Origin: Streptomyces hygroscopicus
GTDB lineage: Bacteria; Actinomycetota; Actinomycetes; Streptomycetales; Streptomycetaceae
Direction: 5' to 3'
Length of the DNA stretch: 64,000 bases
NCBI GenBank assembly: GCA_002021875.1
Contig: CP018627.1
Coordinates: 10,788,001-10,852,000 of the forward strand
Part shown: piece after piece, positions 1-64,000 of the stretch
How the letters are laid out: the number at the start of each line of letters is the position of its first letter
Numbering within the stretch: the stretch's first letter is position 1
The notes under the pieces: model-generated
Told to the model about the DNA's origin: nothing
The model's database searches: none
What the model saw: the letters and a program-made list of their open reading frames with translations, nothing else
Program-made: the position numbers and the translations under genes

Positions 1-272
1 AGGTCGGTCCCGGCTACTCCGCGCTCACCGAACCGGTCGCGGACGCCATCACCACCGCGGCCCGCACCGAAGGCATCGTCCTCGACCCCGTCTACACCGG
101 CCGTGCCCTGGCCGGTCTCATCGCTGCCGTCCGCGACGGGCAGGTGCGCCCCGGGCAGCGCACGGTCTTCCTGCACACGGGCGGTCTGCCCGGCCTGTTC
201 GGGCACACCGAGGCGCTGCGGCGGGCGCGTTCCGCCGTGGCCGACACCGCCGTACGGTGGCCCCGCGGCTGA
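1..272 (+). CDS. D-cysteine desulfhydrase / ACC deaminase family, C-terminal part
   Basis: Only the last ~90 codons are in the window, in frame from base 3 to the TGA at 270-272. The piece carries the family's C-terminal pattern: GIVLDPVYTGRALAGLI followed by FLHTGGLPGLFGH, where the HTGG loop lies near the PLP site and substrate. The family uses PLP to break down D-cysteine or 1-aminocyclopropane-1-carboxylate. The two activities cannot be told apart from this fragment, because the distinguishing residues lie upstream. It ends ~110 bp before the convergent WYL regulator. Family assignment is fairly secure; the substrate is not. Confidence 0.75.
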   Translation, partial: VGPGYSALTEPVADAITTAARTEGIVLDPVYTGRALAGLIAAVRDGQVRPGQRTVFLHTGGLPGLFGHTEALRRARSAVADTAVRWPRG

Positions 273-322
273 GCGTCGCACCGGCTCGGCCCGGGACCGG
301 ATTGGCCCCGGGCCGGTCGGCC

Positions 323-355
323 CGCGCGGTCCTGGAGAGCCGCGCGGTCCTGGAG
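323..355. repeat. Tandem 18-bp-period repeat
   Basis: CGCGCGGTCCTGGAG occurs at 323-337 and again at 341-355, in the short gap between two convergent genes. It is one of several short head-to-tail duplications in intergenic DNA of this window and probably arose by replication slippage. Confidence 0.6.
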
Positions 356-383
356 GGCCGTGCCTTGCCGGAACGGGCCGGTG

Positions 384-1487
384 CTACTCCGCGTCGGCGC
401 AGGCGGCGAGTCGGCGGGCCAGGGCGCGCACATGGTCGCGCAGGGCGTCCGGGTACTCGATCACGAACGGAAGGTCCAGCCAGGCGAGCACGGAGGGCAC
501 CCACTCCAGCCGCTCGGCCCGCAGTTGGACCCGCACCCATCCGCTGCCTTCCTCCTCCCCGGAGGCAGCCGGGGACCCGGTCGCCCCCGCCGCATCGCTG
601 GTCGCCTCCGGCGTACGATCCGCCTCCTCCGCCGTATCACCCGCCGCCTTCGCCGCATCACCGGCGCCACTCCGCGCCGGGTCGGCCGGGAGCTCCCGCA
701 CCGTGGCGAGCCCGGGCGGGAGCCGGTGGCGGACCTGCTCGACCGTGCCCTGGACCCGCAGCGACACCTCGTGCAGATAGGGCACCCCGGCGAGCCCGGA
801 CAGCACCCGGGCGGCCGGATCGAATCCCACGGGCACCTCGAACGACCCGGGCAGCACCGTCGCGGTTTCGATCCGGTCCAGCCGGAACGTGCGTACCTCG
901 CCGCTGGCCGAGTCCGCCCCTGTCACGTACCAGCGCCCGGAGTGCGCGACGATCCCGTACGGGTGCACGGTGCGTTCGCTGCGCCGCCCCTTCCAGGCGG
1001 TGTAGCTGACGGCGACCGGCCGGCGGTCCCGAGCGGCCTCCGCGAGCATCAGCAGCACACTCGTCTCCGGGATGACCACGGGACGGGCGGGGGCGGTGAA
1101 GTCGGCGGTGGTCAGCAGCGCGTCCAGCCGGCGGCCGAGCGCCTCCGGCAGCACCCGGCGCACCTTGGCGGCGGCGCTCTCCGCCGCCGCGACGGATGTG
1201 GTCACCAGCCCGGCCCGGCGCCCGGCGACCAGGCCGAGCAGCACCGCCAGCGCCTCCTCGTCGGTGAGCATCAGCGGGGGCATCCGGTAGCCGGGGGCGA
1301 GCCGGTAGCCGCCGTAGCGGCCGCGCACCGAACGGACCGGGACGTCCAGGTCGATCAGGTGGCCGATGTAGCGCCGTACGGTGCGCTCGTCCACGCCGAG
1401 CCGGTCGGCCAGGTCGGCGACGGTGCGGGTGCCACCGGCCTGCAGGATTTCCAGCAGGGCGAGCACGCGGGCGGTCGGTCGGGTCAT
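384..1487 (-). CDS. WYL-domain transcriptional regulator (YafY/PafC type)
   Basis: This 367-aa protein starts MTRPTARVLALLEILQAGG and has an N-terminal DeoR-like helix-turn-helix (VADLADRLGVDERTVRRYI, residues ~20-40). A central WYL domain follows (RTVHPYGIVAHSGRWYVTGA, then TFRLDRIETA) and a WCX-like C-terminal region. That region is interrupted by a low-complexity Ala/Gly/Glu-rich insert around residues 275-310. The start at 1487 puts the HTH near the N-terminus; an upstream in-frame extension would run through the divergent hydrolase. Such regulators usually sense a ligand through WYL and often control the adjacent divergent gene, here the hydrolase at 1551. Confidence 0.85.
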   Translation of the reverse strand: MTRPTARVLALLEILQAGGTRTVADLADRLGVDERTVRRYIGHLIDLDVPVRSVRGRYGGYRLAPGYRMPPLMLTDEEALAVLLGLVAGRRAGLVTTSVAAAESAAAKVRRVLPEALGRRLDALLTTADFTAPARPVVIPETSVLLMLAEAARDRRPVAVSYTAWKGRRSERTVHPYGIVAHSGRWYVTGADSASGEVRTFRLDRIETATVLPGSFEVPVGFDPAARVLSGLAGVPYLHEVSLRVQGTVEQVRHRLPPGLATVRELPADPARSGAGDAAKAAGDTAEEADRTPEATSDAAGATGSPAASGEEEGSGWVRVQLRAERLEWVPSVLAWLDLPFVIEYPDALRDHVRALARRLAACADAE

Positions 1488-1504
1488 GCCCGGAAGTATG
1501 GCGT

Positions 1505-1533
1505 GGATACCGGGCGGCTCCTGTCCGGTATCC
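1505..1533. promoter_or_regulatory. Inverted repeat between WYL regulator and hydrolase
   Basis: GGATACCGG (1505-1513) and CCGGTATCC (1525-1533) form a perfect 9-bp inverted repeat with an 11-bp spacer, centred in the 63-bp divergent region. Just downstream, TAGCGT at 1538-1543 would serve as a -10 box with its start point at or next to the ATG at 1551, which suggests a leaderless hydrolase mRNA. The repeat is the obvious candidate operator for the WYL protein. Confidence 0.55.
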
Positions 1534-1550
1534 CGCCTAGCGTGCGGGCC

Positions 1551-2285
1551 ATGGCAACCTACGTACTTCTTCCCGGGTTCTGGCTCGGGGCCTGGGCCTG
1601 GCGCGCCGTGGCGGCCGACCTGCGCGGCCGTGGACACGACGTCCATCCGCTCAGCCTGACCGGGATGGGCGAGCGGGCGCATCTGGCCCGGCCCGACACC
1701 GATGTGGAGACGCACATCACCGATGTGCTCAACCTGATCCGCTACGAGGACCTGCACGACGTGGTCCTGGTCGGGCACAGCTATGCCGGTGCGGTGGTGG
1801 TCCCGAGCGTGGCGGACCGGATGCCGGACCGGATCAAGCGGATGGTGTTCATCGACAGCGGTCCGCTGCCGGACGGGATGTCCCAAGCGGAGTTCGCCCC
1901 GCCGGAGGAGCAGAGGCGCAACGCCGGGCTGGTCCGTGAGGAGGGACACGGCCGCCAGCTGCCGCCACCGCCGTGGCGGCAGTTGGCGTCCGAGGTGCCC
2001 GGGCTGCCGGATGGCACGCTCGAACGGCTGGTGCGGCTGTCGGTGCCGCAGCCGTGGGCCACCGCCACCACCCCGGTCCGGCTGACCGAGGCGTGGGAGA
2101 AGCTGCCGCGGCTGCATGTGCTGTGCGGCTTCCCGGTGGAGCAGGTCCGGGCGCGGATCGCCACCGTTCCGGCCTTCCGGCACATGGCGACCGAGGACTC
2201 GGCGTACCGGGAGCTGCTCGGCTGGCACTGGCCGATGTTCGACCGGCCCGGCGAACTGGCTGACATCCTGCACGAGGCGGCCTGA
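1551..2285 (+). CDS. Alpha/beta-fold hydrolase (esterase-like)
   Basis: The protein has 244 aa. The oxyanion loop is LLPGFWLGAWAWR (residues 5-17), the nucleophile elbow GHSYAG gives the catalytic serine near residue 75, and the C-terminal GWHWPMFDRPGELAD supplies the histidine. The pattern matches small plant/bacterial methyl-esterase-like hydrolases. There is no signal peptide, so it should be cytosolic. It is divergent from the WYL regulator with a clear inverted repeat between them, so it is probably that regulator's target. The substrate cannot be predicted. Confidence 0.8.
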   Translation: MATYVLLPGFWLGAWAWRAVAADLRGRGHDVHPLSLTGMGERAHLARPDTDVETHITDVLNLIRYEDLHDVVLVGHSYAGAVVVPSVADRMPDRIKRMVFIDSGPLPDGMSQAEFAPPEEQRRNAGLVREEGHGRQLPPPPWRQLASEVPGLPDGTLERLVRLSVPQPWATATTPVRLTEAWEKLPRLHVLCGFPVEQVRARIATVPAFRHMATEDSAYRELLGWHWPMFDRPGELADILHEAA

Positions 2286-2329
2286 CCGGCACGACCCACC
2301 CTTGGTGCGGCTCGCCGCCTGGCCCCGGT

Positions 2330-2355
2330 GGCGAGCCTTGCGGGCGAGCCTTGCG
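2330..2355. repeat. Tandem 13-bp duplication
   Basis: GGCGAGCCTTGCG is repeated head to tail at 2330-2342 and 2343-2355, just upstream of the CGNR regulator. The second copy supplies a -35-like TTGCGA at 2351-2356, so the duplication may have created or moved a promoter element. Confidence 0.55.
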
Positions 2356-2386
2356 AAAGATCAAAATCACCTGTCAGGATGGTGAC

Positions 2387-2950
2387 GTGAATCTGGAGCA
2401 TGTCTTTCTGTGTGGGAACCCCGCTCTCGACTTCGCCGCGACGTTGCGCGCTCGCCGTACGGTGCGGTTCGAGATGTTCGTGTCACCGGACCGGCTGGAC
2501 GCCTGGTACCTGGAGTCCGGAATCGTCGATACCGTCTCCGCCAGTCAGCATGCCGACGTCGAGCGCGCGGTGGCCCTACGGGAGGCCGTCTACGAGCTGG
2601 TCACCGCCCGCGTCGCGGGGGATCCCTACGACGGCGGGGCACTCGCCGTGGTGAACGACACGGCCCGTAAGCCTCCCGCGGCGCCGCAACTCACCGCGAG
2701 CGGGCGGCGGACGGACGCGACATCGGAAGAGGCGCTCTCCACGGTGGCGCGGCATGCCGTCGAGCTTCTCAGCGGTCCGGATGTGCCGCTCCTCAAGGAG
2801 TGCGGCAACCCCGAATGCACCCGTGTCTACATCGACCGGTCGCGCGGCGGGCGCCGGCAGTGGTGCGCCATGGACCCCTGCGGCAACAAGCTCAAGGCGG
2901 CCGCCTACCGTGCCCGCAAGCGGCAGGCCCAGGAGCCTGCCGCGGGGTGA
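2387..2950 (+). CDS. CGNR zinc-finger transcriptional regulator (ABATE domain)
   Basis: I chose the GTG at 2387 (187 aa), which gives MNLEHVFLCGNPALDF, the usual beginning of this family. The open frame reaches a TTG at 2351. An N-terminal ABATE-like stress-sensing region is followed by the C-terminal zinc finger: ECGNPECTRVYIDRSRGG then RRQWCAMDPCGNKLKA, with four cysteines. The signature reads CGNK rather than CGNR. A CAGGAT -10-like box ends 6 nt before the GTG, so the transcript may be leaderless. The target genes are unknown. Confidence 0.8.
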   Translation: MNLEHVFLCGNPALDFAATLRARRTVRFEMFVSPDRLDAWYLESGIVDTVSASQHADVERAVALREAVYELVTARVAGDPYDGGALAVVNDTARKPPAAPQLTASGRRTDATSEEALSTVARHAVELLSGPDVPLLKECGNPECTRVYIDRSRGGRRQWCAMDPCGNKLKAAAYRARKRQAQEPAAG

Positions 2951-3026
2951 TGAGCACTCCGCTTGCCCATCGCTGATCATGTGGCCCGCCTCGCGGCGGA
3001 CGGCCGTCGGCAGGATGTATGTCTTG

Positions 3027-3048
3027 TGACTCTAGACAGGACTGGACA
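3027..3048. promoter_or_regulatory. Candidate GntR/HutC operator
   Basis: TCTAGA (3031-3036) sits inside GACTCTAGACAGGACTGGACA, 33 bp before the GntR start. HutC-class regulators such as DasR bind palindromes with a TCTAGA core. CTAGACA and CTGGACA are also repeated one helical turn apart. The match to a full consensus is partial, so this is only a candidate autoregulatory site. Confidence 0.35.
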
Positions 3049-3068
3049 TGTATGGCTAACTACCGGAC

Positions 3069-3785
3069 ATGCCTAAACAGGTCCTCAAGCATCAGCGCAT
3101 CGCCCGCGTTCTGGCCCGTGAGATCCACAGCGGCGCCCTGGAGCCGGGCAGCAGGCTGCCCGGCGAACACGCGCTCACCCGGCGCTTCGCGGTCAGCAGG
3201 GCCACCGTTCGCCAGGCGCTGGACGAGCTCAGCAAGCAAGGGCTGATCTCCACCCACGCGGGCGTCGGCTCGTTCGTCACCTTCGACGGCGGCCTGCTGG
3301 ACAACCGCCTGGGCTGGACCAGGGCGCTGGCCGACCAGGGCGCCCGCGTCACCACCGAGGTCCTCCGTCTCGAAGCGGTGCGCGATGCCCGGCTGGCCGG
3401 GGAACTGGGCATCGAGGGCGTCGAGTTCATGGCGCTGGACCGGTTGCGCGTGCTGCCCGAGGGCACCGCGGTCGCGCTGGAGCGCAGCAGGGTTCCGATG
3501 GCCCCGGCCCTGGCCGACGTCCCGCTCGGCGGGCTCCTCGACGGCTCGCTGACCAAGACCCTCGCCGCGGTCGGTATCCGCGCCACCCACGGGGACGAGT
3601 GGGCCTCCGTACGGCAACTGGCCGCCGACGAGGCGACACTGCTCCGCCGCCGGGAGGGCGAGGTGTGGCTCAACACCCGCCGGGTCAGCCGCGGAGCCGA
3701 CGGCCAGATCGTCGAGCAGGTGACCAGCCTGCTGGACCCCGCCCGCTTCCAACTGCACCTCGGCTTCGGCGAGCAGCCCCAATGA
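3069..3785 (+). CDS. GntR family regulator, HutC/UTRA subfamily
   Basis: The protein has 238 aa. A winged HTH spans residues ~5-70 (LARE-IHSGALEPGSRLPGEH, then FAVSRATVRQALDELSKQGL), followed by a UTRA effector domain to the end. It heads a tightly packed operon: its stop overlaps the start of a small ORF, which in turn overlaps the ADP-ribosylglycohydrolase, followed by permease and kinase. By analogy with YegW beside yegTUV in E. coli it is the local repressor, probably sensing the substrate or a phosphorylated intermediate. Confidence 0.85.
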   Translation: MPKQVLKHQRIARVLAREIHSGALEPGSRLPGEHALTRRFAVSRATVRQALDELSKQGLISTHAGVGSFVTFDGGLLDNRLGWTRALADQGARVTTEVLRLEAVRDARLAGELGIEGVEFMALDRLRVLPEGTAVALERSRVPMAPALADVPLGGLLDGSLTKTLAAVGIRATHGDEWASVRQLAADEATLLRRREGEVWLNTRRVSRGADGQIVEQVTSLLDPARFQLHLGFGEQPQ

Positions 3786-3898
3786 AGCCCCCAATGAAGT
3801 CCCCGATGAGGCTCTCCATGAGGCCCCTGATGGGACCACACACGGCGCCCGCCCGCCCCGACGTAACGCCTCCGCGCACCGACAGGAATCCCGAATGA
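3782..3898 (+). CDS. 38-aa small ORF with tetrapeptide repeat, coupled on both sides
   Basis: The ATG at 3782 overlaps the GntR stop (ATGA), and the stop at 3896-3898 overlaps the ATG of the next gene (ATGA), so the frame exactly bridges the gap. The first 20 residues are five tetrapeptides, MKPP MKSP MRLS MRPL MGPH, encoded by a degenerate 12-bp direct repeat with ATG at 3782, 3794, 3806, 3818 and 3830. The rest is Pro/Arg-rich. It has no recognisable domain. It could be a coupling ORF that carries ribosomes from the regulator to the enzyme genes, or simply an expanded repeat. Confidence 0.45.
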   Translation: MKPPMKSPMRLSMRPLMGPHTAPARPDVTPPRTDRNPE

Positions 3899-4902
3899 AC
3901 CACCAGCACGACCGCGCGCTCGGCGCCCTCTACGGCCTGGCGATGGGCGACGCCCTCGGTATGCCCACCCAGATCATGTCCCGGGCGTCCATCGTCGCCC
4001 GGTTCGGCACCGTCACCGGTTTCGAACCCGGCCCGGAGGACAATCCGGTGAGCGCCGGAATGCCCGCCGGTTCGGTCACGGACGACACCGATCAGGCCGT
4101 CATCGTCGGCCAACTGCTGACCGGGTCCGGCGGGCGGATCGAACCGCTGCGGCTCGCGCACGAGCTCCTGGAGTGGGAGCGCGCCATGAAGGCCAAGGGC
4201 TCCTTCGACCTGCTCGGCCCCTCCACCAAGGCGGCCCTGGAGGCCGTGTCCCGCGGCGTACCGCCGGAGGAGGCGGGCAAGTCCGGTGCCACCAACGGCG
4301 CGGCGATGCGGATCACCCCCGTCGGCGTCGCCTTCCCCGACACCCCGCTGGAGCCCTTCCTCGACCGGGTCGCGGAGGCGTGCCAGGTCACCCATGACAC
4401 CTCCATCGGCATCGCCTCCGCCGCCGCCGTGGCCGCCGCGGTGAGCCGTGGCATCGACGGCGGCGATCTGGAGGACGCCTTCGGCGCGGCGGTCACGGCG
4501 GCCGCGGCAGGGGCCGAGCGCGGCCACTGGGTCGCCGGCGCCGATATCGCCGCCCGCATCGGCTGGGCCGTGGACCTGGTCCGCGGTCTGCCCGAGCGGC
4601 AGGCCCTGGACCGCGTCTGCGACCTGGTCGGCACCAGCGTCGCCAGCCAGGAGTCGGTCCCCGCCGCCTTCGCCGTGCTGGCCCTCGCCGAGGGTGAGCC
4701 GTGGCGGGCCTGTCTGCTGGCGGCCAACCTCGGCGGCGACTGCGACACCATCGGCGCGATAGCCGGTGCCATAGCCGGTGCCGTCAGCGGGGCCTCGGGC
4801 CTCCCCGACGAAGCCCTCGCCACTCTGCGCTCGGTCAACGGTCTCGACCTGGAACCGCTGGCCACCGCCCTGCTCGCGCTGCGCGCCGGCACGGCCGAGT
4901 GA
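3895..4902 (+). CDS. ADP-ribosylglycohydrolase family protein (YegU-like)
   Basis: The protein has 335 aa, full length for the ARH/DraG family, which uses two Mg ions to cleave N- or O-linked ribosyl bonds. The conserved ligands are present: GLAMGDALGMP at the N-terminus, SVTDDTDQAV (Asp63, Asp64, Asp66) and GGDCDTIGAIAGAIAG near residue 280. It sits between a GntR regulator and an NCS1 permease and PfkB kinase. This context points to hydrolysis of a small imported nucleoside or ribosylated compound rather than protein de-ADP-ribosylation. The precise substrate is unknown. Confidence 0.85.
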   Translation: MNHQHDRALGALYGLAMGDALGMPTQIMSRASIVARFGTVTGFEPGPEDNPVSAGMPAGSVTDDTDQAVIVGQLLTGSGGRIEPLRLAHELLEWERAMKAKGSFDLLGPSTKAALEAVSRGVPPEEAGKSGATNGAAMRITPVGVAFPDTPLEPFLDRVAEACQVTHDTSIGIASAAAVAAAVSRGIDGGDLEDAFGAAVTAAAAGAERGHWVAGADIAARIGWAVDLVRGLPERQALDRVCDLVGTSVASQESVPAAFAVLALAEGEPWRACLLAANLGGDCDTIGAIAGAIAGAVSGASGLPDEALATLRSVNGLDLEPLATALLALRAGTAE

Positions 4903-4963
4903 CCCCCACGCCCGCCCTCACATCCGCACCGGAGCGCCCCCGGACAGAAAGACAGGTACCACC

Positions 4964-6457
4964 ATGGCGGCTTCAGAGAACGACCGCGTCGGCTCCGTGG
5001 AGACCCGAGGCATCGAGCCGGTTCCGGACGCCGAGCGCCACGGCCACGCGAGCCAGATGTTCTGGACCTGGTTCGCCGCGAACATCAGCATCCTCGGTCT
5101 GCCGCTCGGCGCGGCCCTGGTCAGCTTCCGCGGCCTGAACATCTGGCAGGCGGCCGTCGTGGCCATTCTCGGCGCCTTCGGCTCCTTCGCCCTGGTAGGC
5201 GCCCTCAGCATCGCGGGGAAGCGGGGCGGAGCGCCCGCCCTCACCCTCTCCCGCGCGGTGTTCGGGGTCCGCGGCAACGCCGGCCCCACGCTGGTCACCT
5301 GGATGAGCAGGCTCGGCTGGGAGACCATCAACACCACCACGGCCGCCTTCGCCCTGCTGGCGCTGCTCGACGCCGCCTTCGGCATCCGGCGGAACACCGT
5401 CCTCACCGTGGTGTGTCTGCTGGTCTTCATCGGCTGCACACTGCTGATCAGCGGCCTGGGCCACGCCACCATCATGTGGATCAACAGATGGGCCAGCTAT
5501 ATCTTCGGTCTGCTCAACCTGGTCGTGATCATCTTCCTCGCGACCACCGTGGACTGGGACAAGGTCTTCCACGCCCCGGTCGGGTCGGTGAGTTCGATGG
5601 TCGTGGGCGTCGGCATGATCGCCGCCGGTACCGGGATCGGCTGGGCCAACACGGGCGCCGACTACGCCCGTTACCTGCCCCGGCGGATTCCGGGTGGCAG
5701 GCTGGTGGCCGCTTCCGCCTTCGGCGCCGGTATCCCGCTGGTCGTGCTGATCTCGCTGGGTTCACTCCTCGCGGCGGGAGAACCGAATCTCGCCTCCGCC
5801 TCCGACCCCGTCTCGGCGATCAACACGATGCTGCCGTCGTGGATGTCCATCCCGTATCTGATCGCCGCGTTCGGCGGACTGCTGCTCTCCAACCACCTGT
5901 CCGTCTACTCGGCCGGACTCACCATGATCACCCTGGGCATACGGGTCCGGCGCACCCTCGCCGTCGGCCTGGACGTGGTCGTCACCTTCGCGGGCGGGAT
6001 CTACTTCATCCTGATCGCCAAGGACTTCTACGGCCCGTTCATCACCTTCCTCACACTCCTCGCCGTCCCCATCACCGCCTGGGTGGGCGTCTTCGCGGTC
6101 GACCTGATACTCCGCCGGTCCTATGACGGCGCGGCGCTGATGGACGTCGGCCGGTCCAGCCGCTACTGGTTCCGGGGCGGTATCGCCTGGGCCGCGATGA
6201 TCGCCTGGGCGGCGGCCATCGTGGTGGGCCTGCTGTTCACCGAGGCGAGCACCAGCGCGACCGACGTGTGGTTCTCCGGGCCGCTGTCCCACAGCTGGAT
6301 CGGGTCCAACGGGCTGGGGTGGGTGGTGACCCTGCTGCTCGCCGCCGCCGTCTACACCGTGCTGCGCAGGTTCGACGGCACCGTCCGCGAGGAGGCGTCC
6401 GGGCAGCGTCCCCAGCAGCAGGTGCTGCCCGGCCCGGCCGCGCGGGAGCTCTCATGA
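4964..6457 (+). CDS. NCS1-family purine/cytosine/allantoin-type permease
   Basis: I chose the ATG at 4964 (497 aa), which starts the protein just ahead of a soluble N-terminus; the open frame itself extends further upstream through the preceding gene. About twelve hydrophobic segments span residues ~40-480. WTWFAANISILGLPLGA, the stretch IGWANTGADYARYLPRR and the loop LSNHLSVYSAGLTM are typical of NCS1 nucleobase/nucleoside symporters. The stop overlaps the kinase start (ATGA at 6454). It should bring in the compound handled by the glycohydrolase and kinase. E. coli uses the unrelated YegT in the same position. Confidence 0.85.
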   Translation: MAASENDRVGSVETRGIEPVPDAERHGHASQMFWTWFAANISILGLPLGAALVSFRGLNIWQAAVVAILGAFGSFALVGALSIAGKRGGAPALTLSRAVFGVRGNAGPTLVTWMSRLGWETINTTTAAFALLALLDAAFGIRRNTVLTVVCLLVFIGCTLLISGLGHATIMWINRWASYIFGLLNLVVIIFLATTVDWDKVFHAPVGSVSSMVVGVGMIAAGTGIGWANTGADYARYLPRRIPGGRLVAASAFGAGIPLVVLISLGSLLAAGEPNLASASDPVSAINTMLPSWMSIPYLIAAFGGLLLSNHLSVYSAGLTMITLGIRVRRTLAVGLDVVVTFAGGIYFILIAKDFYGPFITFLTLLAVPITAWVGVFAVDLILRRSYDGAALMDVGRSSRYWFRGGIAWAAMIAWAAAIVVGLLFTEASTSATDVWFSGPLSHSWIGSNGLGWVVTLLLAAAVYTVLRRFDGTVREEASGQRPQQQVLPGPAARELS

Positions 6458-7464
6458 GCGGCTACGACGGCGTCCTCGGCGCCCCCGGCGAGGTCACGGG
6501 CGGCCGACTGGTCCTGCTCGGCAACGCCATCGTCGACCTCGTGATGCGGGTGCCCGCACTGCCCGAACGCGGCGGCGACATCGTCTCCACGGACACCACC
6601 CTCACCACGGGCGGCGGATTCAACGTCCTCACCGCCGCCCGCCGGCTGGGCCTGCCGGCCGTGTACGCGGGAGCCCATGGCACCGGGCCGTTCGGCGACC
6701 GGGTGCGGGCCGACCTCGCCCGGGAAGGCATCGAGATGGTGCTGGCTCCGATCACGGAGGAGGACACCGGGTTCTGCGTCGCCTTCGTCGACGGCGGCGG
6801 CGAGCGCACCTTCGCCACCAGCCTCGGAGCCGAGGCCCGGCTGACCGAGGCCCACGCGACGTCCGTGCTCGCCACGCTGCGCCCCGGCGACATGGTGCAG
6901 ATCTCCGGCTACGGGCTCGCCTACCCGGTCAACGGCCCGGTCCTGGCCTCGCTCGTCGCGCGGCTGCCGGAACACATCCGGGTCTTCCTCGATCCGGGTC
7001 CCCTGGCCGGCCAGATCCCGGACGAGGTGCTGGCACCCGTTCTGGGGCGCTGCGACTGGGTCAGCTGCAACCAGCGTGAGGGGCGGCTGCTGACCGGCCG
7101 GGACGACGCCCAGGAGGCCGCGGCGGCGCTCGCCGCCCGGCTGGGCCCGCGCACCGGGGTGCTCCTGCGGGCCGACGCGGCCGGCTGCTGGCTGGTCCCG
7201 CCCGGCGGAGAGGCCCTGCACATCCCCGGCCGCCGGGTGACCGCGGTCGACAGCAACGGCGCGGGCGACGCCCATACGGGAGCGTTCCTGGCCCTCCTCG
7301 GCCACGGGCTTGACCCGAGCACCGCCGTACGAGGCGCCAACGCCGCGGCCGCCTTCGCGGTCACCCGGCACGGGCCCGCCACCGGACCGACCCTCGGCGA
7401 GCTGCTGGACTTCCTCGACGGCGAGCCCCTCGCGGCGCGGCTGTCGTCGGCGCTCGGGCGGTAA
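6454..7464 (+). CDS. PfkB-family carbohydrate/nucleoside kinase (YegV-like)
   Basis: The protein has 336 aa. Both PfkB signatures are present: TGGGFNVLTAARRLG near residue 50, and DSNGAGDAHTGAFLALL near 265, with the catalytic Asp in GAGD. Family members phosphorylate sugars or nucleosides with ATP. It is the last gene of the operon and is followed by a strong two-way terminator. It probably phosphorylates the imported nucleoside or the sugar released by the glycohydrolase. Ribokinase, pseudouridine kinase and nucleoside kinase remain possible. Confidence 0.85.
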   Translation: MSGYDGVLGAPGEVTGGRLVLLGNAIVDLVMRVPALPERGGDIVSTDTTLTTGGGFNVLTAARRLGLPAVYAGAHGTGPFGDRVRADLAREGIEMVLAPITEEDTGFCVAFVDGGGERTFATSLGAEARLTEAHATSVLATLRPGDMVQISGYGLAYPVNGPVLASLVARLPEHIRVFLDPGPLAGQIPDEVLAPVLGRCDWVSCNQREGRLLTGRDDAQEAAAALAARLGPRTGVLLRADAAGCWLVPPGGEALHIPGRRVTAVDSNGAGDAHTGAFLALLGHGLDPSTAVRGANAAAAFAVTRHGPATGPTLGELLDFLDGEPLAARLSSALGR

Positions 7465-7468
7465 CCGG

Positions 7469-7514
7469 CGCGCGCTCGCGTCACGGGGGCGGGCCTCCGT
7501 GACGCGAGCGCGCG
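7469..7514. terminator. Bidirectional hairpin terminator
   Basis: Perfect 18-bp arms (7469-7486 and 7497-7514) with a 10-nt loop, followed on the + strand by TTT. It lies between the convergent kinase and TetR genes. Confidence 0.75.
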
Positions 7515-7516
7515 TT

Positions 7517-8209
7517 TCACCCGGCGGTCTCCGAAGTGCCCTTTCCGTCGGGTGTGTGCTCATCGTCGCCGAGGACGTGGTCGCGTACCGCGGTCAGAAT
7601 GCGGTCCGACAGGTCGTCGCCCGCGCAGGCCCGTGACAGGACCAACGCCCCGATCATGGTGGACAGTTCGACCAGAATCGTCCTTTCGTCCGGCGAGGTG
7701 TCGCCGGACTTCCTCGTAAGTCGCTCCATTCCGTCGACCAGGTTGCGCATGCCATCGGCGTAGGCCCGCCGCAGCGGGTCGCCGGGCTCCGCGCGCGCGG
7801 CGTCCACCGCCAGTGCCGCGGCGGCGCATCCCAGCGCGGGGTTGTCGCGGTGCAGGGTCGACAGATAGGTCGCCAGGAAGGCCGCCCGGGCGTCACGGCC
7901 GCGGTCCTCGCCCGTGTCCTGGCTCGTGCCCCGGCCCGTGTCTTCGCCCGTGTCAGCGCCCGCGTCCTCGTCCTCGGCGAGGTCATTCATGGCCGCGAGG
8001 CGTTCGGCGAACGCGGCCGAGCACGCCTGGGCGATCAGATCGTCCTTCGAGGCGAAGTGGCGGTAGAACCCGCCGTGGGTCAGACCCGCCGCCGCCATCG
8101 CCTGGGGAACGCTCACCTTGTCGGCGCCGTGGGTGCGCACCAGCTTCGCGGTGGCCGCGATCACCTGCTCGCGGTGGCGCTCGGCCTCGGCTCGGGATGC
8201 TCGGGGCAT
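7517..8209 (-). CDS. TetR family transcriptional regulator
   Basis: The protein has 230 aa. The HTH lies at residues ~12-58 (KVSVPQAMAAAGLTHGGFYRHFASKDDL, quoted in part: GLTHGGFYRHFASKDDL), typical of the subgroup with a TetR_C-like ligand domain. After residue 80 there is a repetitive acidic insert (DTGEDTGRG... DTGEDRGRD), a low-complexity expansion between HTH and effector domain. It is divergent from the SDR gene across 184 bp, which is the usual arrangement for a repressor of that SDR-tautomerase unit. The ligand is unknown, perhaps an electrophile or quinone given the neighbours. Confidence 0.85.
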   Translation of the reverse strand: MPRASRAEAERHREQVIAATAKLVRTHGADKVSVPQAMAAAGLTHGGFYRHFASKDDLIAQACSAAFAERLAAMNDLAEDEDAGADTGEDTGRGTSQDTGEDRGRDARAAFLATYLSTLHRDNPALGCAAAALAVDAARAEPGDPLRRAYADGMRNLVDGMERLTRKSGDTSPDERTILVELSTMIGALVLSRACAGDDLSDRILTAVRDHVLGDDEHTPDGKGTSETAG

Positions 8210-8393
8210 GGTCGGTACTTCCTTCTGCGTAGGTTGCCGGACTCGGGTACGGGATGCCGGTACCGCACCGATGATATTTGCGACCCGTTATAGATGATGC
8301 TAATAATCTATTTTAGCGCGCCACAGGGACGGAGGCCGCACGGTCCGCCGTCCCCGCCGGTTCGAGCGCGCTCTGAGACAAGGAGGGTCCGAC
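8210..8393. promoter_or_regulatory. Divergent TetR/SDR promoter region with inverted repeat
   Basis: An AT-rich patch at 8270-8315 stands out from the GC-rich surroundings. It contains TAGAT (8291-8295) and ATCTA (8306-8310) in inverted orientation, with TAATAATCTATTTTA able to supply -10 elements. This is the probable TetR operator and the promoters for both genes. The exact half-sites are uncertain. Confidence 0.45.
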
Positions 8394-9095
8394 ATGGTTG
8401 CGATCGATGGTTCCGTGGTGCTGGTGACCGGAGGTCAACGTGGCATCGGCAAGGCGTTCGTGGAGGCATTGCTCGAGCGTGGAGCGGCGAAGGTCTACGC
8501 GACCGCGCGGAAGCCCAGCCCCGGCGAGGATCCGCGGGTCGAGGCCGTTTCCCTGGACGTCACCGACGCGGACGCGGTCGCGGCCCTCGCCGACCGGGCC
8601 GCGGATGTGAACATCGTCATCAACAACGCGGGAGTGCTGCTGCCCTCGCCGCTGCTGACGGCGGACATGACCGATGTGGTGGCGACGTTCGACACGAACG
8701 TCTTCGGGGCGCTGCGGGTGGCACGTGGCTTCGCCCCGGTCCTGCGGGCGAATGGCGGCGGCGCGCTGGTCGACATGCACTCCGTGCTGTCCTGGGGTGC
8801 CGGCGCGGCCGCCTACGGCGCCTCGAAGGCCGCGCTGTGGTCGATGACGAACTCTCTCCGGGTCGAGCTGGCGCCGCAGGGGACCCAGGTCGTCGGCGTG
8901 CACCTCGGTTTCGCCGACACCGACATGGTCGCCGGAATTCCGGGCCAGAAGCTCTCACCCGCCGAAGTGGCCGGGACGGTTCTGGACGGCGTCGAGGACG
9001 GCGCCAGCGAGGTGCTCGTCGACGCCGTGACCCGGCAGATGAAGGCGGCGCTCGCCGGGCCGGTGGAGGGCCTCACCGTTCCCCTCGGTCGCTGA
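8394..9095 (+). CDS. Short-chain dehydrogenase/reductase (SDR)
   Basis: The protein has 233 aa, a classical SDR. It has the NAD(P)-binding motif VTGGQRGIGKAF (residues ~10-21), NNAGVLL near 80, and the catalytic Ser-Tyr-Lys set in HSVLSWGAGAAAYGASKAAL. RKPS following the second beta strand suggests NADP preference. AAGGAGG (8380s) precedes the ATG at good spacing. It is the first gene downstream of the TetR-controlled divergent promoter and is followed 74 bp later by a tautomerase, so it probably reduces or oxidises a small carbonyl compound. Confidence 0.85.
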   Translation: MVAIDGSVVLVTGGQRGIGKAFVEALLERGAAKVYATARKPSPGEDPRVEAVSLDVTDADAVAALADRAADVNIVINNAGVLLPSPLLTADMTDVVATFDTNVFGALRVARGFAPVLRANGGGALVDMHSVLSWGAGAAAYGASKAALWSMTNSLRVELAPQGTQVVGVHLGFADTDMVAGIPGQKLSPAEVAGTVLDGVEDGASEVLVDAVTRQMKAALAGPVEGLTVPLGR

Positions 9096-9169
9096 CCGGC
9101 CACGGCGACATCCACCGGTCACCACCGTCGCCCGTTGCCACCATCGTTGCCTTCGAAGGAGAGGGAGCC

Positions 9170-9592
9170 ATGCCCCTGTGGCACATCTACCATCCGGTCG
9201 ACGCCTATTCCGCCGAGCAGAAGCGGAAATTCGCCGCGGACGTCACGGAGTACTACACCCAGGTCGGTCTGCCGAAGTTCTACGTCGTCACCCTGTTCCA
9301 CGACATCCCGGAGTCCTCGTTCCTGGTCGGCGGCGAGCCGTCGAACCGCACCGTCCGGGTCGTGATCGAGCACATCGCCCGCCACTTGGCGGACCCCGAG
9401 ACGAGGAAGAGGTCCGCCGAGGGGCTCGACCGCGTGCTGGCCCCTCACACCCGGGACCGCGGGCTGTACTGCGAGTTCCACATCGACGAGACGCCCCGGG
9501 ATCTCTGGATGACCGACGGGTTGGCGCCTCCGCCTCCGCGCAGCGAAGCGGAGCAGCTCTGGGCGCGTGAGAACCGGCCGCTGCCGTACTGA
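9170..9592 (+). CDS. Tautomerase-superfamily protein (cis-CaaD-like)
   Basis: The protein has 140 aa. It starts MPLWHIYHP, so removal of Met exposes the catalytic Pro-1 of the tautomerase superfamily. The single ~140-residue chain, with an arginine pair (SNRTVRVVIEH) and a late Tyr-x-x-Phe-x-x-x-Glu (YCEFHIDE), resembles the fused-trimer group that includes cis-3-chloroacrylic acid dehalogenase. A strong GAAGGAGAGGGAG precedes the start. It shares a transcript with the SDR. Most such homologues show only weak promiscuous tautomerase or hydratase activity, so the true substrate is open. Confidence 0.75.
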   Translation: MPLWHIYHPVDAYSAEQKRKFAADVTEYYTQVGLPKFYVVTLFHDIPESSFLVGGEPSNRTVRVVIEHIARHLADPETRKRSAEGLDRVLAPHTRDRGLYCEFHIDETPRDLWMTDGLAPPPPRSEAEQLWARENRPLPY

Positions 9593-9620
9593 CCGGCCGA
9601 CCGCGACCGCACCACGGCAG

Positions 9621-9654
9621 CGCGAGGCCGCCGACGGCGATCGGCGGCCTCGCG
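9621..9654. terminator. Hairpin terminator after the tautomerase
   Basis: 14-bp perfect arms (9621-9634, 9641-9654) with a 6-nt loop, between the tautomerase and the DJ-1/PfpI gene. There is no U-tract, as is common in Streptomyces. The PfpI ribosome binding site overlaps its 3' edge. Confidence 0.55.
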
Positions 9655-9663
9655 GGAGATCCC

Positions 9664-10302
9664 ATGGCCGAGCGGGGGCGGGTCTGGTTGGATCACCGTA
9701 TGGCCCATGCGGATACGAGGAAGATCGGGATCCTGCTGTTCCCGGATGTGGAAGAGCTCGACGCCATCGGTCCATGGGAGGTGCTGTCGTACTGGACGCA
9801 CACCTTCGCCGAGGACGGGTGGCAGGTGTTCTGCCTCTCCGCCGACGGCAACCCCGTGACCTGCGCGAAGGGGCTCACCGTCGAGGCGCATCAGGCGATG
9901 GCCGACCTGCCCGCACTGGATGTGCTGCTGCACCCCGGCGGCCGGGGGACCCGTCCCCAGCTCGAGGATGACCAGCACCTGGAGTGGGTCCGGTCCCAGC
10001 GGCGATCGGTTCCCCTGATGACCAGCGTGTGCACGGGGTCGCTCGTCTACGCGGCGGCCGGGCTGCTGGCCGGCCGGCCCGCGACCACGCATTGGGGGTC
10101 GCTGGACCTGCTCGCGGAGCTCGACCCGACGATCGACGTACGGCCCGATGAGCGGTTCGTCGACGACGGTGACGTGATCACCTCCGCGGGGGTCTCGGCC
10201 GGTATCGACATGGCTCTCCACCTGGTCGCCCGGCTGGCCTCGCCGGAGCGCGCACGTCAGGTGCGGCGTGGCAGCCAGTACGACCCGCAACCACCGGTGT
10301 GA
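9664..10302 (+). CDS. DJ-1/PfpI family protein
   Basis: The protein has 212 aa from the ATG at 9664, which has GGGAGA 6 nt upstream. An alternative ATG at 9700 gives MAHADTRKIGILLFPD, closer to the usual start. The nucleophile-elbow cysteine is in TSVCTGSLVYAAAGLL, and RPATTHW follows, as in the isonitrile-hydratase/PfpI-like group. LFPDVEELDAIGPWEVL is the conserved first strand with its acidic residue. No AraC-type DNA-binding domain follows. It may be a glyoxalase-III, isonitrile hydratase or stress protein; the sequence does not decide. Confidence 0.8.
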   Translation: MAERGRVWLDHRMAHADTRKIGILLFPDVEELDAIGPWEVLSYWTHTFAEDGWQVFCLSADGNPVTCAKGLTVEAHQAMADLPALDVLLHPGGRGTRPQLEDDQHLEWVRSQRRSVPLMTSVCTGSLVYAAAGLLAGRPATTHWGSLDLLAELDPTIDVRPDERFVDDGDVITSAGVSAGIDMALHLVARLASPERARQVRRGSQYDPQPPV

Positions 10303-10331
10303 GCACAACCGCACCGGCGGAGCGACAGGGG

Positions 10332-11135
10332 TCAGCCGGGGCTCGAGCGGCCGTGCCGCCAGTACCCGAAGAACGCGATGTCCGGCTTCGGTACGCCGCG
10401 GTCCTGCACCAGATGGCGGCGTACCCCGGTGGCCAGCCCGGCCTCCCCGGCGACCCAGGTGTAGAACCGGCCCGGCCGCAGCGACGACTTCTTGACCGTG
10501 TCGAGGGCCAGTCTGCCGGGCAGCGCGTCCGAGCCGTCCCGGGCCAGCCACCGCACCTGTACGCCTTCGGGAGCGGTGATGTCCGCGCGGATGTCGGCGG
10601 TCCCCGGCACTTCCAGGAAGACCTCCGCGGTCAGTGACGCCGGAGCGTGCTCGAGGATGGCGAGGATCGCCGGCACGGCACTCTCGTCCCCCGCGAGCAG
10701 CTGCCATTCGGCATGAGCGGGCGGCAGGTAGGTCACGCCCATGTCGAAGATGCCCGCCGGATCTCCGGGCCGGGCGCGCCGGGCCCATGCGGAGGCCGGG
10801 GTGTCGCCGTGCAGGGCGAACTCGATGTCCACTTCGCCGAGTTCGGGCCGGGCGCGGCGGATGGTGAAATTGCGTACCCAGGGCCTGCGTGACTTCGGCA
10901 GCAGGAGAATCTCCGCCATCCACGCCTCGCTGGAGAGCTTCGGCATTCTCAGCCTGTCCTGCCCCTCGCGGGGAAAGAACAGCCGCACGGTCTGGTCGGA
11001 GCCCGTGGGCTTCAGATGTTCCAGTTCGGGGCCGCCGAGCGTGATGGTCGAGAATCCGGGTGTCAGCTTGGTGTTCCCGCGTACCTCCAGCGTGATCATT
11101 CGCCGTGATTCGGGTGTGCGCACCTTGGGCAACAC
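10332..11135 (-). CDS. Siderophore-interacting protein (FAD ferric-siderophore reductase family)
   Basis: I chose the GTG at 11135 (267 aa) because AGGAAAG lies just upstream and the upstream extension is low-quality sequence. The FAD-binding segment RPWVRNFTIRRARPELGE and the NAD(P)H-binding LLAGDESAVPAILAILE are typical of the SIP/ViuB family, as is the C-terminal FFGYWRHGRSS. These enzymes release iron from ferric siderophores. No siderophore transporter is nearby. The gene follows the VanB-type reductase by 40 bp in the same unit, so here it may serve as an extra flavin reductase. Confidence 0.8.
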   Translation of the reverse strand: MLPKVRTPESRRMITLEVRGNTKLTPGFSTITLGGPELEHLKPTGSDQTVRLFFPREGQDRLRMPKLSSEAWMAEILLLPKSRRPWVRNFTIRRARPELGEVDIEFALHGDTPASAWARRARPGDPAGIFDMGVTYLPPAHAEWQLLAGDESAVPAILAILEHAPASLTAEVFLEVPGTADIRADITAPEGVQVRWLARDGSDALPGRLALDTVKKSSLRPGRFYTWVAGEAGLATGVRRHLVQDRGVPKPDIAFFGYWRHGRSSPG

Positions 11136-11175
11136 GTCTTTCCTCGCCTTCCGTTCGAGTCCGCCGGCCGTGGGG

Positions 11176-12084
11176 TCACAGGTCCACGACGAGCCGCGGG
11201 GACAGGGCACGGGACACACAGGCGTACATCCGGCCCGCGCGGGCGCCGATGTCGTCCCGGTGCTCGGGCTCGCCGTCGACGACGGCGAGTTCACAAGTGC
11301 CGCAGACCCCTTCGCGGCATCCGGACGCCACGGGATATCCGGCGTGGGTCAGGGCGTCCAGCAGCGACTCGTCGGGCGGCACCTGAACCGTCTGCCCCGA
11401 CCGCGCGCACACCGCCTCGAACGCCGTGTTGGGGGCGAACGACCTGGGCACCGGGCGGAACCGCTCCGCGTACAGCCGTCCGGCCGGGAACGCGGCCTCG
11501 GCCGCGGCGAGCATCGGTCCGGGGCCGCAGGCGTAGACCACGGCGCCGGGGTTCAGCGCGGCTCCCAGAGCGGCGAAGTCCGGCCTGCCCTGCTCTCGGG
11601 TGGCGACGATCCGTACCCGATCGCCGTAGGAGGAGCGCAGTTCGTCGGCGAAGGGCATGGACGCGACCGACTGTCCCACGTACACGAGCGACGCCGGGAC
11701 GCCCGAGGTGACCGCCGCCCGCAGCATCGGCAGGATCGGGGTGATGCCGATCCCTCCGGCGAGGAAGAGATACTCCGGCGCGGGGAGGAGCGGGAAATGG
11801 TTCCGCGGCAGCGACACGTCGAGACTGCGGCCCTGGCGCAGAAACCGGTGGATGTACTCCGAACCGCCCCGGCTGAGGCGGTCGTGCCGCACCGCGACGC
11901 GATAGGACTCCCGGTCCGCGGTGTCGCCGCACAGCGAGTACTGCCGGGTCAGCCAGTTCGGCAGGGCCAGGTCGATATGGGCCCCCGGCTCCCAGGGCGC
12001 CAGCGGACCGGTGGCGCCTCGCAGGACGAGGGATACGACGTCTTCGGCGACCTGCTCGATGGCGCCGACGATGGTCTGTTGCAT
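11176..12084 (-). CDS. PDR/VanB-type oxidoreductase (flavin + 2Fe-2S)
   Basis: The protein has 302 aa in three parts. The flavin-binding barrel contains RQYSLCGD, the NAD-binding domain AGGIGITPILPML and CGPGPMLAAAE, and the C-terminal plant-type ferredoxin domain CREGVCGTCE followed by a distal Cys (MYACVSRAL). This is the phthalate dioxygenase reductase/VanB layout, which passes electrons from NAD(P)H to an oxygenase. No partner oxygenase is adjacent; the neighbours are a PPOX flavoprotein upstream and the SIP downstream. It could serve an oxygenase elsewhere, possibly the Rieske enzyme at 45-46 kb. Confidence 0.85.
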   Translation of the reverse strand: MQQTIVGAIEQVAEDVVSLVLRGATGPLAPWEPGAHIDLALPNWLTRQYSLCGDTADRESYRVAVRHDRLSRGGSEYIHRFLRQGRSLDVSLPRNHFPLLPAPEYLFLAGGIGITPILPMLRAAVTSGVPASLVYVGQSVASMPFADELRSSYGDRVRIVATREQGRPDFAALGAALNPGAVVYACGPGPMLAAAEAAFPAGRLYAERFRPVPRSFAPNTAFEAVCARSGQTVQVPPDESLLDALTHAGYPVASGCREGVCGTCELAVVDGEPEHRDDIGARAGRMYACVSRALSPRLVVDL

Positions 12085-12106
12085 CGTGATTCACCTTGTG
12101 CCGTGG

Positions 12107-12736
12107 TCAGTAGAGTTTCCGGTAGCCCTCTTCGAGAGCGTGTGTGAGCGCCATCGGATCGATGTCCACCGCGAATTGGGCGGCGGCGATCTCACCGACC
12201 GACGGCATCTCTTCGGCCAGGGCCTGGCTCGCGGGGTCCCACAGCCGGGAGCGGATGAGTGCGCGGCCACAGTGGAAGTACGCCTCCGCCACCTCGACGA
12301 CGATCGCCAGCACCGGTTCGCTGGCCTCGGTCTGCATCCGGGCGAGCACATCGGGCTCATCGGTGGGGTAGGCGCGGCCGTTGACCCGCAAGGTCTCCCG
12401 CAGCCCGGGGATGAGGAAGAGCAGCCCGACCCCGTCGTTCTCGGCGAGGTTGCGGAAGGAGTCGGCGATCTTGTTGCCGGGGCGGTCGGGAATCGCGAGC
12501 GTATGGCCGTCGAGGACCTTCACGAAGCCCGGGTAGTCGCCACGGGGTGAGCAGTCGGCGCGCCCCGCCGCGTCCGCCGTGGCCAGGGTCAGGAAGGGGG
12601 AATGCGCGATGAAGAAGCGGAAGTGCTCGTCGATATGGTCCAGCTTCTTGCCCTTGACCATGGCTTCGGGCTCCCCGAGCCGGGCGTGGACCTCGGCCGG
12701 CGACACCCGCCGGGGGCGGGTGCTGGTCTGCGTCAC
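12107..12736 (-). CDS. PPOX-type FMN-binding protein (MSMEG_1061-like)
   Basis: I chose the GTG at 12736 (209 aa), preceded by GGAAGGAG; the longer frame to 12841 has poor N-terminal sequence. The split-barrel features include FFIAHSPFLTLATADAAGRA, SPRGDYPGFV and the nucleotide-contacting IADSFRNLAEN. This resembles the pyridoxamine-phosphate-oxidase-like group often annotated MSMEG_1061 family. It leads the three-gene minus-strand unit with the VanB-type reductase and SIP protein, and faces a TetR regulator across a perfect palindrome. The redox role is inferred. Confidence 0.75.
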   Translation of the reverse strand: MTQTSTRPRRVSPAEVHARLGEPEAMVKGKKLDHIDEHFRFFIAHSPFLTLATADAAGRADCSPRGDYPGFVKVLDGHTLAIPDRPGNKIADSFRNLAENDGVGLLFLIPGLRETLRVNGRAYPTDEPDVLARMQTEASEPVLAIVVEVAEAYFHCGRALIRSRLWDPASQALAEEMPSVGEIAAAQFAVDIDPMALTHALEEGYRKLY

Positions 12737-12851
12737 GATGACTCCTTCCGGGAGGGGTGGAGCGGCGGGCGCGCGAGGGCCGTGCCGGTCGCCTCGCGCT
12801 CCCTGCCGACGACGGTGGTTCACCGCTCCGCCGCAGTTCATGGCACCATTG

Positions 12852-12865
12852 TGAGTAATTACTCA
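12852..12865. promoter_or_regulatory. Perfect 14-bp palindrome, TetR operator
   Basis: TGAGTAATTACTCA is a perfect palindrome in the 172-bp divergent region between the PPOX gene and the TetR gene, 44 bp before the TetR start. It has the size and position of a TetR-family operator acting on both genes. Confidence 0.7.
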
Positions 12866-12908
12866 GGTCTTGCGCCACTCGCTTTCCAGGCGCCGTCCAG
12901 GAGGTGTC

Positions 12909-13568
12909 ATGACGACAGGCCGTCGCGGACTTCAGCCACGTAAACAGCCACGCCAGGCCCGCGCCGAGCTCACCCGGCAGCGCATCCTCACGGCGGCTGC
13001 TCACGTTTTCGCCGAATACGGCTACGCCGCCGGGACCACCAACCGCATCGCCGAGCACGCACGGATCTCGATCGGCTCGCTGTACCAGTACTACCCGAAC
13101 AAGGATGCGATCCTGGCCGAGCTGGTGACCCGTCATCTCGATGCCGGGGCGGCCGCCATCCGCGACCGCCAGGACGAGGAGGAGCCCGATTCTCTCGAGG
13201 AGATCCTCCGTGGTTTCGCGCGCACCGTGATCGAGAACCACCTCGACGACCCGCAGCTGCTCCGTGTCATGGGTGAACAGGCCCCCCGCTCCCCGGAGTT
13301 GTTCGAGAAGGTAGCCCGCCATGAGCGGGAGCGGGTCGCCTACACCCAGGAGTTGCTCGAGCGCCATCCCGAGGTCCGGGTCGAGGACACCTACGTCGCC
13401 GCCCGGCTCATCGTGTCCACGATCGAGCTCGTCGTCCATGTGCTCATCGCGGCGCCCGAGTCGATCGACACCACCCGGCTGGAGAACGAACTCGTCGCGA
13501 TGCTCACCCGCTACCTCACGGCCGCGCCGTCCGGGGCCACGGAACATCCGGCGCGCGAGGGCCTCTGA
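12909..13568 (+). CDS. TetR family transcriptional regulator
   Basis: I chose the ATG at 12909 (219 aa), which has CAGGAGGTG directly upstream; a TTG at 12870 lies in the same frame but without such a site. The HTH spans residues ~20-65 (ILTAAAHVFAEYGYAAGTTN, then ISIGSLYQYYPNKDAI). The C-terminal half is helical and ligand-binding. It is divergent from the PPOX-VanB-SIP unit across the palindrome at 12852-12865, and I infer that it represses that unit and itself. Confidence 0.9.
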   Translation: MTTGRRGLQPRKQPRQARAELTRQRILTAAAHVFAEYGYAAGTTNRIAEHARISIGSLYQYYPNKDAILAELVTRHLDAGAAAIRDRQDEEEPDSLEEILRGFARTVIENHLDDPQLLRVMGEQAPRSPELFEKVARHERERVAYTQELLERHPEVRVEDTYVAARLIVSTIELVVHVLIAAPESIDTTRLENELVAMLTRYLTAAPSGATEHPAREGL

Positions 13569-13585
13569 TGCGAGGCCACCGGGAC

Positions 13586-13623
13586 GACGGACGGGGACCT
13601 GGTGGGCCAGGTCCCCGTCCGTC
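13586..13623. terminator. Bidirectional hairpin terminator
   Basis: Perfect 17-bp arms (13586-13602 and 13607-13623) with a 4-nt loop, between the convergent TetR and asparagine synthetase genes. Confidence 0.75.
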
Positions 13624-13648
13624 TCTCGGTGCGGTCGAACCGCGGGTG

Positions 13649-15481
13649 TCAGTCGAGCGTGATGGTGGGCTTGCGCAGGTCCATCCACGTCGCCAGGTCG
13701 AGGGCGCGTTCGATGATGGCGCGCTGCTGGGTGGTGATGTCCTCCGCCGGTGCGGCGATCGCCTCTTTCAGCGTCTCGGCACGGCACAGTTCGAGGGCCT
13801 GGTGTCCCGAGGTGATGAGGTCGCCCGCCTGCTGCTTGATGGCGGAGAGATAGGCGGGGTCGAAGCTGCCGGGGTAACCGCTCTTCTTGCGGTTGGCCAC
13901 GGACTCGGGCAGCACATCGCGGGTGGCCTCGCGCAGGATGCTCTTCTCCCGCCCGTCGAATGTCTTCAGCGACCAGGGGGTGTTGAAGACGTAGGAGACG
14001 AGGCGGTGGTCGCAGAACGGCACCCTGACCTCCAGGCCGACGGCCATGCTCATCCGGTCCTTGCGGTCGAGCAGGGTGTTGACCATGCGGGTGAGATGCA
14101 GGTAGCAGACCTGGCGCATGCGCTTCTCCAGGCCGGTCTCACCGTCCTTGAGGGGGACTTCGTCCAGGGCGCTGAGGTAGTGGTCACGGAGGTAGGTGTC
14201 CAGGTCGAGCTTCTCGGTGAGGTCCTGGGACAGCAGGCTCTTGGTGTCGCCGAGCGTCAGTCCTCCGGCGAGCCACGGGAAGGTGTCGGCCTCGCGCCGC
14301 TCGTCGTGGAACCACGGGTAGCCGCCGAAGACCTCGTCCGCCGACTCGCCCGACAGGGCCACGGTCGACTGTTCGCGAACGGCCTTGAACAGCAGGTAGA
14401 GCGAGTTGTCCCGGTCGCCGAGCCCGGTGGGCAGATCCCTGGCCGCGATGGCCGCCTGCCGCACGGCAGGGTCGGACAGGGCGGAGCCGTCGAGCATGAT
14501 GTCCCGGTGGTCGCATTTCACATGCTCGGCCACGGCGTGCACATACGGGGTGTCGACGCTCGGCGCCACGTCGATCGCGCGGAAGTTCTCCGCCTGCCCG
14601 GGGAAGTCCACGGCGAAGCTGCGGACGGTCTCGCCGTGTTCGCCGAGCTTGCGGGCGGCCAGCGAGGTCATCGCCGAGGAGTCGAGCCCCCCGGAGAGCA
14701 AGGTGCAGCGGGGCACGTCGGCGACGAGCTGCCGGGCGATGATGCCCTCCAGCAGCTCCCGCACATGGGCGACGGTCGCGTCCTGGTCATCGGTGTGCTC
14801 GGAGACCTCCAGGCGCCAGTACGCCTGTTCGCGAAGTCCATTGCGGTCGACGACGGCGATGTGGCCGGGGCGCAGCTCCTTCATGCCCTTCCAGATCGCA
14901 TGCCCCGGTGTCTTGGCGAAGGAGAAGATCTCCCGCAGCCCGTCGACGCCGACCTCGGGGGCGGCGAGCGGGTTGGCGAGGATGGCCTTGGGCTCGGATC
15001 CGAAGAGGACGCCGTCGTCGGTCTCGTAGTAGTAGAACGGCTTGATGCCCATCCGGTCCCGGACCATCACCAGTTTCTCGGTGCGGGAGTCCCAGATGGC
15101 GAAGGCGTACATGCCGTTCAGCTTCTCGGTGAGGGATTCGCCCCACTCCACGTAGCCGCGCAGGACGACCTCGGTGTCGGAGTCGGTGGTGAAGCCATGG
15201 CCCCTGCGGCGCAGTTCGTCGCGCAGCTCGGTGAAGTTGTACGCCTCACCGGAGTAGACCATGCTCACGGGACCGTCGGCGGTGTCGACGGTCATGGGCT
15301 GTGCCCCGCCGGGCAGGTCGATGACGGCCAGCCTGCGGTGGCCGAGCGCGGCCTTGCCGGTCACCCACGCTCCGGCCGCGTCCGGGCCTCGGCAGGCCAT
15401 CGTCTCCGTCATGGCGTCGAGGACCTGGCGATGGGAGGTCAGATCGCGGCGGTAGGAAACCCAGCCGGTGATGCCGCACAC
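13649..15481 (-). CDS. asnB: Asparagine synthase (glutamine-hydrolysing), AsnB type
   Basis: The start is fixed by chemistry. The GTG at 15481 puts Cys at position 2 (CGITGWVSYRRD), which becomes the N-terminal nucleophile of the class II glutaminase; the ATG four codons upstream would bury it. The protein has 610 aa. The glutaminase domain covers residues ~1-210 with RGPDAAGAW and AVIDLPGG. The synthetase domain has the PP-loop CTLLSGGLDSSAMTSL and the late VALSGESADEVFGGYPWF. It makes asparagine from aspartate, ATP and glutamine, or modifies a peptide in some clusters; no peptide biosynthesis genes are visible here. Confidence 0.92.
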   Translation of the reverse strand: MCGITGWVSYRRDLTSHRQVLDAMTETMACRGPDAAGAWVTGKAALGHRRLAVIDLPGGAQPMTVDTADGPVSMVYSGEAYNFTELRDELRRRGHGFTTDSDTEVVLRGYVEWGESLTEKLNGMYAFAIWDSRTEKLVMVRDRMGIKPFYYYETDDGVLFGSEPKAILANPLAAPEVGVDGLREIFSFAKTPGHAIWKGMKELRPGHIAVVDRNGLREQAYWRLEVSEHTDDQDATVAHVRELLEGIIARQLVADVPRCTLLSGGLDSSAMTSLAARKLGEHGETVRSFAVDFPGQAENFRAIDVAPSVDTPYVHAVAEHVKCDHRDIMLDGSALSDPAVRQAAIAARDLPTGLGDRDNSLYLLFKAVREQSTVALSGESADEVFGGYPWFHDERREADTFPWLAGGLTLGDTKSLLSQDLTEKLDLDTYLRDHYLSALDEVPLKDGETGLEKRMRQVCYLHLTRMVNTLLDRKDRMSMAVGLEVRVPFCDHRLVSYVFNTPWSLKTFDGREKSILREATRDVLPESVANRKKSGYPGSFDPAYLSAIKQQAGDLITSGHQALELCRAETLKEAIAAPAEDITTQQRAIIERALDLATWMDLRKPTITLD

Positions 15482-15860
15482 AGTGATCATCCCTTTCACT
15501 CAGCAGAGATGGTTGCCTGTGAAAACCATCTACCTCTCCGGAGGCGGATCGCTACCGGGCGCTGTTCCCTGGGAGGGTGGTATTTCTCACTGGTAAATTC
15601 CTGTTAATGGTGCGTTTCGCGGTGGTTGCTGGCCGAAAAGCGTCGCCCACTAAATTCCCATTTTACAGCCGATATCCGCGTCGCAATTCATAAGCGAAAC
15701 ACCGGCCGTATACGAAAGGGTCCGGGCCCGGTGAGCTGAGGCACCGTCACCCGCGGCCGTTCCTCTGCGGGCTCCTCCCTGGTCGCCGTCGGGGGTGCCG
15801 GGTGCCTGCGTGACCTGGGGGGTTACCATATGAGCGCCACCTAGCTCGAAAGATGGATTT
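15482..15860. promoter_or_regulatory. Divergent asnB / GAPDH promoter region with leader hairpin
   Basis: This is 379 bp without a gene. AGATGGTT (15507-15514) and AACCATCT (15524-15531) form a perfect 8-bp inverted repeat 26-50 nt upstream of the asnB start, either an operator or an RNA hairpin in its leader. A TAAAAT -10-like box for asnB lies on the minus strand at 15660-15665, within an AT-rich patch at 15590-15710, which implies a leader of ~170 nt. No clear promoter for the GAPDH gene stands out, although TTACCATATG at 15823-15832 is possible. Confidence 0.45.
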
Positions 15861-17315
15861 GTGACTCTCAACGAGGACTCGTTCACCAACTGGAAGCACC
15901 GCGAGGAGATCGCGGAGTCGATGATCCCCGTCATCGGGAAGCTGCATCGGGAGCGGGACGTCACAGTCCTGCTGCACAGCCGCTCCTTGGTGAACAAGTC
16001 GGTCGTCAGCATCCTCAAGACCCACCGATTCGCCCGCCAGATCGCCGGTGCGGAACTCTCGGTCACCGACACCCTGCCCTTCCTGCAGGCGCTCACCGCG
16101 CTCGACCTCGGCCCCTCCCAGATCGACATCGGCATGCTCGCCGAGACGTACCGGGCCGACGACCGCGGTCTGTCGGTGGAGGAGTTCACCGCCGAGGCCG
16201 TCGCCGGTGCCACGGGTGCCAACAAGATCGAGTGCCGTGAGGGGCGTGATGTCGTCCTCTATGGCTTCGGCCGCATCGGCCGCCTCGTCGCCCGCCTGCT
16301 CATCGAGAAGGCCGGGTCCGGCAACGGCCTGCGGCTGCGCGCCATCGTCGTCCGCGGGAGCGGCGGCCGGGCCGGTGAGGATCTCGTCAAGCGCGCCTCG
16401 CTGCTGCGCCGCGACTCCATTCACGGCCAGTTCCAGGGCACGATCACCGTTGACGAGGCGAACAGCACGATCGTCGCCAACGGCAACGAGATCAAGGTGA
16501 TCTACGCCGATGACCCGACGTCGGTGGACTACACGGCGTACGGCATCAAGGACGCCATCCTCATCGACAACACCGGCAAGTGGCGCGATCGCGAAGGGCT
16601 GTCGAAGCATCTGCGCCCCGGTATCGACAAGGTGGTGCTGACCGCGCCGGGCAAGGGCGATGTGCCCAACGTCGTCCACGGCGTCAACCACGACACGATC
16701 AAGCCGGATGAGCGGATCCTGTCCTGCGCGTCCTGCACCACCAACGCGATCGTCCCGCCGCTGAAGGCGATGGCGGACGAGTACGGCGTCCTGCGCGGCC
16801 ACGTGGAGACCGTCCACTCGTTCACCAACGACCAGAATCTGCTGGACAATTATCACAAGTCCGACCGCCGTGGCCGCTCGGCGCCGCTCAACATGGTCAT
16901 CACCGAGACCGGTGCCGCCTCCGCCGTCGCGAAGGCCCTGCCCGACCTCGATGCGAAGATCACCGGCAGCTCGATCCGCGTCCCGGTGCCGGACGTCTCG
17001 ATCGCCATCCTCAACCTGCAACTCGCCCGCGAGACCAGCCGCGAGGAAGTCCTGGACTATCTGCGCGATGTGTCCCTGACCTCGCCGCTCAAGCGCCAGA
17101 TCGACTTCACCAGCGCCCCCGACGCGGTCTCCAACGACTTCATCGGCTCGCGCCACGCCTCGATCGTCGACGCCGGTGCCACCAAGGTCGAGGGCGACAA
17201 CGCGATCCTCTACCTCTGGTACGACAACGAGTTCGGCTACTCCTGCCAGGTCATCCGCGTCGTCCAGTACGTCTCGGGGGTGGAGTACCCGACCTACCCG
17301 GCCCCGGTGGCCTGA
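15861..17315 (+). CDS. Glyceraldehyde-3-phosphate dehydrogenase, long form
   Basis: The protein has 484 aa with a GTG start. It carries a ~130-residue N-terminal extension before the Rossmann motif LYGFGRIGRLVA (residues ~133-144). The catalytic cysteine is Cys292 in SCASCTTNAIVP, and the C-terminal WYDNEFGYSCQV is the classical ending. Compared with the ~335-aa glycolytic enzyme, the long form is a separate actinobacterial/proteobacterial subgroup often linked to gluconeogenic or NADP-dependent use. The pairing with asnB may be accidental. Confidence 0.92.
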   Translation: MTLNEDSFTNWKHREEIAESMIPVIGKLHRERDVTVLLHSRSLVNKSVVSILKTHRFARQIAGAELSVTDTLPFLQALTALDLGPSQIDIGMLAETYRADDRGLSVEEFTAEAVAGATGANKIECREGRDVVLYGFGRIGRLVARLLIEKAGSGNGLRLRAIVVRGSGGRAGEDLVKRASLLRRDSIHGQFQGTITVDEANSTIVANGNEIKVIYADDPTSVDYTAYGIKDAILIDNTGKWRDREGLSKHLRPGIDKVVLTAPGKGDVPNVVHGVNHDTIKPDERILSCASCTTNAIVPPLKAMADEYGVLRGHVETVHSFTNDQNLLDNYHKSDRRGRSAPLNMVITETGAASAVAKALPDLDAKITGSSIRVPVPDVSIAILNLQLARETSREEVLDYLRDVSLTSPLKRQIDFTSAPDAVSNDFIGSRHASIVDAGATKVEGDNAILYLWYDNEFGYSCQVIRVVQYVSGVEYPTYPAPVA

Positions 17316-17327
17316 CGCCGGGCCGGC

Positions 17328-17359
17328 GGCGGGCTCGGCGGGCTTCCCGCCGGCCCGCC
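17328..17359. terminator. Hairpin between GAPDH and ROK genes
   Basis: Imperfect nested stem: GGCGGGC (17328-17334) with GCCCGCC (17353-17359), and GGCGGG (17337-17342) with CCCGCC (17346-17351), with a 3-nt loop. It lies between convergent genes and touches the ROK stop codon. Confidence 0.5.
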
Positions 17360-18594
17360 TATCCCCCCGCTCCGGGCTCGTCGGCCAGCAGCCGTGCGAT
17401 GCCCGCCGGTCCGAAGACGTCCCGGGTGGCGAGGGCGATCCCACCGTGGAGCCCGGAGCGGCCCTTGAGCTGTGTCGCGGTGATGGTCAGCTTGCGGGTG
17501 GCCAGGGGAAGGGCGCGCCGGTACACGGCGGCTCGTACCGCGGAGACGAGGTCGTCGCGGAGTTCGCTCAGCGGACCGGCCAGGACGATGCTGCGCGGAT
17601 TGAACATGTGGACCAGCACGGCGACCACCTCCCCGACCTCCGTGGCCGCCTGGCGTACGGCGTGCAGTGCGGCCGGGTCGCTGTCGGCGACGCGCTGGGC
17701 GAGCACTCGGGTGCCGTACAGAGGGGCGTCGTCGGTCGACTCGGGGATGCCGAGGCCGCGCAGGACGGCGCGGTGCGAGGCGATCGCCCCGACGCAGCCG
17801 ACGTTGCCGCAGACACACAGGACGTTGCCGCCGCTGACGGCCCGGGTGTGGCCGATGTCGCCGGCGGCTCCGTCGGCGCCGCGGTACACATCACCGCCCG
17901 CGGTGAGGAGGCCCGCCCCGATACCGCTTGCGATCTTGATGCAGAGCAGGGGAGTCTCCGCCCCGCCCTGTTCGGCCTCGCCCAGGGCCATCAGATTGAC
18001 GTCGTTGTCCACCACGACCGGGGCGCGGAAGCGTTCCCGGAGGTGCTCGGCGACGGGGTAGCCGTCCCAGCCGGGCATGCCGGTCGGCTGTACCGCGCAA
18101 CCCTGCTGGAAGTCCACCGGACCGGGCAGGCCGACGACCATCTCACGCACCCGGCCGGGAGCGCGGTCGTACTCCGCCAGCAGCCTCCGCAGCAGCTCGG
18201 AGACCGCGTCCAGCACGATCCGCGGGCCCGCGTCGATCCGGACGGCGACCGTGTCCTGTGCGATCAGCCGCCTGCTGAGATCGGCGATGGCCACGTAGGA
18301 GGCGGTGGTGTCGACGTCCACGGCGACGACGGTGCCGGCCTGCGGGCTGATCGTCAGCACCCGGGGCGGTCGTCCGCGGACGGACTGCCTGGACTCGACC
18401 TCCCGCAGGATGCCGTTGCCGACGAGATTCTCCACCTGTCGGCCCACGGTCGACCGGGCCAGGCCGCTGCGCCGCGCGAGTTCCGCGCGGTTGGTCGCCT
18501 CCCCGGAGATCACCAGCCCCAGCACCCGGCGCAGCGCGAGGGGGACCGATGCGGGGGCACCTGATTCCTCCGCCCAGCCGTCGTCTTTATGCAT
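17359..18594 (-). CDS. ROK family transcriptional regulator (module A)
   Basis: The protein has 411 aa from the ATG at 18594. This start is supported by alignment to the paralogue at 36635, whose N-terminus (MREDDGRS) matches MHKDDGWA. The winged HTH includes NRAELARRSGLARSTVGRQV (residues ~35-55). The ROK domain has an ATP-like GIGAGLLTAGGDVYRGADGA stretch and the zinc site CVCGNVGCVGAIAS. No glucokinase role is likely with an HTH present. It diverges from the Gfo/Idh/MocA gene across a box shared with the second ROK gene, and I infer that it represses module A. Confidence 0.88.
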   Translation of the reverse strand: MHKDDGWAEESGAPASVPLALRRVLGLVISGEATNRAELARRSGLARSTVGRQVENLVGNGILREVESRQSVRGRPPRVLTISPQAGTVVAVDVDTTASYVAIADLSRRLIAQDTVAVRIDAGPRIVLDAVSELLRRLLAEYDRAPGRVREMVVGLPGPVDFQQGCAVQPTGMPGWDGYPVAEHLRERFRAPVVVDNDVNLMALGEAEQGGAETPLLCIKIASGIGAGLLTAGGDVYRGADGAAGDIGHTRAVSGGNVLCVCGNVGCVGAIASHRAVLRGLGIPESTDDAPLYGTRVLAQRVADSDPAALHAVRQAATEVGEVVAVLVHMFNPRSIVLAGPLSELRDDLVSAVRAAVYRRALPLATRKLTITATQLKGRSGLHGGIALATRDVFGPAGIARLLADEPGAGG

Positions 18595-18696
18595 TCGAGT
18601 GACCGTAATGTTGCTCCCTTGGGCCGTCAACGACTCTCCCTTCGGACCTTGCCCTTCAGGTACTTCCAGGGCGCACACGCCGAAAATTTGGCCACT

Positions 18697-18752
18697 TTTA
18701 GGTCATAGAAAAAATTAAATATGCCGTCTTGTGCTTACTGCCAGAACTAAAC
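18697..18752. promoter_or_regulatory. ROK box A (shared upstream element)
   Basis: Read on the minus strand toward the ROK gene: GTTTAGTTC (18744-18752), 11 nt, ACAAGA (18727-18732), 8 nt, TTAATTTTT (18710-18718), then a degenerate TGACCTAAA half-site (18697-18705). The box upstream of the other ROK gene (36525-36581) has the same elements at exactly the same spacings. The outer TTAGTTC / GACCTAA parts form an inverted pair. It lies between divergent ROK and dehydrogenase genes, where an autoregulatory operator is expected. Confidence 0.7.
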
Positions 18753-18814
18753 CAAGGTGATGCGCAGCGCGGCGTCAGACCGCGATCGGCGGTTGGACGA
18801 CGGAGGTGCATCAG

Positions 18815-19966
18815 ATGAATGGTCCGCTTCGAGCGGTGGTTTCGGGTGCCGGGATGATCGGTGCCGTGCACGCGGCCGCGATCCGTGCGAGCGGCGGAGA
18901 TCTCGCCGGAGTGGTGGCCTCGACCCCCGAGCGCAGTGCGCGAGTCGCCGAGGAGTGGAACGTACCCGGCCGCTACCCCGACTTCGAGGCGGTGCTCGCC
19001 GACGACAGCGTATCGGTCGTCCATGTGTGCACCCCGAACGCACTGCATATCGGCCAGGCCGAGGCGGCGCTGCGCGCGGGCAAGCATGTGATCTGCGAGA
19101 AGCCGCTCGCCACCTCGGCCGCCGACGCGGAGCGGCTGACGAGCCTGGCGCAGGAGACGGGGCTGGTGCTCGCGGTCCCCTTCGTCTATCGCTACCACCC
19201 GCTCGTCCGGGAGCTCCGGGACCGGCGGCTGCGTGGCGAATTCGGCGCCTGGCAGCTGCTCCACGGCAGCTATCTGCAGGACTGGATGCTGTCCGAGGAG
19301 GCCATGTCCTGGCGGGTCGATCCGGTCGACGGCGGCCCGTCCCGGGCGTTCGCGGACATCGGATCCCACTGGTGCGACCTCGTGGAGTGGGTCGCCGGAG
19401 TCCGCTTCACCGAACTCACCGCGAGGCTCGGCACCACCGTTCCCACCCGGCCCGCCGGCACGGGCGCGAGCTTCGCGACCAGGGGTGGGGGCCCAAGGGC
19501 GCGGGTGCGCACCGAGGATGTGGCGACCGTACTGCTGCGCACCGACGGCGGCGCCCTGGCCACGCTCACGGTTTCCCAGGTGTCGGCCGGCCGCAAGAAC
19601 CGGCTGTGGTTCGAGCTGGACGGCGCGCTCGGCAGCGCGGTCTTCGACCAGGAGAATCCCGAGACCGTATGGCTCGGCGCGCCGGACGGAGCGCGGGTGC
19701 TGTTCCGGGACCCGGACCAGGGATCGGCCGAGCAGCGACGGCTCTCACGGCTCCCCGCCGGCCACGCCCAGGGCTACGCCGAATGCTTCAACTCCTTTGT
19801 CGCCGACGCCTATGCGGCGATCCGCGGGGATGCACCCGAGGGATTGCCCACCGGAGCGGACGGTGTCCGCTCGGCACGGATCGTCGAGGCCGTGCTGACC
19901 TCCTCCGCGTCATTGACCTGGACCGATGTCGACCCCACAGCCATAGCCCTGGAGGCCACCGCATGA
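18815..19966 (+). CDS. Gfo/Idh/MocA family oxidoreductase (module A)
   Basis: I chose the ATG at 18815 (383 aa) because GGAGGTG lies 6 nt upstream; a GTG at 18806 falls inside that ribosome site. The N-terminal Rossmann fold has VVSGAGMIGAVHAAAI, and the family's EKP motif is in HVICEKPLATSAADAE, whose lysine is catalytic. The C-terminal domain begins with VPFVYRYHPLVREL. Such enzymes oxidise or reduce sugars, inositols or glycosides with NAD(P). Its stop overlaps the next gene (ATGA), a TIM-barrel isomerase, so the two probably act in sequence on one sugar. Confidence 0.85.
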   Translation: MNGPLRAVVSGAGMIGAVHAAAIRASGGDLAGVVASTPERSARVAEEWNVPGRYPDFEAVLADDSVSVVHVCTPNALHIGQAEAALRAGKHVICEKPLATSAADAERLTSLAQETGLVLAVPFVYRYHPLVRELRDRRLRGEFGAWQLLHGSYLQDWMLSEEAMSWRVDPVDGGPSRAFADIGSHWCDLVEWVAGVRFTELTARLGTTVPTRPAGTGASFATRGGGPRARVRTEDVATVLLRTDGGALATLTVSQVSAGRKNRLWFELDGALGSAVFDQENPETVWLGAPDGARVLFRDPDQGSAEQRRLSRLPAGHAQGYAECFNSFVADAYAAIRGDAPEGLPTGADGVRSARIVEAVLTSSASLTWTDVDPTAIALEATA

Positions 19967-20883
19967 AACTCGGCATGCTCACCGCCTGTCTGCCCCAGCT
20001 CTCCCTGGCGGAGATCGCCGCATGGGCCAGCGAGGCGGGCTACCAGGCCCTGGAGGTCGCGGCCTGGCCACGCACCGGAGGCCGGGACTTCGAGGCCGCC
20101 CACCTGCCCGTGGCCGGTTTCGGCGAACGCGACGCCGAGGAGATCCGGGGGCTGCTCGAGCGCCACCGCCTCGACCTCTCGGCCCTGGCGTACTACGAGA
20201 ACAACCTCCACCCCGACCCTGCGCGCCGCGCGGAGATCCACGCCCATCTCAAGGCGGTCATCGACACCGCGGCGGCCCTCGACGTCCCGTACGTGGGCAC
20301 CTTCGTGGGCCGCGACTGGACCCGGCCGGTGGCGCCCAATCTGGAAGAGGCCGAGATGGTCTTCCCCGAACTCGTCGAGTACGCGGGGGAGAGGGACGTC
20401 CGCCTCATCATCGAGAACTGTGTGATGGAGGGCTGGCACCCGGACGGCTATCCGGGCAACCTCGCCTATTCGCCCGAGCTGTGGGAGTGGATGTTCTCCC
20501 TCGGGCTGTATCTGAACTGGGATCCGTCGCATCTGACGTGGATCGGTGTCGATCCGGTGCGGACCATCGCGCCTTACGCGGACCGGATCGTGCACGCCCA
20601 GGCCAAGGACCTCCAGATCCTCCCCGGAAAGGTGGACCGCTACGGGTTCTTCGGCAAGGCGGTCCGGCGGGAGGACCCGTGGGACACCGGCTGGTGGCGC
20701 TACCGCGTGCCCGGCCGGGGCCAGGTCGACTGGAGCGCCGTCGTGGACGCCCTCTACGAGCACGGATTCACCGGGACCCTCTCGGTCGAGCACGAGGACC
20801 CGGTGTGGGGCGGCACCGAGGAGAAGGTCAAGACCGGCCTGGAGATCGCCCACCGCACCCTGCGCCCGCTGATCGTCGCCTGA
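19963..20883 (+). CDS. TIM-barrel sugar phosphate isomerase/epimerase-like protein (module A)
   Basis: The protein has 306 aa of the xylose-isomerase-like AP_endonuc_2 fold. Metal ligands appear in the expected order: Glu in RLIIENCVMEG, Asp/His in NWDPSHLTWIG, His in IVHAQAKDLQ, and Glu in LSVEHEDPVWGG. The family isomerises or eliminates keto-sugars. Paired with a Gfo/Idh/MocA dehydrogenase it fits either inositol-like catabolism or the oxidation-elimination route used to cleave glycosides, but the substrate is not readable from sequence. It is translationally coupled to the dehydrogenase. Confidence 0.8.
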   Translation: MKLGMLTACLPQLSLAEIAAWASEAGYQALEVAAWPRTGGRDFEAAHLPVAGFGERDAEEIRGLLERHRLDLSALAYYENNLHPDPARRAEIHAHLKAVIDTAAALDVPYVGTFVGRDWTRPVAPNLEEAEMVFPELVEYAGERDVRLIIENCVMEGWHPDGYPGNLAYSPELWEWMFSLGLYLNWDPSHLTWIGVDPVRTIAPYADRIVHAQAKDLQILPGKVDRYGFFGKAVRREDPWDTGWWRYRVPGRGQVDWSAVVDALYEHGFTGTLSVEHEDPVWGGTEEKVKTGLEIAHRTLRPLIVA

Positions 20884-20912
20884 CGACCGCTTGCCGCTTG
20901 GGGCTACCCGCA

Positions 20913-20944
20913 TGGGCCCGTCCAGCCCTCGCCGGACGGGCCCA
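20913..20944. terminator. Bidirectional hairpin terminator
   Basis: TGGGCCCGTCC (20913-20923) and GGACGGGCCCA (20934-20944) form an 11-bp perfect stem with a 10-nt loop between the convergent isomerase and ABC permease genes. Confidence 0.7.
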
Positions 20945-20949
20945 CGGCG

Positions 20950-21954
20950 TCAGACGCCGGTCTTGGCTGTCGTGGCGCGCGACCGGGTGCGCGGGACGGC
21001 GGCCGCACGGGCGCGCAGCCGTTGCAGCGGGGTGGGCGGCAGTGCCCGCGCGGCCCCCCGCGCGTAGTACCGCTCGACGTAGAACTGTCCCACGCTCAGC
21101 ACGGTGGTGACCGCGATGTACCAGAGGGTGGCCACCATGAGCAGCGGGATGACCTGGTAGGTCTGGTTGTAGACCAGCTGCACCGAGTACAGCAGGTCGT
21201 GCACGGCCAGCACGCTGACGATGCTGGTGCCCTTGAGCGTGCCGATCAGCATGTTTCCGGCGGTCGGCACGATGGAACGCATCGCCTGCGGAATGACGAT
21301 CCGGCGCAGTGTGCGCCATTTGCCGAGCCCGAGTGCCTGGGCGGCCTCGGTCTGGCCGGAGTCCACGGACAGGATGCCGCCGCGTATCACCTCGGCGGCG
21401 TAGGCGGCCTCGTGCAGGGTCAGGCCGATGACGGCGGTGAGAGTGGGGCCGAGCAGGTTGACCGTCTTGACGGTGACGAACTGCGGGCCGAAGGGGACGC
21501 CGAGGCCGAGTGTCGGGTACAGGGCGCCGATGTTGAACCAGAACAGCAGCTGCACCAGCAGCGGCGTGGAGCGGAAGATCCACACATAGCCCCAACCGAG
21601 TATGGACAGCACGGGGTTGGTGGACAGCCGCATCACCGCCAGCGGGATGCCGAGCAGGAAACCGAGCACCATCACCGCGCCGGTCAGCCACAGGGTCAGC
21701 AGCAGTCCGTCCAGCACGGCGCTGGTGGTGAAGTACCGGCCCACCACGTCCCACTGGAAAGCGTCATTGCGCACAACGGAGTTGACCACCATCGCGAAGA
21801 CCAGGAGCGCGGCGGCGGCGGTCAGCCGGCGGCCGATGCGTCGGCGCGGCACGATCCGCGGCAGGTCGCCGGGACCGGGGACGCCCGTCTCGGGGCGCTT
21901 GTCGACGGGAACGGGTACCGCGTCGGGAGCGGTGGTATGGGAAGGCGTGGCCAT
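20950..21954 (-). CDS. Amino-acid-type ABC transporter permease
   Basis: I chose the ATG at 21954 (334 aa), with GGAGAG upstream. The soluble N-terminus of ~45 residues is followed by five to six membrane segments. The HAAT permease EAA loop is in HEAAYAAEVIRGGILS and EAAQALGLGKWRTLRRIVIP. It resembles cystine/glutamine-type permeases (HisM/GlnP). The matching solute-binding protein is probably the one at 23851, transcribed in the opposite direction. I see no ATPase of this class in the window. The cysteine leader peptide next door hints at a sulfur-containing substrate. Confidence 0.85.
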   Translation of the reverse strand: MATPSHTTAPDAVPVPVDKRPETGVPGPGDLPRIVPRRRIGRRLTAAAALLVFAMVVNSVVRNDAFQWDVVGRYFTTSAVLDGLLLTLWLTGAVMVLGFLLGIPLAVMRLSTNPVLSILGWGYVWIFRSTPLLVQLLFWFNIGALYPTLGLGVPFGPQFVTVKTVNLLGPTLTAVIGLTLHEAAYAAEVIRGGILSVDSGQTEAAQALGLGKWRTLRRIVIPQAMRSIVPTAGNMLIGTLKGTSIVSVLAVHDLLYSVQLVYNQTYQVIPLLMVATLWYIAVTTVLSVGQFYVERYYARGAARALPPTPLQRLRARAAAVPRTRSRATTAKTGV

Positions 21955-22229
21955 CGGGAGGCTCTCCGGGTGAGGGGGCACGGGTGTCGGTGACAGCCCG
22001 GTGGCACGCGCACACGGGCACCCGAGAAGGCGGTACGCGGGTACGGTGCGGCCGGGCTCGGCGTCATCACGCTCACCGCGTCCCTCAACGCGGCCGGACG
22101 GGCCCGCCGCGCGCGGCGGGCCCGTCCGTCATCGATCGTAAGTACCCAGTGCATGCATCTGTCAAGAACACGTGGGAACCGGTGAACACGTGGGAACCGG
22201 TCAATGCCGGTCCGGTATGCGGGCGGTGG
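21955..22229. other. Divergent intergenic region with internal hairpin and tandem repeat
   Basis: The sequence between the permease start and the leader-peptide promoter carries a 15-bp perfect hairpin (22096-22110 / 22113-22127, 2-nt loop) and a tandem 18-bp duplication (22167-22184 and 22185-22202, unit AACACGTGGGAACCGGTG with one change). A terminator-like hairpin inside a promoter region is odd. The + strand frame just before it reads GAAGLGVITLTASLNAAG and could be the tail of a lost gene. No intact gene is present. Confidence 0.5.
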
Positions 22230-22260
22230 TTGACGAGAAGCGTTGGGTACTGCCTAATTG
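22230..22260 (+). promoter_or_regulatory. Promoter for a leaderless cysteine leader peptide
   Basis: TTGACG (22230-22235) and TAATTG (22255-22260) are spaced 19 bp apart. Only 5 nt separate the -10 box from the ATG at 22266, so transcription should start at or beside the ATG. No ribosome binding site is present. This matches leaderless short ORFs in actinobacteria. Confidence 0.6.
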
Positions 22261-22265
22261 CTCCC

Positions 22266-22343
22266 ATGAATACCGAGCAGCGCCTGGTCACCCGTGGCCA
22301 CATCGACTTCGGCCGGGTGTGGTCGGCCGCTTGTTGCGCCTGA
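22266..22343 (+). CDS. 25-aa cysteine-rich leader peptide
   Basis: The frame runs ATG to TGA, starting MNTEQRLVTRGHIDFGRV and ending WSAACCA. LVTRGHIDFGRV matches the recurring actinobacterial 'putative leader peptide' pattern (LVSRRHVDLGR), which ends in cysteine codons upstream of sulfur-metabolism genes. Poly-cysteine leaderless ORFs in mycobacteria act as cysteine-responsive attenuators. Here two adjacent Cys codons sit three codons before the stop, and the next gene is an SsuD-like monooxygenase. Low cysteine would stall ribosomes there and alter folding of the following RNA. Confidence 0.7.
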   Translation: MNTEQRLVTRGHIDFGRVWSAACCA

Positions 22344-22643
22344 CTCGGCAGCGGGCTGTCTGACCGGCCCTTCCCTCCCTCGGTGACCCCGTCGCGGGCC
22401 GAGCTCTCTCGTCGTATCGCCGCTGAACGCGGGCACTGAGCCGCGTTCGGACACGGCCCCGCGAGCGCCCGGACACACGCTGCCGCCACCCCTTCTCCCG
22501 ACGCCCCGGTGTCGTCACGCCTGCTCCAGCCACTGGGCATTTCCCCGATGCCGTCACGTACGGCCATGCGAAACGTACGGCCATGCGAAGGGCCGTTCCG
22601 GCCTGTCCGTGTGCTCCCCCTGTCCTCCCGAAAGGCCATTCCC
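22344..22643 (+). promoter_or_regulatory. 300-nt leader between the leader peptide and SsuD-like gene, candidate attenuator
   Basis: CTCGGC (22344-22349), directly after the leader stop, can pair with GCCGAG (22398-22403), and a ribosome stalled on the Cys codons would cover it. A second stem of ten RNA pairs (22423-22432 with 22441-22450, 8-nt loop) follows and could be the terminator or ribosome-accessibility element. A tandem 17-bp duplication, ACGTACGGCCATGCGAA, sits at 22556-22572 and 22573-22589. AAAGG precedes the ATG at 22644. Confidence 0.45.
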
Positions 22644-23780
22644 ATGCCCGTGGAATTCCTCGGCATCGCCGCGACCCATGACGGTTCCGAGACCACCGCA
22701 CGCTCCGGTGGCGCATTCGACAAGGAGTACACACTCCGGCTTGCCAGGGCCCACGAGGACCATGGCTGGGACCGGGTGCTGTTCGCCTACGGGTCCGGAT
22801 CGCCCGACCCCGCGCCGGCCGCCGCGTACATCGCGAGCAGGCTGGACAGGCTCCAGATCCTGCTCGCCCACCGGCCCAACGTCTCGTATCCGACCTTCGC
22901 CGCCAAGACCTTCGCCACTCTCGACCAGATCAGCGAGGGGCGGCTGACCGTGCACTTCATCACCGGCGGCAACGACCACGAGCAGGGCCGTGAGGGCGAC
23001 ACGCTCACCAAGGACCAGCGCTACGCCCGCACCCGCGAGTACATCCAGATCGTCAGGAAGATCTGGACCACTCACGAGCCCTTCGACCACGAGGGCGAGC
23101 ACTACCGCTTCCATGACTTCGTCAGTGACGTGTTCCCGGCCCAACAGCCCCGCCCGGACATCTCGTTCGGCGGATCGTCCCCCGCCGCGTACGCCGCGGG
23201 AGGCGCCGAGGCCGACATCTACTGCCTGTGGGGCGAGCCCCTGGAGAAGACCGCCGAGCAGATCGAGGCGGTGAAGGCCGCCGCGAAGGCAGCGGGCCGT
23301 ACCGACGTCCCGCGCATCCAGGTGGCGTTCCGTCCGATCATCGCCCCGACCGAGGAACTGGCCTGGGAGAAGGCCCGCCGTACGGTGGGCGCGATCGAGG
23401 CCCGCAAGGCGAGCGGCGAGTCGGTCACCAGGCGCCACACCGGGCAGGCACACCCGCAGAACTCCGGCTCACAGCGGCTGATCGCCATCGCCGAGGCGGG
23501 GGAGCGCTACGACCGCGCGCTGTGGACCCCGACCGCCGCGGCGACCGGCGGGGCGGGCAACTCCAACGCCCTGGTCGGCACCCCCGAGACGGTCGCCCAG
23601 GCCCTCCTCGACTACTACGACCTCGGCGTCGACATCCTCTCCGCCCGCGGCTACGACCTGCTGGGCGATGCCATCGACTTCGGCCGGCACGTGATCCCGG
23701 TCGTCCGTGAGGAGGTCGCCAAGCGTGATGCCGAGCGTGCGGCGCGTGGCGCGCGGCCCCTGGCCGCCGTGCGCCGATGA
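22644..23780 (+). CDS. LLM-class flavin-dependent monooxygenase, SsuD-like
   Basis: The protein has 378 aa from the ATG at 22644; the frame extends upstream but through leader DNA. The bacterial luciferase-like barrel shows HRPNVSYPTFAAKTFATLDQ, GRLTVHFITGGNDHEQ and KDQRYARTREYIQIV, close to the alkanesulfonate monooxygenase SsuD/MsuD group. SsuD uses FMNH2 and O2 to release sulfite from alkanesulfonates. The cysteine leader upstream and the ABC solute-binding protein downstream agree with sulfur scavenging. An FMN reductase partner is not adjacent. Desulfurisation of another organosulfur compound is also possible. Confidence 0.85.
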   Translation: MPVEFLGIAATHDGSETTARSGGAFDKEYTLRLARAHEDHGWDRVLFAYGSGSPDPAPAAAYIASRLDRLQILLAHRPNVSYPTFAAKTFATLDQISEGRLTVHFITGGNDHEQGREGDTLTKDQRYARTREYIQIVRKIWTTHEPFDHEGEHYRFHDFVSDVFPAQQPRPDISFGGSSPAAYAAGGAEADIYCLWGEPLEKTAEQIEAVKAAAKAAGRTDVPRIQVAFRPIIAPTEELAWEKARRTVGAIEARKASGESVTRRHTGQAHPQNSGSQRLIAIAEAGERYDRALWTPTAAATGGAGNSNALVGTPETVAQALLDYYDLGVDILSARGYDLLGDAIDFGRHVIPVVREEVAKRDAERAARGARPLAAVRR

Positions 23781-23850
23781 CCTCCGTCGCACGACCACAC
23801 AGATATTCCCATCGCCGCCACCACGGCGCAGAACGGAAAGGCCCCCAGCT

Positions 23851-24813
23851 GTGAACCACCCCGGGACCAGAACTCGGCCGCGCATCGCCGCGCTGACGCT
23901 GCTGTCACTCCTGGCGCTGACCGCCTGCGGTGGCTCCGGTGGCACGGACGGCACGACGCCGGCGGGAGCCCAGGCCTCTCCCGCGCCGACCGACGACCCG
24001 GTCGCCGCCGTACGGAAGGTGGACTCCGTCGCCGCCCTGCTGCCCGACGACGTCGCCAGGTCCGGCACCCTGAGGATAGGCAGCTCGATCGGGTTCCCGC
24101 CGGGCGCGTACTACCCGAACGGCTCGGACAAGAAGCCCGCGGGCCAGGACATCGACATCGCCGACGCGGTGGCCAAGGTGCTCGGCGTCAGGCTGGAACG
24201 CCAGGACGCCTCCTTCGAGACGATCCTGCCCGCCCTCGGCAGCGGCAAGTTCGACGTGGGCACCGGCAACTTCGGCGTGACCGCCGAGCGTCTGAAGACC
24301 ATCGACTTCGTCACCTATATCAACGACGGCCAGGGCTTCGCGGTCAAGAAGGGCGGCACGGCGCTCAGCCGGAAGGTCACCGATCTGACCGAGCTGTGCG
24401 GGCTGACCATCGGCACCGGGGCCGGCACCACCTTCGAGGCGACCCTCACCCGGCAGAAGGGGGTGTGCGCCAAGGCCGGGAAGAAGCCGTACGACGTGAA
24501 GGTCTACGCGGAAAACGGAGCCGTCCTCACGGCCCTGCAGCAAGGCCGCATCGACGTCGTCATGTCCACCATCAACGGACTGCGGTACCAAGCGGCCCAG
24601 TCCGCCGCCCATACCTCCTTCCTCGGCGAGTACCACCGCCTCGACGTCGGTTTCGCCTTCAAGAAGGGCTCTCCGCTCACCCGCGCCTTCCAGGCCGCCG
24701 TCAACGAGTTGATCGAGAACGGCACATACGCCCGGATCCTCAAGAAGTGGGGCACCAGCGCCTCCGCGATCGACGCGTCGCGGATCAACCCGCCCGAACA
24801 CACCCAAGGGTGA
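23851..24813 (+). CDS. Amino-acid-type ABC transporter solute-binding lipoprotein
   Basis: The protein has 320 aa with a GTG start at 23851. The lipoprotein signal has a charged start (RTRPR), a hydrophobic stretch and the lipobox LTAC, giving an acylated Cys near residue 25. The mature part is a PBPb type 2 periplasmic-binding fold: GTLRIGSSIGFPPGAYYPNG, FETILPALGSGKFDV and RIDVVMSTINGL. An Ala/Pro/Thr linker follows the lipobox. It lies 70 bp after the SsuD-like gene and probably works with the permease at 20950-21954. Confidence 0.87.
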   Translation: MNHPGTRTRPRIAALTLLSLLALTACGGSGGTDGTTPAGAQASPAPTDDPVAAVRKVDSVAALLPDDVARSGTLRIGSSIGFPPGAYYPNGSDKKPAGQDIDIADAVAKVLGVRLERQDASFETILPALGSGKFDVGTGNFGVTAERLKTIDFVTYINDGQGFAVKKGGTALSRKVTDLTELCGLTIGTGAGTTFEATLTRQKGVCAKAGKKPYDVKVYAENGAVLTALQQGRIDVVMSTINGLRYQAAQSAAHTSFLGEYHRLDVGFAFKKGSPLTRAFQAAVNELIENGTYARILKKWGTSASAIDASRINPPEHTQG

Positions 24814-25012
24814 GCAAGGACCCGACGATGGGACCCTCACGGATCCTCCGTCGCCACACCGCCACCGCCACCGCCACCGCCTCGTCCGGAGTCGGGCGCG
24901 CGGTGGGCCACTAGCCGCGCGTTGCCGGCGCTGCTATAACCAAGGGCGTCTTGAATCGTTTTACTCCCTGGCGGTGGCAATCGGGCGATGCCCATGGCGA
25001 GAGGTGCTCGAC
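24814..25012. other. Short intergenic region with hexanucleotide repeat
   Basis: About four copies of ACCGCC occur in a row near 24858-24881. An AT-richer stretch at 24930-24965 (CTATAACC ... GAATCGTTTTACTC) is the likely promoter area of the rhamnosidase gene. Nothing else is recognised. Confidence 0.4.
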
Positions 25013-27730
25013 GTGCTCCGACGCAGCGGTTCCGCACCGGCCCAAGGCGTTCTCGCACTCCTTGGCGCCGCCGTGCTCCTGGCCACGGCGCTGGTCACCG
25101 GCAACCCGGCTGCCGCCGTGGACAGCGGACTCCATGTCCGTGGCGCCACCGTCGATGGCCGGGCCGATCCGCTCGGAGTCGACGCCGCTCGCCCTCTGCT
25201 GGGATGGAAGCTGCACACCGAGTCGCGCGACGTCGTGCAGTCGGCCTACCGGATCCTGGTCTCCACGTCCGCCGAGCAGTTGGCGCACAACCACGGCAAC
25301 GTCTGGGACAGCGGCAGACGGCGCTCCGACGAGTCCGTGGGGGTGCCCTACGGCGGTCGGCGGCTCGCGCCCCGCACCCGCTACTACTGGAAGGTTCGCG
25401 TCTGGGACGGTCAGGGCAGGGCGTCGACGTGGAGTGCCCCCTCCTCGTGGGAGACGGCGCTGCGCGCCCCCGAGGACTGGGCGGGTGCGCGATGGATCGG
25501 CCCGTCTGATCCGAAGGCCGGGGCTCCTCTGCTGCGCAAGGAGTTCTCCCTGGACAAGAAGGTGGCCGGCGCGCGTGTTTACGTGGCCGGTCTCGGCTTC
25601 CACGAGCTGCGCCTCAACGGTGCGAAGGTCGGCGACCGTGTCCTCGCACCGGCGAACACGCCCTACGACCGGCGGGTGCTGTACGACACGTACGACGTGA
25701 CCAAGGAACTGCGCAAGGGCGGCAACACCGTGGGGCTGTGGCTGGGCCACGGCTACGGGGAGAACTTCAGCCGGTACGGCTTCCGTTGGAACGGCCGGCG
25801 GCAGGCTGTCATGCTGCTCGACGTCACCTTCACCGACGGTACTCGGCGTCGCCTCACCACCGACCCGTCCTGGACGTGGTCCATCGGGCCGATCACCGCG
25901 GACGACCTGTACGACGGTGAGTCCTACGACGCCCGGAAGGAACAGGACGGCTGGGACGAGCCGGGCTTCGACGACCGTTCCTGGGACAACGTGTCGATGG
26001 TCGACGCGCCGCGGGGCTCACCGCGGTCCGACACCATGCCGCCGCTGCGAGTGACGGACACCCTGAGGCCGCGGAAGGTGACCGAGATCCGACCGGGCAC
26101 CTACGTCTACGACTTCGGCCAGAACATCGCCGGCTGGGCGCGCCTGAGTGCCAAGGGCGAGACCGGTACGCGCATCACCATGCGTACGGCCGAGGAGCTC
26201 AACGCCGACGGCACACTGGACACCGCCACCAATCGGGACGCCGCGGCGACCGACACCTTCACCCTCGCGGGGACGGGCCGCCGCGAGACCTATGAACCGC
26301 GCTTCACCTATCACGGCTTCCGCTACCTGGAGGTCGCCGGATCTCCCGGGACGGCGGACCTCGGGGACGTGCGCGCACGCGTCGTCCACGCGGATGTGGC
26401 TTCCACCGGCGCCTTCACCTCCTCCAGCGAGGATCTCAACCGCATCTGGAAGAACAACCGCTGGAGCATTCTCAACAACTCCATGAGCACGCCCACCGAT
26501 ACGCCGGTGCGCGACGAGCGCACCCCTCCCGCGATGGACGTCCAGGCCTACCGGGACGCGGCGACGCGCGAATTCGGCATGGATGGCTTCTACGCGAAGT
26601 ATCTGCAGGACCTGCCGCCGGGCACCGCGCTGCCCTCCGACGACGTCAAGGCGCAGTACCCCGACATGGCAGGCGGTCAGGTCACCCTGGCCTGGACGCT
26701 GTACGAGCAGTACCGCGACCGGGACGTGCTGGAGACGGCCTATCCGGACATGAAGCGGTTCGTGGACCGCAATGCCACCGAGGTCCCCGGCCTCATCTGG
26801 CCCGCGGACAAGGGCTTCGGCGACTGGTGCCCGCCCGATCACGGGCCGCAGGCCAACGACGGCATGGGCAGCCCCACCGCCGGGGACTGCACCAGCGAGG
26901 TCTCCCTGGTCAACACCGCCCTCTCCTACCAGCAGGCTCGGGCCGCGGCGAAGGCCGCGGGAGTCCTCGGGCACCGGCGGGACGCGCGCCACTTCGAGTC
27001 CCTGGCAGGCCGCATCAAGAACGCGTTCAACACGCACTTCCTCAACGAAGCCGGTGACACGTACGGCAGCGGACGCCAGGTGACCAGCATCCTCCCGCTG
27101 GCGTTCGGGCTGGTGCCCGCCGACAAGGTCGCCGATGTCGGCGACCAGCTCGCCCGGACCATCGTCGAGCACGACGCCCGGCACCTGGACACCGGCATCT
27201 TCGGCACCCGCTACCTGGTCGACGCGCTGGCCCGCACCGGGCGGACCGACTTGGCGATGACCATGCTCCACCAACGCACGTATCCCGGCTTCGGCTTCCA
27301 GCTCGCCAAGGGGGCCACCACCACCTGGGAACAGTGGCTCTACCGCTCCTCGATGGAAACCCACGACCACGCGATGTTCGCCGGTATCAACACCTCGCTG
27401 TACACCGTTCTGTCGGGGATCCGGCCCACCGAGCCCGGGTACCGTACGATCGCGGTCGAGCCACGGATCCCCGGCTCCCTCGACCAGGTGTCCGCCTCAC
27501 AGGAGACCGTGCGTGGTCGCGTCGCCGCCGGTTGGAAGAAGACGGGGGACACCCTGCGACTGACCGTCACCATCCCGGCCAACAGCCGCGCGGTGGTGCG
27601 GGTGCCTCTGACGCACCGTGATGACCGGGTCCAGGCCCCGACCGACGTGCGGAAGATCCGGGCGACCGGCGAAGCGGTCTCGTACCGGGTCGGCTCCGGA
27701 ACGTGGACGTTCACCGTTCACGCCCGGTGA
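25013..27730 (+). CDS. Secreted alpha-L-rhamnosidase, GH78
   Basis: The protein has 905 aa. I chose the GTG at 25013, with GAGAGG upstream; a GTG at 24974 is in frame. The signal peptide has Arg-Arg, then GVLALLGAAVLLATALV and a likely cut after NPAAA. Accessory beta domains (~residues 35-430) precede the (alpha/alpha)6 barrel. Catalytic-region motifs are TPTDTPVRDERTPPAMDVQA, KGFGDWCPP, TTTWEQW and SSMETHDHAMFAG, so both candidate acidic residues are present. It removes terminal alpha-L-rhamnose from plant glycosides or polysaccharides outside the cell. It stands between the two sugar modules. Confidence 0.9.
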   Translation: MLRRSGSAPAQGVLALLGAAVLLATALVTGNPAAAVDSGLHVRGATVDGRADPLGVDAARPLLGWKLHTESRDVVQSAYRILVSTSAEQLAHNHGNVWDSGRRRSDESVGVPYGGRRLAPRTRYYWKVRVWDGQGRASTWSAPSSWETALRAPEDWAGARWIGPSDPKAGAPLLRKEFSLDKKVAGARVYVAGLGFHELRLNGAKVGDRVLAPANTPYDRRVLYDTYDVTKELRKGGNTVGLWLGHGYGENFSRYGFRWNGRRQAVMLLDVTFTDGTRRRLTTDPSWTWSIGPITADDLYDGESYDARKEQDGWDEPGFDDRSWDNVSMVDAPRGSPRSDTMPPLRVTDTLRPRKVTEIRPGTYVYDFGQNIAGWARLSAKGETGTRITMRTAEELNADGTLDTATNRDAAATDTFTLAGTGRRETYEPRFTYHGFRYLEVAGSPGTADLGDVRARVVHADVASTGAFTSSSEDLNRIWKNNRWSILNNSMSTPTDTPVRDERTPPAMDVQAYRDAATREFGMDGFYAKYLQDLPPGTALPSDDVKAQYPDMAGGQVTLAWTLYEQYRDRDVLETAYPDMKRFVDRNATEVPGLIWPADKGFGDWCPPDHGPQANDGMGSPTAGDCTSEVSLVNTALSYQQARAAAKAAGVLGHRRDARHFESLAGRIKNAFNTHFLNEAGDTYGSGRQVTSILPLAFGLVPADKVADVGDQLARTIVEHDARHLDTGIFGTRYLVDALARTGRTDLAMTMLHQRTYPGFGFQLAKGATTTWEQWLYRSSMETHDHAMFAGINTSLYTVLSGIRPTEPGYRTIAVEPRIPGSLDQVSASQETVRGRVAAGWKKTGDTLRLTVTIPANSRAVVRVPLTHRDDRVQAPTDVRKIRATGEAVSYRVGSGTWTFTVHAR

Positions 27731-27890
27731 CGAAATGATCAACCAGCTCATTGACCTGGTCGTTGCGTGCCAGGAAGCGGAAGGTGTTCCCCGTCGCCTG
27801 GAACAGGAAGTACCACGCGTCCTGCCCCTCGGTTCGGGTGCTGTCGGTGGTGAAGCGGAGGGTTTTGGCGAGTCCCGTACAGCTTGTTCC
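27711..27890 (-). pseudogene. C-terminal remnant of an unrecognised protein
   Basis: The frame ending at 27711 reads KTLRFTTDSTRTEGQDAWYF, LFQATGNTFRFLARNDQVNE and a last LVDHFVTGRER. Its codons have strongly G/C third positions as in real genes here, and its amino-acid composition is natural. Upstream the same frame runs into low-quality sequence overlapping the next gene, and I find no credible start. I do not recognise the family. It overlaps the rhamnosidase stop by 20 bp. It looks like the surviving tail of a gene truncated when module B was joined. Confidence 0.4.
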
Positions 27891-27939
27891 TGGAGGGCCC
27901 GAGCCGCGGCGGCGTATTTCCGCGCGCCGGGCGAGAACG

Positions 27940-28884
27940 TCATCGAGGCCCGGTCCGCATCTCCAGCACCACCTTTCCCCAGGGGTGGCCGGTCTCGACC
28001 GCCCGGAGGGCGGACGGGGCCTCGGCGAAGGGGAAGATCTCCCGGACGTGGGGGCGGAGCCCACCGTCCTGGACTCGGCGGGCGAGCTCGCCGAGGGTCT
28101 GCGCCCGGTTGCCGCGGGACAGCGGCCGGGCGCCGAAGCGGGCCGCGGTGTCCGGACCGGCGACGGTAAGGACACGGCAGTCAGGGGACATCAGGGCGGA
28201 GACCGTGTCCAGGGCGTCGCCGCCCACCAGGTCCAGCACGGCGTCGGCCCCATTCGGAAGCGCGGCGGCCAGCCGGTCCGCGGTGTCATCGCTGTCGTAC
28301 GGAACGGGTGTGGCACCCAGGGACGCCACGAAATCCCGCTTCGCGCGAGACGCGGTTCCAACCACCGACACCCCCTCCGACGTGGCGAGTTGGGCCGCCG
28401 CCACTCCCACCCCGCCACCGACGCCCAGGATCAGCAGGGTCTCCCCGGCGGTCATGTCGAGCCCGCGCACGGAGTCGTACGCGGTCCCCGCCGCCACGGG
28501 GAGGGCCGCCGCATCGGTGAAGGACAGCCCCTCCGGTTTCGGGATCGTGAAGTCGGCGGTCAGGACGGCATGGGTCGCGTAGCCGCCGCAGCCGCGCGCA
28601 CTGCTGCCGAACACCGCGTCCCCGACGGCGAATCCCTCCACTCCCGGGCCGAGTTCCACCACCACCCCGGCCGCCTCGCGCCCGAACACCGCCGGGAGGT
28701 CGAGCGGAAGGAACGACCGGTGCATTCCCTCGCGCACCTTCCAGTCGACCGGATTGACGCCTGCGGCGTGGACCTCGATCAGCAGTTCCCCCGGCCCGGG
28801 GGAGGGGAGCGGAAGGTCCAGGAAGCGCTCCACGTCCGCGCCGCCGTATGCCGTGAATCCGTAGGCATCCGTCACGGTCGTCAT
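27940..28884 (-). CDS. Quinone-oxidoreductase-like MDR (zinc-independent alcohol dehydrogenase family)
   Basis: The protein has 314 aa from the ATG at 28884, which overlaps the ATPase stop (ATGA). The GroES-like N-terminal part contains ELLIEVHAAGVNPVDWKVREG, and the NADPH-binding part LILGVGGGVGVAAAQLA. The zinc-ligand cysteine cluster is absent, so it belongs to the quinone reductase/enoyl reductase branch. It is the last gene of the Opp-type transporter operon. It may process the imported compound or its aldehyde or quinone product. Confidence 0.83.
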   Translation of the reverse strand: MTTVTDAYGFTAYGGADVERFLDLPLPSPGPGELLIEVHAAGVNPVDWKVREGMHRSFLPLDLPAVFGREAAGVVVELGPGVEGFAVGDAVFGSSARGCGGYATHAVLTADFTIPKPEGLSFTDAAALPVAAGTAYDSVRGLDMTAGETLLILGVGGGVGVAAAQLATSEGVSVVGTASRAKRDFVASLGATPVPYDSDDTADRLAAALPNGADAVLDLVGGDALDTVSALMSPDCRVLTVAGPDTAARFGARPLSRGNRAQTLGELARRVQDGGLRPHVREIFPFAEAPSALRAVETGHPWGKVVLEMRTGPR

Positions 28885-29750
28885 TCCGCCCCCACGGACT
28901 TGAGGTTCCGGCGCCGCTCCCGGCGTTCCCGCTGGCGTGCCGGGTCCGGTACGGGGGCGGCGAGCATGAGCCGCCGCGTATAGGGGTCCCGCGGGCCGCT
29001 GGTCACGGCCGTGGCCTCCCCCGTCTCCACGATCCGGCCGCCGTACATCACGGCCACGCGATGGCTGACACACCGCACCACCGACAGATCGTGGGTGATG
29101 AACAGATAGGCCACGCCGGTGCGCTCCTGGATCTCCACGAACAGTTCCAGGACCCGCGCCTGGGTGGACAGGTCCAGCGCGCTGACCGGTTCGTCGCACA
29201 CGATCAGCCGCGGGTCGCGGCACAGGGCCCGGGCGATCGCGACGCGCTGGCGCTGCCCGCCGGAGAACTCCCGTGGCAGCCGGTGCGCGGCGTCGGCCGG
29301 CAGCCGCACCTGGTCGAGCAGCCCGCGGACCCGCTCCTCGGCCGCGGCGCGGGAGGTGCCCGAGACCAGCAGGGGCTCGGCGAGGATGTCGCCCACGGTC
29401 ATCGCCGGGTTCAGCGAGGTGTAGGGGTCCTGGAAGACGACCTGGATCTCGGCGCTGAGCGCACGCCGCTCGCGCGCGCTCAGCCGTGAGATCACCTGGC
29501 CCGCATAGCGGATCTCGCCCTCGGCCACCGGGGCGAGTCCGAGCACCGCACGCCCGAGCGTCGTCTTGCCCGAGCCGGATTCGCCGACCAGCCCCACCGT
29601 CTCACCGGGCCGGATGTCCAGGGAGACGCCGTGCAGGGCCCGGAACGGCTGCCCGCGCCGGCTCTTGGCGGCGTACTCCACCACCACGCCGTCGACTTCG
29701 AGCATGTTGCCCGGCACCGGTGCCGGTGTATGTGTCGCTGTCGTACTCAT
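28881..29750 (-). CDS. Opp/Dpp-type ABC transporter ATPase (OppF-like)
   Basis: The protein has 289 aa. Walker A is GLVGESGSGKTTLGRAVLG, the Q-loop region FQDPYTSLNPAMTVG, the signature FSGGQRQRVAIARAL and Walker B LIVCDEPVSALD. The C-terminal RDPYTRRLMLAAPVPDP matches the oligopeptide/nickel importer OppF/DppF extension. It couples by 4-bp overlaps to the permease-ATPase fusion upstream and the MDR gene downstream. With the fusion's ATPase half it makes the expected pair of nucleotide-binding subunits. Confidence 0.9.
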   Translation of the reverse strand: MSTTATHTPAPVPGNMLEVDGVVVEYAAKSRRGQPFRALHGVSLDIRPGETVGLVGESGSGKTTLGRAVLGLAPVAEGEIRYAGQVISRLSARERRALSAEIQVVFQDPYTSLNPAMTVGDILAEPLLVSGTSRAAAEERVRGLLDQVRLPADAAHRLPREFSGGQRQRVAIARALCRDPRLIVCDEPVSALDLSTQARVLELFVEIQERTGVAYLFITHDLSVVRCVSHRVAVMYGGRIVETGEATAVTSGPRDPYTRRLMLAAPVPDPARQRERRERRRNLKSVGAE

Positions 29751-31543
29751 ACCGTCTCCTGGAGGGGGCCGCTCGTCGCGGGAGTTCGCAGGGGAGCGCG
29801 GGGCGGGGCGTCCTCCAGCGTCGAGTCCAGCAGCATGCGGGTGTACTCGTGCCGCGGCTCGGCGAACAGCTTCTCGGCCGGGGCGGTCTCGACGACCTGG
29901 CCGGTGCGCATGACGACCACGCGGTCGCAGATGTCCGCGACCACCCCGAAGTTGTGCGTCACCAGGATCAGCCCCATCTCCCGCTCCCGCTGCAACTCCC
30001 TCAGCAAATCCAGGACTTCGGCCTGGACGGTGACATCCAGCGCCGTGGTGGGCTCGTCCGCGATCAGCAGTTCGGGGTCGCAGGAGACGGCGCCCGCGAT
30101 GAGGACCCGCTGGGCCATGCCGCCGGAGATCTGGTGCGGATAGGCGTGGTAGACGCGCTCCGGCTCGGCGATGCCGACCCGTTCCAGCAGGGCCAGGGCC
30201 TTCTCCCGCGCCTCCCGCGCGGTCAGCTTCAGATGCGCCCGCATCGGGTCGGTGAGCTGGGTGCCGATGCGGAAGGCCGGATCGAGGTTGGACATCGGCT
30301 CCTGGGGGACGTAGGCGATGCGGCAGCCCCGCAGCGCGTTCCGCTCCTTGCGGCCGAGCCCCCGCAGATCGCGGCCGTCGAAGCTGAGCCGGTCGGCCTC
30401 GCTCCGGCCTTCCGGGGGCAGCAGCCCGAGGATGGCGAACGCCGTCTGACTCTTGCCGGAACCCGACTCGCCCACCAGACCGACCACCTCACCGCGGCGC
30501 ACGGTGAGCGACACCCCGTCCACCACGGTGCGCTCGCCGTCGCGAGTGGCGTAGGTGACCCGCAGGTCCTCGACGGCGAGGAGGCTGTCGTCGTCGGCCG
30601 GACCGGGGGTGTTCGCCGGGGCCGCCGCGGGACGCGGGCGCCGCCGGGCCGCCGGGCCGGGCGTGTCCAGGAGCGCGTCGCGCAGGGCGTTGGCGAGCAG
30701 GCCGAGCGTCGCCACGGTGATCACGATCGCCAGGCCCGGGGCCACCAGCAAGGTGGGCTTGGTGTACAGGTTGGCGAACGCCTCGTTGAGCATCGCGCCC
30801 CAGCTGGCCTGCCCGGCCGAGCCGAGGCCGAGGAATTCGATGCCCGCCTGGATGACGACGGCCACGCCGAACATCTGCGCCGACTGGATGATGGTGGGTG
30901 CCTGCACCACCGGCAGGATGTGCCGCCGCACGATACGGGTGTCGCCGAGTCCGCTGACGCGGGCGGCGTCGACGTACAGCTCCTCGCGCACCGAGGTGAC
31001 GGAGGCCCGCACGAGGCGGAAGACGCCGGGGGCGAGGATGAGGCCGAGTACCGCCATCGTCGAGTTGGTGTCGGGGCCGATCGCGGCGATGGAGACCAGC
31101 AGCACCATGATGGCGGGCGCGGCCATGACGAGACTCGCCACCCAGCTCACGACGGCGTCGAGCCGGCCCCGGTAGTAGCCGGCGAGCAGCCCGGCCGGAA
31201 CACCGATCAGCAGGGCGACCGCCACGGCGATGAACCCGCCCAGCAGGCTGACCCGGCCGCCGTGGAGCAGCCGCGCGAGCACATCCCGTCCGACGCTGTC
31301 GGCGCCGAGGAGGTGACCGCCGCCGGGCGGGGCGAAGGCGTCGTCCAGGGTGGAGCGGGTGAGACTGGCCGAGGTGAGCAGGGGCGCGAACACACTGGCC
31401 GCGACGATGAGGGCCAGCAGGACCAGGCACACCACCGCCACCCGGTTGTGCAGCAGACGTCTCAGCGGACGGCCGCGTCGGCGGGCGGTGCCCGGGGCGG
31501 AGTCGGGTGTGCCGCGGGTGTCGCGGCGTGTGGATTGCGTCAT
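29747..31543 (-). CDS. Fused Opp/Dpp permease (OppC) - ATPase (OppD)
   Basis: The protein has 598 aa from the ATG at 31543. The N-terminal half (~1-290) is a DppC-like permease: VFAPLLTSASL, HLLGADSVGRDVLARLLHGG, and the EAA loop YVDAARVSGLGDTRIVRRHI. After a Pro/Ala linker, the C-terminal half is an ATPase with GESGSGKSQTAFAILG, ISGGMAQRVLIAGAV and LLIADEPTTALDV. Fusions of this kind are known in actinobacteria and replace two separate genes. The start overlaps the preceding permease stop, so the operon is translationally coupled throughout. Confidence 0.9.
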   Translation of the reverse strand: MTQSTRRDTRGTPDSAPGTARRRGRPLRRLLHNRVAVVCLVLLALIVAASVFAPLLTSASLTRSTLDDAFAPPGGGHLLGADSVGRDVLARLLHGGRVSLLGGFIAVAVALLIGVPAGLLAGYYRGRLDAVVSWVASLVMAAPAIMVLLVSIAAIGPDTNSTMAVLGLILAPGVFRLVRASVTSVREELYVDAARVSGLGDTRIVRRHILPVVQAPTIIQSAQMFGVAVVIQAGIEFLGLGSAGQASWGAMLNEAFANLYTKPTLLVAPGLAIVITVATLGLLANALRDALLDTPGPAARRRPRPAAAPANTPGPADDDSLLAVEDLRVTYATRDGERTVVDGVSLTVRRGEVVGLVGESGSGKSQTAFAILGLLPPEGRSEADRLSFDGRDLRGLGRKERNALRGCRIAYVPQEPMSNLDPAFRIGTQLTDPMRAHLKLTAREAREKALALLERVGIAEPERVYHAYPHQISGGMAQRVLIAGAVSCDPELLIADEPTTALDVTVQAEVLDLLRELQREREMGLILVTHNFGVVADICDRVVVMRTGQVVETAPAEKLFAEPRHEYTRMLLDSTLEDAPPRAPLRTPATSGPLQETV

Positions 31544-32481
31544 CGGACACGAACCTTCGGATTGAGCCAGCCGTAGGCGAGGTCCACCAGCAGGTTGACC
31601 GCCACGACGATGAGGACGAGGTAGACCACGACGCCCATGACCAGCGGCGTGTCGCCGTTGACGGTCGCCGTCACCGCGGCGGAGCCCACTCCGGGAAGTC
31701 CGAAGACCTTCTCGATGACGACGGCGCCGCCGACCAGGGAGATGAACTGCAGGGAGAGCACGGTCAGCGCCGGGGGCGCCGCGTTGCGCAGCACGTGCCG
31801 GAAGAGCACCCGCCGCTCGCTCATCCCCCGGCTGCGCAGGGTGCGCACGAAGTCCTGGCGCAGTACGTCGATGACCGAGCCGCGCACCTGCTGGGCGGTG
31901 GCGGCGATGGCGCCGATGGCGAGTGAGACGGCGGGGAGGGTGATGGACTGGAGCCAGCCGGAGGGGGAGTCGGCCAGCGGTACGTATCCGGTCGCCGGGA
32001 GCCAGCGCAGTTGGACGGCGAGGGTGGCGGAGAGCATCAGCGCCATCAGGAAGCTCGGTACCGCGTAGCCGACGATCGCGGTCGCCTGCACCACACGGTC
32101 GAGCCATCCGCGCCGTACGGCGGCGGCGACACCGAGCACCACACTGAGGACGGTGGCCAGCAGGAGTCCGCCGACCACGATGGACAGGGACACCGGTGCC
32201 TTGAGCACCAGGCTTTCGGAGACGGAGTCACCGCCGAACCAGGAGGTCCCGAAGTCGCCCCGGACCGCGTGGGCCAGCCACTGTCCGTACTGCGCGATCC
32301 ACGGCCGGTCCAGGCCCAACTCGTGTTCTTTCGCGGCGATTTGTGCGGGCGTCGCCATATTGCCGGCGATGTTGCGCGCGGCGTCGGTCCCGGTGAGGCT
32401 CATCATCGCGAACGCCGTCGTCGCGAGCACATAGAGGAGCACCAGGCCGGCTGCGACGCGGCGCACGAGAAAGGTCAGCAT
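31540..32481 (-). CDS. Opp/Dpp-type ABC transporter permease (OppB-like)
   Basis: The protein has 313 aa with about six membrane segments. The N-terminal MLTFLVRRVAAGLVLLYVL and the following LGLDRPWIAQYGQWLAHAVR are the usual DppB opening. The EAA loop is DFVRTLRSRGMSERRVLFRH. It pairs with the fused permease to form the channel. Other members of this transporter class carry peptides, nickel, or plant-derived oligosaccharides and glycosides; the sugar-enzyme neighbours favour the last. Confidence 0.9.
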   Translation of the reverse strand: MLTFLVRRVAAGLVLLYVLATTAFAMMSLTGTDAARNIAGNMATPAQIAAKEHELGLDRPWIAQYGQWLAHAVRGDFGTSWFGGDSVSESLVLKAPVSLSIVVGGLLLATVLSVVLGVAAAVRRGWLDRVVQATAIVGYAVPSFLMALMLSATLAVQLRWLPATGYVPLADSPSGWLQSITLPAVSLAIGAIAATAQQVRGSVIDVLRQDFVRTLRSRGMSERRVLFRHVLRNAAPPALTVLSLQFISLVGGAVVIEKVFGLPGVGSAAVTATVNGDTPLVMGVVVYLVLIVVAVNLLVDLAYGWLNPKVRVR

Positions 32482-32563
32482 CGCGTTCTTTCCTTCTGCG
32501 TCGGCGGATGCGGGAGCTGTCGCGGACGGGGCGGGGCGGTGTGCGGTCCGCTCCGCCGTCGCG

Positions 32564-34072
32564 TCAGCCGGCGGGAGCCATGTCGTAGATCGGTACCGCC
32601 GAGACGAACGCCCGGGGCGTCACCTTGATCTTCTTGGAGTTGCCCTGGACGGCGTCCAGCACATCCCAGGGCGCGTTGAAGGCGTGGTCCTGCAGATAGG
32701 CGTTGATCTCGCGGAACGTGGCGGTCTGCGCCGCGCCCCGGGCCTTCTGCGCCTTGTCGATCATGGAGTTGAGCTTGGGGTCGAAGTCCTTGGCGGGGTT
32801 CCAGGCGGCGCCCTTGGCCAGCTCGGACTGGATGAAGTCCCAGGGCTGGCCGGACTGCAGCTTGAACCACGACATCGCGTACTGGCCGGATTGGAGGGCC
32901 GTGAACAGCCGGGTGAACGGGATCTTGTCCACCTTGACCTTGATGCCGATGTCCTCCAGGGCCTGCGTCATGACCACCTGCTGGCCCGGCGCGACGGAGG
33001 AGACATCGGGCATGGTGACGGTGAAACCGTCCGGATAGCCCGCCTCGGCGAGCAGCTTCCTGGCCTTGGCCGGGTCGTAGGCGTAGTTGCTCTCGAGGGA
33101 TGTGTCGTACCAGGTGCTGCCGGCGGTCGCCATCTGCGAGGTGGCCGTGGCGTAGCCGAGGTTGAGCTTCTTGACGATCGACTCCCGGTCGAAGGCGTAG
33201 TTCAGTGCCTGGCGCACCTTCACCTTGCCCAGGGCCGGCACGATCCTCCCGGTGCGGTCCCAGATGTACAGGCCCTCGACGCTGTCGGCGTGTCCCTGCA
33301 CCGCAAGACCCCGGCTCTTGGCGTGCTGAGCGGTCTGCGGGGTGATCCGGGCCCAGTCGACCTGCCCGCCGAGCAGGGCGTTGAGGCGCGCGGTGGGGTC
33401 GCTGATGTTCTTGATGACGATCTTGTCGAAGGGATATGCCTTCCTGTTCCAGTAGTCCGGGTTGCGGGTGAAGGCATACGTGCTGCCGTTGGTCGTGGCG
33501 CCCTTGTCCAGGATGTAGGGGCCCGAGCCGACCGGACCGCCCTTCGCCGCCAGGTCCTTGGGACTGGCGATCATTCCTGAGGGGTCGCCGAGGTTCACCA
33601 CGAGCTGGGGGTCGGGCGCCGACAGGTGAATGGCCACGGTCCGGGGGTCCACGGCCGCCACCGAGTCGATGGCGCGCAGTTTGCCGGCGGCCTCATTGGT
33701 GCCTTCCCTGTTGTGGAGCAGGCTCTTCCGCACCGCGGTCGCGTCCAGCGCCGTACCGTCGGTGAACCGCACGTCCTTCCTGAGCTTCATGGTCAGCACG
33801 GTGCGGGCGCTGTCGTAGGACCAGGAGGTCGCCAGGTTCGGCCGGGGACGGGCCTTGGAGTCCAGCCGGACCAGCGAGTCGAAGACGGGCTCGTAGTACT
33901 GGATGTTGTCGCCCAGGGCCGCGGACGCCAGGTCCCAGCCGGTGTGGGCGTTGCCGATGGACAGCGTCAGCGTGTCGTCTCCGGTGGTGGACGCCGTGGT
34001 GCCGGCGCCACCGCCGCACGCCGGCACGGCCACGAGGGCGAGGGCCGCCCCTGCCATGACCATTCTTCGCAT
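32564..34072 (-). CDS. Family-5 solute-binding lipoprotein for the Opp-type importer
   Basis: The protein has 502 aa. The signal is MRRMVMAGAALALVAVPAC with lipobox VPAC (Cys19). The SBP_bac_5 fold has LRKDVRFTDGTALDATAVR, GSGPYILDKGAT, PFDKIVIKNISDPTARLNAL and RQALNYAFDRESIVKKLNLG. AGAAGGACGAC precedes the ATG. It lies first among the transporter genes and 82 bp before the permease. It should set the specificity of the system, which the sequence does not reveal. The family includes binders of peptides, metals, cello-oligosaccharides and opines. Confidence 0.9.
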   Translation of the reverse strand: MRRMVMAGAALALVAVPACGGGAGTTASTTGDDTLTLSIGNAHTGWDLASAALGDNIQYYEPVFDSLVRLDSKARPRPNLATSWSYDSARTVLTMKLRKDVRFTDGTALDATAVRKSLLHNREGTNEAAGKLRAIDSVAAVDPRTVAIHLSAPDPQLVVNLGDPSGMIASPKDLAAKGGPVGSGPYILDKGATTNGSTYAFTRNPDYWNRKAYPFDKIVIKNISDPTARLNALLGGQVDWARITPQTAQHAKSRGLAVQGHADSVEGLYIWDRTGRIVPALGKVKVRQALNYAFDRESIVKKLNLGYATATSQMATAGSTWYDTSLESNYAYDPAKARKLLAEAGYPDGFTVTMPDVSSVAPGQQVVMTQALEDIGIKVKVDKIPFTRLFTALQSGQYAMSWFKLQSGQPWDFIQSELAKGAAWNPAKDFDPKLNSMIDKAQKARGAAQTATFREINAYLQDHAFNAPWDVLDAVQGNSKKIKVTPRAFVSAVPIYDMAPAG

Positions 34073-34100
34073 GTCGTCCTTCTGTTCTCGGGTGCCGCGC

Positions 34101-34988
34101 TCAGTGCTGTCGCTTGGCCCACTCGCCGCAGAGCCGGACGCTCTCCTCGGGGGTGGCCTGGGCGCCGCGGTCGACCTCGATCACCAGCCAGCCGTCGAAG
34201 GCGGCGGGCAGCGCGGCCAGGGTGGCGGGGATGTCGACCGAGGCGTGGCCGGGCTCGGCCCACAGACCGGCCAGCACGGTCTGCTGGTAGGTCCATGCCT
34301 CGGCGCGGCCTCGTTCGGCGATGTCGGCGTGGAAGTCCTTGATGTGCAGGGCGGCGACCCGGTCGGCGTAGTCGCGGATGAGGCCGATGACATCGGCACC
34401 GGCCCAGCCGAGGTGGCCGATGTCCGGGCCGAAGGAGAGGACGTCCGCGTCCACGCCGTCGAGGATGAAGCGGGTCTCCTCCTCGGTCTCCGCCCAGGTG
34501 CCGATGTGCGGGTGGAACGCGGCGGCGACGCCGTTGGCCTTGGTGGTCTCGCCCATGCGGGCGAACACCTCGCGCACCCGCTCCAGCCGCTCGGGAGTCG
34601 CCTCGGCGCCCACGGCCGGGCGGTGCACTCGGGGGGCCTGCTTGTTCATCCCGGTGGCCACGAAGACGGTGGACAGGCCCAGTTCGGCCATCTGGGTGCT
34701 GACGCGGTCGGTCTTGTCGAGCAGTTCGCGCAGGCTGCTCTCGTCCTCGGGGAGGGGGCCCGAGATATAGCCCGGGGCGGGCGCCAGGCCGTGCTCGCCG
34801 AGCAGCCGGCCGTATTCCGTGGCGGACATCTCGGCGGGCACGTCCGCATGGACGGCGCCGATACCGGCCTCGCGGATGACCTTGAGACGCTCGGGCAGGG
34901 CCGGTGCCAGAGCGGGGTCGATCCAGCCGTCTTCGGTGGCGATCCACTGCAGGGGGTTGATCGCGATCCGGTCGTGGCGCATGGTCAT
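34101..34988 (-). CDS. IolE-like TIM-barrel isomerase/dehydratase (module B)
   Basis: The protein has 295 aa of the xylose-isomerase-like fold. Its opening, IAINPLQWIATEDGW, resembles inosose dehydratase IolE. Later motifs are AAFHPHIGTWAETEEE, FGPDIGHLGWAG, AALHIKDFH and WLVIEVDRGAQATPEES, which carry the metal-binding His, Asp and Glu. IolE removes water from 2-keto-myo-inositol. With a Gfo/Idh/MocA dehydrogenase next door, an inositol-like oxidation-dehydration sequence is plausible. No other iol genes (iolB, iolC, iolD) are in the window, so true myo-inositol catabolism is not shown. Confidence 0.8.
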   Translation of the reverse strand: MTMRHDRIAINPLQWIATEDGWIDPALAPALPERLKVIREAGIGAVHADVPAEMSATEYGRLLGEHGLAPAPGYISGPLPEDESSLRELLDKTDRVSTQMAELGLSTVFVATGMNKQAPRVHRPAVGAEATPERLERVREVFARMGETTKANGVAAAFHPHIGTWAETEEETRFILDGVDADVLSFGPDIGHLGWAGADVIGLIRDYADRVAALHIKDFHADIAERGRAEAWTYQQTVLAGLWAEPGHASVDIPATLAALPAAFDGWLVIEVDRGAQATPEESVRLCGEWAKRQH

Positions 34989-35032
34989 GCGGGTCCTTTC
35001 TCGGGGTTCGGGTGTGGTGGGGCGGGCGGGTG

Positions 35033-36136
35033 TCAGGCGCTGAAGAGGGCCTGGGGGCGCTCACATGAACTGGTCAGCGTCACGGACCGGCCCTGCTGGG
35101 CGGAGCCCTCCAACGAGCAGAGCGCCTCGAGGACATGGAAGGCGAACGCGGCGTTGGCGCGGTGCGGCCCGCCCTCGACGGCGTCGGCGAGGTCGCGGAC
35201 GCCGAGCCCGCGGCGGGCCTGCTCGCGGGTTCCGACGGCGCCGAAGAGTTCCAGGGCCGGTTCCAGGACGGTCCATTCACCGTCACCGTGCCGCCGGACC
35301 CGCACATCACCGTCGAAGTGGTTCGGGTTGGCCAGCGACAGGGTGCCCTCGCTGCCGTAGATCTCGATGTACGGCAGGTCGCTGTCCCAGACGTCGAAAC
35401 TCATCTGGGTCGTGGCGATGACGCCGGAGGCGAAGGTGAGCACGGCGCCGGTGTGGGTGGGGATGGTGACGTCGATGGTGTCGACGGTCCGTCCGGGTGC
35501 GGTGACCGTGCGCTGGGGCACGCCTATGCGGCCGGCCGCGGAGATGGTGGAGACGGGGCCGAGGCAGTTGACGAGGATGGCCACGTAGTACGGACCCATG
35601 TCCATCACGGGGCCGCCTCCCGGCTGGAACAGGAAGGCCGGGTTGGGGTGCCAGGTCTCGGCCTTGCTGTGCCCGATGAAGGCGGTGGCGCCGATGGGCG
35701 TGCCGATCGAGCCCGAGTCGATCGCCTTGCGCGCGGTCTGAGCGGCGCTGCCGAGGAAGGTGTCCGGCGCCGATCCGAGGACGCGCCCGGTGCGGGCGGC
35801 CGCCGCGAGGACGGCTTCGCCGTCGGTGACCGTGGTGGCCAACGGCTTCTCGACATAGACGTGTTTGCCCGCTTCCAGGGCCATGATGACGGTGCGGGCG
35901 TGGTGGACCGGCGGCGTCAGGTTGATGACGATGTCCACCGAGTCGTCGGCGTACAGCTCCGAGTCGTCACCCCAGGCCGGGATGGCATGGTCGGCGGCCG
36001 CCCGCTTCGCTCGTGCCACATCGACGTCGCCCACCCGCACGATCTCCAGCTCCGGGTAGCGGGCGAGGCCGGTCACATACCGGCCGAAGATGTTGCCGCT
36101 GCCCAGGATGCCGATGCGATGGGTCTGTTTGGCCAT
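35033..36136 (-). CDS. Gfo/Idh/MocA family oxidoreductase (module B)
   Basis: The protein has 367 aa. The Rossmann motif is IGILGSGNIFGRYVTGLA, the catalytic EKP lysine lies in HVYVEKPLATTVTDGE, and the active-site region is PGGGPVMDMGPYYVAILVN. The last reads like dehydrogenases acting on sugars or glycosides. It is the most upstream gene of the minus-strand module B operon (dehydrogenase, IolE-like, SBP, permeases, ATPase, MDR), divergent from the second ROK gene across 498 bp. NAD(P) oxidation of a sugar ring carbon is the likely chemistry. Confidence 0.87.
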   Translation of the reverse strand: MAKQTHRIGILGSGNIFGRYVTGLARYPELEIVRVGDVDVARAKRAAADHAIPAWGDDSELYADDSVDIVINLTPPVHHARTVIMALEAGKHVYVEKPLATTVTDGEAVLAAAARTGRVLGSAPDTFLGSAAQTARKAIDSGSIGTPIGATAFIGHSKAETWHPNPAFLFQPGGGPVMDMGPYYVAILVNCLGPVSTISAAGRIGVPQRTVTAPGRTVDTIDVTIPTHTGAVLTFASGVIATTQMSFDVWDSDLPYIEIYGSEGTLSLANPNHFDGDVRVRRHGDGEWTVLEPALELFGAVGTREQARRGLGVRDLADAVEGGPHRANAAFAFHVLEALCSLEGSAQQGRSVTLTSSCERPQALFSA

Positions 36137-36634
36137 GGCCGGGGTTCCTCTCCCAGGGAGTGATGCGTGGAGTGTTCAGGTATGCGAGTGATCGACACTT
36201 TTATGTGGAGTGTCGGTGTCTCGCCGGGTTGGCGAGTATTCAAGGGCCCCGGCGGGGCCGGGACGAGATGAACAGTCCGCTCAGTGGAACGCGGGCCGAT
36301 GTGTTTTCCGCGGTGCTCAACGTGTGTTGTGGCGGGTCACACTTGAGAAAAGGGCAGGCCAGGGCGGTGTGCGCGGGTCGCGTACGGCCGCGGCACGGGT
36401 GCCACGGCGGCGGGCCGCGCCTCGTGGAGCGGTCCACCGCCGTTGACTTCGGGAACTGGGGTTGCTAGAGGACGGCCCTCTTCTGGCGGTTGAGTGGGGC
36501 GTGTTCGTCTCGCCCAACACCTTCGTTTAGTTCGGTTACCTCGAACAAGAGGCAGTTGTTAATTTTTCTTGCGAACTAATAACGACTTAAAGGAAGGCTG
36601 GTCGCCGGTGATCCACGACGGCTAGGTTGAGGAA
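36137..36634. promoter_or_regulatory. 498-bp divergent region of module B
   Basis: No gene. Near the dehydrogenase end, CGACACT (36193-36199) and AGTGTCG (36209-36215) form a perfect inverted repeat with a 9-nt spacer, a candidate operator for the minus-strand operon. The ROK box lies at the other end (36525-36581). The middle (36240-36500) holds nothing I can recognise. Confidence 0.5.
36525..36581. promoter_or_regulatory. ROK box B (shared upstream element)
   Basis: GTTTAGTTC (36525-36533), 11 nt, ACAAGA (36545-36550), 8 nt, TTAATTTTT (36559-36567), then GAACTAA (36573-36579). TTAGTTCG (36527-36534) and CGAACTAA (36572-36579) are a perfect 8-bp inverted repeat. The same layout with no gap occurs upstream of the other ROK gene (18697-18752). 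It is an AT-rich island 55 bp before the ROK start, which suits an operator-promoter for autoregulation. Confidence 0.72.
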
Positions 36635-37852
36635 ATGCGTGAAGATGACGGTCGTTCCGCCGACCGGGCACTGCTGCCCGCGGTCCCCGTCGGACTGCGC
36701 AGAGTGCTGGACCTCGTGGTGGCCGGTGAGGCGACGAACCGTGCCGAGATCGCGCGGCGCAGTGGTCTGGCCCGCTCCACCGTCGGCCAGCAGGTGGACC
36801 AACTCCTCGGCCGCGACATCCTGCAGGAGCTGGAGTCCGGCGAATCGGTGCGCGGGCGGCCCCCGCGGCTGCTGACGCTGAGCCCGCGGGCGGGAACCAT
36901 CGCCGTCGCCGACGTCGACAACCTGGAGACGCGGATCGCGGTGGCCGATCTCGGCGGACGCATCCTCGCGCGGGACACGGTGCTCGTGCGGATCGACGCG
37001 GGGCCGGAAACGGTCCTGGAGCTGGTGTGCGACCGGCTGTTCGCGCTGCTGGAGCGGTCCGGGTGCGATCCGGACCGGGTCCGCCAGGTGGTGATGGGGC
37101 TGCCCGCTCCGGTGGACCCGTGGCGTGGCTCCCCGCTCAGGCCCAATGGCATGCCCGGCTGGGACGGCTTCCCGGTCGCCGAACGGCTGCGGACCCGGTT
37201 CCGCGCCCCCGCCCAGGTCGACAACGACGCGAACCTCATGGCCCTCGGTGAGGCCGTGCACGCCCGGGCCGAAACCCCGGTGCTCTGCCTCAAGATCGCC
37301 ACCGGGATCGGAGCGGGGCTCGCCACCGCGGAGGGCCGGATCTACCGCGGCGCGGACGGCGCGGCCGGCGATGTCGGCCACATCCGGTCCCTCGGCGGCG
37401 GCACCGCCCTGTGCACCTGCGGCAATGTCGGCTGTGTGCGCGCCGTCGCCTCGCACCGCGCCGTACTGCGGAACCTGGGCATCCCCGAGTCCACCGAGGA
37501 GGACCCGCTGCACGGGGTCCACGAGCTCGCGGAGCGCGTCGCGAACAACGACCCGCCCGCCGTCCGGGCCCTGCGCCAGGCGGCCACCGAGATCGGCGAA
37601 CTCGCCGCCATGCTCGTCTACATGTTCAACCCCCGCACCCTCGTGCTCGGCGGGCCGCTCAGCGAACTGCGCGACGACCTGCTCTCCGGGGTGCGGGCCG
37701 TGGTGTACCAGCGCGCCCTGCCGCTGGCCACGCGGAAGCTGACGATCACTACGACGCAGCTCGGCGCCGCCTCGGCCCTGCATGGTGCGGTGGCCCTCGC
37801 CACCGGGGACGTCTTCAGCGAACGGGGGATAGCCCGGCTGCTCGTCGACTGA
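36635..37852 (+). CDS. ROK family transcriptional regulator (module B)
   Basis: The protein has 405 aa and is a close paralogue of the ROK protein at 17359-18594; the HTH segments NRAEIARRSGLARSTVGQQV and NRAELARRSGLARSTVGRQV are nearly identical. The ROK domain keeps GIGAGLATAEGRIYRGADGA and the Cys cluster CTCGNVGCVRAVAS. Near-identical recognition helices and matched upstream boxes mean the two proteins could bind each other's sites. I infer local control of the module B operon. Confidence 0.9.
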   Translation: MREDDGRSADRALLPAVPVGLRRVLDLVVAGEATNRAEIARRSGLARSTVGQQVDQLLGRDILQELESGESVRGRPPRLLTLSPRAGTIAVADVDNLETRIAVADLGGRILARDTVLVRIDAGPETVLELVCDRLFALLERSGCDPDRVRQVVMGLPAPVDPWRGSPLRPNGMPGWDGFPVAERLRTRFRAPAQVDNDANLMALGEAVHARAETPVLCLKIATGIGAGLATAEGRIYRGADGAAGDVGHIRSLGGGTALCTCGNVGCVRAVASHRAVLRNLGIPESTEEDPLHGVHELAERVANNDPPAVRALRQAATEIGELAAMLVYMFNPRTLVLGGPLSELRDDLLSGVRAVVYQRALPLATRKLTITTTQLGAASALHGAVALATGDVFSERGIARLLVD

Positions 37853-37911
37853 GGGCTACGGGCTTGGGGCCACGGCCCGAGGGCCACGGCCCGAGGACTG
37901 CGAACTGGGGG

Positions 37912-38724
37912 CTACGGCTCGGTGCGGTATGCCTCGATCACCGAGAGACGAGTCGTGACGGCCTCCGATGCGGTCCGCAGCGCCGCGAGCGTACGGGGCA
38001 CGTTCTGGCGTGCCGTGGGGGCGACGACCGACAGCGCGCCCAGGTAGGCGCCGTCCCGCGGCCCGCGCACGGGCACGGCCACGGCGGAATAGCCGAGCCG
38101 GTGTTCCTCGCAGTCGGTGGCGTAGCCCTGCTCCTGGATACGGACGAGTTCCCCCGGGAGCCGGTCGGCGGTGAGGGTGCGGGCGGTCATCCGGCGCATA
38201 CGCGGGGCCAGCCGCGCCAGCGGGTACTGCTCGGGCAGCAGGGCCAGGGTGAGCTTTCCCGGGGCCGTGCTGTGCAGTTGGAGCAGCCGTCCGCCGATCG
38301 AGGCACCGGCCCGGTTGCGGTGGCGGCCCGCGTTGTCGATGCACAGCAGGTCGCTGCCGTTCGGCACGGACAGGCTCACCGGGCTGTCGAGGTCCTGCGC
38401 GAGGTTCTCCAGGGCCGGCCGTGCGGCGTGCCGCAGGGTGCGCTGCCGGGGCGCGCGCAGCCCGATCGCGTACAGCAGCAGGCCGAGCCGGTAGTCCGAG
38501 CCGTCCCGCTCCAGCATTTCGCAGGCGACGAGATCCTGGCACAGCCGGTGCACCGTGGCCTTGGCGACCCCGGTGCGCGCCGTCAGCTCCGTGAGGCTGA
38601 GGGCGAGGTCGCCGTCGCCGAAGGCGGACAGGATGAGCCCGACCTTGCCGAGGACGGACCTGGGGGACCGCCCGTCCGGCCCGGCTTCCTCGCCGTTGCC
38701 ACGAGGTACCGCTGCAGTCGTCAC
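37912..38724 (-). CDS. IclR family transcriptional regulator
   Basis: The protein has 270 aa with a GTG start at 38724 and GAGGAGGG upstream. The winged HTH is SLTELTARTGVAKATVHRLC (residues ~43-62). The effector domain follows, with the conserved SVPNGSDLLCIDNAG and GYATDCEEHRLGYSAVAVPV. A minus-strand TATATT -10-like box lies at 38788-38793 in a conspicuous AT-rich patch. It sits at the edge of the aromatic island next to the ferredoxin gene and is one of two IclR candidates for reading the GGTCCGCTNAGCGGACC operator. Confidence 0.88.
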   Translation of the reverse strand: MTTAAVPRGNGEEAGPDGRSPRSVLGKVGLILSAFGDGDLALSLTELTARTGVAKATVHRLCQDLVACEMLERDGSDYRLGLLLYAIGLRAPRQRTLRHAARPALENLAQDLDSPVSLSVPNGSDLLCIDNAGRHRNRAGASIGGRLLQLHSTAPGKLTLALLPEQYPLARLAPRMRRMTARTLTADRLPGELVRIQEQGYATDCEEHRLGYSAVAVPVRGPRDGAYLGALSVVAPTARQNVPRTLAALRTASEAVTTRLSVIEAYRTEP

Positions 38725-38875
38725 GACATGCCCTCCTCGCCCGCTGGTGTGCCTCGGCCAAGGACACCATTAGTTCTGAGGATGGACAATATAGAGATTT
38801 TTTTGCCTGGTAGGAATGGTGTGAGTGGTCAAAATCCGGCGGGGGCCGGCGGCTGGAGCGCCACGTCCGGTGCGC

Positions 38876-39196
38876 TCACCGGCCCCCCACCAGGGCGGTG
38901 TCGGCGCCCAGCGGGCCGACCGCCCCGGCGCCACCGGGGGTGCCCAGCGGGGCGTCCCGGCCGGGCAGGACCTCCTCGAAGAACCGCCGGTTGTCCGCGC
39001 GGTGCTCGGGATCCGCCTTCCGGTCCACGGTGATCGCCTGCTCCGGGCAGGCGACCTCGCAGGCGCCGCAGTCGATGCACTCCACCGGGTTGATGTAGAG
39101 CTTGCGCTCGCCCTCGTAGATGCAGTCGACCGGGCACTCCTCCATGCAGGACCGATCCATGATGTCAACGCAGGACGCGCCGATGACGTAGGCCAT
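38876..39196 (-). CDS. fdxA: 7Fe/8Fe ferredoxin (FdxA type)
   Basis: The protein has 106 aa. Two cluster motifs are present: SCVDIMDRSCMEECPVDC, with the C-x7-C spacing of the 3Fe-4S site, and ECIDCGACEVACP for the 4Fe-4S site. A ~40-residue Gly/Ala-rich tail follows. It starts 1 bp after the reductase stop, so the two form one transcript. I infer that they deliver electrons to the Rieske oxygenase of the island. A bacterial-type ferredoxin in that role is unusual compared with the more common Rieske or plant-type 2Fe-2S ferredoxins. Confidence 0.9.
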   Translation of the reverse strand: MAYVIGASCVDIMDRSCMEECPVDCIYEGERKLYINPVECIDCGACEVACPEQAITVDRKADPEHRADNRRFFEEVLPGRDAPLGTPGGAGAVGPLGADTALVGGR

Positions 39197-39197
39197 G

Positions 39198-40217
39198 TCA
39201 GTTCTCCTTCTCGGTGGAATGCCCGGGGAACAGCGCCGCCTCCGGGTCGATGACCGTGGCGGCGTTGTTGACGGCCGTGGCGGCCTCGCCGAAGCCGACG
39301 GAGATCAGGCGCACCTTGCCCGGGTAGTCGGTGATGTCGCCGGCCGCGAAGACGCGGGGGAGGTTGGTGGCCATGTGGGTGTCCACGGCGATCCGGCGTG
39401 CCTCCAGGGTGAGGCCCCAGTCCCGCAGCGGGCCGAGGTCGGCGATGAAGCCGAGGGCCGCCACCACGGTCTGCGCGGGGAGGCGCGTGGTGTCCTTCGC
39501 CACGCGGTGGCGGATCTCGACCTCCTCCAGCAGCGCGCCGCCGTACAGGCCGCTGACCTCGGAGTCGGTGAGGATCTCGATGCCGAGTGCCCGGACCTTC
39601 TCCACCGACGCGCGGTGGGCGCGGAACCGCGCGGTGCGGTGCACCAGCCGGACCGAGCGCGCCATGGGGGCCAGCAGGGCCGCCCAGTCGAAGGCGCTGT
39701 CGCCACCGCCGACGACCACCACGTCATGGCCGGCGTGGGCGGTGGGGTCGGGCACGAAGTACACCTGGCCGCGGCCGAGGAAATCCTCCCCGGCCGGCAG
39801 CGGGCGGGGAGTGAAGGTCCCCACGCCGCCGGTGATCACCACCGCCCCGGCCCGTACGGTCGTCCCCCGGTCGCTGCGGACCACGGGCAGACCGTCGTCG
39901 TAGGACAGCTCCGTCGCGCGGTGGCCGAGGAGGTAGCGGGTGCCGTGTGTCTCCGCCTGGGCGACCAGGTTGTCGACCAGGTCGCGACCGCGGACCGAGG
40001 CGAATCCGGCGATGTCGAAGATCGGTTTCTCCGGGTACATCGCGCTGATCTGGCCGCCGCGCTGGGGCAGCACATCCATCACGGCGACACGCAGCCCGCG
40101 GAAGCCCGCGCAGTAGGCGCCGTACAGGCCCGACGGGCCGGCGCCGATGATCAGGATGTCCGTCTCGACCACCGCCGCGTCCGCCGCGGCGACCGGCTCA
40201 ACGTTGAGAACGCTCAT
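39198..40217 (-). CDS. Ferredoxin--NADP reductase, thioredoxin-reductase-like
   Basis: The protein has 339 aa from the ATG at 40217. The FAD-binding motif is ILIIGAGPSGLYGAYCAGFR, and the NAD(P)-binding motif VVVVGGGDSAFDWAALLAPM. ALGFIADLGPLRDWG and VFAAGDITDYPGKVRL are as in the type 2 FNR (YumC/TrxR-like without the redox CxxC). It has no ribosome site, and a well-spaced promoter ends 8 nt before the ATG, so the mRNA is probably leaderless. It pairs with the ferredoxin gene downstream. Confidence 0.88.
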   Translation of the reverse strand: MSVLNVEPVAAADAAVVETDILIIGAGPSGLYGAYCAGFRGLRVAVMDVLPQRGGQISAMYPEKPIFDIAGFASVRGRDLVDNLVAQAETHGTRYLLGHRATELSYDDGLPVVRSDRGTTVRAGAVVITGGVGTFTPRPLPAGEDFLGRGQVYFVPDPTAHAGHDVVVVGGGDSAFDWAALLAPMARSVRLVHRTARFRAHRASVEKVRALGIEILTDSEVSGLYGGALLEEVEIRHRVAKDTTRLPAQTVVAALGFIADLGPLRDWGLTLEARRIAVDTHMATNLPRVFAAGDITDYPGKVRLISVGFGEAATAVNNAATVIDPEAALFPGHSTEKEN

Positions 40218-40225
40218 GGAAAAGG

Positions 40226-40254
40226 AGCGTAGGCAGGTCCGGATCACGGTCCAA
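40226..40254 (-). promoter_or_regulatory. Leaderless promoter of the ferredoxin reductase
   Basis: On the minus strand, TTGGAC (40249-40254) and TACGCT (40226-40231) are spaced exactly 17 bp apart. Eight nt separate the -10 box from the ATG at 40217, which has no Shine-Dalgarno sequence. Confidence 0.6.
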
Positions 40255-40321
40255 TGGAATCGGTCCGCCTGCCGGGACACGGCGCGGGACCCGTGGTGCC
40301 GGGACACCGTGGCCCGGACAC

Positions 40322-40376
40322 GCGGGAGCGGTGGAACCCAAGGCGCCCCGTCAGCCTTGGGTTCCACCGCTCCCGC
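40322..40376. terminator. Strong hairpin ending the Rieske operon
   Basis: Perfect 23-bp arms (40322-40344 and 40354-40376) with a 9-nt loop, just past the last MaoC gene of the minus-strand operon and before the reductase promoter. Confidence 0.8.
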
Positions 40377-40395
40377 ACCCGGTCGAGCCGGGTCG

Positions 40396-40791
40396 TCACC
40401 CGGCGAGCGTCACCTCCACCGTCCCCGTGACGCACTCGGAGCCGTCGGCCTTGAGGATGCGCGCGTCCAGACGGACCCGCGCGCCCTCGACCGAGGACAC
40501 CGTCGCGGCCCAGGTCAGCTGCTCACCGGCCACCGCCGTGGCCACGTTGCGCCACGCCACCGACTCCAGCCGGGCGCCCGGCCCGGCCCACTCCAGGGCG
40601 TTGCGGCTGAGCGTCTCGCCGTGCAGCGTCGACTGCACGACGGTGTCGGGAAACCCCTCCGACGCCGCGAACGCGGCGTCGTAATGGATCCGGTGCGCGT
40701 TCCACGACACGGCGCTGAAGCGGAAGAGCTGCACACTGGTGTGGGCGTACCGGCGCGGCGGACACTCTGTCCCGGCAGCGGGCGCCGTCAT
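40396..40791 (-). CDS. MaoC-like hydratase, C-terminal-half type (first pair)
   Basis: The protein has 131 aa, a single hotdog. FSAVSWNAHRIHYDAAFA contains the hydratase Asn/His motif (NAHRIHYD), as in HTD2 and mesaconyl-C4-CoA hydratase proteins. The start overlaps the stop of the N-half gene at 40788 (ATGA). With that partner it should form one heterodimeric double-hotdog enoyl-CoA hydratase. It is the last gene before the 23-bp hairpin. The substrate is presumably a CoA ester made from the ring-cleavage product. Confidence 0.8.
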   Translation of the reverse strand: MTAPAAGTECPPRRYAHTSVQLFRFSAVSWNAHRIHYDAAFAASEGFPDTVVQSTLHGETLSRNALEWAGPGARLESVAWRNVATAVAGEQLTWAATVSSVEGARVRLDARILKADGSECVTGTVEVTLAG

Positions 40792-41324
40792 CGGTCACCT
40801 CCGGTGGCGTCGAGCACCACGATCGTCTCGTCCACGGACGTCAGCTCGCTCCCGTCGGGGGACAAGAACCGGGTCCGCACGCCCAGGAGGACGAACTCAC
40901 CGGACCGTCCGTGTTTGTGCCGCGCGGAGACGACCGCACGGGTCGCCGTGATCCGTGTGCCGGCCACCGGGGGCCGGACCAGGCGCACCGACTGGCCGCC
41001 GTGCACCTGGCGCACCGCGAGACCCTCGGTGCACGGCGACTCACGCTGGGCGAGACCATCCGGCCGCAGTTCGTCCTCCGGCGGGCCGTCCTCCCAGCTC
41101 ATGGTGGCCGCGAGGAACAGGTCGGGCGCCTCGACGGGCCGGCCGTCCGCTTCCAGGGCGCGGGCCCGGCGGATGTACTCGCCGTCGTTGAGGGCGGCGG
41201 CGTAACGGCAGAAGTCCTTGACCGTCGGGGTGCCGCAGTCCTCGTCCCGCCACTGGCCGATCAGCTCCCGCGCCCGCGCCAGTACCTCTTCCAGCGCGGG
41301 GGAGGACACGGCGGGCGCCGTCAC
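40788..41324 (-). CDS. MaoC-like FAS1-type dehydratase, N-terminal-half type (first pair)
   Basis: The protein has 178 aa with a GTG start at 41324 overlapping the IclR stop (GTGA). The N-terminal hotdog pattern includes TPTVKDFCRYAAALNDGEYI and later VHGGQSVRLVRPPVAGTRIT, as in the non-catalytic FAS1-like dehydratase half of MaoC dimers. It complements the catalytic half encoded directly downstream. The IclR gene upstream is on the same transcript, so regulator and hydratase are co-expressed. Confidence 0.78.
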   Translation of the reverse strand: MTAPAVSSPALEEVLARARELIGQWRDEDCGTPTVKDFCRYAAALNDGEYIRRARALEADGRPVEAPDLFLAATMSWEDGPPEDELRPDGLAQRESPCTEGLAVRQVHGGQSVRLVRPPVAGTRITATRAVVSARHKHGRSGEFVLLGVRTRFLSPDGSELTSVDETIVVLDATGGDR

Positions 41325-42103
41325 AGCGCCGACCTCAGCGAGCGGCTGATGCCAAGACCCGCCGTACGCAGCGCGCTGGCGTGGGCGATCGCGTCCACCC
41401 GGTAGGTCGGCGCCGTGATCGACAGGGCCCCGGCGAGGGCGTTCTGCCGGCCGAAGACCGGGACCGCCATGCTCATGTAGCCGAGCCGGACCTCCTCCGC
41501 CTCCGTGGCGATGCCCTGCTCGCGGACCCGGTCCAGCTGGGTGCGCAGCCGGCCCGGCGAGGTGATGGTGTGGCGGGTGAACGGCTTGAGGCCGCTCCTG
41601 ACCACCTCGCCGAACAGGCTGCCGGGGGAGTGGGCGAGGATCGCCTTGCCGGTCGCCGTGCAGTACAGCGGAAGCCGCCCCGCCACCCGCGACTCCTCGC
41701 TCAGCCCCCGGTGGGGGAGGATCTTCTCCAGGTACACCACGTCCAGCCCATCATGGATGGCGAAGTGGATGGTCTCCCGTGTGGCCAGCAGCAGATCCTC
41801 CATATACGGCTGGGCCACCTCCCGCAGGATGCGCTGCCGGTGCACCCGCTGCCCGATCTCGAACAGGCGCAGTCCGAGCCGGTAGTTGCAGCCCGCCCGC
41901 TCCAGCAGCCCCCATGCGACCAGCTCCTGGGACAGCCGGTGGACGGTCGCCTTCGCCACTCCCGAACGGCGCACCAGATCGGCGAGCGAGAGCGAGTCGT
42001 CGTCGGCGGTGAACGCCTCCAGGATGGACCGGACCTTGCCGAGGACGGAGTTCATCGGGTCGGGACAGGTTCTGACGGCTTGGTCGATGGGGACTACGGT
42101 CAT
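41321..42103 (-). CDS. IclR family transcriptional regulator inside the Rieske operon
   Basis: The protein has 260 aa. The HTH is SLADLVRRSGVAKATVHRLS (residues ~39-58). The effector domain has YLEKILPHRGLSEESRVAGR, LPLYCTATGKAILAHSPG and GYMSMAVPVFGRQNALAGAL. It lies within the operon, 16 bp after the C-C hydrolase and overlapping the MaoC gene, so it is made together with the enzymes. This arrangement suits feedback control. I infer that it binds the 17-bp palindromes upstream of the island transcripts. Confidence 0.88.
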   Translation of the reverse strand: MTVVPIDQAVRTCPDPMNSVLGKVRSILEAFTADDDSLSLADLVRRSGVAKATVHRLSQELVAWGLLERAGCNYRLGLRLFEIGQRVHRQRILREVAQPYMEDLLLATRETIHFAIHDGLDVVYLEKILPHRGLSEESRVAGRLPLYCTATGKAILAHSPGSLFGEVVRSGLKPFTRHTITSPGRLRTQLDRVREQGIATEAEEVRLGYMSMAVPVFGRQNALAGALSITAPTYRVDAIAHASALRTAGLGISRSLRSAL

Positions 42104-42119
42104 GGCAGGAACCTCACGA

Positions 42120-42983
42120 TCAGGTGGCCGAGGACGCGGCGAGGAACTCCAGGCTGAGCGGGTTGTACAGATCGGCCTTCTCGTGCTGCGGCCAGTGGCC
42201 GCACTCGTTGAACACCTCGAGCCGCGCCCCGGGGATCGCGGCCGCGATGGCCTCGGCCTCCGGCACGTCGCCGAGCGGGTTCTTGTTGCCCCACACCACC
42301 AGGGTCGGCGCCTTGATCCGGCCCATGCGGTCGGGCCGCAGCAGATTGCGCTCGCGGGCCTCCGGCTCCTGGAGCGCGAGCAGATTGTGCAGGTTCCGCT
42401 GGAAGTCGGGGTGGTGGTAGATGTCGTAGCGGATCTGGGTCAGCTCCTCGCCCAGGTCCTCGTCCCAGTGGGCCCACAGCAGCCGCAGCCGCTCCCGGGT
42501 GAAGGAGATGTCGTCCTTGAGGGCCGCGTCGCTGGTGGACGTCTTCAGCCGCTCCATCACCGCCGGGTTGATCTTCGTGCCGCCCATGCACAGCAGCTGG
42601 AGGGAGGCGACCCGGTCCGGGTGTTCGCTCGCGGCCCACGACCCCACCCAGCCGCCCAGCGACTCGCCGACCAGATGGGCGCGCTCGGCGCCGACGGCGT
42701 CCAGGTAGGCCATCAGGTGCTCGACGTACAGGGGGATCTCGGCCGGGCGGTCGGGCTTGCCCGTGTAGCCGTGGCCCAGCATGTCGATGGAGTGGCAGCG
42801 GTAGCGCTCGGCGTGCGCCGGGATGTTCCGTACGAACGCCTCGAGGTGGCCGGTCGTCCCGTGCAGGAACACCACATGCTCGCCGTCCTCGGGGCCGGCC
42901 TGCAGGGCGCGGGTCTTGAAGTCGCCGGTCTCGACGTAGGTGTGCCGGTAGTCGATGCCCGACAGCTCGTTCCAGATGCTCAT
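42120..42983 (-). CDS. Alpha/beta hydrolase, meta-cleavage-product hydrolase type
   Basis: The protein has 287 aa. The oxyanion loop is VVFLHGTTGHLEAFVRNIP, the nucleophile elbow LVGESLGGWVG (Ser), the acid region VVWGNKNPLGDVPEAE, and the catalytic His is in NECGHWPQHEKA. The start overlaps the extradiol dioxygenase stop (ATGA). In this position an MhpC/CarC-type hydrolase would cut the C-C bond of the yellow ring-fission product. A second, more BphD/HsaD-like hydrolase sits at 48899, so the two may handle different ring-cleavage products. Confidence 0.85.
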   Translation of the reverse strand: MSIWNELSGIDYRHTYVETGDFKTRALQAGPEDGEHVVFLHGTTGHLEAFVRNIPAHAERYRCHSIDMLGHGYTGKPDRPAEIPLYVEHLMAYLDAVGAERAHLVGESLGGWVGSWAASEHPDRVASLQLLCMGGTKINPAVMERLKTSTSDAALKDDISFTRERLRLLWAHWDEDLGEELTQIRYDIYHHPDFQRNLHNLLALQEPEARERNLLRPDRMGRIKAPTLVVWGNKNPLGDVPEAEAIAAAIPGARLEVFNECGHWPQHEKADLYNPLSLEFLAASSAT

Positions 42984-43960
42984 GACTGCCTTTCGCTGGT
43001 CTGCGCGGGGGTCTGTGCGGGGGCCTGTGCGGGATCGAGGACGGCGACCCCCATGCCGGTGAGCCACTCGGGCATCGGTTCATAGGCCAGGCGCCGGCCC
43101 GGGATGTGATCGAGCAGCGCGGACATCAGCAGCCAGGTGCGCAGCTCCTGGGCGCCGTTGCCGGCCACCTTCTCCAGTTCCGCGGTGGTGTACTCGGTGA
43201 TGCGGTGCGCCTGTCCCCGCTCCATCCAGGACAGGATTTCCTCGTCGAACTCCGGGTTGAGCGACGCCTCGGCGGCCCGGATGATCTCGCGGCGGCGCAC
43301 GTCGTAGTCCTGCCAGTTCTCCCGGCCGTTGAGCCAGGCGCCGACCATGAACTCCTCGTCCTCGCCGTTCGGATCGCGCCAGTCCGGCCAGGGCAGCCGG
43401 TGGGACAGCCCGCCGGAGCCGATGACCGCCACCCGGCGGTCGCCGGGGAACGCCAGGACCGCCTCCCGGATCGCCCGGCCAAGCTGCTCGCAGCGCTCCA
43501 GGGTGGGCAGCGGCGGCGCGAAGACGTTCACCACGAGCGGTACCAGGTCGACGTCGAGCCCGTCGAGCAGATACTGGACGGCGTGCGACTGGCCGTGGTC
43601 GATCTGCAGCCGGGCGGAGAACGCCACGTCGAAACCGGACCGCTCCACGAGCGAACCCGCGAGGTACAGGGCCAGCTCCCGGTCCACCGGCTGCGGGCCC
43701 TTCGGGGTGCCGGACTCGCCGCTGGCGATGCACTCGTCCACCCCGATGGTGAAGCTGGGGATCAGATCGAGCCAGAACCCCCGGAAGTGGTTGGAGCCGA
43801 TGAGGATCACCGTGTCGGGACGGGCCGCGGCCAGCGCGTCCCGCGCCTGGCCGAGCGCGTCCCGGAACCGCTCGGCGCGGTCCTTGTGGTACGTCTCCTC
43901 CCAGTGGGTGTTCATCAGCGTGCTGTGCGACGCTCCGACCCCCAGGACGATCTCGGTCAT
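42980..43960 (-). CDS. Class III extradiol ring-cleavage dioxygenase (LigB/MhpB type)
   Basis: The protein has 326 aa. Conserved ligand and catalytic regions appear in order: VLGVGASHSTLMNTHWEE, IGSNHFRGFWLDLIP, QIDHGQSHAVQYLLDG and VIGSGGLSHRLPWPDW. These include the Fe(II)-binding His pair and catalytic histidines of the MhpB/LigB family. It opens a catechol-type ring next to one hydroxyl group. A 4-bp overlap joins it to the M20-like gene upstream and to the hydrolase downstream. A C-terminal Ala/Gln/Thr repeat tail (AQAPAQTPAQT) is unusual. The substrate is probably made by the Rieske oxygenase. Confidence 0.9.
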   Translation of the reverse strand: MTEIVLGVGASHSTLMNTHWEETYHKDRAERFRDALGQARDALAAARPDTVILIGSNHFRGFWLDLIPSFTIGVDECIASGESGTPKGPQPVDRELALYLAGSLVERSGFDVAFSARLQIDHGQSHAVQYLLDGLDVDLVPLVVNVFAPPLPTLERCEQLGRAIREAVLAFPGDRRVAVIGSGGLSHRLPWPDWRDPNGEDEEFMVGAWLNGRENWQDYDVRRREIIRAAEASLNPEFDEEILSWMERGQAHRITEYTTAELEKVAGNGAQELRTWLLMSALLDHIPGRRLAYEPMPEWLTGMGVAVLDPAQAPAQTPAQTSERQS

Positions 43961-45294
43961 GCCCCTGCTCCTTCCAGCTCCTCGCGGGACCGGGTGACGG
44001 TGTCCACGGCCGTGCGGATCAGATGGCGGGTGAGCTTCTCCATGGCCCGCAGCGACACCGTGTTCATGCCGCGGGCGAAGTCGATCTCGAACGGCGCCTC
44101 CGCCACCTTGGGCATGCCGACCCGCACCGTGGGGATGCCACGGCCGCGCAGGATGTTGGCGTCGGTGGCGCCGCTGTTCCCGGGGATCACCTCGTGCTCG
44201 CGCCCCTCCAGCGCCTCCCAGGCGGCCGTGGCGCTGCGGTGGATCCACGATTCGCGCGGGGTGCGGGTGCCGGGGATCGCCAGCACCATCTCCGCCCGGA
44301 CGTCGAGCCCGGGCGAGGCGGCCCGCAGCGCGGCCAGCGCGTCCATGAACTCGCGCTTGGCCCCCATCGGTGTGATGTCGGGGCTGATCCGCAGGTCCAC
44401 CATGAGGGTGCACACGGCGGGGGTCACCGCCGCCATCCGCGGCCAGCCGCCGCGGATGGCGGAGACGATGCCCTGCGGCGCCACCGTGCCCGAGGTGTGC
44501 CGCTCGGCGTACCCCTCGAACCACTTCTCCAGGTACGCGGACACTTCCCCGGCACGGGCGATGGCGTTGTCGTACGGGAGCCGGTGGCGGGAGCCCGCGT
44601 AGGTGTGGGTGCCGCCGACCGTCACCTCGAACCAGACCAGCCCGACCTCGTCCCACGAGACGGTCCAGCCGGGCTTGGCGATGACCGCGTAGTCGGTCCA
44701 CACGCCCTGCTCCAGCAGGAACGAACACCCGGCGCCCTGGCCGGTGTTGAGGCGCGTGCCCACGGGCCGGGCGTTGGTGGGCATCCCGCCCGCGCCGAAC
44801 GCCGCGACCAGGTCACCGGTGAGCGGGACACCGGCCAGCGAGATCGCCTCGATGGCCATCATCACGCACGCCGCGTGGCCCTTGGGGTTGGAGGCGCCGA
44901 GCCCGGTGACCAGGTCGTCGTACACCGTGGCCGCGGGCCGCATGTCCTCGCGCAGCTCCGGGCCGATCCACGGTACGTCCTCGCTCTCCTCGCCCACCGT
45001 CAGCGTGTCGATGGGGGCGTACAGCATGAGGTCGGGGCCGGTGCCGTCACCGGTCAGCCGCCCCCAGGCGTTGGCCTGGCGGTCGTCGAGGGGCTGGACG
45101 GCCGAGTGGCAGCCGGCGTCGCGCAGGGTGCCGGCGATATGGGTGGCCAGCGGGCCCTCGTCGCCGGTCGGGCTGGGAATGTTCACCAGGCCCGTGATCA
45201 GCTCGCGGAGCCGGTCGGTGCTGATGTGGCGGGCGGCGTCGAGGGCCCAGGCGCGCCGCCGGTCATCCAGTCCCGCCAGGCCGTCGGCGGTCAC
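43957..45294 (-). CDS. M20-fold protein lacking the metal ligands
   Basis: The protein has 445 aa with a GTG start at 45294, overlapping the small ORF stop (GTGA). The overall order matches ArgE/DapE peptidases, but each metal-site motif is changed. The HxD site is PID (LMLYAPIDTLTVG), the DxKG bridging Asp is Asn (GASNPKGHAAC), the Glu-Glu base/ligand pair is AG (AAFGAGGMP), EPT is KPG (VIAKPGWT), and the final His is missing (FARGMNTVS). The dimer-interface His (GGTHTYAG) and ATDAN remain. A di-zinc hydrolase mechanism is therefore unlikely. It may use another chemistry or be structural. Confidence 0.75.
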   Translation of the reverse strand: MTADGLAGLDDRRRAWALDAARHISTDRLRELITGLVNIPSPTGDEGPLATHIAGTLRDAGCHSAVQPLDDRQANAWGRLTGDGTGPDLMLYAPIDTLTVGEESEDVPWIGPELREDMRPAATVYDDLVTGLGASNPKGHAACVMMAIEAISLAGVPLTGDLVAAFGAGGMPTNARPVGTRLNTGQGAGCSFLLEQGVWTDYAVIAKPGWTVSWDEVGLVWFEVTVGGTHTYAGSRHRLPYDNAIARAGEVSAYLEKWFEGYAERHTSGTVAPQGIVSAIRGGWPRMAAVTPAVCTLMVDLRISPDITPMGAKREFMDALAALRAASPGLDVRAEMVLAIPGTRTPRESWIHRSATAAWEALEGREHEVIPGNSGATDANILRGRGIPTVRVGMPKVAEAPFEIDFARGMNTVSLRAMEKLTRHLIRTAVDTVTRSREELEGAGA

Positions 45295-45407
45295 TGGTTG
45301 ATCCTGTGGACCTGCGTCATCGTGGTCCGCGCGATGCGCTTTGTGGCCAGCGGGATCCCGACGGCGATCGCGGCGCCCAGCAGCAGGGTGAACAGTTTAC
45401 GGAACAT
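45291..45407 (-). CDS. 38-aa single-span membrane microprotein
   Basis: The frame runs from the ATG at 45407 to the TGA at 45291-45293. AAGG lies 7 nt upstream, within the end of the Rieske gene. The peptide begins MFRKLFTLLLGAAIAVGIPL, one hydrophobic span with a positive start, and ends in a basic tail (KRIARTT...). Its start lies 1 bp past the Rieske stop and its stop overlaps the M20 start (GTGA), so it is precisely coupled in the operon. I know no family for it. It could anchor or scaffold the oxygenase system at the membrane or aid uptake. Confidence 0.65.
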   Translation of the reverse strand: MFRKLFTLLLGAAIAVGIPLATKRIARTTMTQVHRINQ

Positions 45408-45408
45408 G

Positions 45409-46626
45409 TCATGCCTTCTCTTCGGGTGCGGATGCGCCACAGGCCGCGGTCAGCTTCTTGCCGTACTCCTCCTCGCTCAGGTTCCGCCAGGCGGTGAGCG
45501 AGATATCGGGCCGGTAGAGCTTCTCCGGCGGCGCGTCCGTGACATCGACCATCCACGCGTCCTGGCCGGAGAACTGGCCGTGGAACAGCCAGCGGATCGC
45601 CCCGAGGTACTTGGCGTAGAAGCGCAGGGTGTCCCAGCCCTCGGTGAAGTTGACCATCACGCCGACATAGCGGTGGTTGTCCTCGTCGACCGGGACGTAG
45701 AACTCGTAGTGGATGAACTTGGGGTAGGCGATGCGCAGCACGCCCGGCATCGACAGGGAGGCGAACCCGGGGAAGTCCTGCGCCTCGATGGTCGGATCGA
45801 CGCTGTCGGCCTTGCCGGTGTTGCCGATGTTGAAGGTCTCCTTGGGCGGCTGCATCTTCCACCACCGCTTGTTGGACCAGCGGCCCACCCCCGGGAACTC
45901 GGCGTCCCAGTGGACCTCGTCCTGGACCCGGAAGATCCACCGGCCGCGCGGCACGATCCGGGTGATGTTCCAGGTCGGCATGGGCTTGAACAGCCGCCAC
46001 AGGGCCGTGCGGTGCAGATACTTGGCGTGGCCCTCGTCGAAGCCGTTCTCACAGGCGAACCGCCAGTTGCCACCGCGCGGCTCGATCCGTCCGCCCATCA
46101 CGAACGCGTTGGAGACGAGCTCCTCCGGAAGCTGGGAGTCGATCGAGTGCGGCTCCTCGTCGGCGATCGGGATGTACACCCACACCATGCCGAGGCGCTC
46201 CTCGACCGGGTAGGTGCGCACGCCCAGCTTGCCGGTCAGCCGGCACCCGGGGCCGTCGGTGATGACGGCGGACAGCCGTCCGGTGGGCAGATCGAAGGTC
46301 CAGCCGTGGTACGGGCAGCTGACCGTGCCCGGGAACTGCTGGTTGCCCTCGGACAGCGGCACACCGCGGTGCGGGCACCGGTTGTGCAGGGCGTACGCCG
46401 TGCCGTTGTCGCGGATCAGCGCGATCCGCTCGCCGCAGATGGTGAACGGCAGCGGCTTCCCCGTGACCTGGCTGGACCAGGTGACCGGATACCAGTAGCC
46501 GCGGAAGCCCGCTGCCGCACCGTCGTAATGGGGCCAGGACGACCAGTCCTGGCGACCGGGCTCGGCGGGTTTCCTGCGGCGGCTCCGGACGGGGGTGGCC
46601 GTGTCGGGAGAGTCCTCGACCGTCAT
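45409..46626 (-). CDS. Rieske non-haem iron oxygenase, CarAa-like alpha subunit
   Basis: The protein has 405 aa. The Rieske site is CPHRGVPLSEGN then SCPYHGWTF. The mononuclear iron ligands fall in ENGFDEGHAKYLHR. Segments such as FRGYWYPVTWS, NWRFACENGFD, SMPGVLRI, EFYVPVDEDNHRY and TAWRNLSEEE follow the carbazole 1,9a-dioxygenase/2-oxoquinoline 8-monooxygenase branch, whose members need no beta subunit; none is encoded nearby. AGGAGG precedes the ATG. It is the first gene of the eight-gene operon and is expressed from the divergent region with two palindromes. I infer hydroxylation of an aromatic or N-heteroaromatic ring. Confidence 0.9.
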   Translation of the reverse strand: MTVEDSPDTATPVRSRRRKPAEPGRQDWSSWPHYDGAAAGFRGYWYPVTWSSQVTGKPLPFTICGERIALIRDNGTAYALHNRCPHRGVPLSEGNQQFPGTVSCPYHGWTFDLPTGRLSAVITDGPGCRLTGKLGVRTYPVEERLGMVWVYIPIADEEPHSIDSQLPEELVSNAFVMGGRIEPRGGNWRFACENGFDEGHAKYLHRTALWRLFKPMPTWNITRIVPRGRWIFRVQDEVHWDAEFPGVGRWSNKRWWKMQPPKETFNIGNTGKADSVDPTIEAQDFPGFASLSMPGVLRIAYPKFIHYEFYVPVDEDNHRYVGVMVNFTEGWDTLRFYAKYLGAIRWLFHGQFSGQDAWMVDVTDAPPEKLYRPDISLTAWRNLSEEEYGKKLTAACGASAPEEKA

Positions 46627-46700
46627 CGTGCGTGTCCTCCTGCTGCCGGTTTTCGGTGGACCCGAGCATCCGGCGCGGCGCGGATCCGCCCAAGGGATCC

Positions 46701-46717
46701 GGTCCGCTGAGCAGACC
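46701..46717. promoter_or_regulatory. Island palindrome, site 1
   Basis: GGTCCGCTGAGCAGACC is a near-perfect palindrome in the divergent Rieske/MDR region, 75 bp upstream of the Rieske start. It matches the consensus GGTCCGCTNAGCGGACC found at four places in the island. Confidence 0.7.
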
Positions 46718-46760
46718 GCTCCCTACCCGACGGAGGGCGAGACGGTGGCCGCCGCGGCGC

Positions 46761-46777
46761 GTCCCGCTGAGCGGACC
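46761..46777. promoter_or_regulatory. Island palindrome, site 2
   Basis: GTCCCGCTGAGCGGACC lies 60 bp from site 1 in the same divergent region. A TAGCGT -10-like box for the MDR gene lies at 46809-46814. Two sites in one promoter region suggest cooperative binding. Confidence 0.65.
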
Positions 46778-46871
46778 CGTCCCGGTGCGCGGACAGCGGG
46801 GTGCGGTCTAGCGTGCGCGGGGTCCGCCACCACCGAACACGGCCGTGAGCCCGTGGATACGGAGCGAAAAC

Positions 46872-47825
46872 GTGAGCCACCCGACGTCACAATCCCTGGT
46901 GCTGGAGGAGTTCGGCACCCTGCCGCGGCTCGTCGAGCGGCCGGTCCCCGAGCCGCGGCCCGGCCACACCCTGGTGCGGATGAAGTCGGCCGCCGTCAGC
47001 CACCTCGATCTGAACGTCGTCGACGGCAAGTTCGGCATCCTCCCCGACCTGCCGTCGATTCCCGGCACCGCCGGCAGCGGCACCGTCATCACCTCCGACG
47101 TCCACCCCGAGGGGAGCCTCGTCCTCCTCCGCGGCAAGGCCCTCGGAATGCGCCGCGACGGCGCCTGGAGCGAGCACGCGCTGGTCCCGGACGCCGCCGT
47201 GGAAGCCGTACCCGAGGGCACCGACCCCGCTCTGGCCTGCTGCTACTTCTCCCCGGCGGGGACCGCGTGGGCCTCGGTGCACGCCGTGGCGGGCGTCCAG
47301 CCCGGGGAGCGGGTCCTGGTGACCGGGGCGGCCGGTGCGGTGGGCGCGCTCACCGTGCAGGTCGCGGCCCGGGCCGGAGCCGAGGTGATCGGCGTGGTGA
47401 GCCGCCCCGCCAAGCTGCCGCATGTCCCGGCCCCCGCCAAGGTGGTGCTCGCCGCCGACCTGTCCCCCGACGCGGTCGGCGGCCCGGTGGACGCCGTCAT
47501 CGACACCGTGGGCGGGCCGGTCCTGCGCGACTCCCTGCCGCTGGTGCGCCCCCGCGGCCGGGTCGCCCTCGTCGGCTACACCGCGGGCCGTGAGTTCACC
47601 GTGGACCTGGCGGATTTCCTCCTCGCCGATGTGTCGCTGCTGCCCGTGAACCTGATGTCCCGGGGGAAGGAGGTCGCCGCCGACACCAAGCGGATGCTGG
47701 GCGACCTCACCTCCGGGGAGCTCACCCTGCCCATCGAGCACCATCGCGTCGACGGCCTGGCGGAAGCCGTGGCCCGCCTGCGGTCCGGGGAGGCGATCGG
47801 CAACGTGGTCCTCGATCTCGCCTGA
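46872..47825 (+). CDS. MDR family NAD(P)H oxidoreductase (quinone/enoyl reductase branch)
   Basis: The protein has 317 aa with a GTG start at 46872 and GGAG 7 nt upstream. The GroES-like part contains RMKSAAVSHLDLNVVDGKFG, and the cofactor motif is VLVTGAAGAVGALTVQVAAR. There is no zinc-ligand cluster. It is divergent from the Rieske gene and shares its two palindromes, so it should belong to the same pathway. It may reduce an unsaturated CoA ester or a ring-derived enone. It stands alone on its transcript, with convergent MaoC genes downstream. Confidence 0.83.
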   Translation: MSHPTSQSLVLEEFGTLPRLVERPVPEPRPGHTLVRMKSAAVSHLDLNVVDGKFGILPDLPSIPGTAGSGTVITSDVHPEGSLVLLRGKALGMRRDGAWSEHALVPDAAVEAVPEGTDPALACCYFSPAGTAWASVHAVAGVQPGERVLVTGAAGAVGALTVQVAARAGAEVIGVVSRPAKLPHVPAPAKVVLAADLSPDAVGGPVDAVIDTVGGPVLRDSLPLVRPRGRVALVGYTAGREFTVDLADFLLADVSLLPVNLMSRGKEVAADTKRMLGDLTSGELTLPIEHHRVDGLAEAVARLRSGEAIGNVVLDLA

Positions 47826-47869
47826 GCGATGATCTCGCCCGGGCGATCTCATCCCGACGCGGGGCGCGG

Positions 47870-48268
47870 TCAGCCCATCAGGACCACGGCCGTGCCCCGG
47901 CAGCACACCACATCACCCTGCCCACCGTGCTCGACCAGCTCCAGGGTGACCCGCCCCGTCTCTGGATCGACCTCGCCGACCGTGCCGCTCACCACGAGCC
48001 GCTCCCCGGCGAGGGCCGGGGCCCGGTTCTGCCATCCGACCTCCAGAACCTGTCCGCCCGGACCCGCGAAGCTCATGGCGGCCCGGTGCATCAGACAGCC
48101 GTGCAGCTGCGCCATGACGACCGGCCCGTCCAGCCCCTCGGAACGCGCGAACCCGGTGTCGTAGTGGATGCGATGGGTATTGCGGGTGACCGCCCCGAAC
48201 CGCAGCAGGGTGACGGCATCCGGGGTGAACTCCACCGGTGGTACGGGCTGCCCCGGGTGAACGCTCAT
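47870..48268 (-). CDS. MaoC-like hydratase, C-terminal-half type (second pair)
   Basis: The protein has 132 aa. The motif FGAVTRNTHRIHYDTGFARSE carries the Asn/His catalytic pattern and is clearly paralogous to the protein at 40396. The start overlaps the N-half gene (ATGA). Together they make a second heterodimeric enoyl-CoA hydratase in the same island. That implies two hydration or dehydration steps, or two substrates, in the pathway. Confidence 0.8.
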   Translation of the reverse strand: MSVHPGQPVPPVEFTPDAVTLLRFGAVTRNTHRIHYDTGFARSEGLDGPVVMAQLHGCLMHRAAMSFAGPGGQVLEVGWQNRAPALAGERLVVSGTVGEVDPETGRVTLELVEHGGQGDVVCCRGTAVVLMG

Positions 48269-48741
48269 CGGACGATGAACCTCTCCCGCACCCGGACGAG
48301 CGTGCCCCGCTCCGCCGTGTACGTCTTCTCGACGGTCAGCAGCAGGAACGGTGTTCCGCTGCCCTTGCGTTCGACCTCCGTGAGGACCCGGCGGACCTGG
48401 ATCCGGTCGCCCGCCCTCACCTCGCCGGTGAACCGGACCTCCTGGCCCCCCGCCATGAGCCGCACGTCCAGGCCGTCGGTGCCCGGGACCTCGTCGCGGT
48501 ACATGCCGTCCGGCCGGCACTCGTCCTGGCCGGCGCCTCCCGCGCCGCGCAACAGGCTCACCAGGTACATCGGGTGGACGGTGAAGTCCGGGCGGCCGGG
48601 ATCGACCAGATGCGGGCCGGTCTCCCCGGCCGAGCGCGCGAACTCCGCCGCGTCCTCGGCCCGTACGACACCCAGGTCCCGGTGTTCCGGGCGGCCGATC
48701 GCCGCCCGGGCCCGTTCCTCGGCAACTTCCCACGCGGACAT
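48265..48741 (-). CDS. MaoC-like FAS1-type dehydratase, N-terminal-half type (second pair)
   Basis: The protein has 158 aa from the ATG at 48741. The pattern RAEDAAEFARSAGETGPHLV, then GGQEVRFTGEVRAGDRIQVR, is an N-terminal hotdog. It is shorter than its counterpart at 40788. It is divergent from the BphD/HsaD-like hydrolase with a palindrome between them. It is coupled to the catalytic half downstream and likely functions only as a complex with it. Confidence 0.77.
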   Translation of the reverse strand: MSAWEVAEERARAAIGRPEHRDLGVVRAEDAAEFARSAGETGPHLVDPGRPDFTVHPMYLVSLLRGAGGAGQDECRPDGMYRDEVPGTDGLDVRLMAGGQEVRFTGEVRAGDRIQVRRVLTEVERKGSGTPFLLLTVEKTYTAERGTLVRVRERFIVR

Positions 48742-48839
48742 GTGCTGCCTTTCTGCGGACGACTACCGCGGACACGTCTTTCGCGGACCACGATGGACCG
48801 GGAGGCTAGCCACCGCCCGGAGGCGGTCACCACGAGACC

Positions 48840-48856
48840 GGCCCGCTCAGCGGACC
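48840..48856. promoter_or_regulatory. Island palindrome, site 3
   Basis: GGCCCGCTCAGCGGACC lies in the 157-bp divergent region between the second MaoC pair and the C-C hydrolase/CaiB/ligase unit, 43 bp before the hydrolase start. It is a 17-bp palindrome with one mismatched pair. Confidence 0.7.
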
Positions 48857-48898
48857 GGACCGCTTGGGCGGAGATCACCGGCACCACACCATCGGGGC

Positions 48899-49771
48899 AT
48901 GGACCTCATGAACATCCAGAAGCCGCCGGAGGGCGCCCACGCGGAAGCGGACGGCGCCACGTACCACTACATCGAGCTGGGCACGTCGGGCGGCAGCCCC
49001 ACGGTCTTCCTCCACGGCGGCGGCCCCGGGTGCACGGGCTGGTCCGACTTCGGACAGGTGGCACCGCTGTTCGCCCAGGACCGCCACTGCTTCCTCGTGG
49101 ACATCCTGCAGTACGGCAAGTCGGCCAAGCCCGTCATCGAAGGCCCCATGTGGGACTATCACGCCGCCAAGACGGTGGCCCTGCTCGACACCCTGGGCAT
49201 CGAGCGCGCCGACTTCGTGTGCAATTCCTGGGGCGGAACCATCGCGCTGAACCTGGCCGCGAAGTACCCCGAGCGGGTCCGGTCGCTGACGATCACCGGC
49301 AGCATGCCCGTGTTCCACGGCCCGCTGGCCCCGCTGCCCGAGGGCGGCCGGCGCGGCCGCAACGCCCGTGACGTGTACTACGGCGGCACCGGCCCCTCCT
49401 GGGAGAAGATGCGGGACCTGATCGCCCGCCTGGAGTGGTACGACGCCGGTGCCATCCCCGACGACACCGTCACCCTGCGCTACGAGCAGAGCCTCGACCC
49501 GGAGGAGACCGCCCTCGCCGGTGCCTCCGACAACCCCCGCGGCGACTGGCAGGACCTCACCGCGGAGCTCGGCGCCATCCAGGCCCCCGCCCTCTTCATC
49601 TGGGGCATGTACGACGCGTTCCTCACCCCCGACTATCCGCTGATGCTCGCCCGCATGGTCCCCAAGGGCAATCTGCACATCATGGACCAGGTCTCCCACC
49701 ACCTTCAGGAGGAGCGGCCGCACGATTACTACACGGCGGTCACCGGCTTCCTGAACCAGCAGCACGCCTGA
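48899..49771 (+). CDS. BphD/HsaD-like C-C bond hydrolase
   Basis: The protein has 290 aa; the ATG at 48899 and another at 48908 are both possible, and neither has a strong ribosome site. The oxyanion loop is FLHGGGPGCTGWSDFGQVAP, typical of BphD/HsaD. The nucleophile is CNSWGGTIALNLAAKYPERV, the acid MYDAFLTPDYPL, and the catalytic His in DQVSHHLQEERP. These enzymes hydrolyse meta-ring-fission products to a dienoate plus a carboxylic acid. It leads the hydrolase-CaiB-ligase transcript, so the released acid is probably activated to a CoA ester by the following genes. Confidence 0.87.
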   Translation: MDLMNIQKPPEGAHAEADGATYHYIELGTSGGSPTVFLHGGGPGCTGWSDFGQVAPLFAQDRHCFLVDILQYGKSAKPVIEGPMWDYHAAKTVALLDTLGIERADFVCNSWGGTIALNLAAKYPERVRSLTITGSMPVFHGPLAPLPEGGRRGRNARDVYYGGTGPSWEKMRDLIARLEWYDAGAIPDDTVTLRYEQSLDPEETALAGASDNPRGDWQDLTAELGAIQAPALFIWGMYDAFLTPDYPLMLARMVPKGNLHIMDQVSHHLQEERPHDYYTAVTGFLNQQHA

Positions 49772-49789
49772 GCATCCCGCGGAGGAGAT

Positions 49790-52090
49790 GTGAGCAACCC
49801 GGCCGTACGCGTCGTCGAACTGTCCAGCCCCTTCACCCGGTTCGCGGGCCGGCTCCTGGTCGGCCTCGGATATGAGGTCGTCCTGGTCGAGCCCGAGGAG
49901 GGGGATCCGGCCCGGCGGGAACTGAACGGCGACGCGTTTGTCCACTGGCACGCCGGTAAACGGTCCGTGACCCCCGCGTCCCCGGAGGAGCTGCGGCGCC
50001 TGGTGAAGGGAGCCGACGTCCTCCTCGACGGGACTCCGGACGGTGCGCCGGAGGCCGTCGCGGGCCTGGACCACCTCGTCCATGTCCGCGTCACCCCCTT
50101 CGGGACCGTGGGCCCCCGCAGTCACTGGCAGGGCACCGATCTGGTGGTCGCCGCGCTCGGCGGCATGCTCGCGCAGGTCGGCGACCCGGACGGCCCGCCG
50201 CTGCGCCTTCCGGAGAACCAGGCGGAGCAGCTCGCCGGGGTGCACGCCGCGATCGCCGCGCTCCTCGGCCTGCGGGCGCGGCGCACGGGGCCGGGCCAGC
50301 TCGCCGACGTGTCCGCCCAGGCGTGCGCGGCCGCCGCCCTGGAGGCCGGCACCCTCGCCTATCTGCACGAGGATCGGGTGCCGGGACGCCCCGGCCGGGT
50401 GCATCCGCTGGTGCCGCACGGACTGTTCCGGGCCGCCGACGGCTATCTGGGCGGTGGCCTCGGCGGCAGCCCCCGCATGTGGGACGCGCTCCTCGTCTGG
50501 CTGCGCGAGGAGGGCGCCGAGGCCGACCTCGCCGAGCCGCGCTGGCAGGACCCGGTGGAGCGCAAGAAGTACCAGGAGCACGTCTTCGAGGTGGTGCAGG
50601 ACTTCGCGGGCCGGTGGCCGAAGGCCGAATTCGCCGAGCTCGCCCAGTCCAGGAAGCTGCCCTGGGCGTCCGTCGACCTGCCGCACGAGATGCCCGGCAA
50701 TCCGCAGCTCGCCGCCCGTGACTTCTTCCTCCGCGCCGGGGGCCGCACCGACCTGGGCTTCCCCTTCGCGTTCCCGGACGGCCACCGGATCACGGAGCTG
50801 GACGTCCCGGAACGGGGCGCGGACCAGCGGCTGCTGCAGGAGCACCGGCCGACGCCGCGGGTGCCCGCGGCGTCCGCGGAACCCGCGCGGCCCGCCCTGC
50901 ACGGCGTCCGCGTCCTGGACCTGACCTGGGTGCTCGCCGGGCCCTATTGCACCAAGGTGCTCGCCGACCACGGGGCCGATGTCATCAAGGTCGAGTCGCT
51001 GGGCCGTCCCGACCCCACCCGGTTCGCGCCCTTCATGCATCTGTCCCGCGGCCCGCACACCGATCCGAACACCAACGGCTACTTCAACGAGGTCAACCGC
51101 AACAAGCGCAGCCTGGCCCTGGACACCCGCACCGAGGACGGCATCGCCGTACTGCGCGGCCTCATCGCCTCCTGCGACGTCCTGGTGGAGAACTTCAGCG
51201 CCACCGTCATGACCAAACTCGGCCTCGGCTACGACACCCTCCGCGAGATCAACCCCCGCCTGGTGTACGTCAGCATGTCCGGCATGGGACACAGCGGCCC
51301 GCGCAGCGGCTGGGTGTCGTACGCGGACACCGTGTCGGCCTCCTCGGGGCTCACCGGCCTGACCGGATGGGGCCCGGACGACGTGGTCGGGGTGATCTAC
51401 GGCCACGGCGACATCGTCGCCGGTCTGCAGGCCGCGCTCGCCACCACCGCCGCCCTGGAACACCGGGAGCAGACCGGGCGCGGACAGCACATCGACCTGT
51501 CCCAGCTCGAGGCGATCGCCTCCCATATGGGCACCAGCCTGCTCAACCCCGTCGAGCCCGCCGGGAACACCGATCCGCGATGGAGCCCGCAGGGCGTGTA
51601 CCGCTGTCTCGGCGCCGACCGCTGGCTGGCCGTCAGCGTCCGCGACGACACCGAATGGGCCCGGCTGTGCACGGTGATCGGGCACCCGGACCTCGCCACC
51701 GACGAACGCACCCGCACCTCGGCCGACCGCGCACACCACACCGACCTGGTCGACGACGCCCTCGCCACCTGGGCCAGGACCCTGCCGGCCGACGCCGCCG
51801 CCGAACTCCTCCAGGAGCAGGGCATACCCGCGGGCGCGGTGCAGGACGGCCGCGACCTCGTCGAGCAGGACCCGCAGCTGCGGGCCAGGGGCTTCTACGT
51901 CCGCGCGGAACACCCGGTGGCGGGCGCCTTCCTGCACGAGGGGCCGCCCATCCGGCTCACCCGCACACCGGGCGGCGTCCGCACGGCGGCACCCGTGCTC
52001 GGCGCCGACACCGACGATGTGCTGCGCGATGTCGCGGGGCTGCCACCGGAGCGGATCCGCGAACTGCGCGAGCGCGAGGTGCTGCGGTGA
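49790..52090 (+). CDS. Double-length CaiB/BaiF family CoA-transferase
   Basis: The protein has 766 aa with GTG start and GGAGGA upstream, about twice the usual length. Two CaiB/BaiF domains lie in tandem: ~1-345 and ~365-760. The second is canonical, with LDLTWVLAGPYCTKVLADHG, VKVES-like IKVESLGRPDPT, NKRSLALDTRTEDG and GQHIDLSQLEAIAS. The Glu in SQLEA occupies the catalytic acid position. The first half is divergent, and at the same place reads ADVSAQACAA with no acid, so it may be structural. Family III transferases move CoA between organic acids. It overlaps the ligase start. Confidence 0.87.
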   Translation: MSNPAVRVVELSSPFTRFAGRLLVGLGYEVVLVEPEEGDPARRELNGDAFVHWHAGKRSVTPASPEELRRLVKGADVLLDGTPDGAPEAVAGLDHLVHVRVTPFGTVGPRSHWQGTDLVVAALGGMLAQVGDPDGPPLRLPENQAEQLAGVHAAIAALLGLRARRTGPGQLADVSAQACAAAALEAGTLAYLHEDRVPGRPGRVHPLVPHGLFRAADGYLGGGLGGSPRMWDALLVWLREEGAEADLAEPRWQDPVERKKYQEHVFEVVQDFAGRWPKAEFAELAQSRKLPWASVDLPHEMPGNPQLAARDFFLRAGGRTDLGFPFAFPDGHRITELDVPERGADQRLLQEHRPTPRVPAASAEPARPALHGVRVLDLTWVLAGPYCTKVLADHGADVIKVESLGRPDPTRFAPFMHLSRGPHTDPNTNGYFNEVNRNKRSLALDTRTEDGIAVLRGLIASCDVLVENFSATVMTKLGLGYDTLREINPRLVYVSMSGMGHSGPRSGWVSYADTVSASSGLTGLTGWGPDDVVGVIYGHGDIVAGLQAALATTAALEHREQTGRGQHIDLSQLEAIASHMGTSLLNPVEPAGNTDPRWSPQGVYRCLGADRWLAVSVRDDTEWARLCTVIGHPDLATDERTRTSADRAHHTDLVDDALATWARTLPADAAAELLQEQGIPAGAVQDGRDLVEQDPQLRARGFYVRAEHPVAGAFLHEGPPIRLTRTPGGVRTAAPVLGADTDDVLRDVAGLPPERIRELREREVLR

Positions 52091-53604
52091 CCTCCCTGAC
52101 GATTCCCGGGCTGCTCCACACCGCGGCCCGGGACCACGGGGACCGCCCCTTCCTGCGGATCGGGGACACCGTCCGCACCTACCGCCAGGCGCGAGAGGCC
52201 GCCGCCACCATGGCGGGGGCCCTCGCGGCCCGCGGCTGCCGCCCGGGCGACCGCATCGCGGCGATGACGGGCAACCGGGTCGAACTCGTCGACCTGTTCC
52301 TCGGCGCCGCCTGGCTCGGCGCCGAACTGGTCCCGCTGAACACGGCGCTGCGCGGCAGCGGGCTGCGGAATGTCCTGGACCAGGCCCGCCCCACCCATCT
52401 GCTCGCGGAGGACGAGACGGCGGAGCGCCTGCGGGCGGCCGGGTACCGGGGGACGCTGTGGCTCGCGGGAGCGGACGACGTGCCCCGGCCGGGCCACGGC
52501 CCCGCCCTGCCGGCGGCCCCCGTCCGCCCCGGCGACACCGCGTGCGTCCTCTTCACCTCCGGGACCACCGGAACCTCCCGCGGGGTCCGCTGCCCCCACG
52601 CCCAGTTCGTCTGGTGGGGGCGCAACGTCTCCGGCGCGCTGCGCCTCACCGCGGACGACGTCCTCTACACCTGCCTCCCGCTGTTCCACACCAACGCCCT
52701 GAACGCGCTGGCACAGGCGATGACCGTGGGGGCGGCGTACACCCTCGCCCCCCGCTTCTCGGCCTCCCGGTACTGGACCGAGGCGGCCGGGGCCGGGGCC
52801 ACCGTGGTCTACCTGCTGGGCGCCATGGTGCCGATGCTGCTGGCCCAGCCGCCGGGCCCGCACGACCGTGCACACCGGGCCGTACGCGGACTCTCCCCGG
52901 CGACACCGGCCCACGCCTGGCAGCCGTTCCGCGAGCGGTTCGGCGTCACCCTGATCGACGGATTCGGCTCCACCGAGACCAACCTCGTCATCGGCACGAC
53001 GCCCGATCAACAGCGGCCCGGCTACATCGGCACCCTGCGCGACGGCTTCGACGCCCGCGTCGTCGACGAACTGCTCACCCCCGTCCCCGACGGCACCCCC
53101 GGCGAGCTCCTGGTGCGCAGCCACCGGCCGTACGCCTTCGCCACCGGCTACCTGGGCGAGCCGGCGGAGCCCGCGGACGCGTGGCGGCGCACGGGGGACC
53201 GGGTGGTGCGCGAACCCGACGGCTGGTTCCGGTTCGTGGACCGCATCAAGGACGTCATCCGCCGCCGCGGGGAGAACATCTCCTCCTGCGAGGTCGAGAC
53301 GGTCGTCCGTAGCCATCCCTCGGTGGCCGACGCCGCCGTCTTCCCCGTGCCGTCCGAGCTGGCGGAGGACGAGGTGATGGTCGCCGTGCTGCCCCGCGCG
53401 GGCAGCACCCTCGACCCGGCCGACCTGATCCGCCACTGCGAGCTCGAGCTGCCCCCGTTCGCCGCCCCCCGCTACGTGGACATCCTGCGCGAGCTGCCGC
53501 TCACCGAGACCGGCAAGGTGCGCAAGGCGGCGCTGCGGCGGCGTGGTGTCACGGAGACGACATGGGACCGGGCTACGACCGAGGCCGGTCCACCCATGCG
53601 GTGA
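52087..53604 (+). CDS. Acyl-CoA synthetase / AMP-dependent ligase
   Basis: The protein has 505 aa, with a GTG start overlapping the CaiB stop (GTGA). Adenylation motifs are in order: the P-loop LFTSGTTGTSRGVRCPH, GFGSTETN, the hinge-region RTGDRVV followed by FRFVDRIKDVIRRRGENIS, and the catalytic lysine in LPLTETGKVRKAAL. It resembles crotonobetaine/carnitine-CoA ligase CaiC, which also partners with CaiB. It should activate the acid that enters the CoA-dependent part of the pathway. Its 3' end overlaps the convergent hydrolase gene by 32 bp. Confidence 0.88.
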   Translation: MTSLTIPGLLHTAARDHGDRPFLRIGDTVRTYRQAREAAATMAGALAARGCRPGDRIAAMTGNRVELVDLFLGAAWLGAELVPLNTALRGSGLRNVLDQARPTHLLAEDETAERLRAAGYRGTLWLAGADDVPRPGHGPALPAAPVRPGDTACVLFTSGTTGTSRGVRCPHAQFVWWGRNVSGALRLTADDVLYTCLPLFHTNALNALAQAMTVGAAYTLAPRFSASRYWTEAAGAGATVVYLLGAMVPMLLAQPPGPHDRAHRAVRGLSPATPAHAWQPFRERFGVTLIDGFGSTETNLVIGTTPDQQRPGYIGTLRDGFDARVVDELLTPVPDGTPGELLVRSHRPYAFATGYLGEPAEPADAWRRTGDRVVREPDGWFRFVDRIKDVIRRRGENISSCEVETVVRSHPSVADAAVFPVPSELAEDEVMVAVLPRAGSTLDPADLIRHCELELPPFAAPRYVDILRELPLTETGKVRKAALRRRGVTETTWDRATTEAGPPMR

Positions 53605-54373
53605 CGACGTCGGCGAACTCCCCGGGCAACTGCTCGGGCGCCGGCACGTGGCCGCCGGGCAGGACCGCGGTCTCGCAGCCGAGCGCCGCCGCGAACTTCT
53701 CCAGCGCGGGCAGCGAGTAGTGGTCCTCCGGCGCGCACACGGCGAGCACCGGGGCCGTGATGTGCGCCAGCCGCTCCTCCATCCGGTACCGGTACACCGC
53801 CTGGTGCCCCTCCTCCACCCGGTCCAGCACGCTCAGCGCGTCGATCACATAGCGGGTCAGAGCGGCCTCCTCGCCCGCCCGGTAGAAGCCGCGGCGCCGG
53901 TTCCACAGCTCCACCAGATGCGAGCCGTCCGGCTTCGGATCGACATGGTCGACCGGGGGGCGCCCGGGAGCCGCCTGACGCTTGGCCTCGTCGACGAAGG
54001 CGGTGGCCGAGAGCAGCAGACTGCTGACGCGGTCGCCCAGCCGGGCGGCCACCTCCACCGCGACCACACCGCCCGTGTGATGGCCCACCAGGTGGAACGT
54101 CTCCAGCCCGAGCCCATCGGCCAGCGCCTCCACCCCGTCGGCGAACCGCTCGATCGAGTGCGGCCCCTCGGGCTTGGCCGAGGCGCCGAACCCCACGGTG
54201 TCCATGGCGATGGCCCGGTGTGCCCGGCCCACCAGGGGCAGCGCATCGGCGTACTCGGTCCAGGAACGCGGCGTCTGATGCAGCAGCAGCACCGCCTCGC
54301 CGGACCCGCACTCCGCGTAGTGCAACTGCCCGAAGGGGCTGGGCACATAGCCCCGCCGCACCGTGTTCGCCAT
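53573..54373 (-). CDS. Alpha/beta-fold hydrolase with a His-type elbow (GHHTGG)
   Basis: The protein has 266 aa from the ATG at 54373, with GGAAGGCGG upstream; an ATG at 54394 is an alternative. The fold is clear: LLLHQTPRSWTEYADALPL, DTVGFGASAKPEGPHSIERF, LAVCAPEDHYSLPA and LPGGHVPAPEQLPGEFAD. The nucleophile elbow, however, reads LVGHHTGGVVAVE, with no Ser, Cys or Asp at the central position. This suggests a non-esterase activity or a cofactor-free lyase/oxygenase-type reaction. It has its own promoter with palindrome site 4, so it belongs to the island's regulon. Confidence 0.8.
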   Translation of the reverse strand: MANTVRRGYVPSPFGQLHYAECGSGEAVLLLHQTPRSWTEYADALPLVGRAHRAIAMDTVGFGASAKPEGPHSIERFADGVEALADGLGLETFHLVGHHTGGVVAVEVAARLGDRVSSLLLSATAFVDEAKRQAAPGRPPVDHVDPKPDGSHLVELWNRRRGFYRAGEEAALTRYVIDALSVLDRVEEGHQAVYRYRMEERLAHITAPVLAVCAPEDHYSLPALEKFAAALGCETAVLPGGHVPAPEQLPGEFADVVTAWVDRPRS

Positions 54374-54450
54374 CGCTGTGAGCCGCCTTCCCATTGACAC
54401 GAACCGCCCGCCCACTCTCGTCGCCGCCGAGCGGGCCGGACCAGGCGAAC

Positions 54451-54467
54451 GGTCCGCTGTCCGGACC
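54451..54467. promoter_or_regulatory. Island palindrome, site 4
   Basis: GGTCCGCTGTCCGGACC lies 78 bp upstream of the GHHTGG hydrolase and matches the consensus at 15 of 17 positions. The region 54374-54505 also holds a related half-site, GAGCGGGCCGGACC, near 54430. Confidence 0.65.
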
Positions 54468-54505
54468 CCTCCCGGCCCGGCAGGCGGGAGAGCGCCGGAC
54501 AGGGC

Positions 54506-55780
54506 CTAGCGGCGCCGTGCGCGGCGGCCCGAGCGGGCGGGGGCCTGGGCGGGCGTCCCCGAGTCCCGCCACCGGCCCGGGACCTCGGCCATGACGAGGC
54601 CGAGGACCAGCCAGAAGAGCATGGCGATCCGGTCCAGGTTGGCCGGGTGGTCCACCGTGGCCGCGAGGAAGAACCCCGTCAGGGCGGCGAGCCCGACGAC
54701 TCCGGCCACGGACTTCTCCCGGGCGGCGCGGACCGCCGTGGCGACGGCGATCACGGTCACCAGCACCATGCCGAGCAGACCGGCCACGCCCGCTTCGGCC
54801 AGCCAGTTCAGCCACATGTTGTGGGCGTGGACGAACGTCCTGCCGCCGGGTACGACGGCGGAAACCGCGTCCCCGGCCCGCCCCAGCCCGACACCGAGCG
54901 GCTGGTCCACGGCGAGGTCGACGGCCGCCTTCCACGCCTGGCCGCGGACGCCGAGCGCGTCCCCGGCCCGCGACACCACCCACAGCGCCACCGTCACGGC
55001 CACCAGCCCGGCCAGCCCCACGACCGTCAGCGTCCGGACCCCCCACCGGCCGAGGCGGGGGGCGAGCCAGTACGCGCCGCCGAGCACCAGCAGACCCGCC
55101 GCCGCCGCGACACAGCCCGCCCGGGAGAAGGTGGTCAGCACCGCGCCGTAGCCGATGAGCCCCACGCTCACGACCGCGACGCGGGCCGTGCGCTCGGCGA
55201 CCGTCACTGCGGCCAGCAGGGCGATCGGGGTGAGCAGCACCAGGAACGCGGCGAGCAGGTTGGGGTTGGCGAAGGTGCCGGTGGCGCGGATCATCGACCC
55301 GGGGCCGCCGCTGTCGCAGTCGACGTCGGTGAAGAGACCGGTACGGCAGAAGCCGGTCGGCACCTCGTTGGTCACCTGGGCGAACGCCGCGGTGGCCGCG
55401 GCCGACACGGCGGCCAGCGCGAGCAGCGCGACCGCCCGCCAGGACTCGGGCTGCGCCCGCCGCACCCCGACCAGCAGGTAGAAGGTGGCGAGGGCGGTCA
55501 TCAGGGCGCGCAGCGGCGCGTCGGGGTGGCCGCCGACGTAGGTGGTGGCGATGGCGCTGAGGAGGAGCAGCGCGATGGCGGGGTCGAGCCGGGTGCGGAA
55601 CGTGGCGAGCCGCGGCGCCGTCACCGCCGTCGCGACCAGCCCCGCCAGCACGGCAAGGCGCACCGGTGTGATGACGCCGACCAGAGGGGCGTCCGGGAAG
55701 AAGTCGGTGGCCGCGTCGAGCATGACGATGGCCGTAGCCACCAGCGGAACGGCCTGGACTGTCACGCGCACAGGTGCCAT
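54506..55780 (-). CDS. O-antigen ligase/polymerase-like membrane protein (Wzy_C family)
   Basis: The protein has 424 aa from the ATG at 55780; longer frames exist upstream. Ten or more hydrophobic segments are present, with a large extracytoplasmic loop containing Cys residues (FCRTGLFTDVDCDSGGPG) and the family motif FVHAHNMWLNWLAEAGVAGL near residue 310. A basic C-terminal tail (RSGRRARRR) ends the protein. Such proteins join glycan repeats or transfer them to acceptors. No other polysaccharide genes surround it, so its acceptor and role are unknown. Confidence 0.75.
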   Translation of the reverse strand: MAPVRVTVQAVPLVATAIVMLDAATDFFPDAPLVGVITPVRLAVLAGLVATAVTAPRLATFRTRLDPAIALLLLSAIATTYVGGHPDAPLRALMTALATFYLLVGVRRAQPESWRAVALLALAAVSAAATAAFAQVTNEVPTGFCRTGLFTDVDCDSGGPGSMIRATGTFANPNLLAAFLVLLTPIALLAAVTVAERTARVAVVSVGLIGYGAVLTTFSRAGCVAAAAGLLVLGGAYWLAPRLGRWGVRTLTVVGLAGLVAVTVALWVVSRAGDALGVRGQAWKAAVDLAVDQPLGVGLGRAGDAVSAVVPGGRTFVHAHNMWLNWLAEAGVAGLLGMVLVTVIAVATAVRAAREKSVAGVVGLAALTGFFLAATVDHPANLDRIAMLFWLVLGLVMAEVPGRWRDSGTPAQAPARSGRRARRR

Positions 55781-55929
55781 GGCGCCCCAGCGTGTCCGGC
55801 CGCAGGTACCGGCAGATGGCACGCACACGAACAGCGGAAAGCGCCTTCACGTCCGGTGTGCCCCCGACCGGTCCCGACCCGTCCCTACAGGTCCGATGCC
55901 CACACGGACCGGGACCGGGCGCCCGCGCA

Positions 55930-56991
55930 TCAGGTGGCCGCGGCACTCCCGGGAGCCGGGGTGGCGAAGGGGCGCAGCGGGACGATGCCCACGCTGTGGC
56001 CGCTTCGGTCCAGCAGCCGGCCCATGTGCTTGACGGTGCGCAGCACCACCGAACGGTCGTCGATGGTCAGTTGCGGCAGCCGCCTCGACAGATGCGCCTC
56101 GAAGGCGTGCACCTCGCCGGCCGCGCGCAGCCAGACGTCGATCACGAGGTTGTGCGGGCCCGCCGTGATCGCACACGACCGGACCTCCCGCACCCCGGCC
56201 AGCGCCCGGCTGGTCTCCTCCAGCCGTTCGGCCGGTACGGACGCGAAGTACACCGCGGCCATCGGCCACCCGGACATGGGCCGGGCGAGGTCGCAGCGCA
56301 GGCGCACCCGTGAGCCGAGCAGCCCCCGCAGCCTCCGGCGGACCGTGGTCAGGGGCGCCCCGGCGCGCTCCGCCAGGTCGCTGATCGCCATGCGGCCGTC
56401 GACGCTCAGCAGCTCCAGGAGCCGCACATCCAGGGGGTCCCAGCCGGTCGCCCCCGGCGGGAGCGGCTCGACCGGCGGGAGCGCCGCCTCGAGCCGGGCA
56501 CACTGCGCGGCGTCCAGGGCGCGAAGCCGCCACCTGCTGCCCTCGGAGGGCAGGGCCGTCGTCACATGCGTACGTGTCGCCCGCACCCCTGGCGCGCCCC
56601 GGAAGAGGACCGTGCTGAGCTGGGCGAGGTCACCCAGGTCCGCAGCCTGCAGCGCGATCACCAGATCCCGGCTTCCCGCCGTGAGCTTGACGTTGGCCAC
56701 CGAGGGTTCGGCCGCCAGGGTCTCGGCCACCTCCTCCCCGACCCCGGGCTCGGTGTCGACCTCGACGATGCCGGTCACCACGATCCGGGAGTCGGAGAGC
56801 TGGGGATAGGCGGTCACCCAGGCAAGCCCCGCCTCCTGGAGCCGCTGCCAGCGTCGCGCGGCCGTCACCGGGTTCACCGCGAGGACTTCACCGACAAGTG
56901 TCCACGGGGCTCTGGGATGGATCTGCAGCGCGTGCACGAGGCCACGATCCAACTCGTCGAGGTCATGCGCGGCGTAATCCTGCGTTTGCAT
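55930..56991 (-). CDS. Double AsnC/Lrp-type transcriptional regulator
   Basis: The protein has 353 aa, twice a normal Lrp protein. It holds two HTH plus RAM-type units: the first HTH is WTLVGEVLAVNPVTAARRWQ, and the second DGRMAISDLAERAGAPLTTV. Each is followed by a ligand-binding segment (IVVTGIVEVDTEPG; AITAGPHNLVIDVWLRAAGE). Fused pairs of this kind are common in Streptomyces. It is divergent from the amidohydrolase-AbgT operon, and I infer that it controls that operon in response to an amino acid or dipeptide. Confidence 0.87.
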   Translation of the reverse strand: MQTQDYAAHDLDELDRGLVHALQIHPRAPWTLVGEVLAVNPVTAARRWQRLQEAGLAWVTAYPQLSDSRIVVTGIVEVDTEPGVGEEVAETLAAEPSVANVKLTAGSRDLVIALQAADLGDLAQLSTVLFRGAPGVRATRTHVTTALPSEGSRWRLRALDAAQCARLEAALPPVEPLPPGATGWDPLDVRLLELLSVDGRMAISDLAERAGAPLTTVRRRLRGLLGSRVRLRCDLARPMSGWPMAAVYFASVPAERLEETSRALAGVREVRSCAITAGPHNLVIDVWLRAAGEVHAFEAHLSRRLPQLTIDDRSVVLRTVKHMGRLLDRSGHSVGIVPLRPFATPAPGSAAAT

Positions 56992-57005
56992 GGGCGGCGC
57001 TTTTC

Positions 57006-57041
57006 TGCGTATCGCATGTGAATCTCGATGGAATGCTGCAT
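57006..57041. promoter_or_regulatory. Candidate AsnC/Lrp operator
   Basis: Two small palindromes, TGCGTATCGCA (57006-57016) and ATGCTGCAT (57033-57041), lie about 25 bp apart between the divergent AsnC and amidohydrolase genes, in an AT-richer stretch that also carries TGATAA as a possible -10 element. Confidence 0.45.
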
Positions 57042-57115
57042 GATAACACCCGAAACACGCGATGGATCGACACTCCTCCCCACCAGTTCCCCCAACGAGG
57101 AGTGAGATCTCGCTC

Positions 57116-58417
57116 ATGACGGATGCCACCACGTCCGAGACCACCAGGACCGCTCTGCGCGTGGAGAACGCCACGTTGATCGACGGTACTGGGGCGACCC
57201 CGATCGCGGACGCCGTCGTCATCGCCGACGCCGAAGGAACGATCACCTACGCGGGCCCGGCGGCGACCGCGCCCCCGGCCTCCGGCGACGCTTTCACCGG
57301 TCGTGTCATCGACGCGGGCGGCCGCACCGTGCTGCCGGGTTTCTTCGACTGCCACACCCACCTCGCCTATGCCCATGCGACACCGCCCGCCCGCCGCGGT
57401 GAACTCGACCCGGTCCTGGTCACCTACGACACCGCCACCCGGCTGCGGCAGACCCTCGACGCGGGCGTCACCACCGTCCGGGACCTGGGCGGCCTGGCCA
57501 CCGGGTACCGCACCGCCGTCGAGACCGGGCGGATCACGGGCCCCCGGGTGCACACCGCCGTACGGATCATCAGCCACACCGGTGGCCACGCCGATGTGCG
57601 CCTGCCCGACGGCACCGACCTCAGCGGCGGTGAGATGTCCGAGCTGGCCGACACCGTGGACGAGGCGCGCCTGGCCGTGCGCAAGGTGCTGCGCGCGGGT
57701 GCCGACCTGGTCAAGATCTGTGCCACCGGTGGCATGGGAAGCCCGTATGACCAGCCGGACGACGAGGGGCTCCTGGAGGAGGAGATCCGCGCCGTGGTCG
57801 ACGAGTGCCGGCGCCACGGCGGCAAGCCGGTGGCCGCGCACGCCCAGGGGAACGCGGGCATCCTCAACGCCATCCGCGGCGGGGTCACCAGCATCGAGCA
57901 CGGCTACGGCCTGGACGACCGGGCCCGGGAGATGGCGGGGGAGCGCGGCGTCTTCGTCGTCCCGACCCTCTCCACCGTCTACGCGGGCATCGACAAGGCC
58001 ACCATGGAGCCCTATCACTACGAGAAGAAGGTGCGCTGGTCCGGCATCACCAAGGAGAACATCTCCCGCGCCATCGAGCAGGGAACCCGGATCGCGCTCG
58101 GCACCGACGCCGCCGTCTGCCCGCACGGACAGAACCTGATGGAGCTCAGCTACCTCGTCGACCTGGGCATGGACCCGATGGACGCCATCGTGGCCGGCAC
58201 CCGGACCGCCGCCGAACTCCTCGGCGTCGCCGACCGGCTCGGCACGCTGGCCCCCGGCCGCGTCGCCGACCTCATCGTCTGCGAGGGAGACCCGCTCGCG
58301 GACATCGGTGTCCTCGGCGATCCCGCCAACGTCGTGTGCGTCGTGCAGGACGGCCATGTCCGCAAGGACACCACGGGCCTTCTGCCGTCGGCCACGCCAG
58401 CCGGAAGGCGGCCCTGA
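57116..58417 (+). CDS. Metal-dependent amidohydrolase (imidazolonepropionase/prolidase-like)
   Basis: The protein has 433 aa from the ATG at 57116. Metal-site motifs are FFDCHTHLAYAH (HxH), VKICATGGMGSPYDQPDD (bridging Lys), PVAAHAQGN (His), SIEHGYGLDD (His) and IALGTDAAV (Asp), so the binuclear site is intact. GVTTVRDLGG is typical of the cytosolic group that hydrolyses N-acyl or Xaa-Pro/Xaa-Arg peptides. The stop overlaps the AbgT transporter start (TGATG). I infer that it cleaves the amide that AbgT imports. Confidence 0.87.
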   Translation: MTDATTSETTRTALRVENATLIDGTGATPIADAVVIADAEGTITYAGPAATAPPASGDAFTGRVIDAGGRTVLPGFFDCHTHLAYAHATPPARRGELDPVLVTYDTATRLRQTLDAGVTTVRDLGGLATGYRTAVETGRITGPRVHTAVRIISHTGGHADVRLPDGTDLSGGEMSELADTVDEARLAVRKVLRAGADLVKICATGGMGSPYDQPDDEGLLEEEIRAVVDECRRHGGKPVAAHAQGNAGILNAIRGGVTSIEHGYGLDDRAREMAGERGVFVVPTLSTVYAGIDKATMEPYHYEKKVRWSGITKENISRAIEQGTRIALGTDAAVCPHGQNLMELSYLVDLGMDPMDAIVAGTRTAAELLGVADRLGTLAPGRVADLIVCEGDPLADIGVLGDPANVVCVVQDGHVRKDTTGLLPSATPAGRRP

Positions 58418-59991
58418 TGCCGGCGGTGACCGGACTGCCCGCCCCCGAGGGCACCTCCCCGGACAAGGAGCGGCGCGGCGGCCTCGACCGTGTCCTCTCC
58501 TTCATCGAACGGGCCGGCAACGCCCTGCCCAACCCCATCGTCCTGTTCGCCGGGCTCTTCGTGCTGCTGGCCGTCCTCTCCACCGTCCTCGCCCTCATCG
58601 GCGTCTCCGTGACCGTCCCCGGCACCGATGACACCAGGGACATCGGCGGGCTGCTCACCGGTGAGGGGCTGCGCTGGCTGCTGGAGAACCTGATCCCCAA
58701 CTTCGCCACGTTCCCGCCGATCGGCGCCGTCCTGGTGCTGATGATGGTGGTCGGACTCGCGGAGAAGACCGGCCTGCTGGAGACCGCGATGCGGGCCTCA
58801 CTGGCCCGGGTGCCGCGCGCCGTGCTGCCGTACGCGGTGGCGGTCATCGCCAGCCAGGCGCACATGATGAGCGACGTCGGCGCCATCGTGCTGCCCCCGC
58901 TGGCGGCCCTGGTGTTCAAGAGCGCCGGACGCCATCCGGTGGCGGGCCTCATCGGCGGCTTCGCCTGTGTCACCGCGGGCTACGCGGCCGGATTCACCAT
59001 CGGCTCGCTCGACGCCCTGTACGTGGGCATCACCCAGCAGGCGGCCTCGGTGCTCCCGGCCGCCGAGGGCCTGCATATCCACGTGCTCATCAACTACTTC
59101 TTCACCGCCGCCAGCAGTGTCGTCCTGGGACTGCTCGGCGGATTCCTCATCAGCCGCGTCCTCGAACCACGCCTTGCCCCCTACCAGGCGGCCGAGAGTG
59201 GCGAGACCCCGCGGGAGGACCTGACGCTCACCCCGGTGCAGCGCAAGGGGCTCGCGTACACCTGCGTGGTCGTCGGCCTGTACCTGGCGGCGGTCCTCGC
59301 GCTCTGGCTGCCGCCGGGCGCCCCGCTGCGCGGAGAGGGCGGCGCCTTCGTGCCCTCGCCCGTGCTCAGCGGTGTCGTCCCGGTCCTCTTCGGTGCCTTC
59401 CTGCTCGCCGGGCTCACCTACGGCTTCACGGTCAAGAAGCTCACCGGCACCGAGGATGTGGTCACCGCGATGACCGACTCGGTGAAGAACATGTCCGGCT
59501 ACATCGTGATGATGTTCTTCGCGGCACAGGTCATCGCGGTCTTCACCTGGTCCAACCTCGGGGTGCTGCTGGCGGTGAAGGCCGCCGCGCTGTTCAACGC
59601 CATCGGTGTGACCGGCTTTTGGGCGATCATCGCCTTCGTTCTGCTGGCCTCCTGCCTCAACCTGGTGATCCTCTCCGGATCCGCCCTGTGGTCCCTGGTC
59701 GGTCCCGTGTTCATCCCGGCGTTCATGCTGATGGGCATGAGTCCGGCGCTCAGCCAGGCGGCCTTCCGTATCGGTGACTCGGCGACCGGCGCCATCACCC
59801 CGATGAACCCGTATCTCCTCCTCATCCTGGCGATGGTCCGTGAATACGAACCGGAAGCCCGCCTGGGGACCCTCATCTCCCGGCTCGCCATCTTCGTGGT
59901 GCCGTTCCTGATCGTGTGGCTGGCGATCCTCGGCATCTTCTACGGCCTGGACCTGCCGCTCGGTCCCGGAGCGCATATCGGCGTCAAGTGA
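58417..59991 (+). CDS. AbgT-family transporter (p-aminobenzoyl-glutamate type)
   Basis: The protein has 524 aa with about eleven membrane segments. FIERAGNALPNPIVLFAGLF and QAHMMSDVGAIVLPPLAALV match AbgT/MtrF, as do GSALWSLVGPVFIPAFMLM and DSATGAITPMNPYLLLILA. The family carries p-aminobenzoyl-glutamate inward (AbgT) or sulfonamides outward (MtrF). Coupled to an amidohydrolase, import of an acyl-amino acid or dipeptide for hydrolysis is the better reading. It ends in a 62-bp perfect palindrome. Confidence 0.88.
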   Translation: MPAVTGLPAPEGTSPDKERRGGLDRVLSFIERAGNALPNPIVLFAGLFVLLAVLSTVLALIGVSVTVPGTDDTRDIGGLLTGEGLRWLLENLIPNFATFPPIGAVLVLMMVVGLAEKTGLLETAMRASLARVPRAVLPYAVAVIASQAHMMSDVGAIVLPPLAALVFKSAGRHPVAGLIGGFACVTAGYAAGFTIGSLDALYVGITQQAASVLPAAEGLHIHVLINYFFTAASSVVLGLLGGFLISRVLEPRLAPYQAAESGETPREDLTLTPVQRKGLAYTCVVVGLYLAAVLALWLPPGAPLRGEGGAFVPSPVLSGVVPVLFGAFLLAGLTYGFTVKKLTGTEDVVTAMTDSVKNMSGYIVMMFFAAQVIAVFTWSNLGVLLAVKAAALFNAIGVTGFWAIIAFVLLASCLNLVILSGSALWSLVGPVFIPAFMLMGMSPALSQAAFRIGDSATGAITPMNPYLLLILAMVREYEPEARLGTLISRLAIFVVPFLIVWLAILGIFYGLDLPLGPGAHIGVK

Positions 59992-59995
59992 CGCT

Positions 59996-60057
59996 CCCCG
60001 ATGGCACGGTGGTTCCGTCCCCACGGCCGTGGGGACGGAACCACCGTGCCATCGGGG
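59996..60057. terminator. 62-bp perfect palindrome, bidirectional terminator
   Basis: Arms of 31 bp, fully complementary with no loop bases between them (centre CGGCCG at 60024-60029), sit between the convergent AbgT and DUF427 genes. On transcription either way this gives a very stable hairpin. Confidence 0.8.
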
Positions 60058-60066
60058 TGTTGCCGC

Positions 60067-60867
60067 CTATCGCTGTTCCGTCTCCCAGATCGCCCTGGTG
60101 ACCGGGGCGGGGCGGGGGAGCGGCCGTCCGTCCAGGTAGAGGTCGACCCTTTCGTTGTAGAAGGCGACCAGCCCCGCGATGGGGGACACCTGCCGGGTCG
60201 GGAAGTCGTAGGCCCAGGCGAGGTCCGGGTAGGTGGCCGTGTCGGTGCGGACAGACCAGTAGCCGCTCGTCGTCCCTTTGTACGGACAGCTGGTGACGGT
60301 GTCGGTGGGCTCCATGCGCGTCCAGTCGAGATACACCCGGTCCAGGTAGTAGCGCGTCGGAAGTCCCGTCTCCACCACCATCACCGAGTTCGGGGCGTCG
60401 GCGAGCACGGTGCCGTCCAGTTCGACGCGGACGCCGCGGCCCGACCGGAGTGCGTCGACGCGGGTGTAGGGGCTCCTGGGGTGGACGAACACCTGCTCGT
60501 CCTCCTCGAACCAGGCGTCGATGGCCTCCCACCGGAAGGTGACATGGCCGACGATGCCGGAGGGCGCGTCCTCGGCCCACTCCCATGCCGCGCCCGGGCG
60601 GGTGAGCGTGCCCAGTTGGAGGGTCTGGCGGCGCGCTCCGCCGACCTTCAGCGTCAGGCTCCGGTCCTCGTCGACCAGCGCCCCCTCGACGATGTCGTCG
60701 CGGGGCACGCAGTACTGCGGATAGCCCGGCCAGAGCCACACATAGCGCGCCCGCACGGTGTCGAAGACGAGGCGACCGCCGACGTAGCCGCGGATGCGGC
60801 GCGGTACGGGCTCCACCTGCCCGACCGGAACGATCATCGCGGGATAGTCCGGCGGGTACTCCGTCAT
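60067..60867 (-). CDS. Double DUF427 domain protein
   Basis: The protein has 266 aa from the ATG at 60867, with GGAAGAGG upstream. Two DUF427 units are visible. The first contains IRGYVGGRLVFDTVRARYVW, and the second GVRVELDGTVLADAPNSVMV, YYLDRVYLDWTRMEPTDTVT, SCPYKGTTSGYWSV and IAGLVAFYNERVDLYLDG. The second keeps the conserved Cys-Pro-Tyr-Lys-Gly core. The family's function is not established. It is coupled by a 4-bp overlap to a small membrane protein gene upstream. Confidence 0.85.
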   Translation of the reverse strand: MTEYPPDYPAMIVPVGQVEPVPRRIRGYVGGRLVFDTVRARYVWLWPGYPQYCVPRDDIVEGALVDEDRSLTLKVGGARRQTLQLGTLTRPGAAWEWAEDAPSGIVGHVTFRWEAIDAWFEEDEQVFVHPRSPYTRVDALRSGRGVRVELDGTVLADAPNSVMVVETGLPTRYYLDRVYLDWTRMEPTDTVTSCPYKGTTSGYWSVRTDTATYPDLAWAYDFPTRQVSPIAGLVAFYNERVDLYLDGRPLPRPAPVTRAIWETEQR

Positions 60868-61187
60868 GCCTCTTCCAGTGCCTCTCCGAACTCGCGCAGC
60901 GCCTTGCCGTGCTGGCTGTGGGCCAGCCCGTGCCCGACGGCTATGGCCGCCGCCACCGGCCATTCGATGACCTCGACCGCGGCGAGCAGGCCGACGCCCG
61001 CGAGAAAGCAGAGCTGTTCCTCCGACGGAAGTTCCACCCGTCGCCCCCCGAAGTGGACGGTCACCGAATGACGCGCGCAGACGCGGTCGGCCGCGGCGCG
61101 CGGCCCGTGGGATCCTCTCCTCGCGGCCCGAGCCGGTGCCCGGGAGTCTGCGCTGGTGGGAGGTGGTGTCTTGGTCGCTCTGGGCAT
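60864..61187 (-). CDS. Small membrane-associated hypothetical protein
   Basis: The protein has 107 aa from the ATG at 61187; the frame continues to 61265. The first ~50 residues are basic and Pro/Ala-rich (PRATKTPPP ... ARAARRGSHG). FGGRRVELPSEEQLCFLAGV is followed by one hydrophobic span (LLAAVEVIEWPVAAAIAVGH) and an acidic end (FGEALEEA). Its stop overlaps the DUF427 start (ATGA). I do not recognise the family. Coupling suggests joint function with the DUF427 protein. Confidence 0.6.
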   Translation of the reverse strand: MPRATKTPPPTSADSRAPARAARRGSHGPRAAADRVCARHSVTVHFGGRRVELPSEEQLCFLAGVGLLAAVEVIEWPVAAAIAVGHGLAHSQHGKALREFGEALEEA

Positions 61188-61497
61188 TGCCTCGATCCGT
61201 TCATCGGCCTGTGACGGACATCCGCGCGATGACACTTCCACCCTAATCCCACCTCCACGGCTCATGCCCGATGGCAGCTACTTGCCATGATTTCGGCCGG
61301 TCCGGCGAGAAGCACGCGGTTGCGTCCACGGTCGGTGTATGCGGTCAGAGTGGCTCGCTCCGGTTGCGGCCAGGGGCTCGCCGAAGCATCGGTGGCGGCC
61401 TTATTGCTAGTTTCATATTCCGGTTCGTCCTTTCCAATGGAGCGAAAAATCCATTGGCAGGTAAATGCCGCACCGTGATGAGAATCAAGGGGAAACA
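61188..61497. other. 310-bp intergenic region upstream of the cyclodeaminase gene
   Basis: No gene. An AT-rich patch at 61395-61450 (TTATTGCTAGTTTCATATTC and AGCGAAAAATCC) is the probable promoter area for the + strand gene, and AAGGGGA at 61487-61493 is its ribosome site. I see no clear repeat or palindrome. Confidence 0.4.
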
Positions 61498-62526
61498 ATG
61501 GAAAGCACGGTCCTCACTCGGCAACATGTTGCCAAGATCGTCCAGGGAAAGGGATTGGACCTTTTCATGGACCGGATGATCGACCGGCTCGATGAGGCGT
61601 TCCGTGCGGAAAGCCGATGGGGCATCACCCCGGCGCGGGACGGATTCCTGCGCGGTCCTCGGAACACGGCCGTCCTCGAATGGATGCCGCACCATCAGCC
61701 CGGCGACTCGATCACCATCAAGACCGTGGCGTACACCCCCACGAATCCGTCCACCCATCAGCTCCCCACCATCATCGGCACGATGGCCCGCTACGACGAC
61801 GTGACCGGCCGTCTGCTGGCCGTCGGCGACGGGATCCTGCCCACCGCCGTCCGCACCGGCGCCGCGTCCGCCATCGCCAGCCGTCTGCTCGCCCACCCCG
61901 ACAGCCGGGTCCTCGGCCTGGTGGGCGCCGGTGCCCAGGCGGTGACCCAGGCCCATGCCCTCAGCCGGGTCTTCCGGCTGGACCGGATCCTCGTCCACGA
62001 CATCGAGCCCGCCCACGCCGAGTCCTTCGCCGAGCGCGTGGAATTCCTCGGCATCGACGTGGAGGTGGCATCCGTCACGGAGATCGAGGCGGCATCGGAC
62101 ATCATCTGCACCGTCACCTCGGTCGGGGTCGGGGACGGCCCGGTACTCCACGGTGAGCGGTTGCGTCCGCACGCCCACATCAACGCCATAGGCGCCGACC
62201 TGATCGGCAAGTACGAGGTGCCGCTGTCCGTGCTGAAGTCCGCCTTCGTCACCCCCGACCACCGGGGGCAGGCGCTGCGCGAGGGTGAGTGCCAGCAGCT
62301 CGACCAGAGCGAGCTGGGCCCGGAGCTGCCCGCGCTGTGCGCCGACCCGGCGCTCGCCGCGGGGCGGCGGGAGGAGCTGACCGTCTTCGACTCGACCGGA
62401 TTCGCCCTGGAGGATCACGTCGCCTTCGACGTGCTCCTCGAACTCGCCGAGGAGGCCGGTATCGGCGACCGGGTGCAGCTGGAACACCTGCCGGAGGACG
62501 CGCTCAACCCGTACTCCTTCCAGTGA
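61498..62526 (+). CDS. Ornithine cyclodeaminase / mu-crystallin family protein
   Basis: The protein has 342 aa from the ATG at 61498, with AGGGGA 5 nt upstream. Family motifs are ITIKTVAYTPTNP (substrate lysine region), LLAVGDGILPTAVRTGAASA and the NAD-binding GLVGAGAQAVTQAHALSR; INAIGADLIGKYEVPL also fits. Members include ornithine and lysine cyclodeaminase, ketimine reductases and the SbnB-type dehydrogenase. It stands alone with its own promoter and terminator, which gives no hint as to which reaction applies. Confidence 0.85.
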   Translation: MESTVLTRQHVAKIVQGKGLDLFMDRMIDRLDEAFRAESRWGITPARDGFLRGPRNTAVLEWMPHHQPGDSITIKTVAYTPTNPSTHQLPTIIGTMARYDDVTGRLLAVGDGILPTAVRTGAASAIASRLLAHPDSRVLGLVGAGAQAVTQAHALSRVFRLDRILVHDIEPAHAESFAERVEFLGIDVEVASVTEIEAASDIICTVTSVGVGDGPVLHGERLRPHAHINAIGADLIGKYEVPLSVLKSAFVTPDHRGQALREGECQQLDQSELGPELPALCADPALAAGRREELTVFDSTGFALEDHVAFDVLLELAEEAGIGDRVQLEHLPEDALNPYSFQ

Positions 62527-62597
62527 CGGCACCGGGCTGTGCCCGCCCGGACGTGGGGCCCCGGACAGCCCGGTGGCGTCTCGGACGCCGAGAGGAT

Positions 62598-62627
62598 CTC
62601 GACGACGTGTGGGAACACGTCGTCGAG
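62598..62627. terminator. Hairpin terminator after the cyclodeaminase
   Basis: CTCGACGACGTG (62598-62609) and CACGTCGTCGAG (62616-62627) form a perfect 12-bp stem with a 6-nt loop, 72 bp after the stop codon. Confidence 0.7.
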
Positions 62628-62661
62628 CACCTCGGTTCCATGCCCTCGCCCGTCGCGCACC

Positions 62662-62850
62662 TCAGGACTCCAGATACCGCAGGACCGCCAGGATCCGCCG
62701 GCTGTAGCCGGCGGTATGCGACAGGTCGGGCTTGTCGAAAATCGTGTCGAGGTTCTTCTCCACCGAGCTCAGCGAGATATGCAGTTTCTGCGCGATGGCC
62801 GTGTTGGTGTGGCCCTGCGCCAGCGTCTCCAGAACATCGGCGCCCTGCGG
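62662..62850 (-). pseudogene. LuxR/NarL-type DNA-binding domain remnant
   Basis: The minus-strand frame ending at 62662 reads LETLAQGHTNTAIAQKLHIS, LSSVEKNLDTIFDKPDLSHT and AGYSRRILAVLRYLES before the stop. This is the C-terminal HTH of a LuxR-family response regulator. Upstream the similarity stops at GADVLETL, where the expected LTPREREVL is missing. The frame then runs through unrelated sequence to a stop at 62944, without a plausible start or receiver domain. It is the truncated tail of a lost regulator. Confidence 0.7.
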
Positions 62851-62943
62851 CCCGCTACTTCCCCCGCGCCGGACGTCACGGTCAAAACCTGCCGCGACGC
62901 ATTTCCGAACGGCGCGGGTTCGAGATAACCCAGAGCCGGTTGG

Positions 62944-63873
62944 TCAGGGGCTCTCCTCGCCTTGGGCGACTTCGACTTCGTGGTGGAAGGTGAGCACACC
63001 GGCCGTCGCGGCGCCTGCCGACAGGAGTGCGCAGACGGCGAGGAGCAGCGCGGTCCAGCGCCTGGCCGGGGCCGGCCGTCCCACGGGCGCCAGGAGCGCG
63101 GCGACGCGCTGGGGGACCGGGCCGGCGGTCGCCCCGGAGGCGAAGTCCGGGCGGGCGGAACGGGAGGCGTGGCCGGCCAGCGCGGCGCGGGCGATGGCCC
63201 TGGCCGTGAGGTGCCGGTCGCCGACGGCGCCGGCGGCGGCCTCGTCGGCGGCGCGTTCGGCGGCGAACCGGATGTCGGTGCGCAGCCCGCGCAGGGCGGG
63301 GTGGCAGTGGGCGGCGATTTCGGCGGCGGCGAGGAAATAGTGGTGGCCGCCTCGGTTGTGGGCGCGTTCGTGGGCGAAGAGGGCCTCGCGCTCGGCCGGG
63401 CCGAGGCTGCGCAGCATGCCGGTGGTGACGACGATGCGCTGCGGGCGGCCGGGCAGCGCGTAGGCGTCCGGGTGAGGCGAGTCGATGACGCACAGGTCAC
63501 CCACGGCAGGGCGGGCTTCGGCCTGGGTGCGGGCAGCGCGGAAGGCGCCGACCTGGCGAACGGCCGAACGCCCAAGGGCCCAGGCGCCGACGGCGAGTGC
63601 GCCGGTGGCCAGCGAGGCCGCAGGCAGAATGAGCAGGTCGGAGGGCGTCCGCAGAGGGTGGACAAGCTCGCCGAGCGTCGCGAAGAGAGGAACCCTGAGC
63701 AGCCCGGTCAGCACGAGAGCGCCCAGGGCGGCCACGCACGCACCGGCCAGCACCAGAGCGGAGGCGGTCAGCGCCCACAGCGCGGTGACCGGGTCCAGGC
63801 GGGCAAGGGCGCGCCGGGCCGACGGCGGTGCCGCGAAGGGCAGCAGCAGGGGGACCAGCAGCGAGGTGATCAC
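62944..63873 (-). CDS. M56-family (BlaR1-like) membrane metallopeptidase
   Basis: The protein has 309 aa with a GTG start at 63873, overlapping the BlaI-type gene stop (GTGA). Three N-terminal hydrophobic spans are followed by the zinc peptidase site EREALFAHERAHNRGGHHYF, where HERAH is the HExxH motif. RFAAERAADEAAAG carries the third ligand region, and another membrane span lies near the end (WTALLLAVCALLSAGAA). It has no penicillin-sensor domain. With its BlaI partner it forms the usual signal-cleaved repressor pair, probably for envelope or drug stress. Confidence 0.87.
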   Translation of the reverse strand: MITSLLVPLLLPFAAPPSARRALARLDPVTALWALTASALVLAGACVAALGALVLTGLLRVPLFATLGELVHPLRTPSDLLILPAASLATGALAVGAWALGRSAVRQVGAFRAARTQAEARPAVGDLCVIDSPHPDAYALPGRPQRIVVTTGMLRSLGPAEREALFAHERAHNRGGHHYFLAAAEIAAHCHPALRGLRTDIRFAAERAADEAAAGAVGDRHLTARAIARAALAGHASRSARPDFASGATAGPVPQRVAALLAPVGRPAPARRWTALLLAVCALLSAGAATAGVLTFHHEVEVAQGEESP

Positions 63874-64000
63874 TGCTCGTCCCCATCCAGCAGCCGCCGC
63901 AGCACCTGCTCGTCGTCGGCACTGAGCTGGGCGACGAACCGAGCCAGAACCGTCGCCCGGTCGGTGTCCCGCGCCAGCTCCCCGTGCATGCGCCGGGCAG
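63870..64000 (-). CDS. BlaI/MecI/CopY family repressor, C-terminal part
   Basis: Only the last ~43 codons are inside the window. The frame reads RRMHGELARDTDRATVLARF, then VAQLSADDEQVLRRLLDGDEQ (21 residues, here split: VAQLSADDEQVL and RRLLDGDEQ), the usual helical dimerisation tail of BlaI-type repressors. It overlaps the M56 peptidase start by 4 bp, the standard actinobacterial arrangement. The DNA-binding part lies beyond the window end. Confidence 0.75.
   Translation of the reverse strand, partial: ARRMHGELARDTDRATVLARFVAQLSADDEQVLRRLLDGDEQ

Follow-up and report, generated by a model that had tools for sequence, protein, structure and literature searches.

The window, a stretch of 64,000 nucleotides of Streptomyces hygroscopicus DNA (contig CP018627.1), carries a gene block between positions 38876 and 54373 in which third-position GC ranges from 0.88 to 0.97. 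The gene inventory drawn up in an earlier note is borne out by the coordinates, the third-position GC and the Pfam and NCBIfam family scans, which agree with the identities given there. The block and two further genes are listed below, with locus counts referring to the comparison described afterwards.

38876..39196, minus strand: FdxA-type ferredoxin, probable carrier of electrons to the oxygenase (NCBIfam FdxA_Actino, 122 bits, cut-off 125; 47/63 full-flank loci)
39198..40307, minus strand: thioredoxin-reductase-like ferredoxin-NADP reductase, alternative start 40367 (best PDB match 273 bits; 47/63 loci)
40396..40791, minus strand: MaoC half, pair 1 (PF01575, 25.4 bits, cut-off 27)
40788..41324, minus strand: FAS1-DH/MaoC half, pair 1 (PF13452, 21.8 bits, cut-off 22)
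41321..42103, minus strand: IclR-family regulator, intra-operon (PF01614, 131 bits; IclR match in 59/63 loci)
42120..42983, minus strand: HydA, alpha/beta hydrolase related to meta-cleavage-product (MCP) hydrolases (nearest solved relatives, 89 bits; GESLGG invariant, 74/74)
42980..43960, minus strand: LigB/MhpB-type class III extradiol dioxygenase (PF02900, 115 bits; 142 bits to 2,3-dihydroxyphenylpropionate 1,2-dioxygenase)
43957..45294, minus strand: metal-less M20-fold protein, proposed for ring-nitrogen release (NCBIfam ArgE/DapE, E 5e-21; PDB match; fold pLDDT 90.7)
45409..46626, minus strand: Rieske oxygenase alpha, without beta subunit (PF00355, 74 bits; PF11723, 53 bits; tree)
46899..47825, plus strand: MDR reductase, candidate ene-reductase, alternative start 46845 (acrylyl-CoA reductase family, 110 bits, cut-off 297; 39/63 loci)
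47870..48235, minus strand: MaoC-like half, pair 2 (no Pfam match; weak NCBIfam PRK08190, 25 bits; 33/63 loci)
48265..48741, minus strand: FAS1-DH/MaoC half, pair 2 (PF13452, 44 bits; 33/63 loci)
48899..49771, plus strand: HydB, MCP hydrolase (nearest solved relatives include BphD, HsaD and MhpC, best 107 bits)
49790..52090, plus strand: double-length (766-aa) family III CoA-transferase, CaiB (PF02515 in two stretches)
52087..53604, plus strand: AMP-forming acyl-CoA ligase (PRK06155, 669 bits, cut-off 722)
53573..54373, minus strand: HydC, alpha/beta-hydrolase fold without serine nucleophile (GHHTG(G/A), 43/43)
57161..58417, plus strand: amidohydrolase, possible upstream amide cleavage (PF01979, 161 bits; amidohydrolase matches in 8/63 full-flank loci)
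58417..59991, plus strand: AbgT-family importer, possible upstream uptake (PF03806, 495 bits; matches in 7/63 full-flank loci)

The IclR-family regulator (41321–42103) is missing from the gene list of the earlier note. Family scans indicate that the block might extend to 59991, taking in an Lrp gene, the amidohydrolase and AbgT. Both of the split MaoC pairs claimed previously are present, but three of the four halves match their families weakly. Neither a molybdenum hydroxylase nor an amidase lies in the window block, and diol dehydrogenase families are absent among its scanned genes, as expected if the oxygenase gives a catechol directly. Genes for the MhpD/E/F lower pathway are found at about 2.77 Mb of the same genome, unlinked to the block.

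Conservation was assessed in the best 80 of 369 relatives, so that the counts lean toward close kin and genes beyond about 10 kb escape view. Genes at these loci were assigned to families with a simple GC-based gene caller and BLAST clusters (several, among them P450, GntR and Dpp permeases, being named by eye), and the presence of window-type genes was scored by tblastn with partial matches included. Of 63 well-flanked loci, 62 carry the entire core of five genes (Rieske oxygenase, metal-less M20 protein, LigB, HydA, HydB), which supports conservation in other actinomycetes. The sole exception (L074) lacks M20 and is counted as such because its LigB and HydA survive only in pieces between oxygenase and HydC, though tblastn scores both as present; another locus without M20 (L045) has different genes after the oxygenase. 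M20 lies at most 400 bp downstream of the oxygenase in 76/80 loci, and MhpD, F and E occur within the locus in 16–17/80 relatives. Among 295 Streptomyces genomes, M20 and the oxygenase occur in the same genomes, at least 17 including the window's own, a lower bound since few first-look candidates were scored per genome. The earlier note had named lack of co-occurrence as grounds for abandoning its proposal, and these tallies provide none. Synteny in tens of loci, together with the complete M20/oxygenase co-occurrence in the Streptomyces sample, leads us to reject a chance assembly of unrelated genes for the core, though not for the CoA genes. No characterised homologous gene set with a known substrate turned up in our searches, nor any recognised description of this set in open-access PMC articles.

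The oxygenase combines a Rieske domain with the catalytic domain of PF11723-type homotrimeric ring hydroxylases (52.8 bits against a cut-off of 24.4), and no beta-subunit family was found among its scanned neighbour genes, in keeping with the earlier description of a beta-subunit-free enzyme. That description also called it CarAa-like, a term which holds at the PF11723 level only. CarAa and OxoO (2-oxo-1,2-dihydroquinoline 8-monooxygenase) group together in a tree that carries a long-branch warning from the tool, with the window-type oxygenases outside that clade; the window oxygenase is 28–32% identical to CarAa/OxoO members and 28–30% to three CarAa. Its electrons are probably supplied by the FdxA/FNR chain of the block and not by a BenC/MmoC-type reductase. 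The best PDB match of the block's reductase is named a thioredoxin reductase and is followed by six ferredoxin-NADP reductases with the same fold.

The title of the earlier note implied a carbazole-like pathway, involving angular dioxygenation, which would suit the PF11723 domain, the best single PDB match of the oxygenase (CarAa 3gcf, 170 bits) and the MCP hydrolases. The car clusters of pCAR1, pCAR3 and Acinetobacter pIC001B indeed have a PF11723 oxygenase, meta cleavage and an alpha/beta hydrolase in common with the window. However, CarB is encoded in all three by two genes, a small one and one of LigB type (CarBa/CarBb), whereas the window has a single, MhpB-like LigB; the 7–13 kb stretches compared contain neither M20 nor CoA genes, and the window oxygenase lies outside the CarAa clade. 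After comparison with the three plasmids and the oxygenase tree we regard this reading as unsupported and very improbable. The Mhp/Hpp meta pathway for 2,3-dihydroxyphenylpropionate shares an MhpB-type dioxygenase, an MCP hydrolase and MhpDEF, but the block has no MhpA-type hydroxylase, entry would be by the Rieske enzyme and M20, and MhpDEF is unlinked. In support of the earlier note, the gene set matches neither the car clusters compared nor an mhp pathway.

As had been proposed, the families present support hydroxylation of the ring, its meta cleavage by a class III enzyme and C–C hydrolysis. LigB has 3-carboxyethylcatechol 2,3-dioxygenases as its best NCBIfam matches, scoring under their cut-offs, and H12, H58, H122, H126 and H187 are conserved at 97% or more. 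At family level, the 2,3-dihydroxyphenylpropionate-type extradiol enzyme and hydrolase of the quinoline pathway are both represented. HydA and HydB, described before as C–C hydrolases, have MCP hydrolases as nearest solved relatives; the HydB motif is CNSWGG in 70/73 sequences and CSSWGG in 3/73, and HydA possibly hydrolyses an amide or lactone. HydC, already singled out as odd, shows GHHTG(G/A) where G-x-S-x-G is expected in every one of 43 sequences, and its C-terminal His position is not conserved.

The most informative partner gene of the block is M20, which is also found in OxoO-type loci. The protein has no Pfam match, yet its M20 fold is modelled confidently (pLDDT 90.7). In a position map built from two of three canonical M20 controls taken from plasmid records, the canonical His, Asp, Glu-Glu, Glu and His correspond to P94, N136, G170-M171, K207 and A407. 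These ligands are replaced across 322 aligned relatives, near-duplicates included, in which N136, K207 and T377-D378 are invariant (322/322) and P94 is kept in all but one; the earlier claim of an M20 fold without metal ligands is upheld by both alignments. One further candidate (G502, L123) was dropped, as its M20 retains the His of HxD along with the Glu residues and lies in a different gene context. In both fold and sequence (about 25% identity), the closest solved protein is 5-nitroanthranilate aminohydrolase (5NAA-A; PDB 5k8m–5k8p), with which M20 shares the Asn replacing the bridging Asp, while His is replaced by P94, Glu by G170, Glu by K207 and R289 by V290. The His and two Glu residues aligned to P94, G170 and K207 are metal ligands of 5NAA-A, and this enzyme hydrolyses an aromatic C–N bond.

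Since the canonical ligands and the R289 position are replaced, M20 may not be a hydrolase. It could be a non-enzymatic partner binding the substrate or the oxygenase, with nitrogen released spontaneously or through HydA or HydC, which is compatible with any substrate reading, so that its likelihood does not add to theirs. We consider such a role possible but doubtful, given the mean column identity (80% among 12 sequences from actinobacteria and 58% in a mixed set of 34), the numerous invariant positions, K207 and T377-D378 among them, and the retention of M20 in an operon (G059) where a single alpha/beta hydrolase was called in the stretch compared.

That operon runs Rieske oxygenase, LigB, hydrolase, M20 and molybdenum hydroxylase, accompanied by MhpDEF, Fdx and FNR. 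It is the one locus linking M20 to a molybdenum hydroxylase, of which quinoline 2-oxidoreductase is only the fifth match, and no second copy of its M20 was found in 22 of its relatives. In Cupriavidus, M20 relatives adjoin an OxoO-type oxygenase (863 bits to 1z01), by sequence a probable OxoO ortholog, and a BenC/MmoC-type reductase; the window oxygenase is about 29% identical to this OxoO ortholog and falls in a separate clade. A same-strand run in an actinobacterium (G343) comprises OxoO-like, reductase, BphC-like, amidase, M20 and BphD-like hydrolase genes. Linkage of M20 to OxoO occurs in two loci (L083 and L104). A search of 396 actinobacterial genomes for OxoO at E 1e-40 came back empty, but the sample may exclude G343, which has such a gene, so this negative carries little weight.

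These linkages, together with the aromatic C–N chemistry of the closest fold, weigh against a substrate of the coumarin or phenylpropanoid kind (an O-heterocycle or a simple arene with an ortho substituent), for which ring nitrogen would be irrelevant and M20 would handle a lactone or isomer. We judge this unlikely, although LigB and the hydrolases suit 2,3-dihydroxyphenylpropionate-type chemistry and, in the part of PMC7913881 available, an MDR ene-reductase of another system acts on 7-hydroxycoumarin.

On balance, with a little better than an even chance, we infer that the block serves the breakdown of a benzo-fused N-heteroaromatic of the 2-oxo-quinoline type by an 8-hydroxycoumarin-like route; of the earlier proposal of aromatic or N-heteroaromatic degradation, aromatic catabolism is supported and the N-heteroaromatic part is probable. 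The homomeric oxygenase would receive electrons from FdxA and the FNR-like reductase and oxygenate the carbocycle beside the ring nitrogen. M20, probably with the serine hydrolase HydA, would then open the N-ring and free the nitrogen, yielding a 3-substituted catechol of the 2,3-dihydroxyphenylpropionate or cinnamate type, whose side-chain C=C the MDR protein may reduce. After ring cleavage by LigB, HydB would hydrolyse the C–C bond, giving 2-hydroxypenta-2,4-dienoate together with a short acid, and the MhpD/E/F enzymes encoded at about 2.77 Mb would finish the dienoate. This order matches, and is thus supported by, the intermediates given in the accessible portion of PMC9029321, namely 2-hydroxyquinoline, 2,8-dihydroxyquinoline, 8-hydroxycoumarin with NH4+, 2,3-dihydroxyphenylpropionate and meta cleavage.

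The quinoline pathway of the Pseudomonas putida 86 type (OxoO/OxoR, XenA) shares with the window a PF11723-type oxygenase and 2,3-dihydroxyphenylpropionate-type ring cleavage; M20 beside OxoO-type oxygenases in two loci adds a link, albeit not an established hallmark of that pathway. On the other hand, the window oxygenase falls outside the OxoO clade, FdxA and a TrxR-like FNR stand in place of the BenC-type reductase, an MDR protein in place of the OYE XenA, amidase and molybdenum hydroxylase are missing, and the pathway offers the extra CoA arm no place. PMC6588367 describes a Rhodococcus that degrades quinoline and has no quinoline 2-oxidoreductase annotated.

The CoA-ligase/transferase arm is accessory. 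Its genes are present and lie outside the car and mhp sets, as noted before, but a CaiB, ligase or PaaK-like gene occurs within about 10 kb in at most 44/63 full-flank loci, two of which count only through a 29–30% ligase match, and 6/80 loci have a P450/PaaK-like module without a CaiB or ligase match. CaiB, the ligase and the MaoC proteins would perhaps process substituents or the acid product. AbgT (7/63), amidohydrolase (8/63) and DppB/C-like permease genes named by eye (7/63), an AbgT gene paired with an M20-amidohydrolase gene in one locus (L059) and an amidase in another (L048) give a hint of an acid substrate conjugated through an amide. In that case an aromatic acid, such as one of the indole-acetic or oxindole-acetic type, would enter as its amino-acid conjugate through AbgT or Dpp and be released by the amidohydrolase, with the CoA arm handling its side chain. 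We find this quite unlikely, as these neighbours occur in a minority of loci and, to our knowledge, molybdenum hydroxylases such as that of G059 are not expected on indoles. The auxin iad pathway, as far as the consulted part of PMC12633357 describes it, relies on a Rieske enzyme with alpha and beta components together with an acyl-CoA synthase and a thiolase, its end point being anthranilate, and an iad reading was rejected for this different gene set.

To return to the quinoline-type route, the portion of PMC9029321 consulted gives the conversion of 2,8-dihydroxyquinoline (8-hydroxy-2-quinolone) to 8-hydroxycoumarin and ammonia without an enzyme, and M20, conserved both beside the OxoO ortholog and in this cluster, supplies one testable candidate for that step. 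Tentatively, and with more doubt than confidence, we suggest that the metal-less M20 lineage may be the missing N-releasing enzyme of quinolone degradation, performing metal-free hydrolysis of an arene or lactam C–N bond. If true, catalysis without metal on the M20 scaffold, known otherwise from metallohydrolases, would represent new chemistry. The core would also provide markers by which to trace N-heteroaromatic turnover among soil actinobacteria.

Gene calling by codon-position composition placed 16 genes at 38876-54373, with assignments that rest on family scans. The earlier note had described this block as an aromatic-degradation island with Rieske, ring-cleavage and CoA-dependent functions, and its gene list agrees with the called genes, to which one IclR regulator is added. 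The genome is a single contig of 12.0 Mb, with the window at 10.79-10.85 Mb, and its closest listed homologs come from Streptomyces of the violaceusniger group. On the minus strand, the operon order is Rieske oxygenase (RO), metal-less M20-fold protein (M20), MhpB-type extradiol dioxygenase (LigB), alpha/beta-hydrolase HydA, IclR, MaoC pair, thioredoxin-reductase-like ferredoxin reductase (FNR) and FdxA-type ferredoxin (Fdx), with overlapping stop and start codons between M20, LigB and HydA. The plus strand carries the candidate ene-reductase MDR, a second hydrolase (HydB), the double-length CoA-transferase CaiB and an acyl-CoA ligase. In the double CaiB (49790-52090), inspected by eye, the C-terminal half retains a GDIVAG-type motif with the catalytic Asp, whereas at the position that seems to correspond the N-terminal half has EQLAG; one of the halves may therefore lack activity. 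The end of the block and its neighbours are as follows:

53573-54373, third hydrolase-fold protein (HydC); an invariant GHHTG replaces the serine nucleophile, and the C-terminal His is not conserved
54506-55771, membrane protein resembling O-antigen ligase, located between HydC and Lrp; family present in 4 of 80 loci (L004, L005, L006, L035)
55930-59991, Lrp-type regulator, amidohydrolase and AbgT importer, adjoining the block

When named bacterial genomes were searched with an alignment of oxygenases, 369 relatives emerged; the analysis kept the 80 best loci, and presence was counted by tblastn in the 63 of them with at least 20 kb. RO, LigB and HydA were matched in all 63, M20 and HydB in 62 each, followed by IclR (59), FNR and Fdx (47 each), HydC (44) and MDR (39). 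In L074, LigB and HydA are matched only by fragments, which leaves 62 of 63 loci with all five core genes. In 76 of the 80 loci, the start of M20 lies no more than 400 bp beyond the oxygenase; LigB intervenes in two, and two have no M20. Among 295 Streptomyces genomes (E 1e-100), M20 and the oxygenase each occur in 17, the window's own included, and these are the identical 17, with the genes at neighbouring positions. One Streptomyces genome (G841) has the pair in two copies, with a TGA inside one M20 match (G841:C1:1057747-1059069). The core is present in rearranged form in more distant genomes (L106, L108, L121, L122). In Actinomadura/Nonomuraea versions (L058, L072, L074, L079), a metallo-beta-lactamase-fold protein and an MhpA-like FAD hydroxylase follow it.

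The CoA-dependent arm is less constant, with CaiB matched in 35 of the 63 loci, the second MaoC pair in 33 per half and the ligase in 31. CaiB, ligase or a PaaK-like gene occurs in 44 (L015 and L043 only via a 29-30% ligase match), and the 19 loci with none of these are mostly from Nocardia, Rhodococcus/Prescottella and Actinomadura. These counts, together with the M20/oxygenase co-occurrence, show that the core behaves as a unit, to which the CoA arm is often, but not always, attached. A P450-like plus PaaK-like module is present in six of 80 loci, none of them with a CaiB or ligase match. A crotonase is found in 15 of 80, and since 14 of these lack any MaoC match, it is as if the two hydratase types substituted for one another.

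Of most interest is the lineage of metal-less M20 proteins, which is common to this cluster and to quinolone 8-monooxygenase loci. Among the collected plasmids, the highest-ranking M20 relative, at 39%, belongs to a megaplasmid of Cupriavidus necator; the 19 others listed reach 25-28%. A Rieske oxygenase gene lies 1.2 kb away, and its product matches 2-oxo-1,2-dihydroquinoline 8-monooxygenase (OxoO, 1z01) along its full length with 863 bits, as compared with at most 311 for the carbazole enzyme CarAa. A BenC/MmoC-type reductase, by position OxoR-like, lies between the two genes, and an amidase follows M20. The Cupriavidus M20 query found matches in 7 of 394 actinobacterial genomes, the window's own included. 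One is an actinobacterium with a 2.6-Mb assembly (G343), whose reductase is 42% identical to that of Cupriavidus:

L104 8276-14976, same strand, compact run of OxoO-like oxygenase (~44%), reductase, BphC-like extradiol dioxygenase, amidase, M20 and BphD-like hydrolase

Another of the seven, G059, combines Fdx, FNR, MhpE, MhpF, MhpD, a regulator, an oxygenase (~51%), LigB, a hydrolase, M20 and a three-subunit molybdenum hydroxylase. Molybdenum hydroxylases of this kind oxygenate N-heteroaromatics at the position adjacent to the nitrogen. The large subunit has several molybdenum-hydroxylase matches, among which quinoline 2-oxidoreductase ranks only fifth, so its substrate is not fixed. Compared with OxoO and CarAa, the window oxygenase forms a separate clade, with a deep placement that is unsure on long branches. 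Three car clusters, taken for contrast, show no M20 across the 7-13 kb covered.

The excerpted account of a Rhodococcus route (PMC9029321) proposes 2-hydroxyquinoline, 2,8-dihydroxyquinoline, 8-hydroxycoumarin plus NH4+, 2,3-dihydroxyphenylpropionate and its meta-cleavage product; an excerpt on Pseudomonas mandelii describes an MDR ene-reductase active on 7-hydroxycoumarin (PMC7913881). The cluster would provide one gene for each step, namely the oxygenase, M20 (with HydA), MDR as ene-reductase, LigB, HydB and MhpDEF in turn. In both OxoO-type loci the amidase occupies HydA's place, which suggests that HydA may take its part; HydC, without a serine nucleophile, is given no step. Genes for 2-keto-4-pentenoate hydratase, acetylating acetaldehyde dehydrogenase and 4-hydroxy-2-oxovalerate aldolase occur in 16-17 of 80 loci. 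Close MhpD/F/E relatives (79-91% identity) form an apparent operon in the window's genome at ~2,770,470-2,773,320, adjoined by a second HydC-like gene (64% to HydC; L092, G000:C1:2762000-2780000). L092 also has a luciferase-like oxidoreductase, a family seen in five cluster loci. These lower-pathway genes limit the possible chemistry of the ring carbons: by analogy with the known Mhp route, the combined action of LigB and a C-C hydrolase would be expected to give 2-hydroxypenta-2,4-dienoate, which would imply a catechol substituted at a single ortho position only.

The quinoline route has no step for the CoA arm, which may process a substituent, the HydB-released acid or another substrate. No molybdenum hydroxylase was found in the window block. 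AbgT, Dpp-like and amidohydrolase neighbours occur in a minority of loci and point to import of an acid in amide linkage, a role that a quinoline carboxylate or some other aromatic acid could fill. Relatives of the Lrp, amidohydrolase and AbgT genes are found next to the cluster, differently arranged, in several Streptomyces loci; L059 and L068 have AbgT (36-39%). Given these neighbours, the separate oxygenase clade, the block's lack of a molybdenum hydroxylase and the CoA arm, we infer the substrate at the level of class only. Overall, this is a genuine catabolic cluster, conserved in actinobacteria and of a generally known kind, with a new combination of genes.
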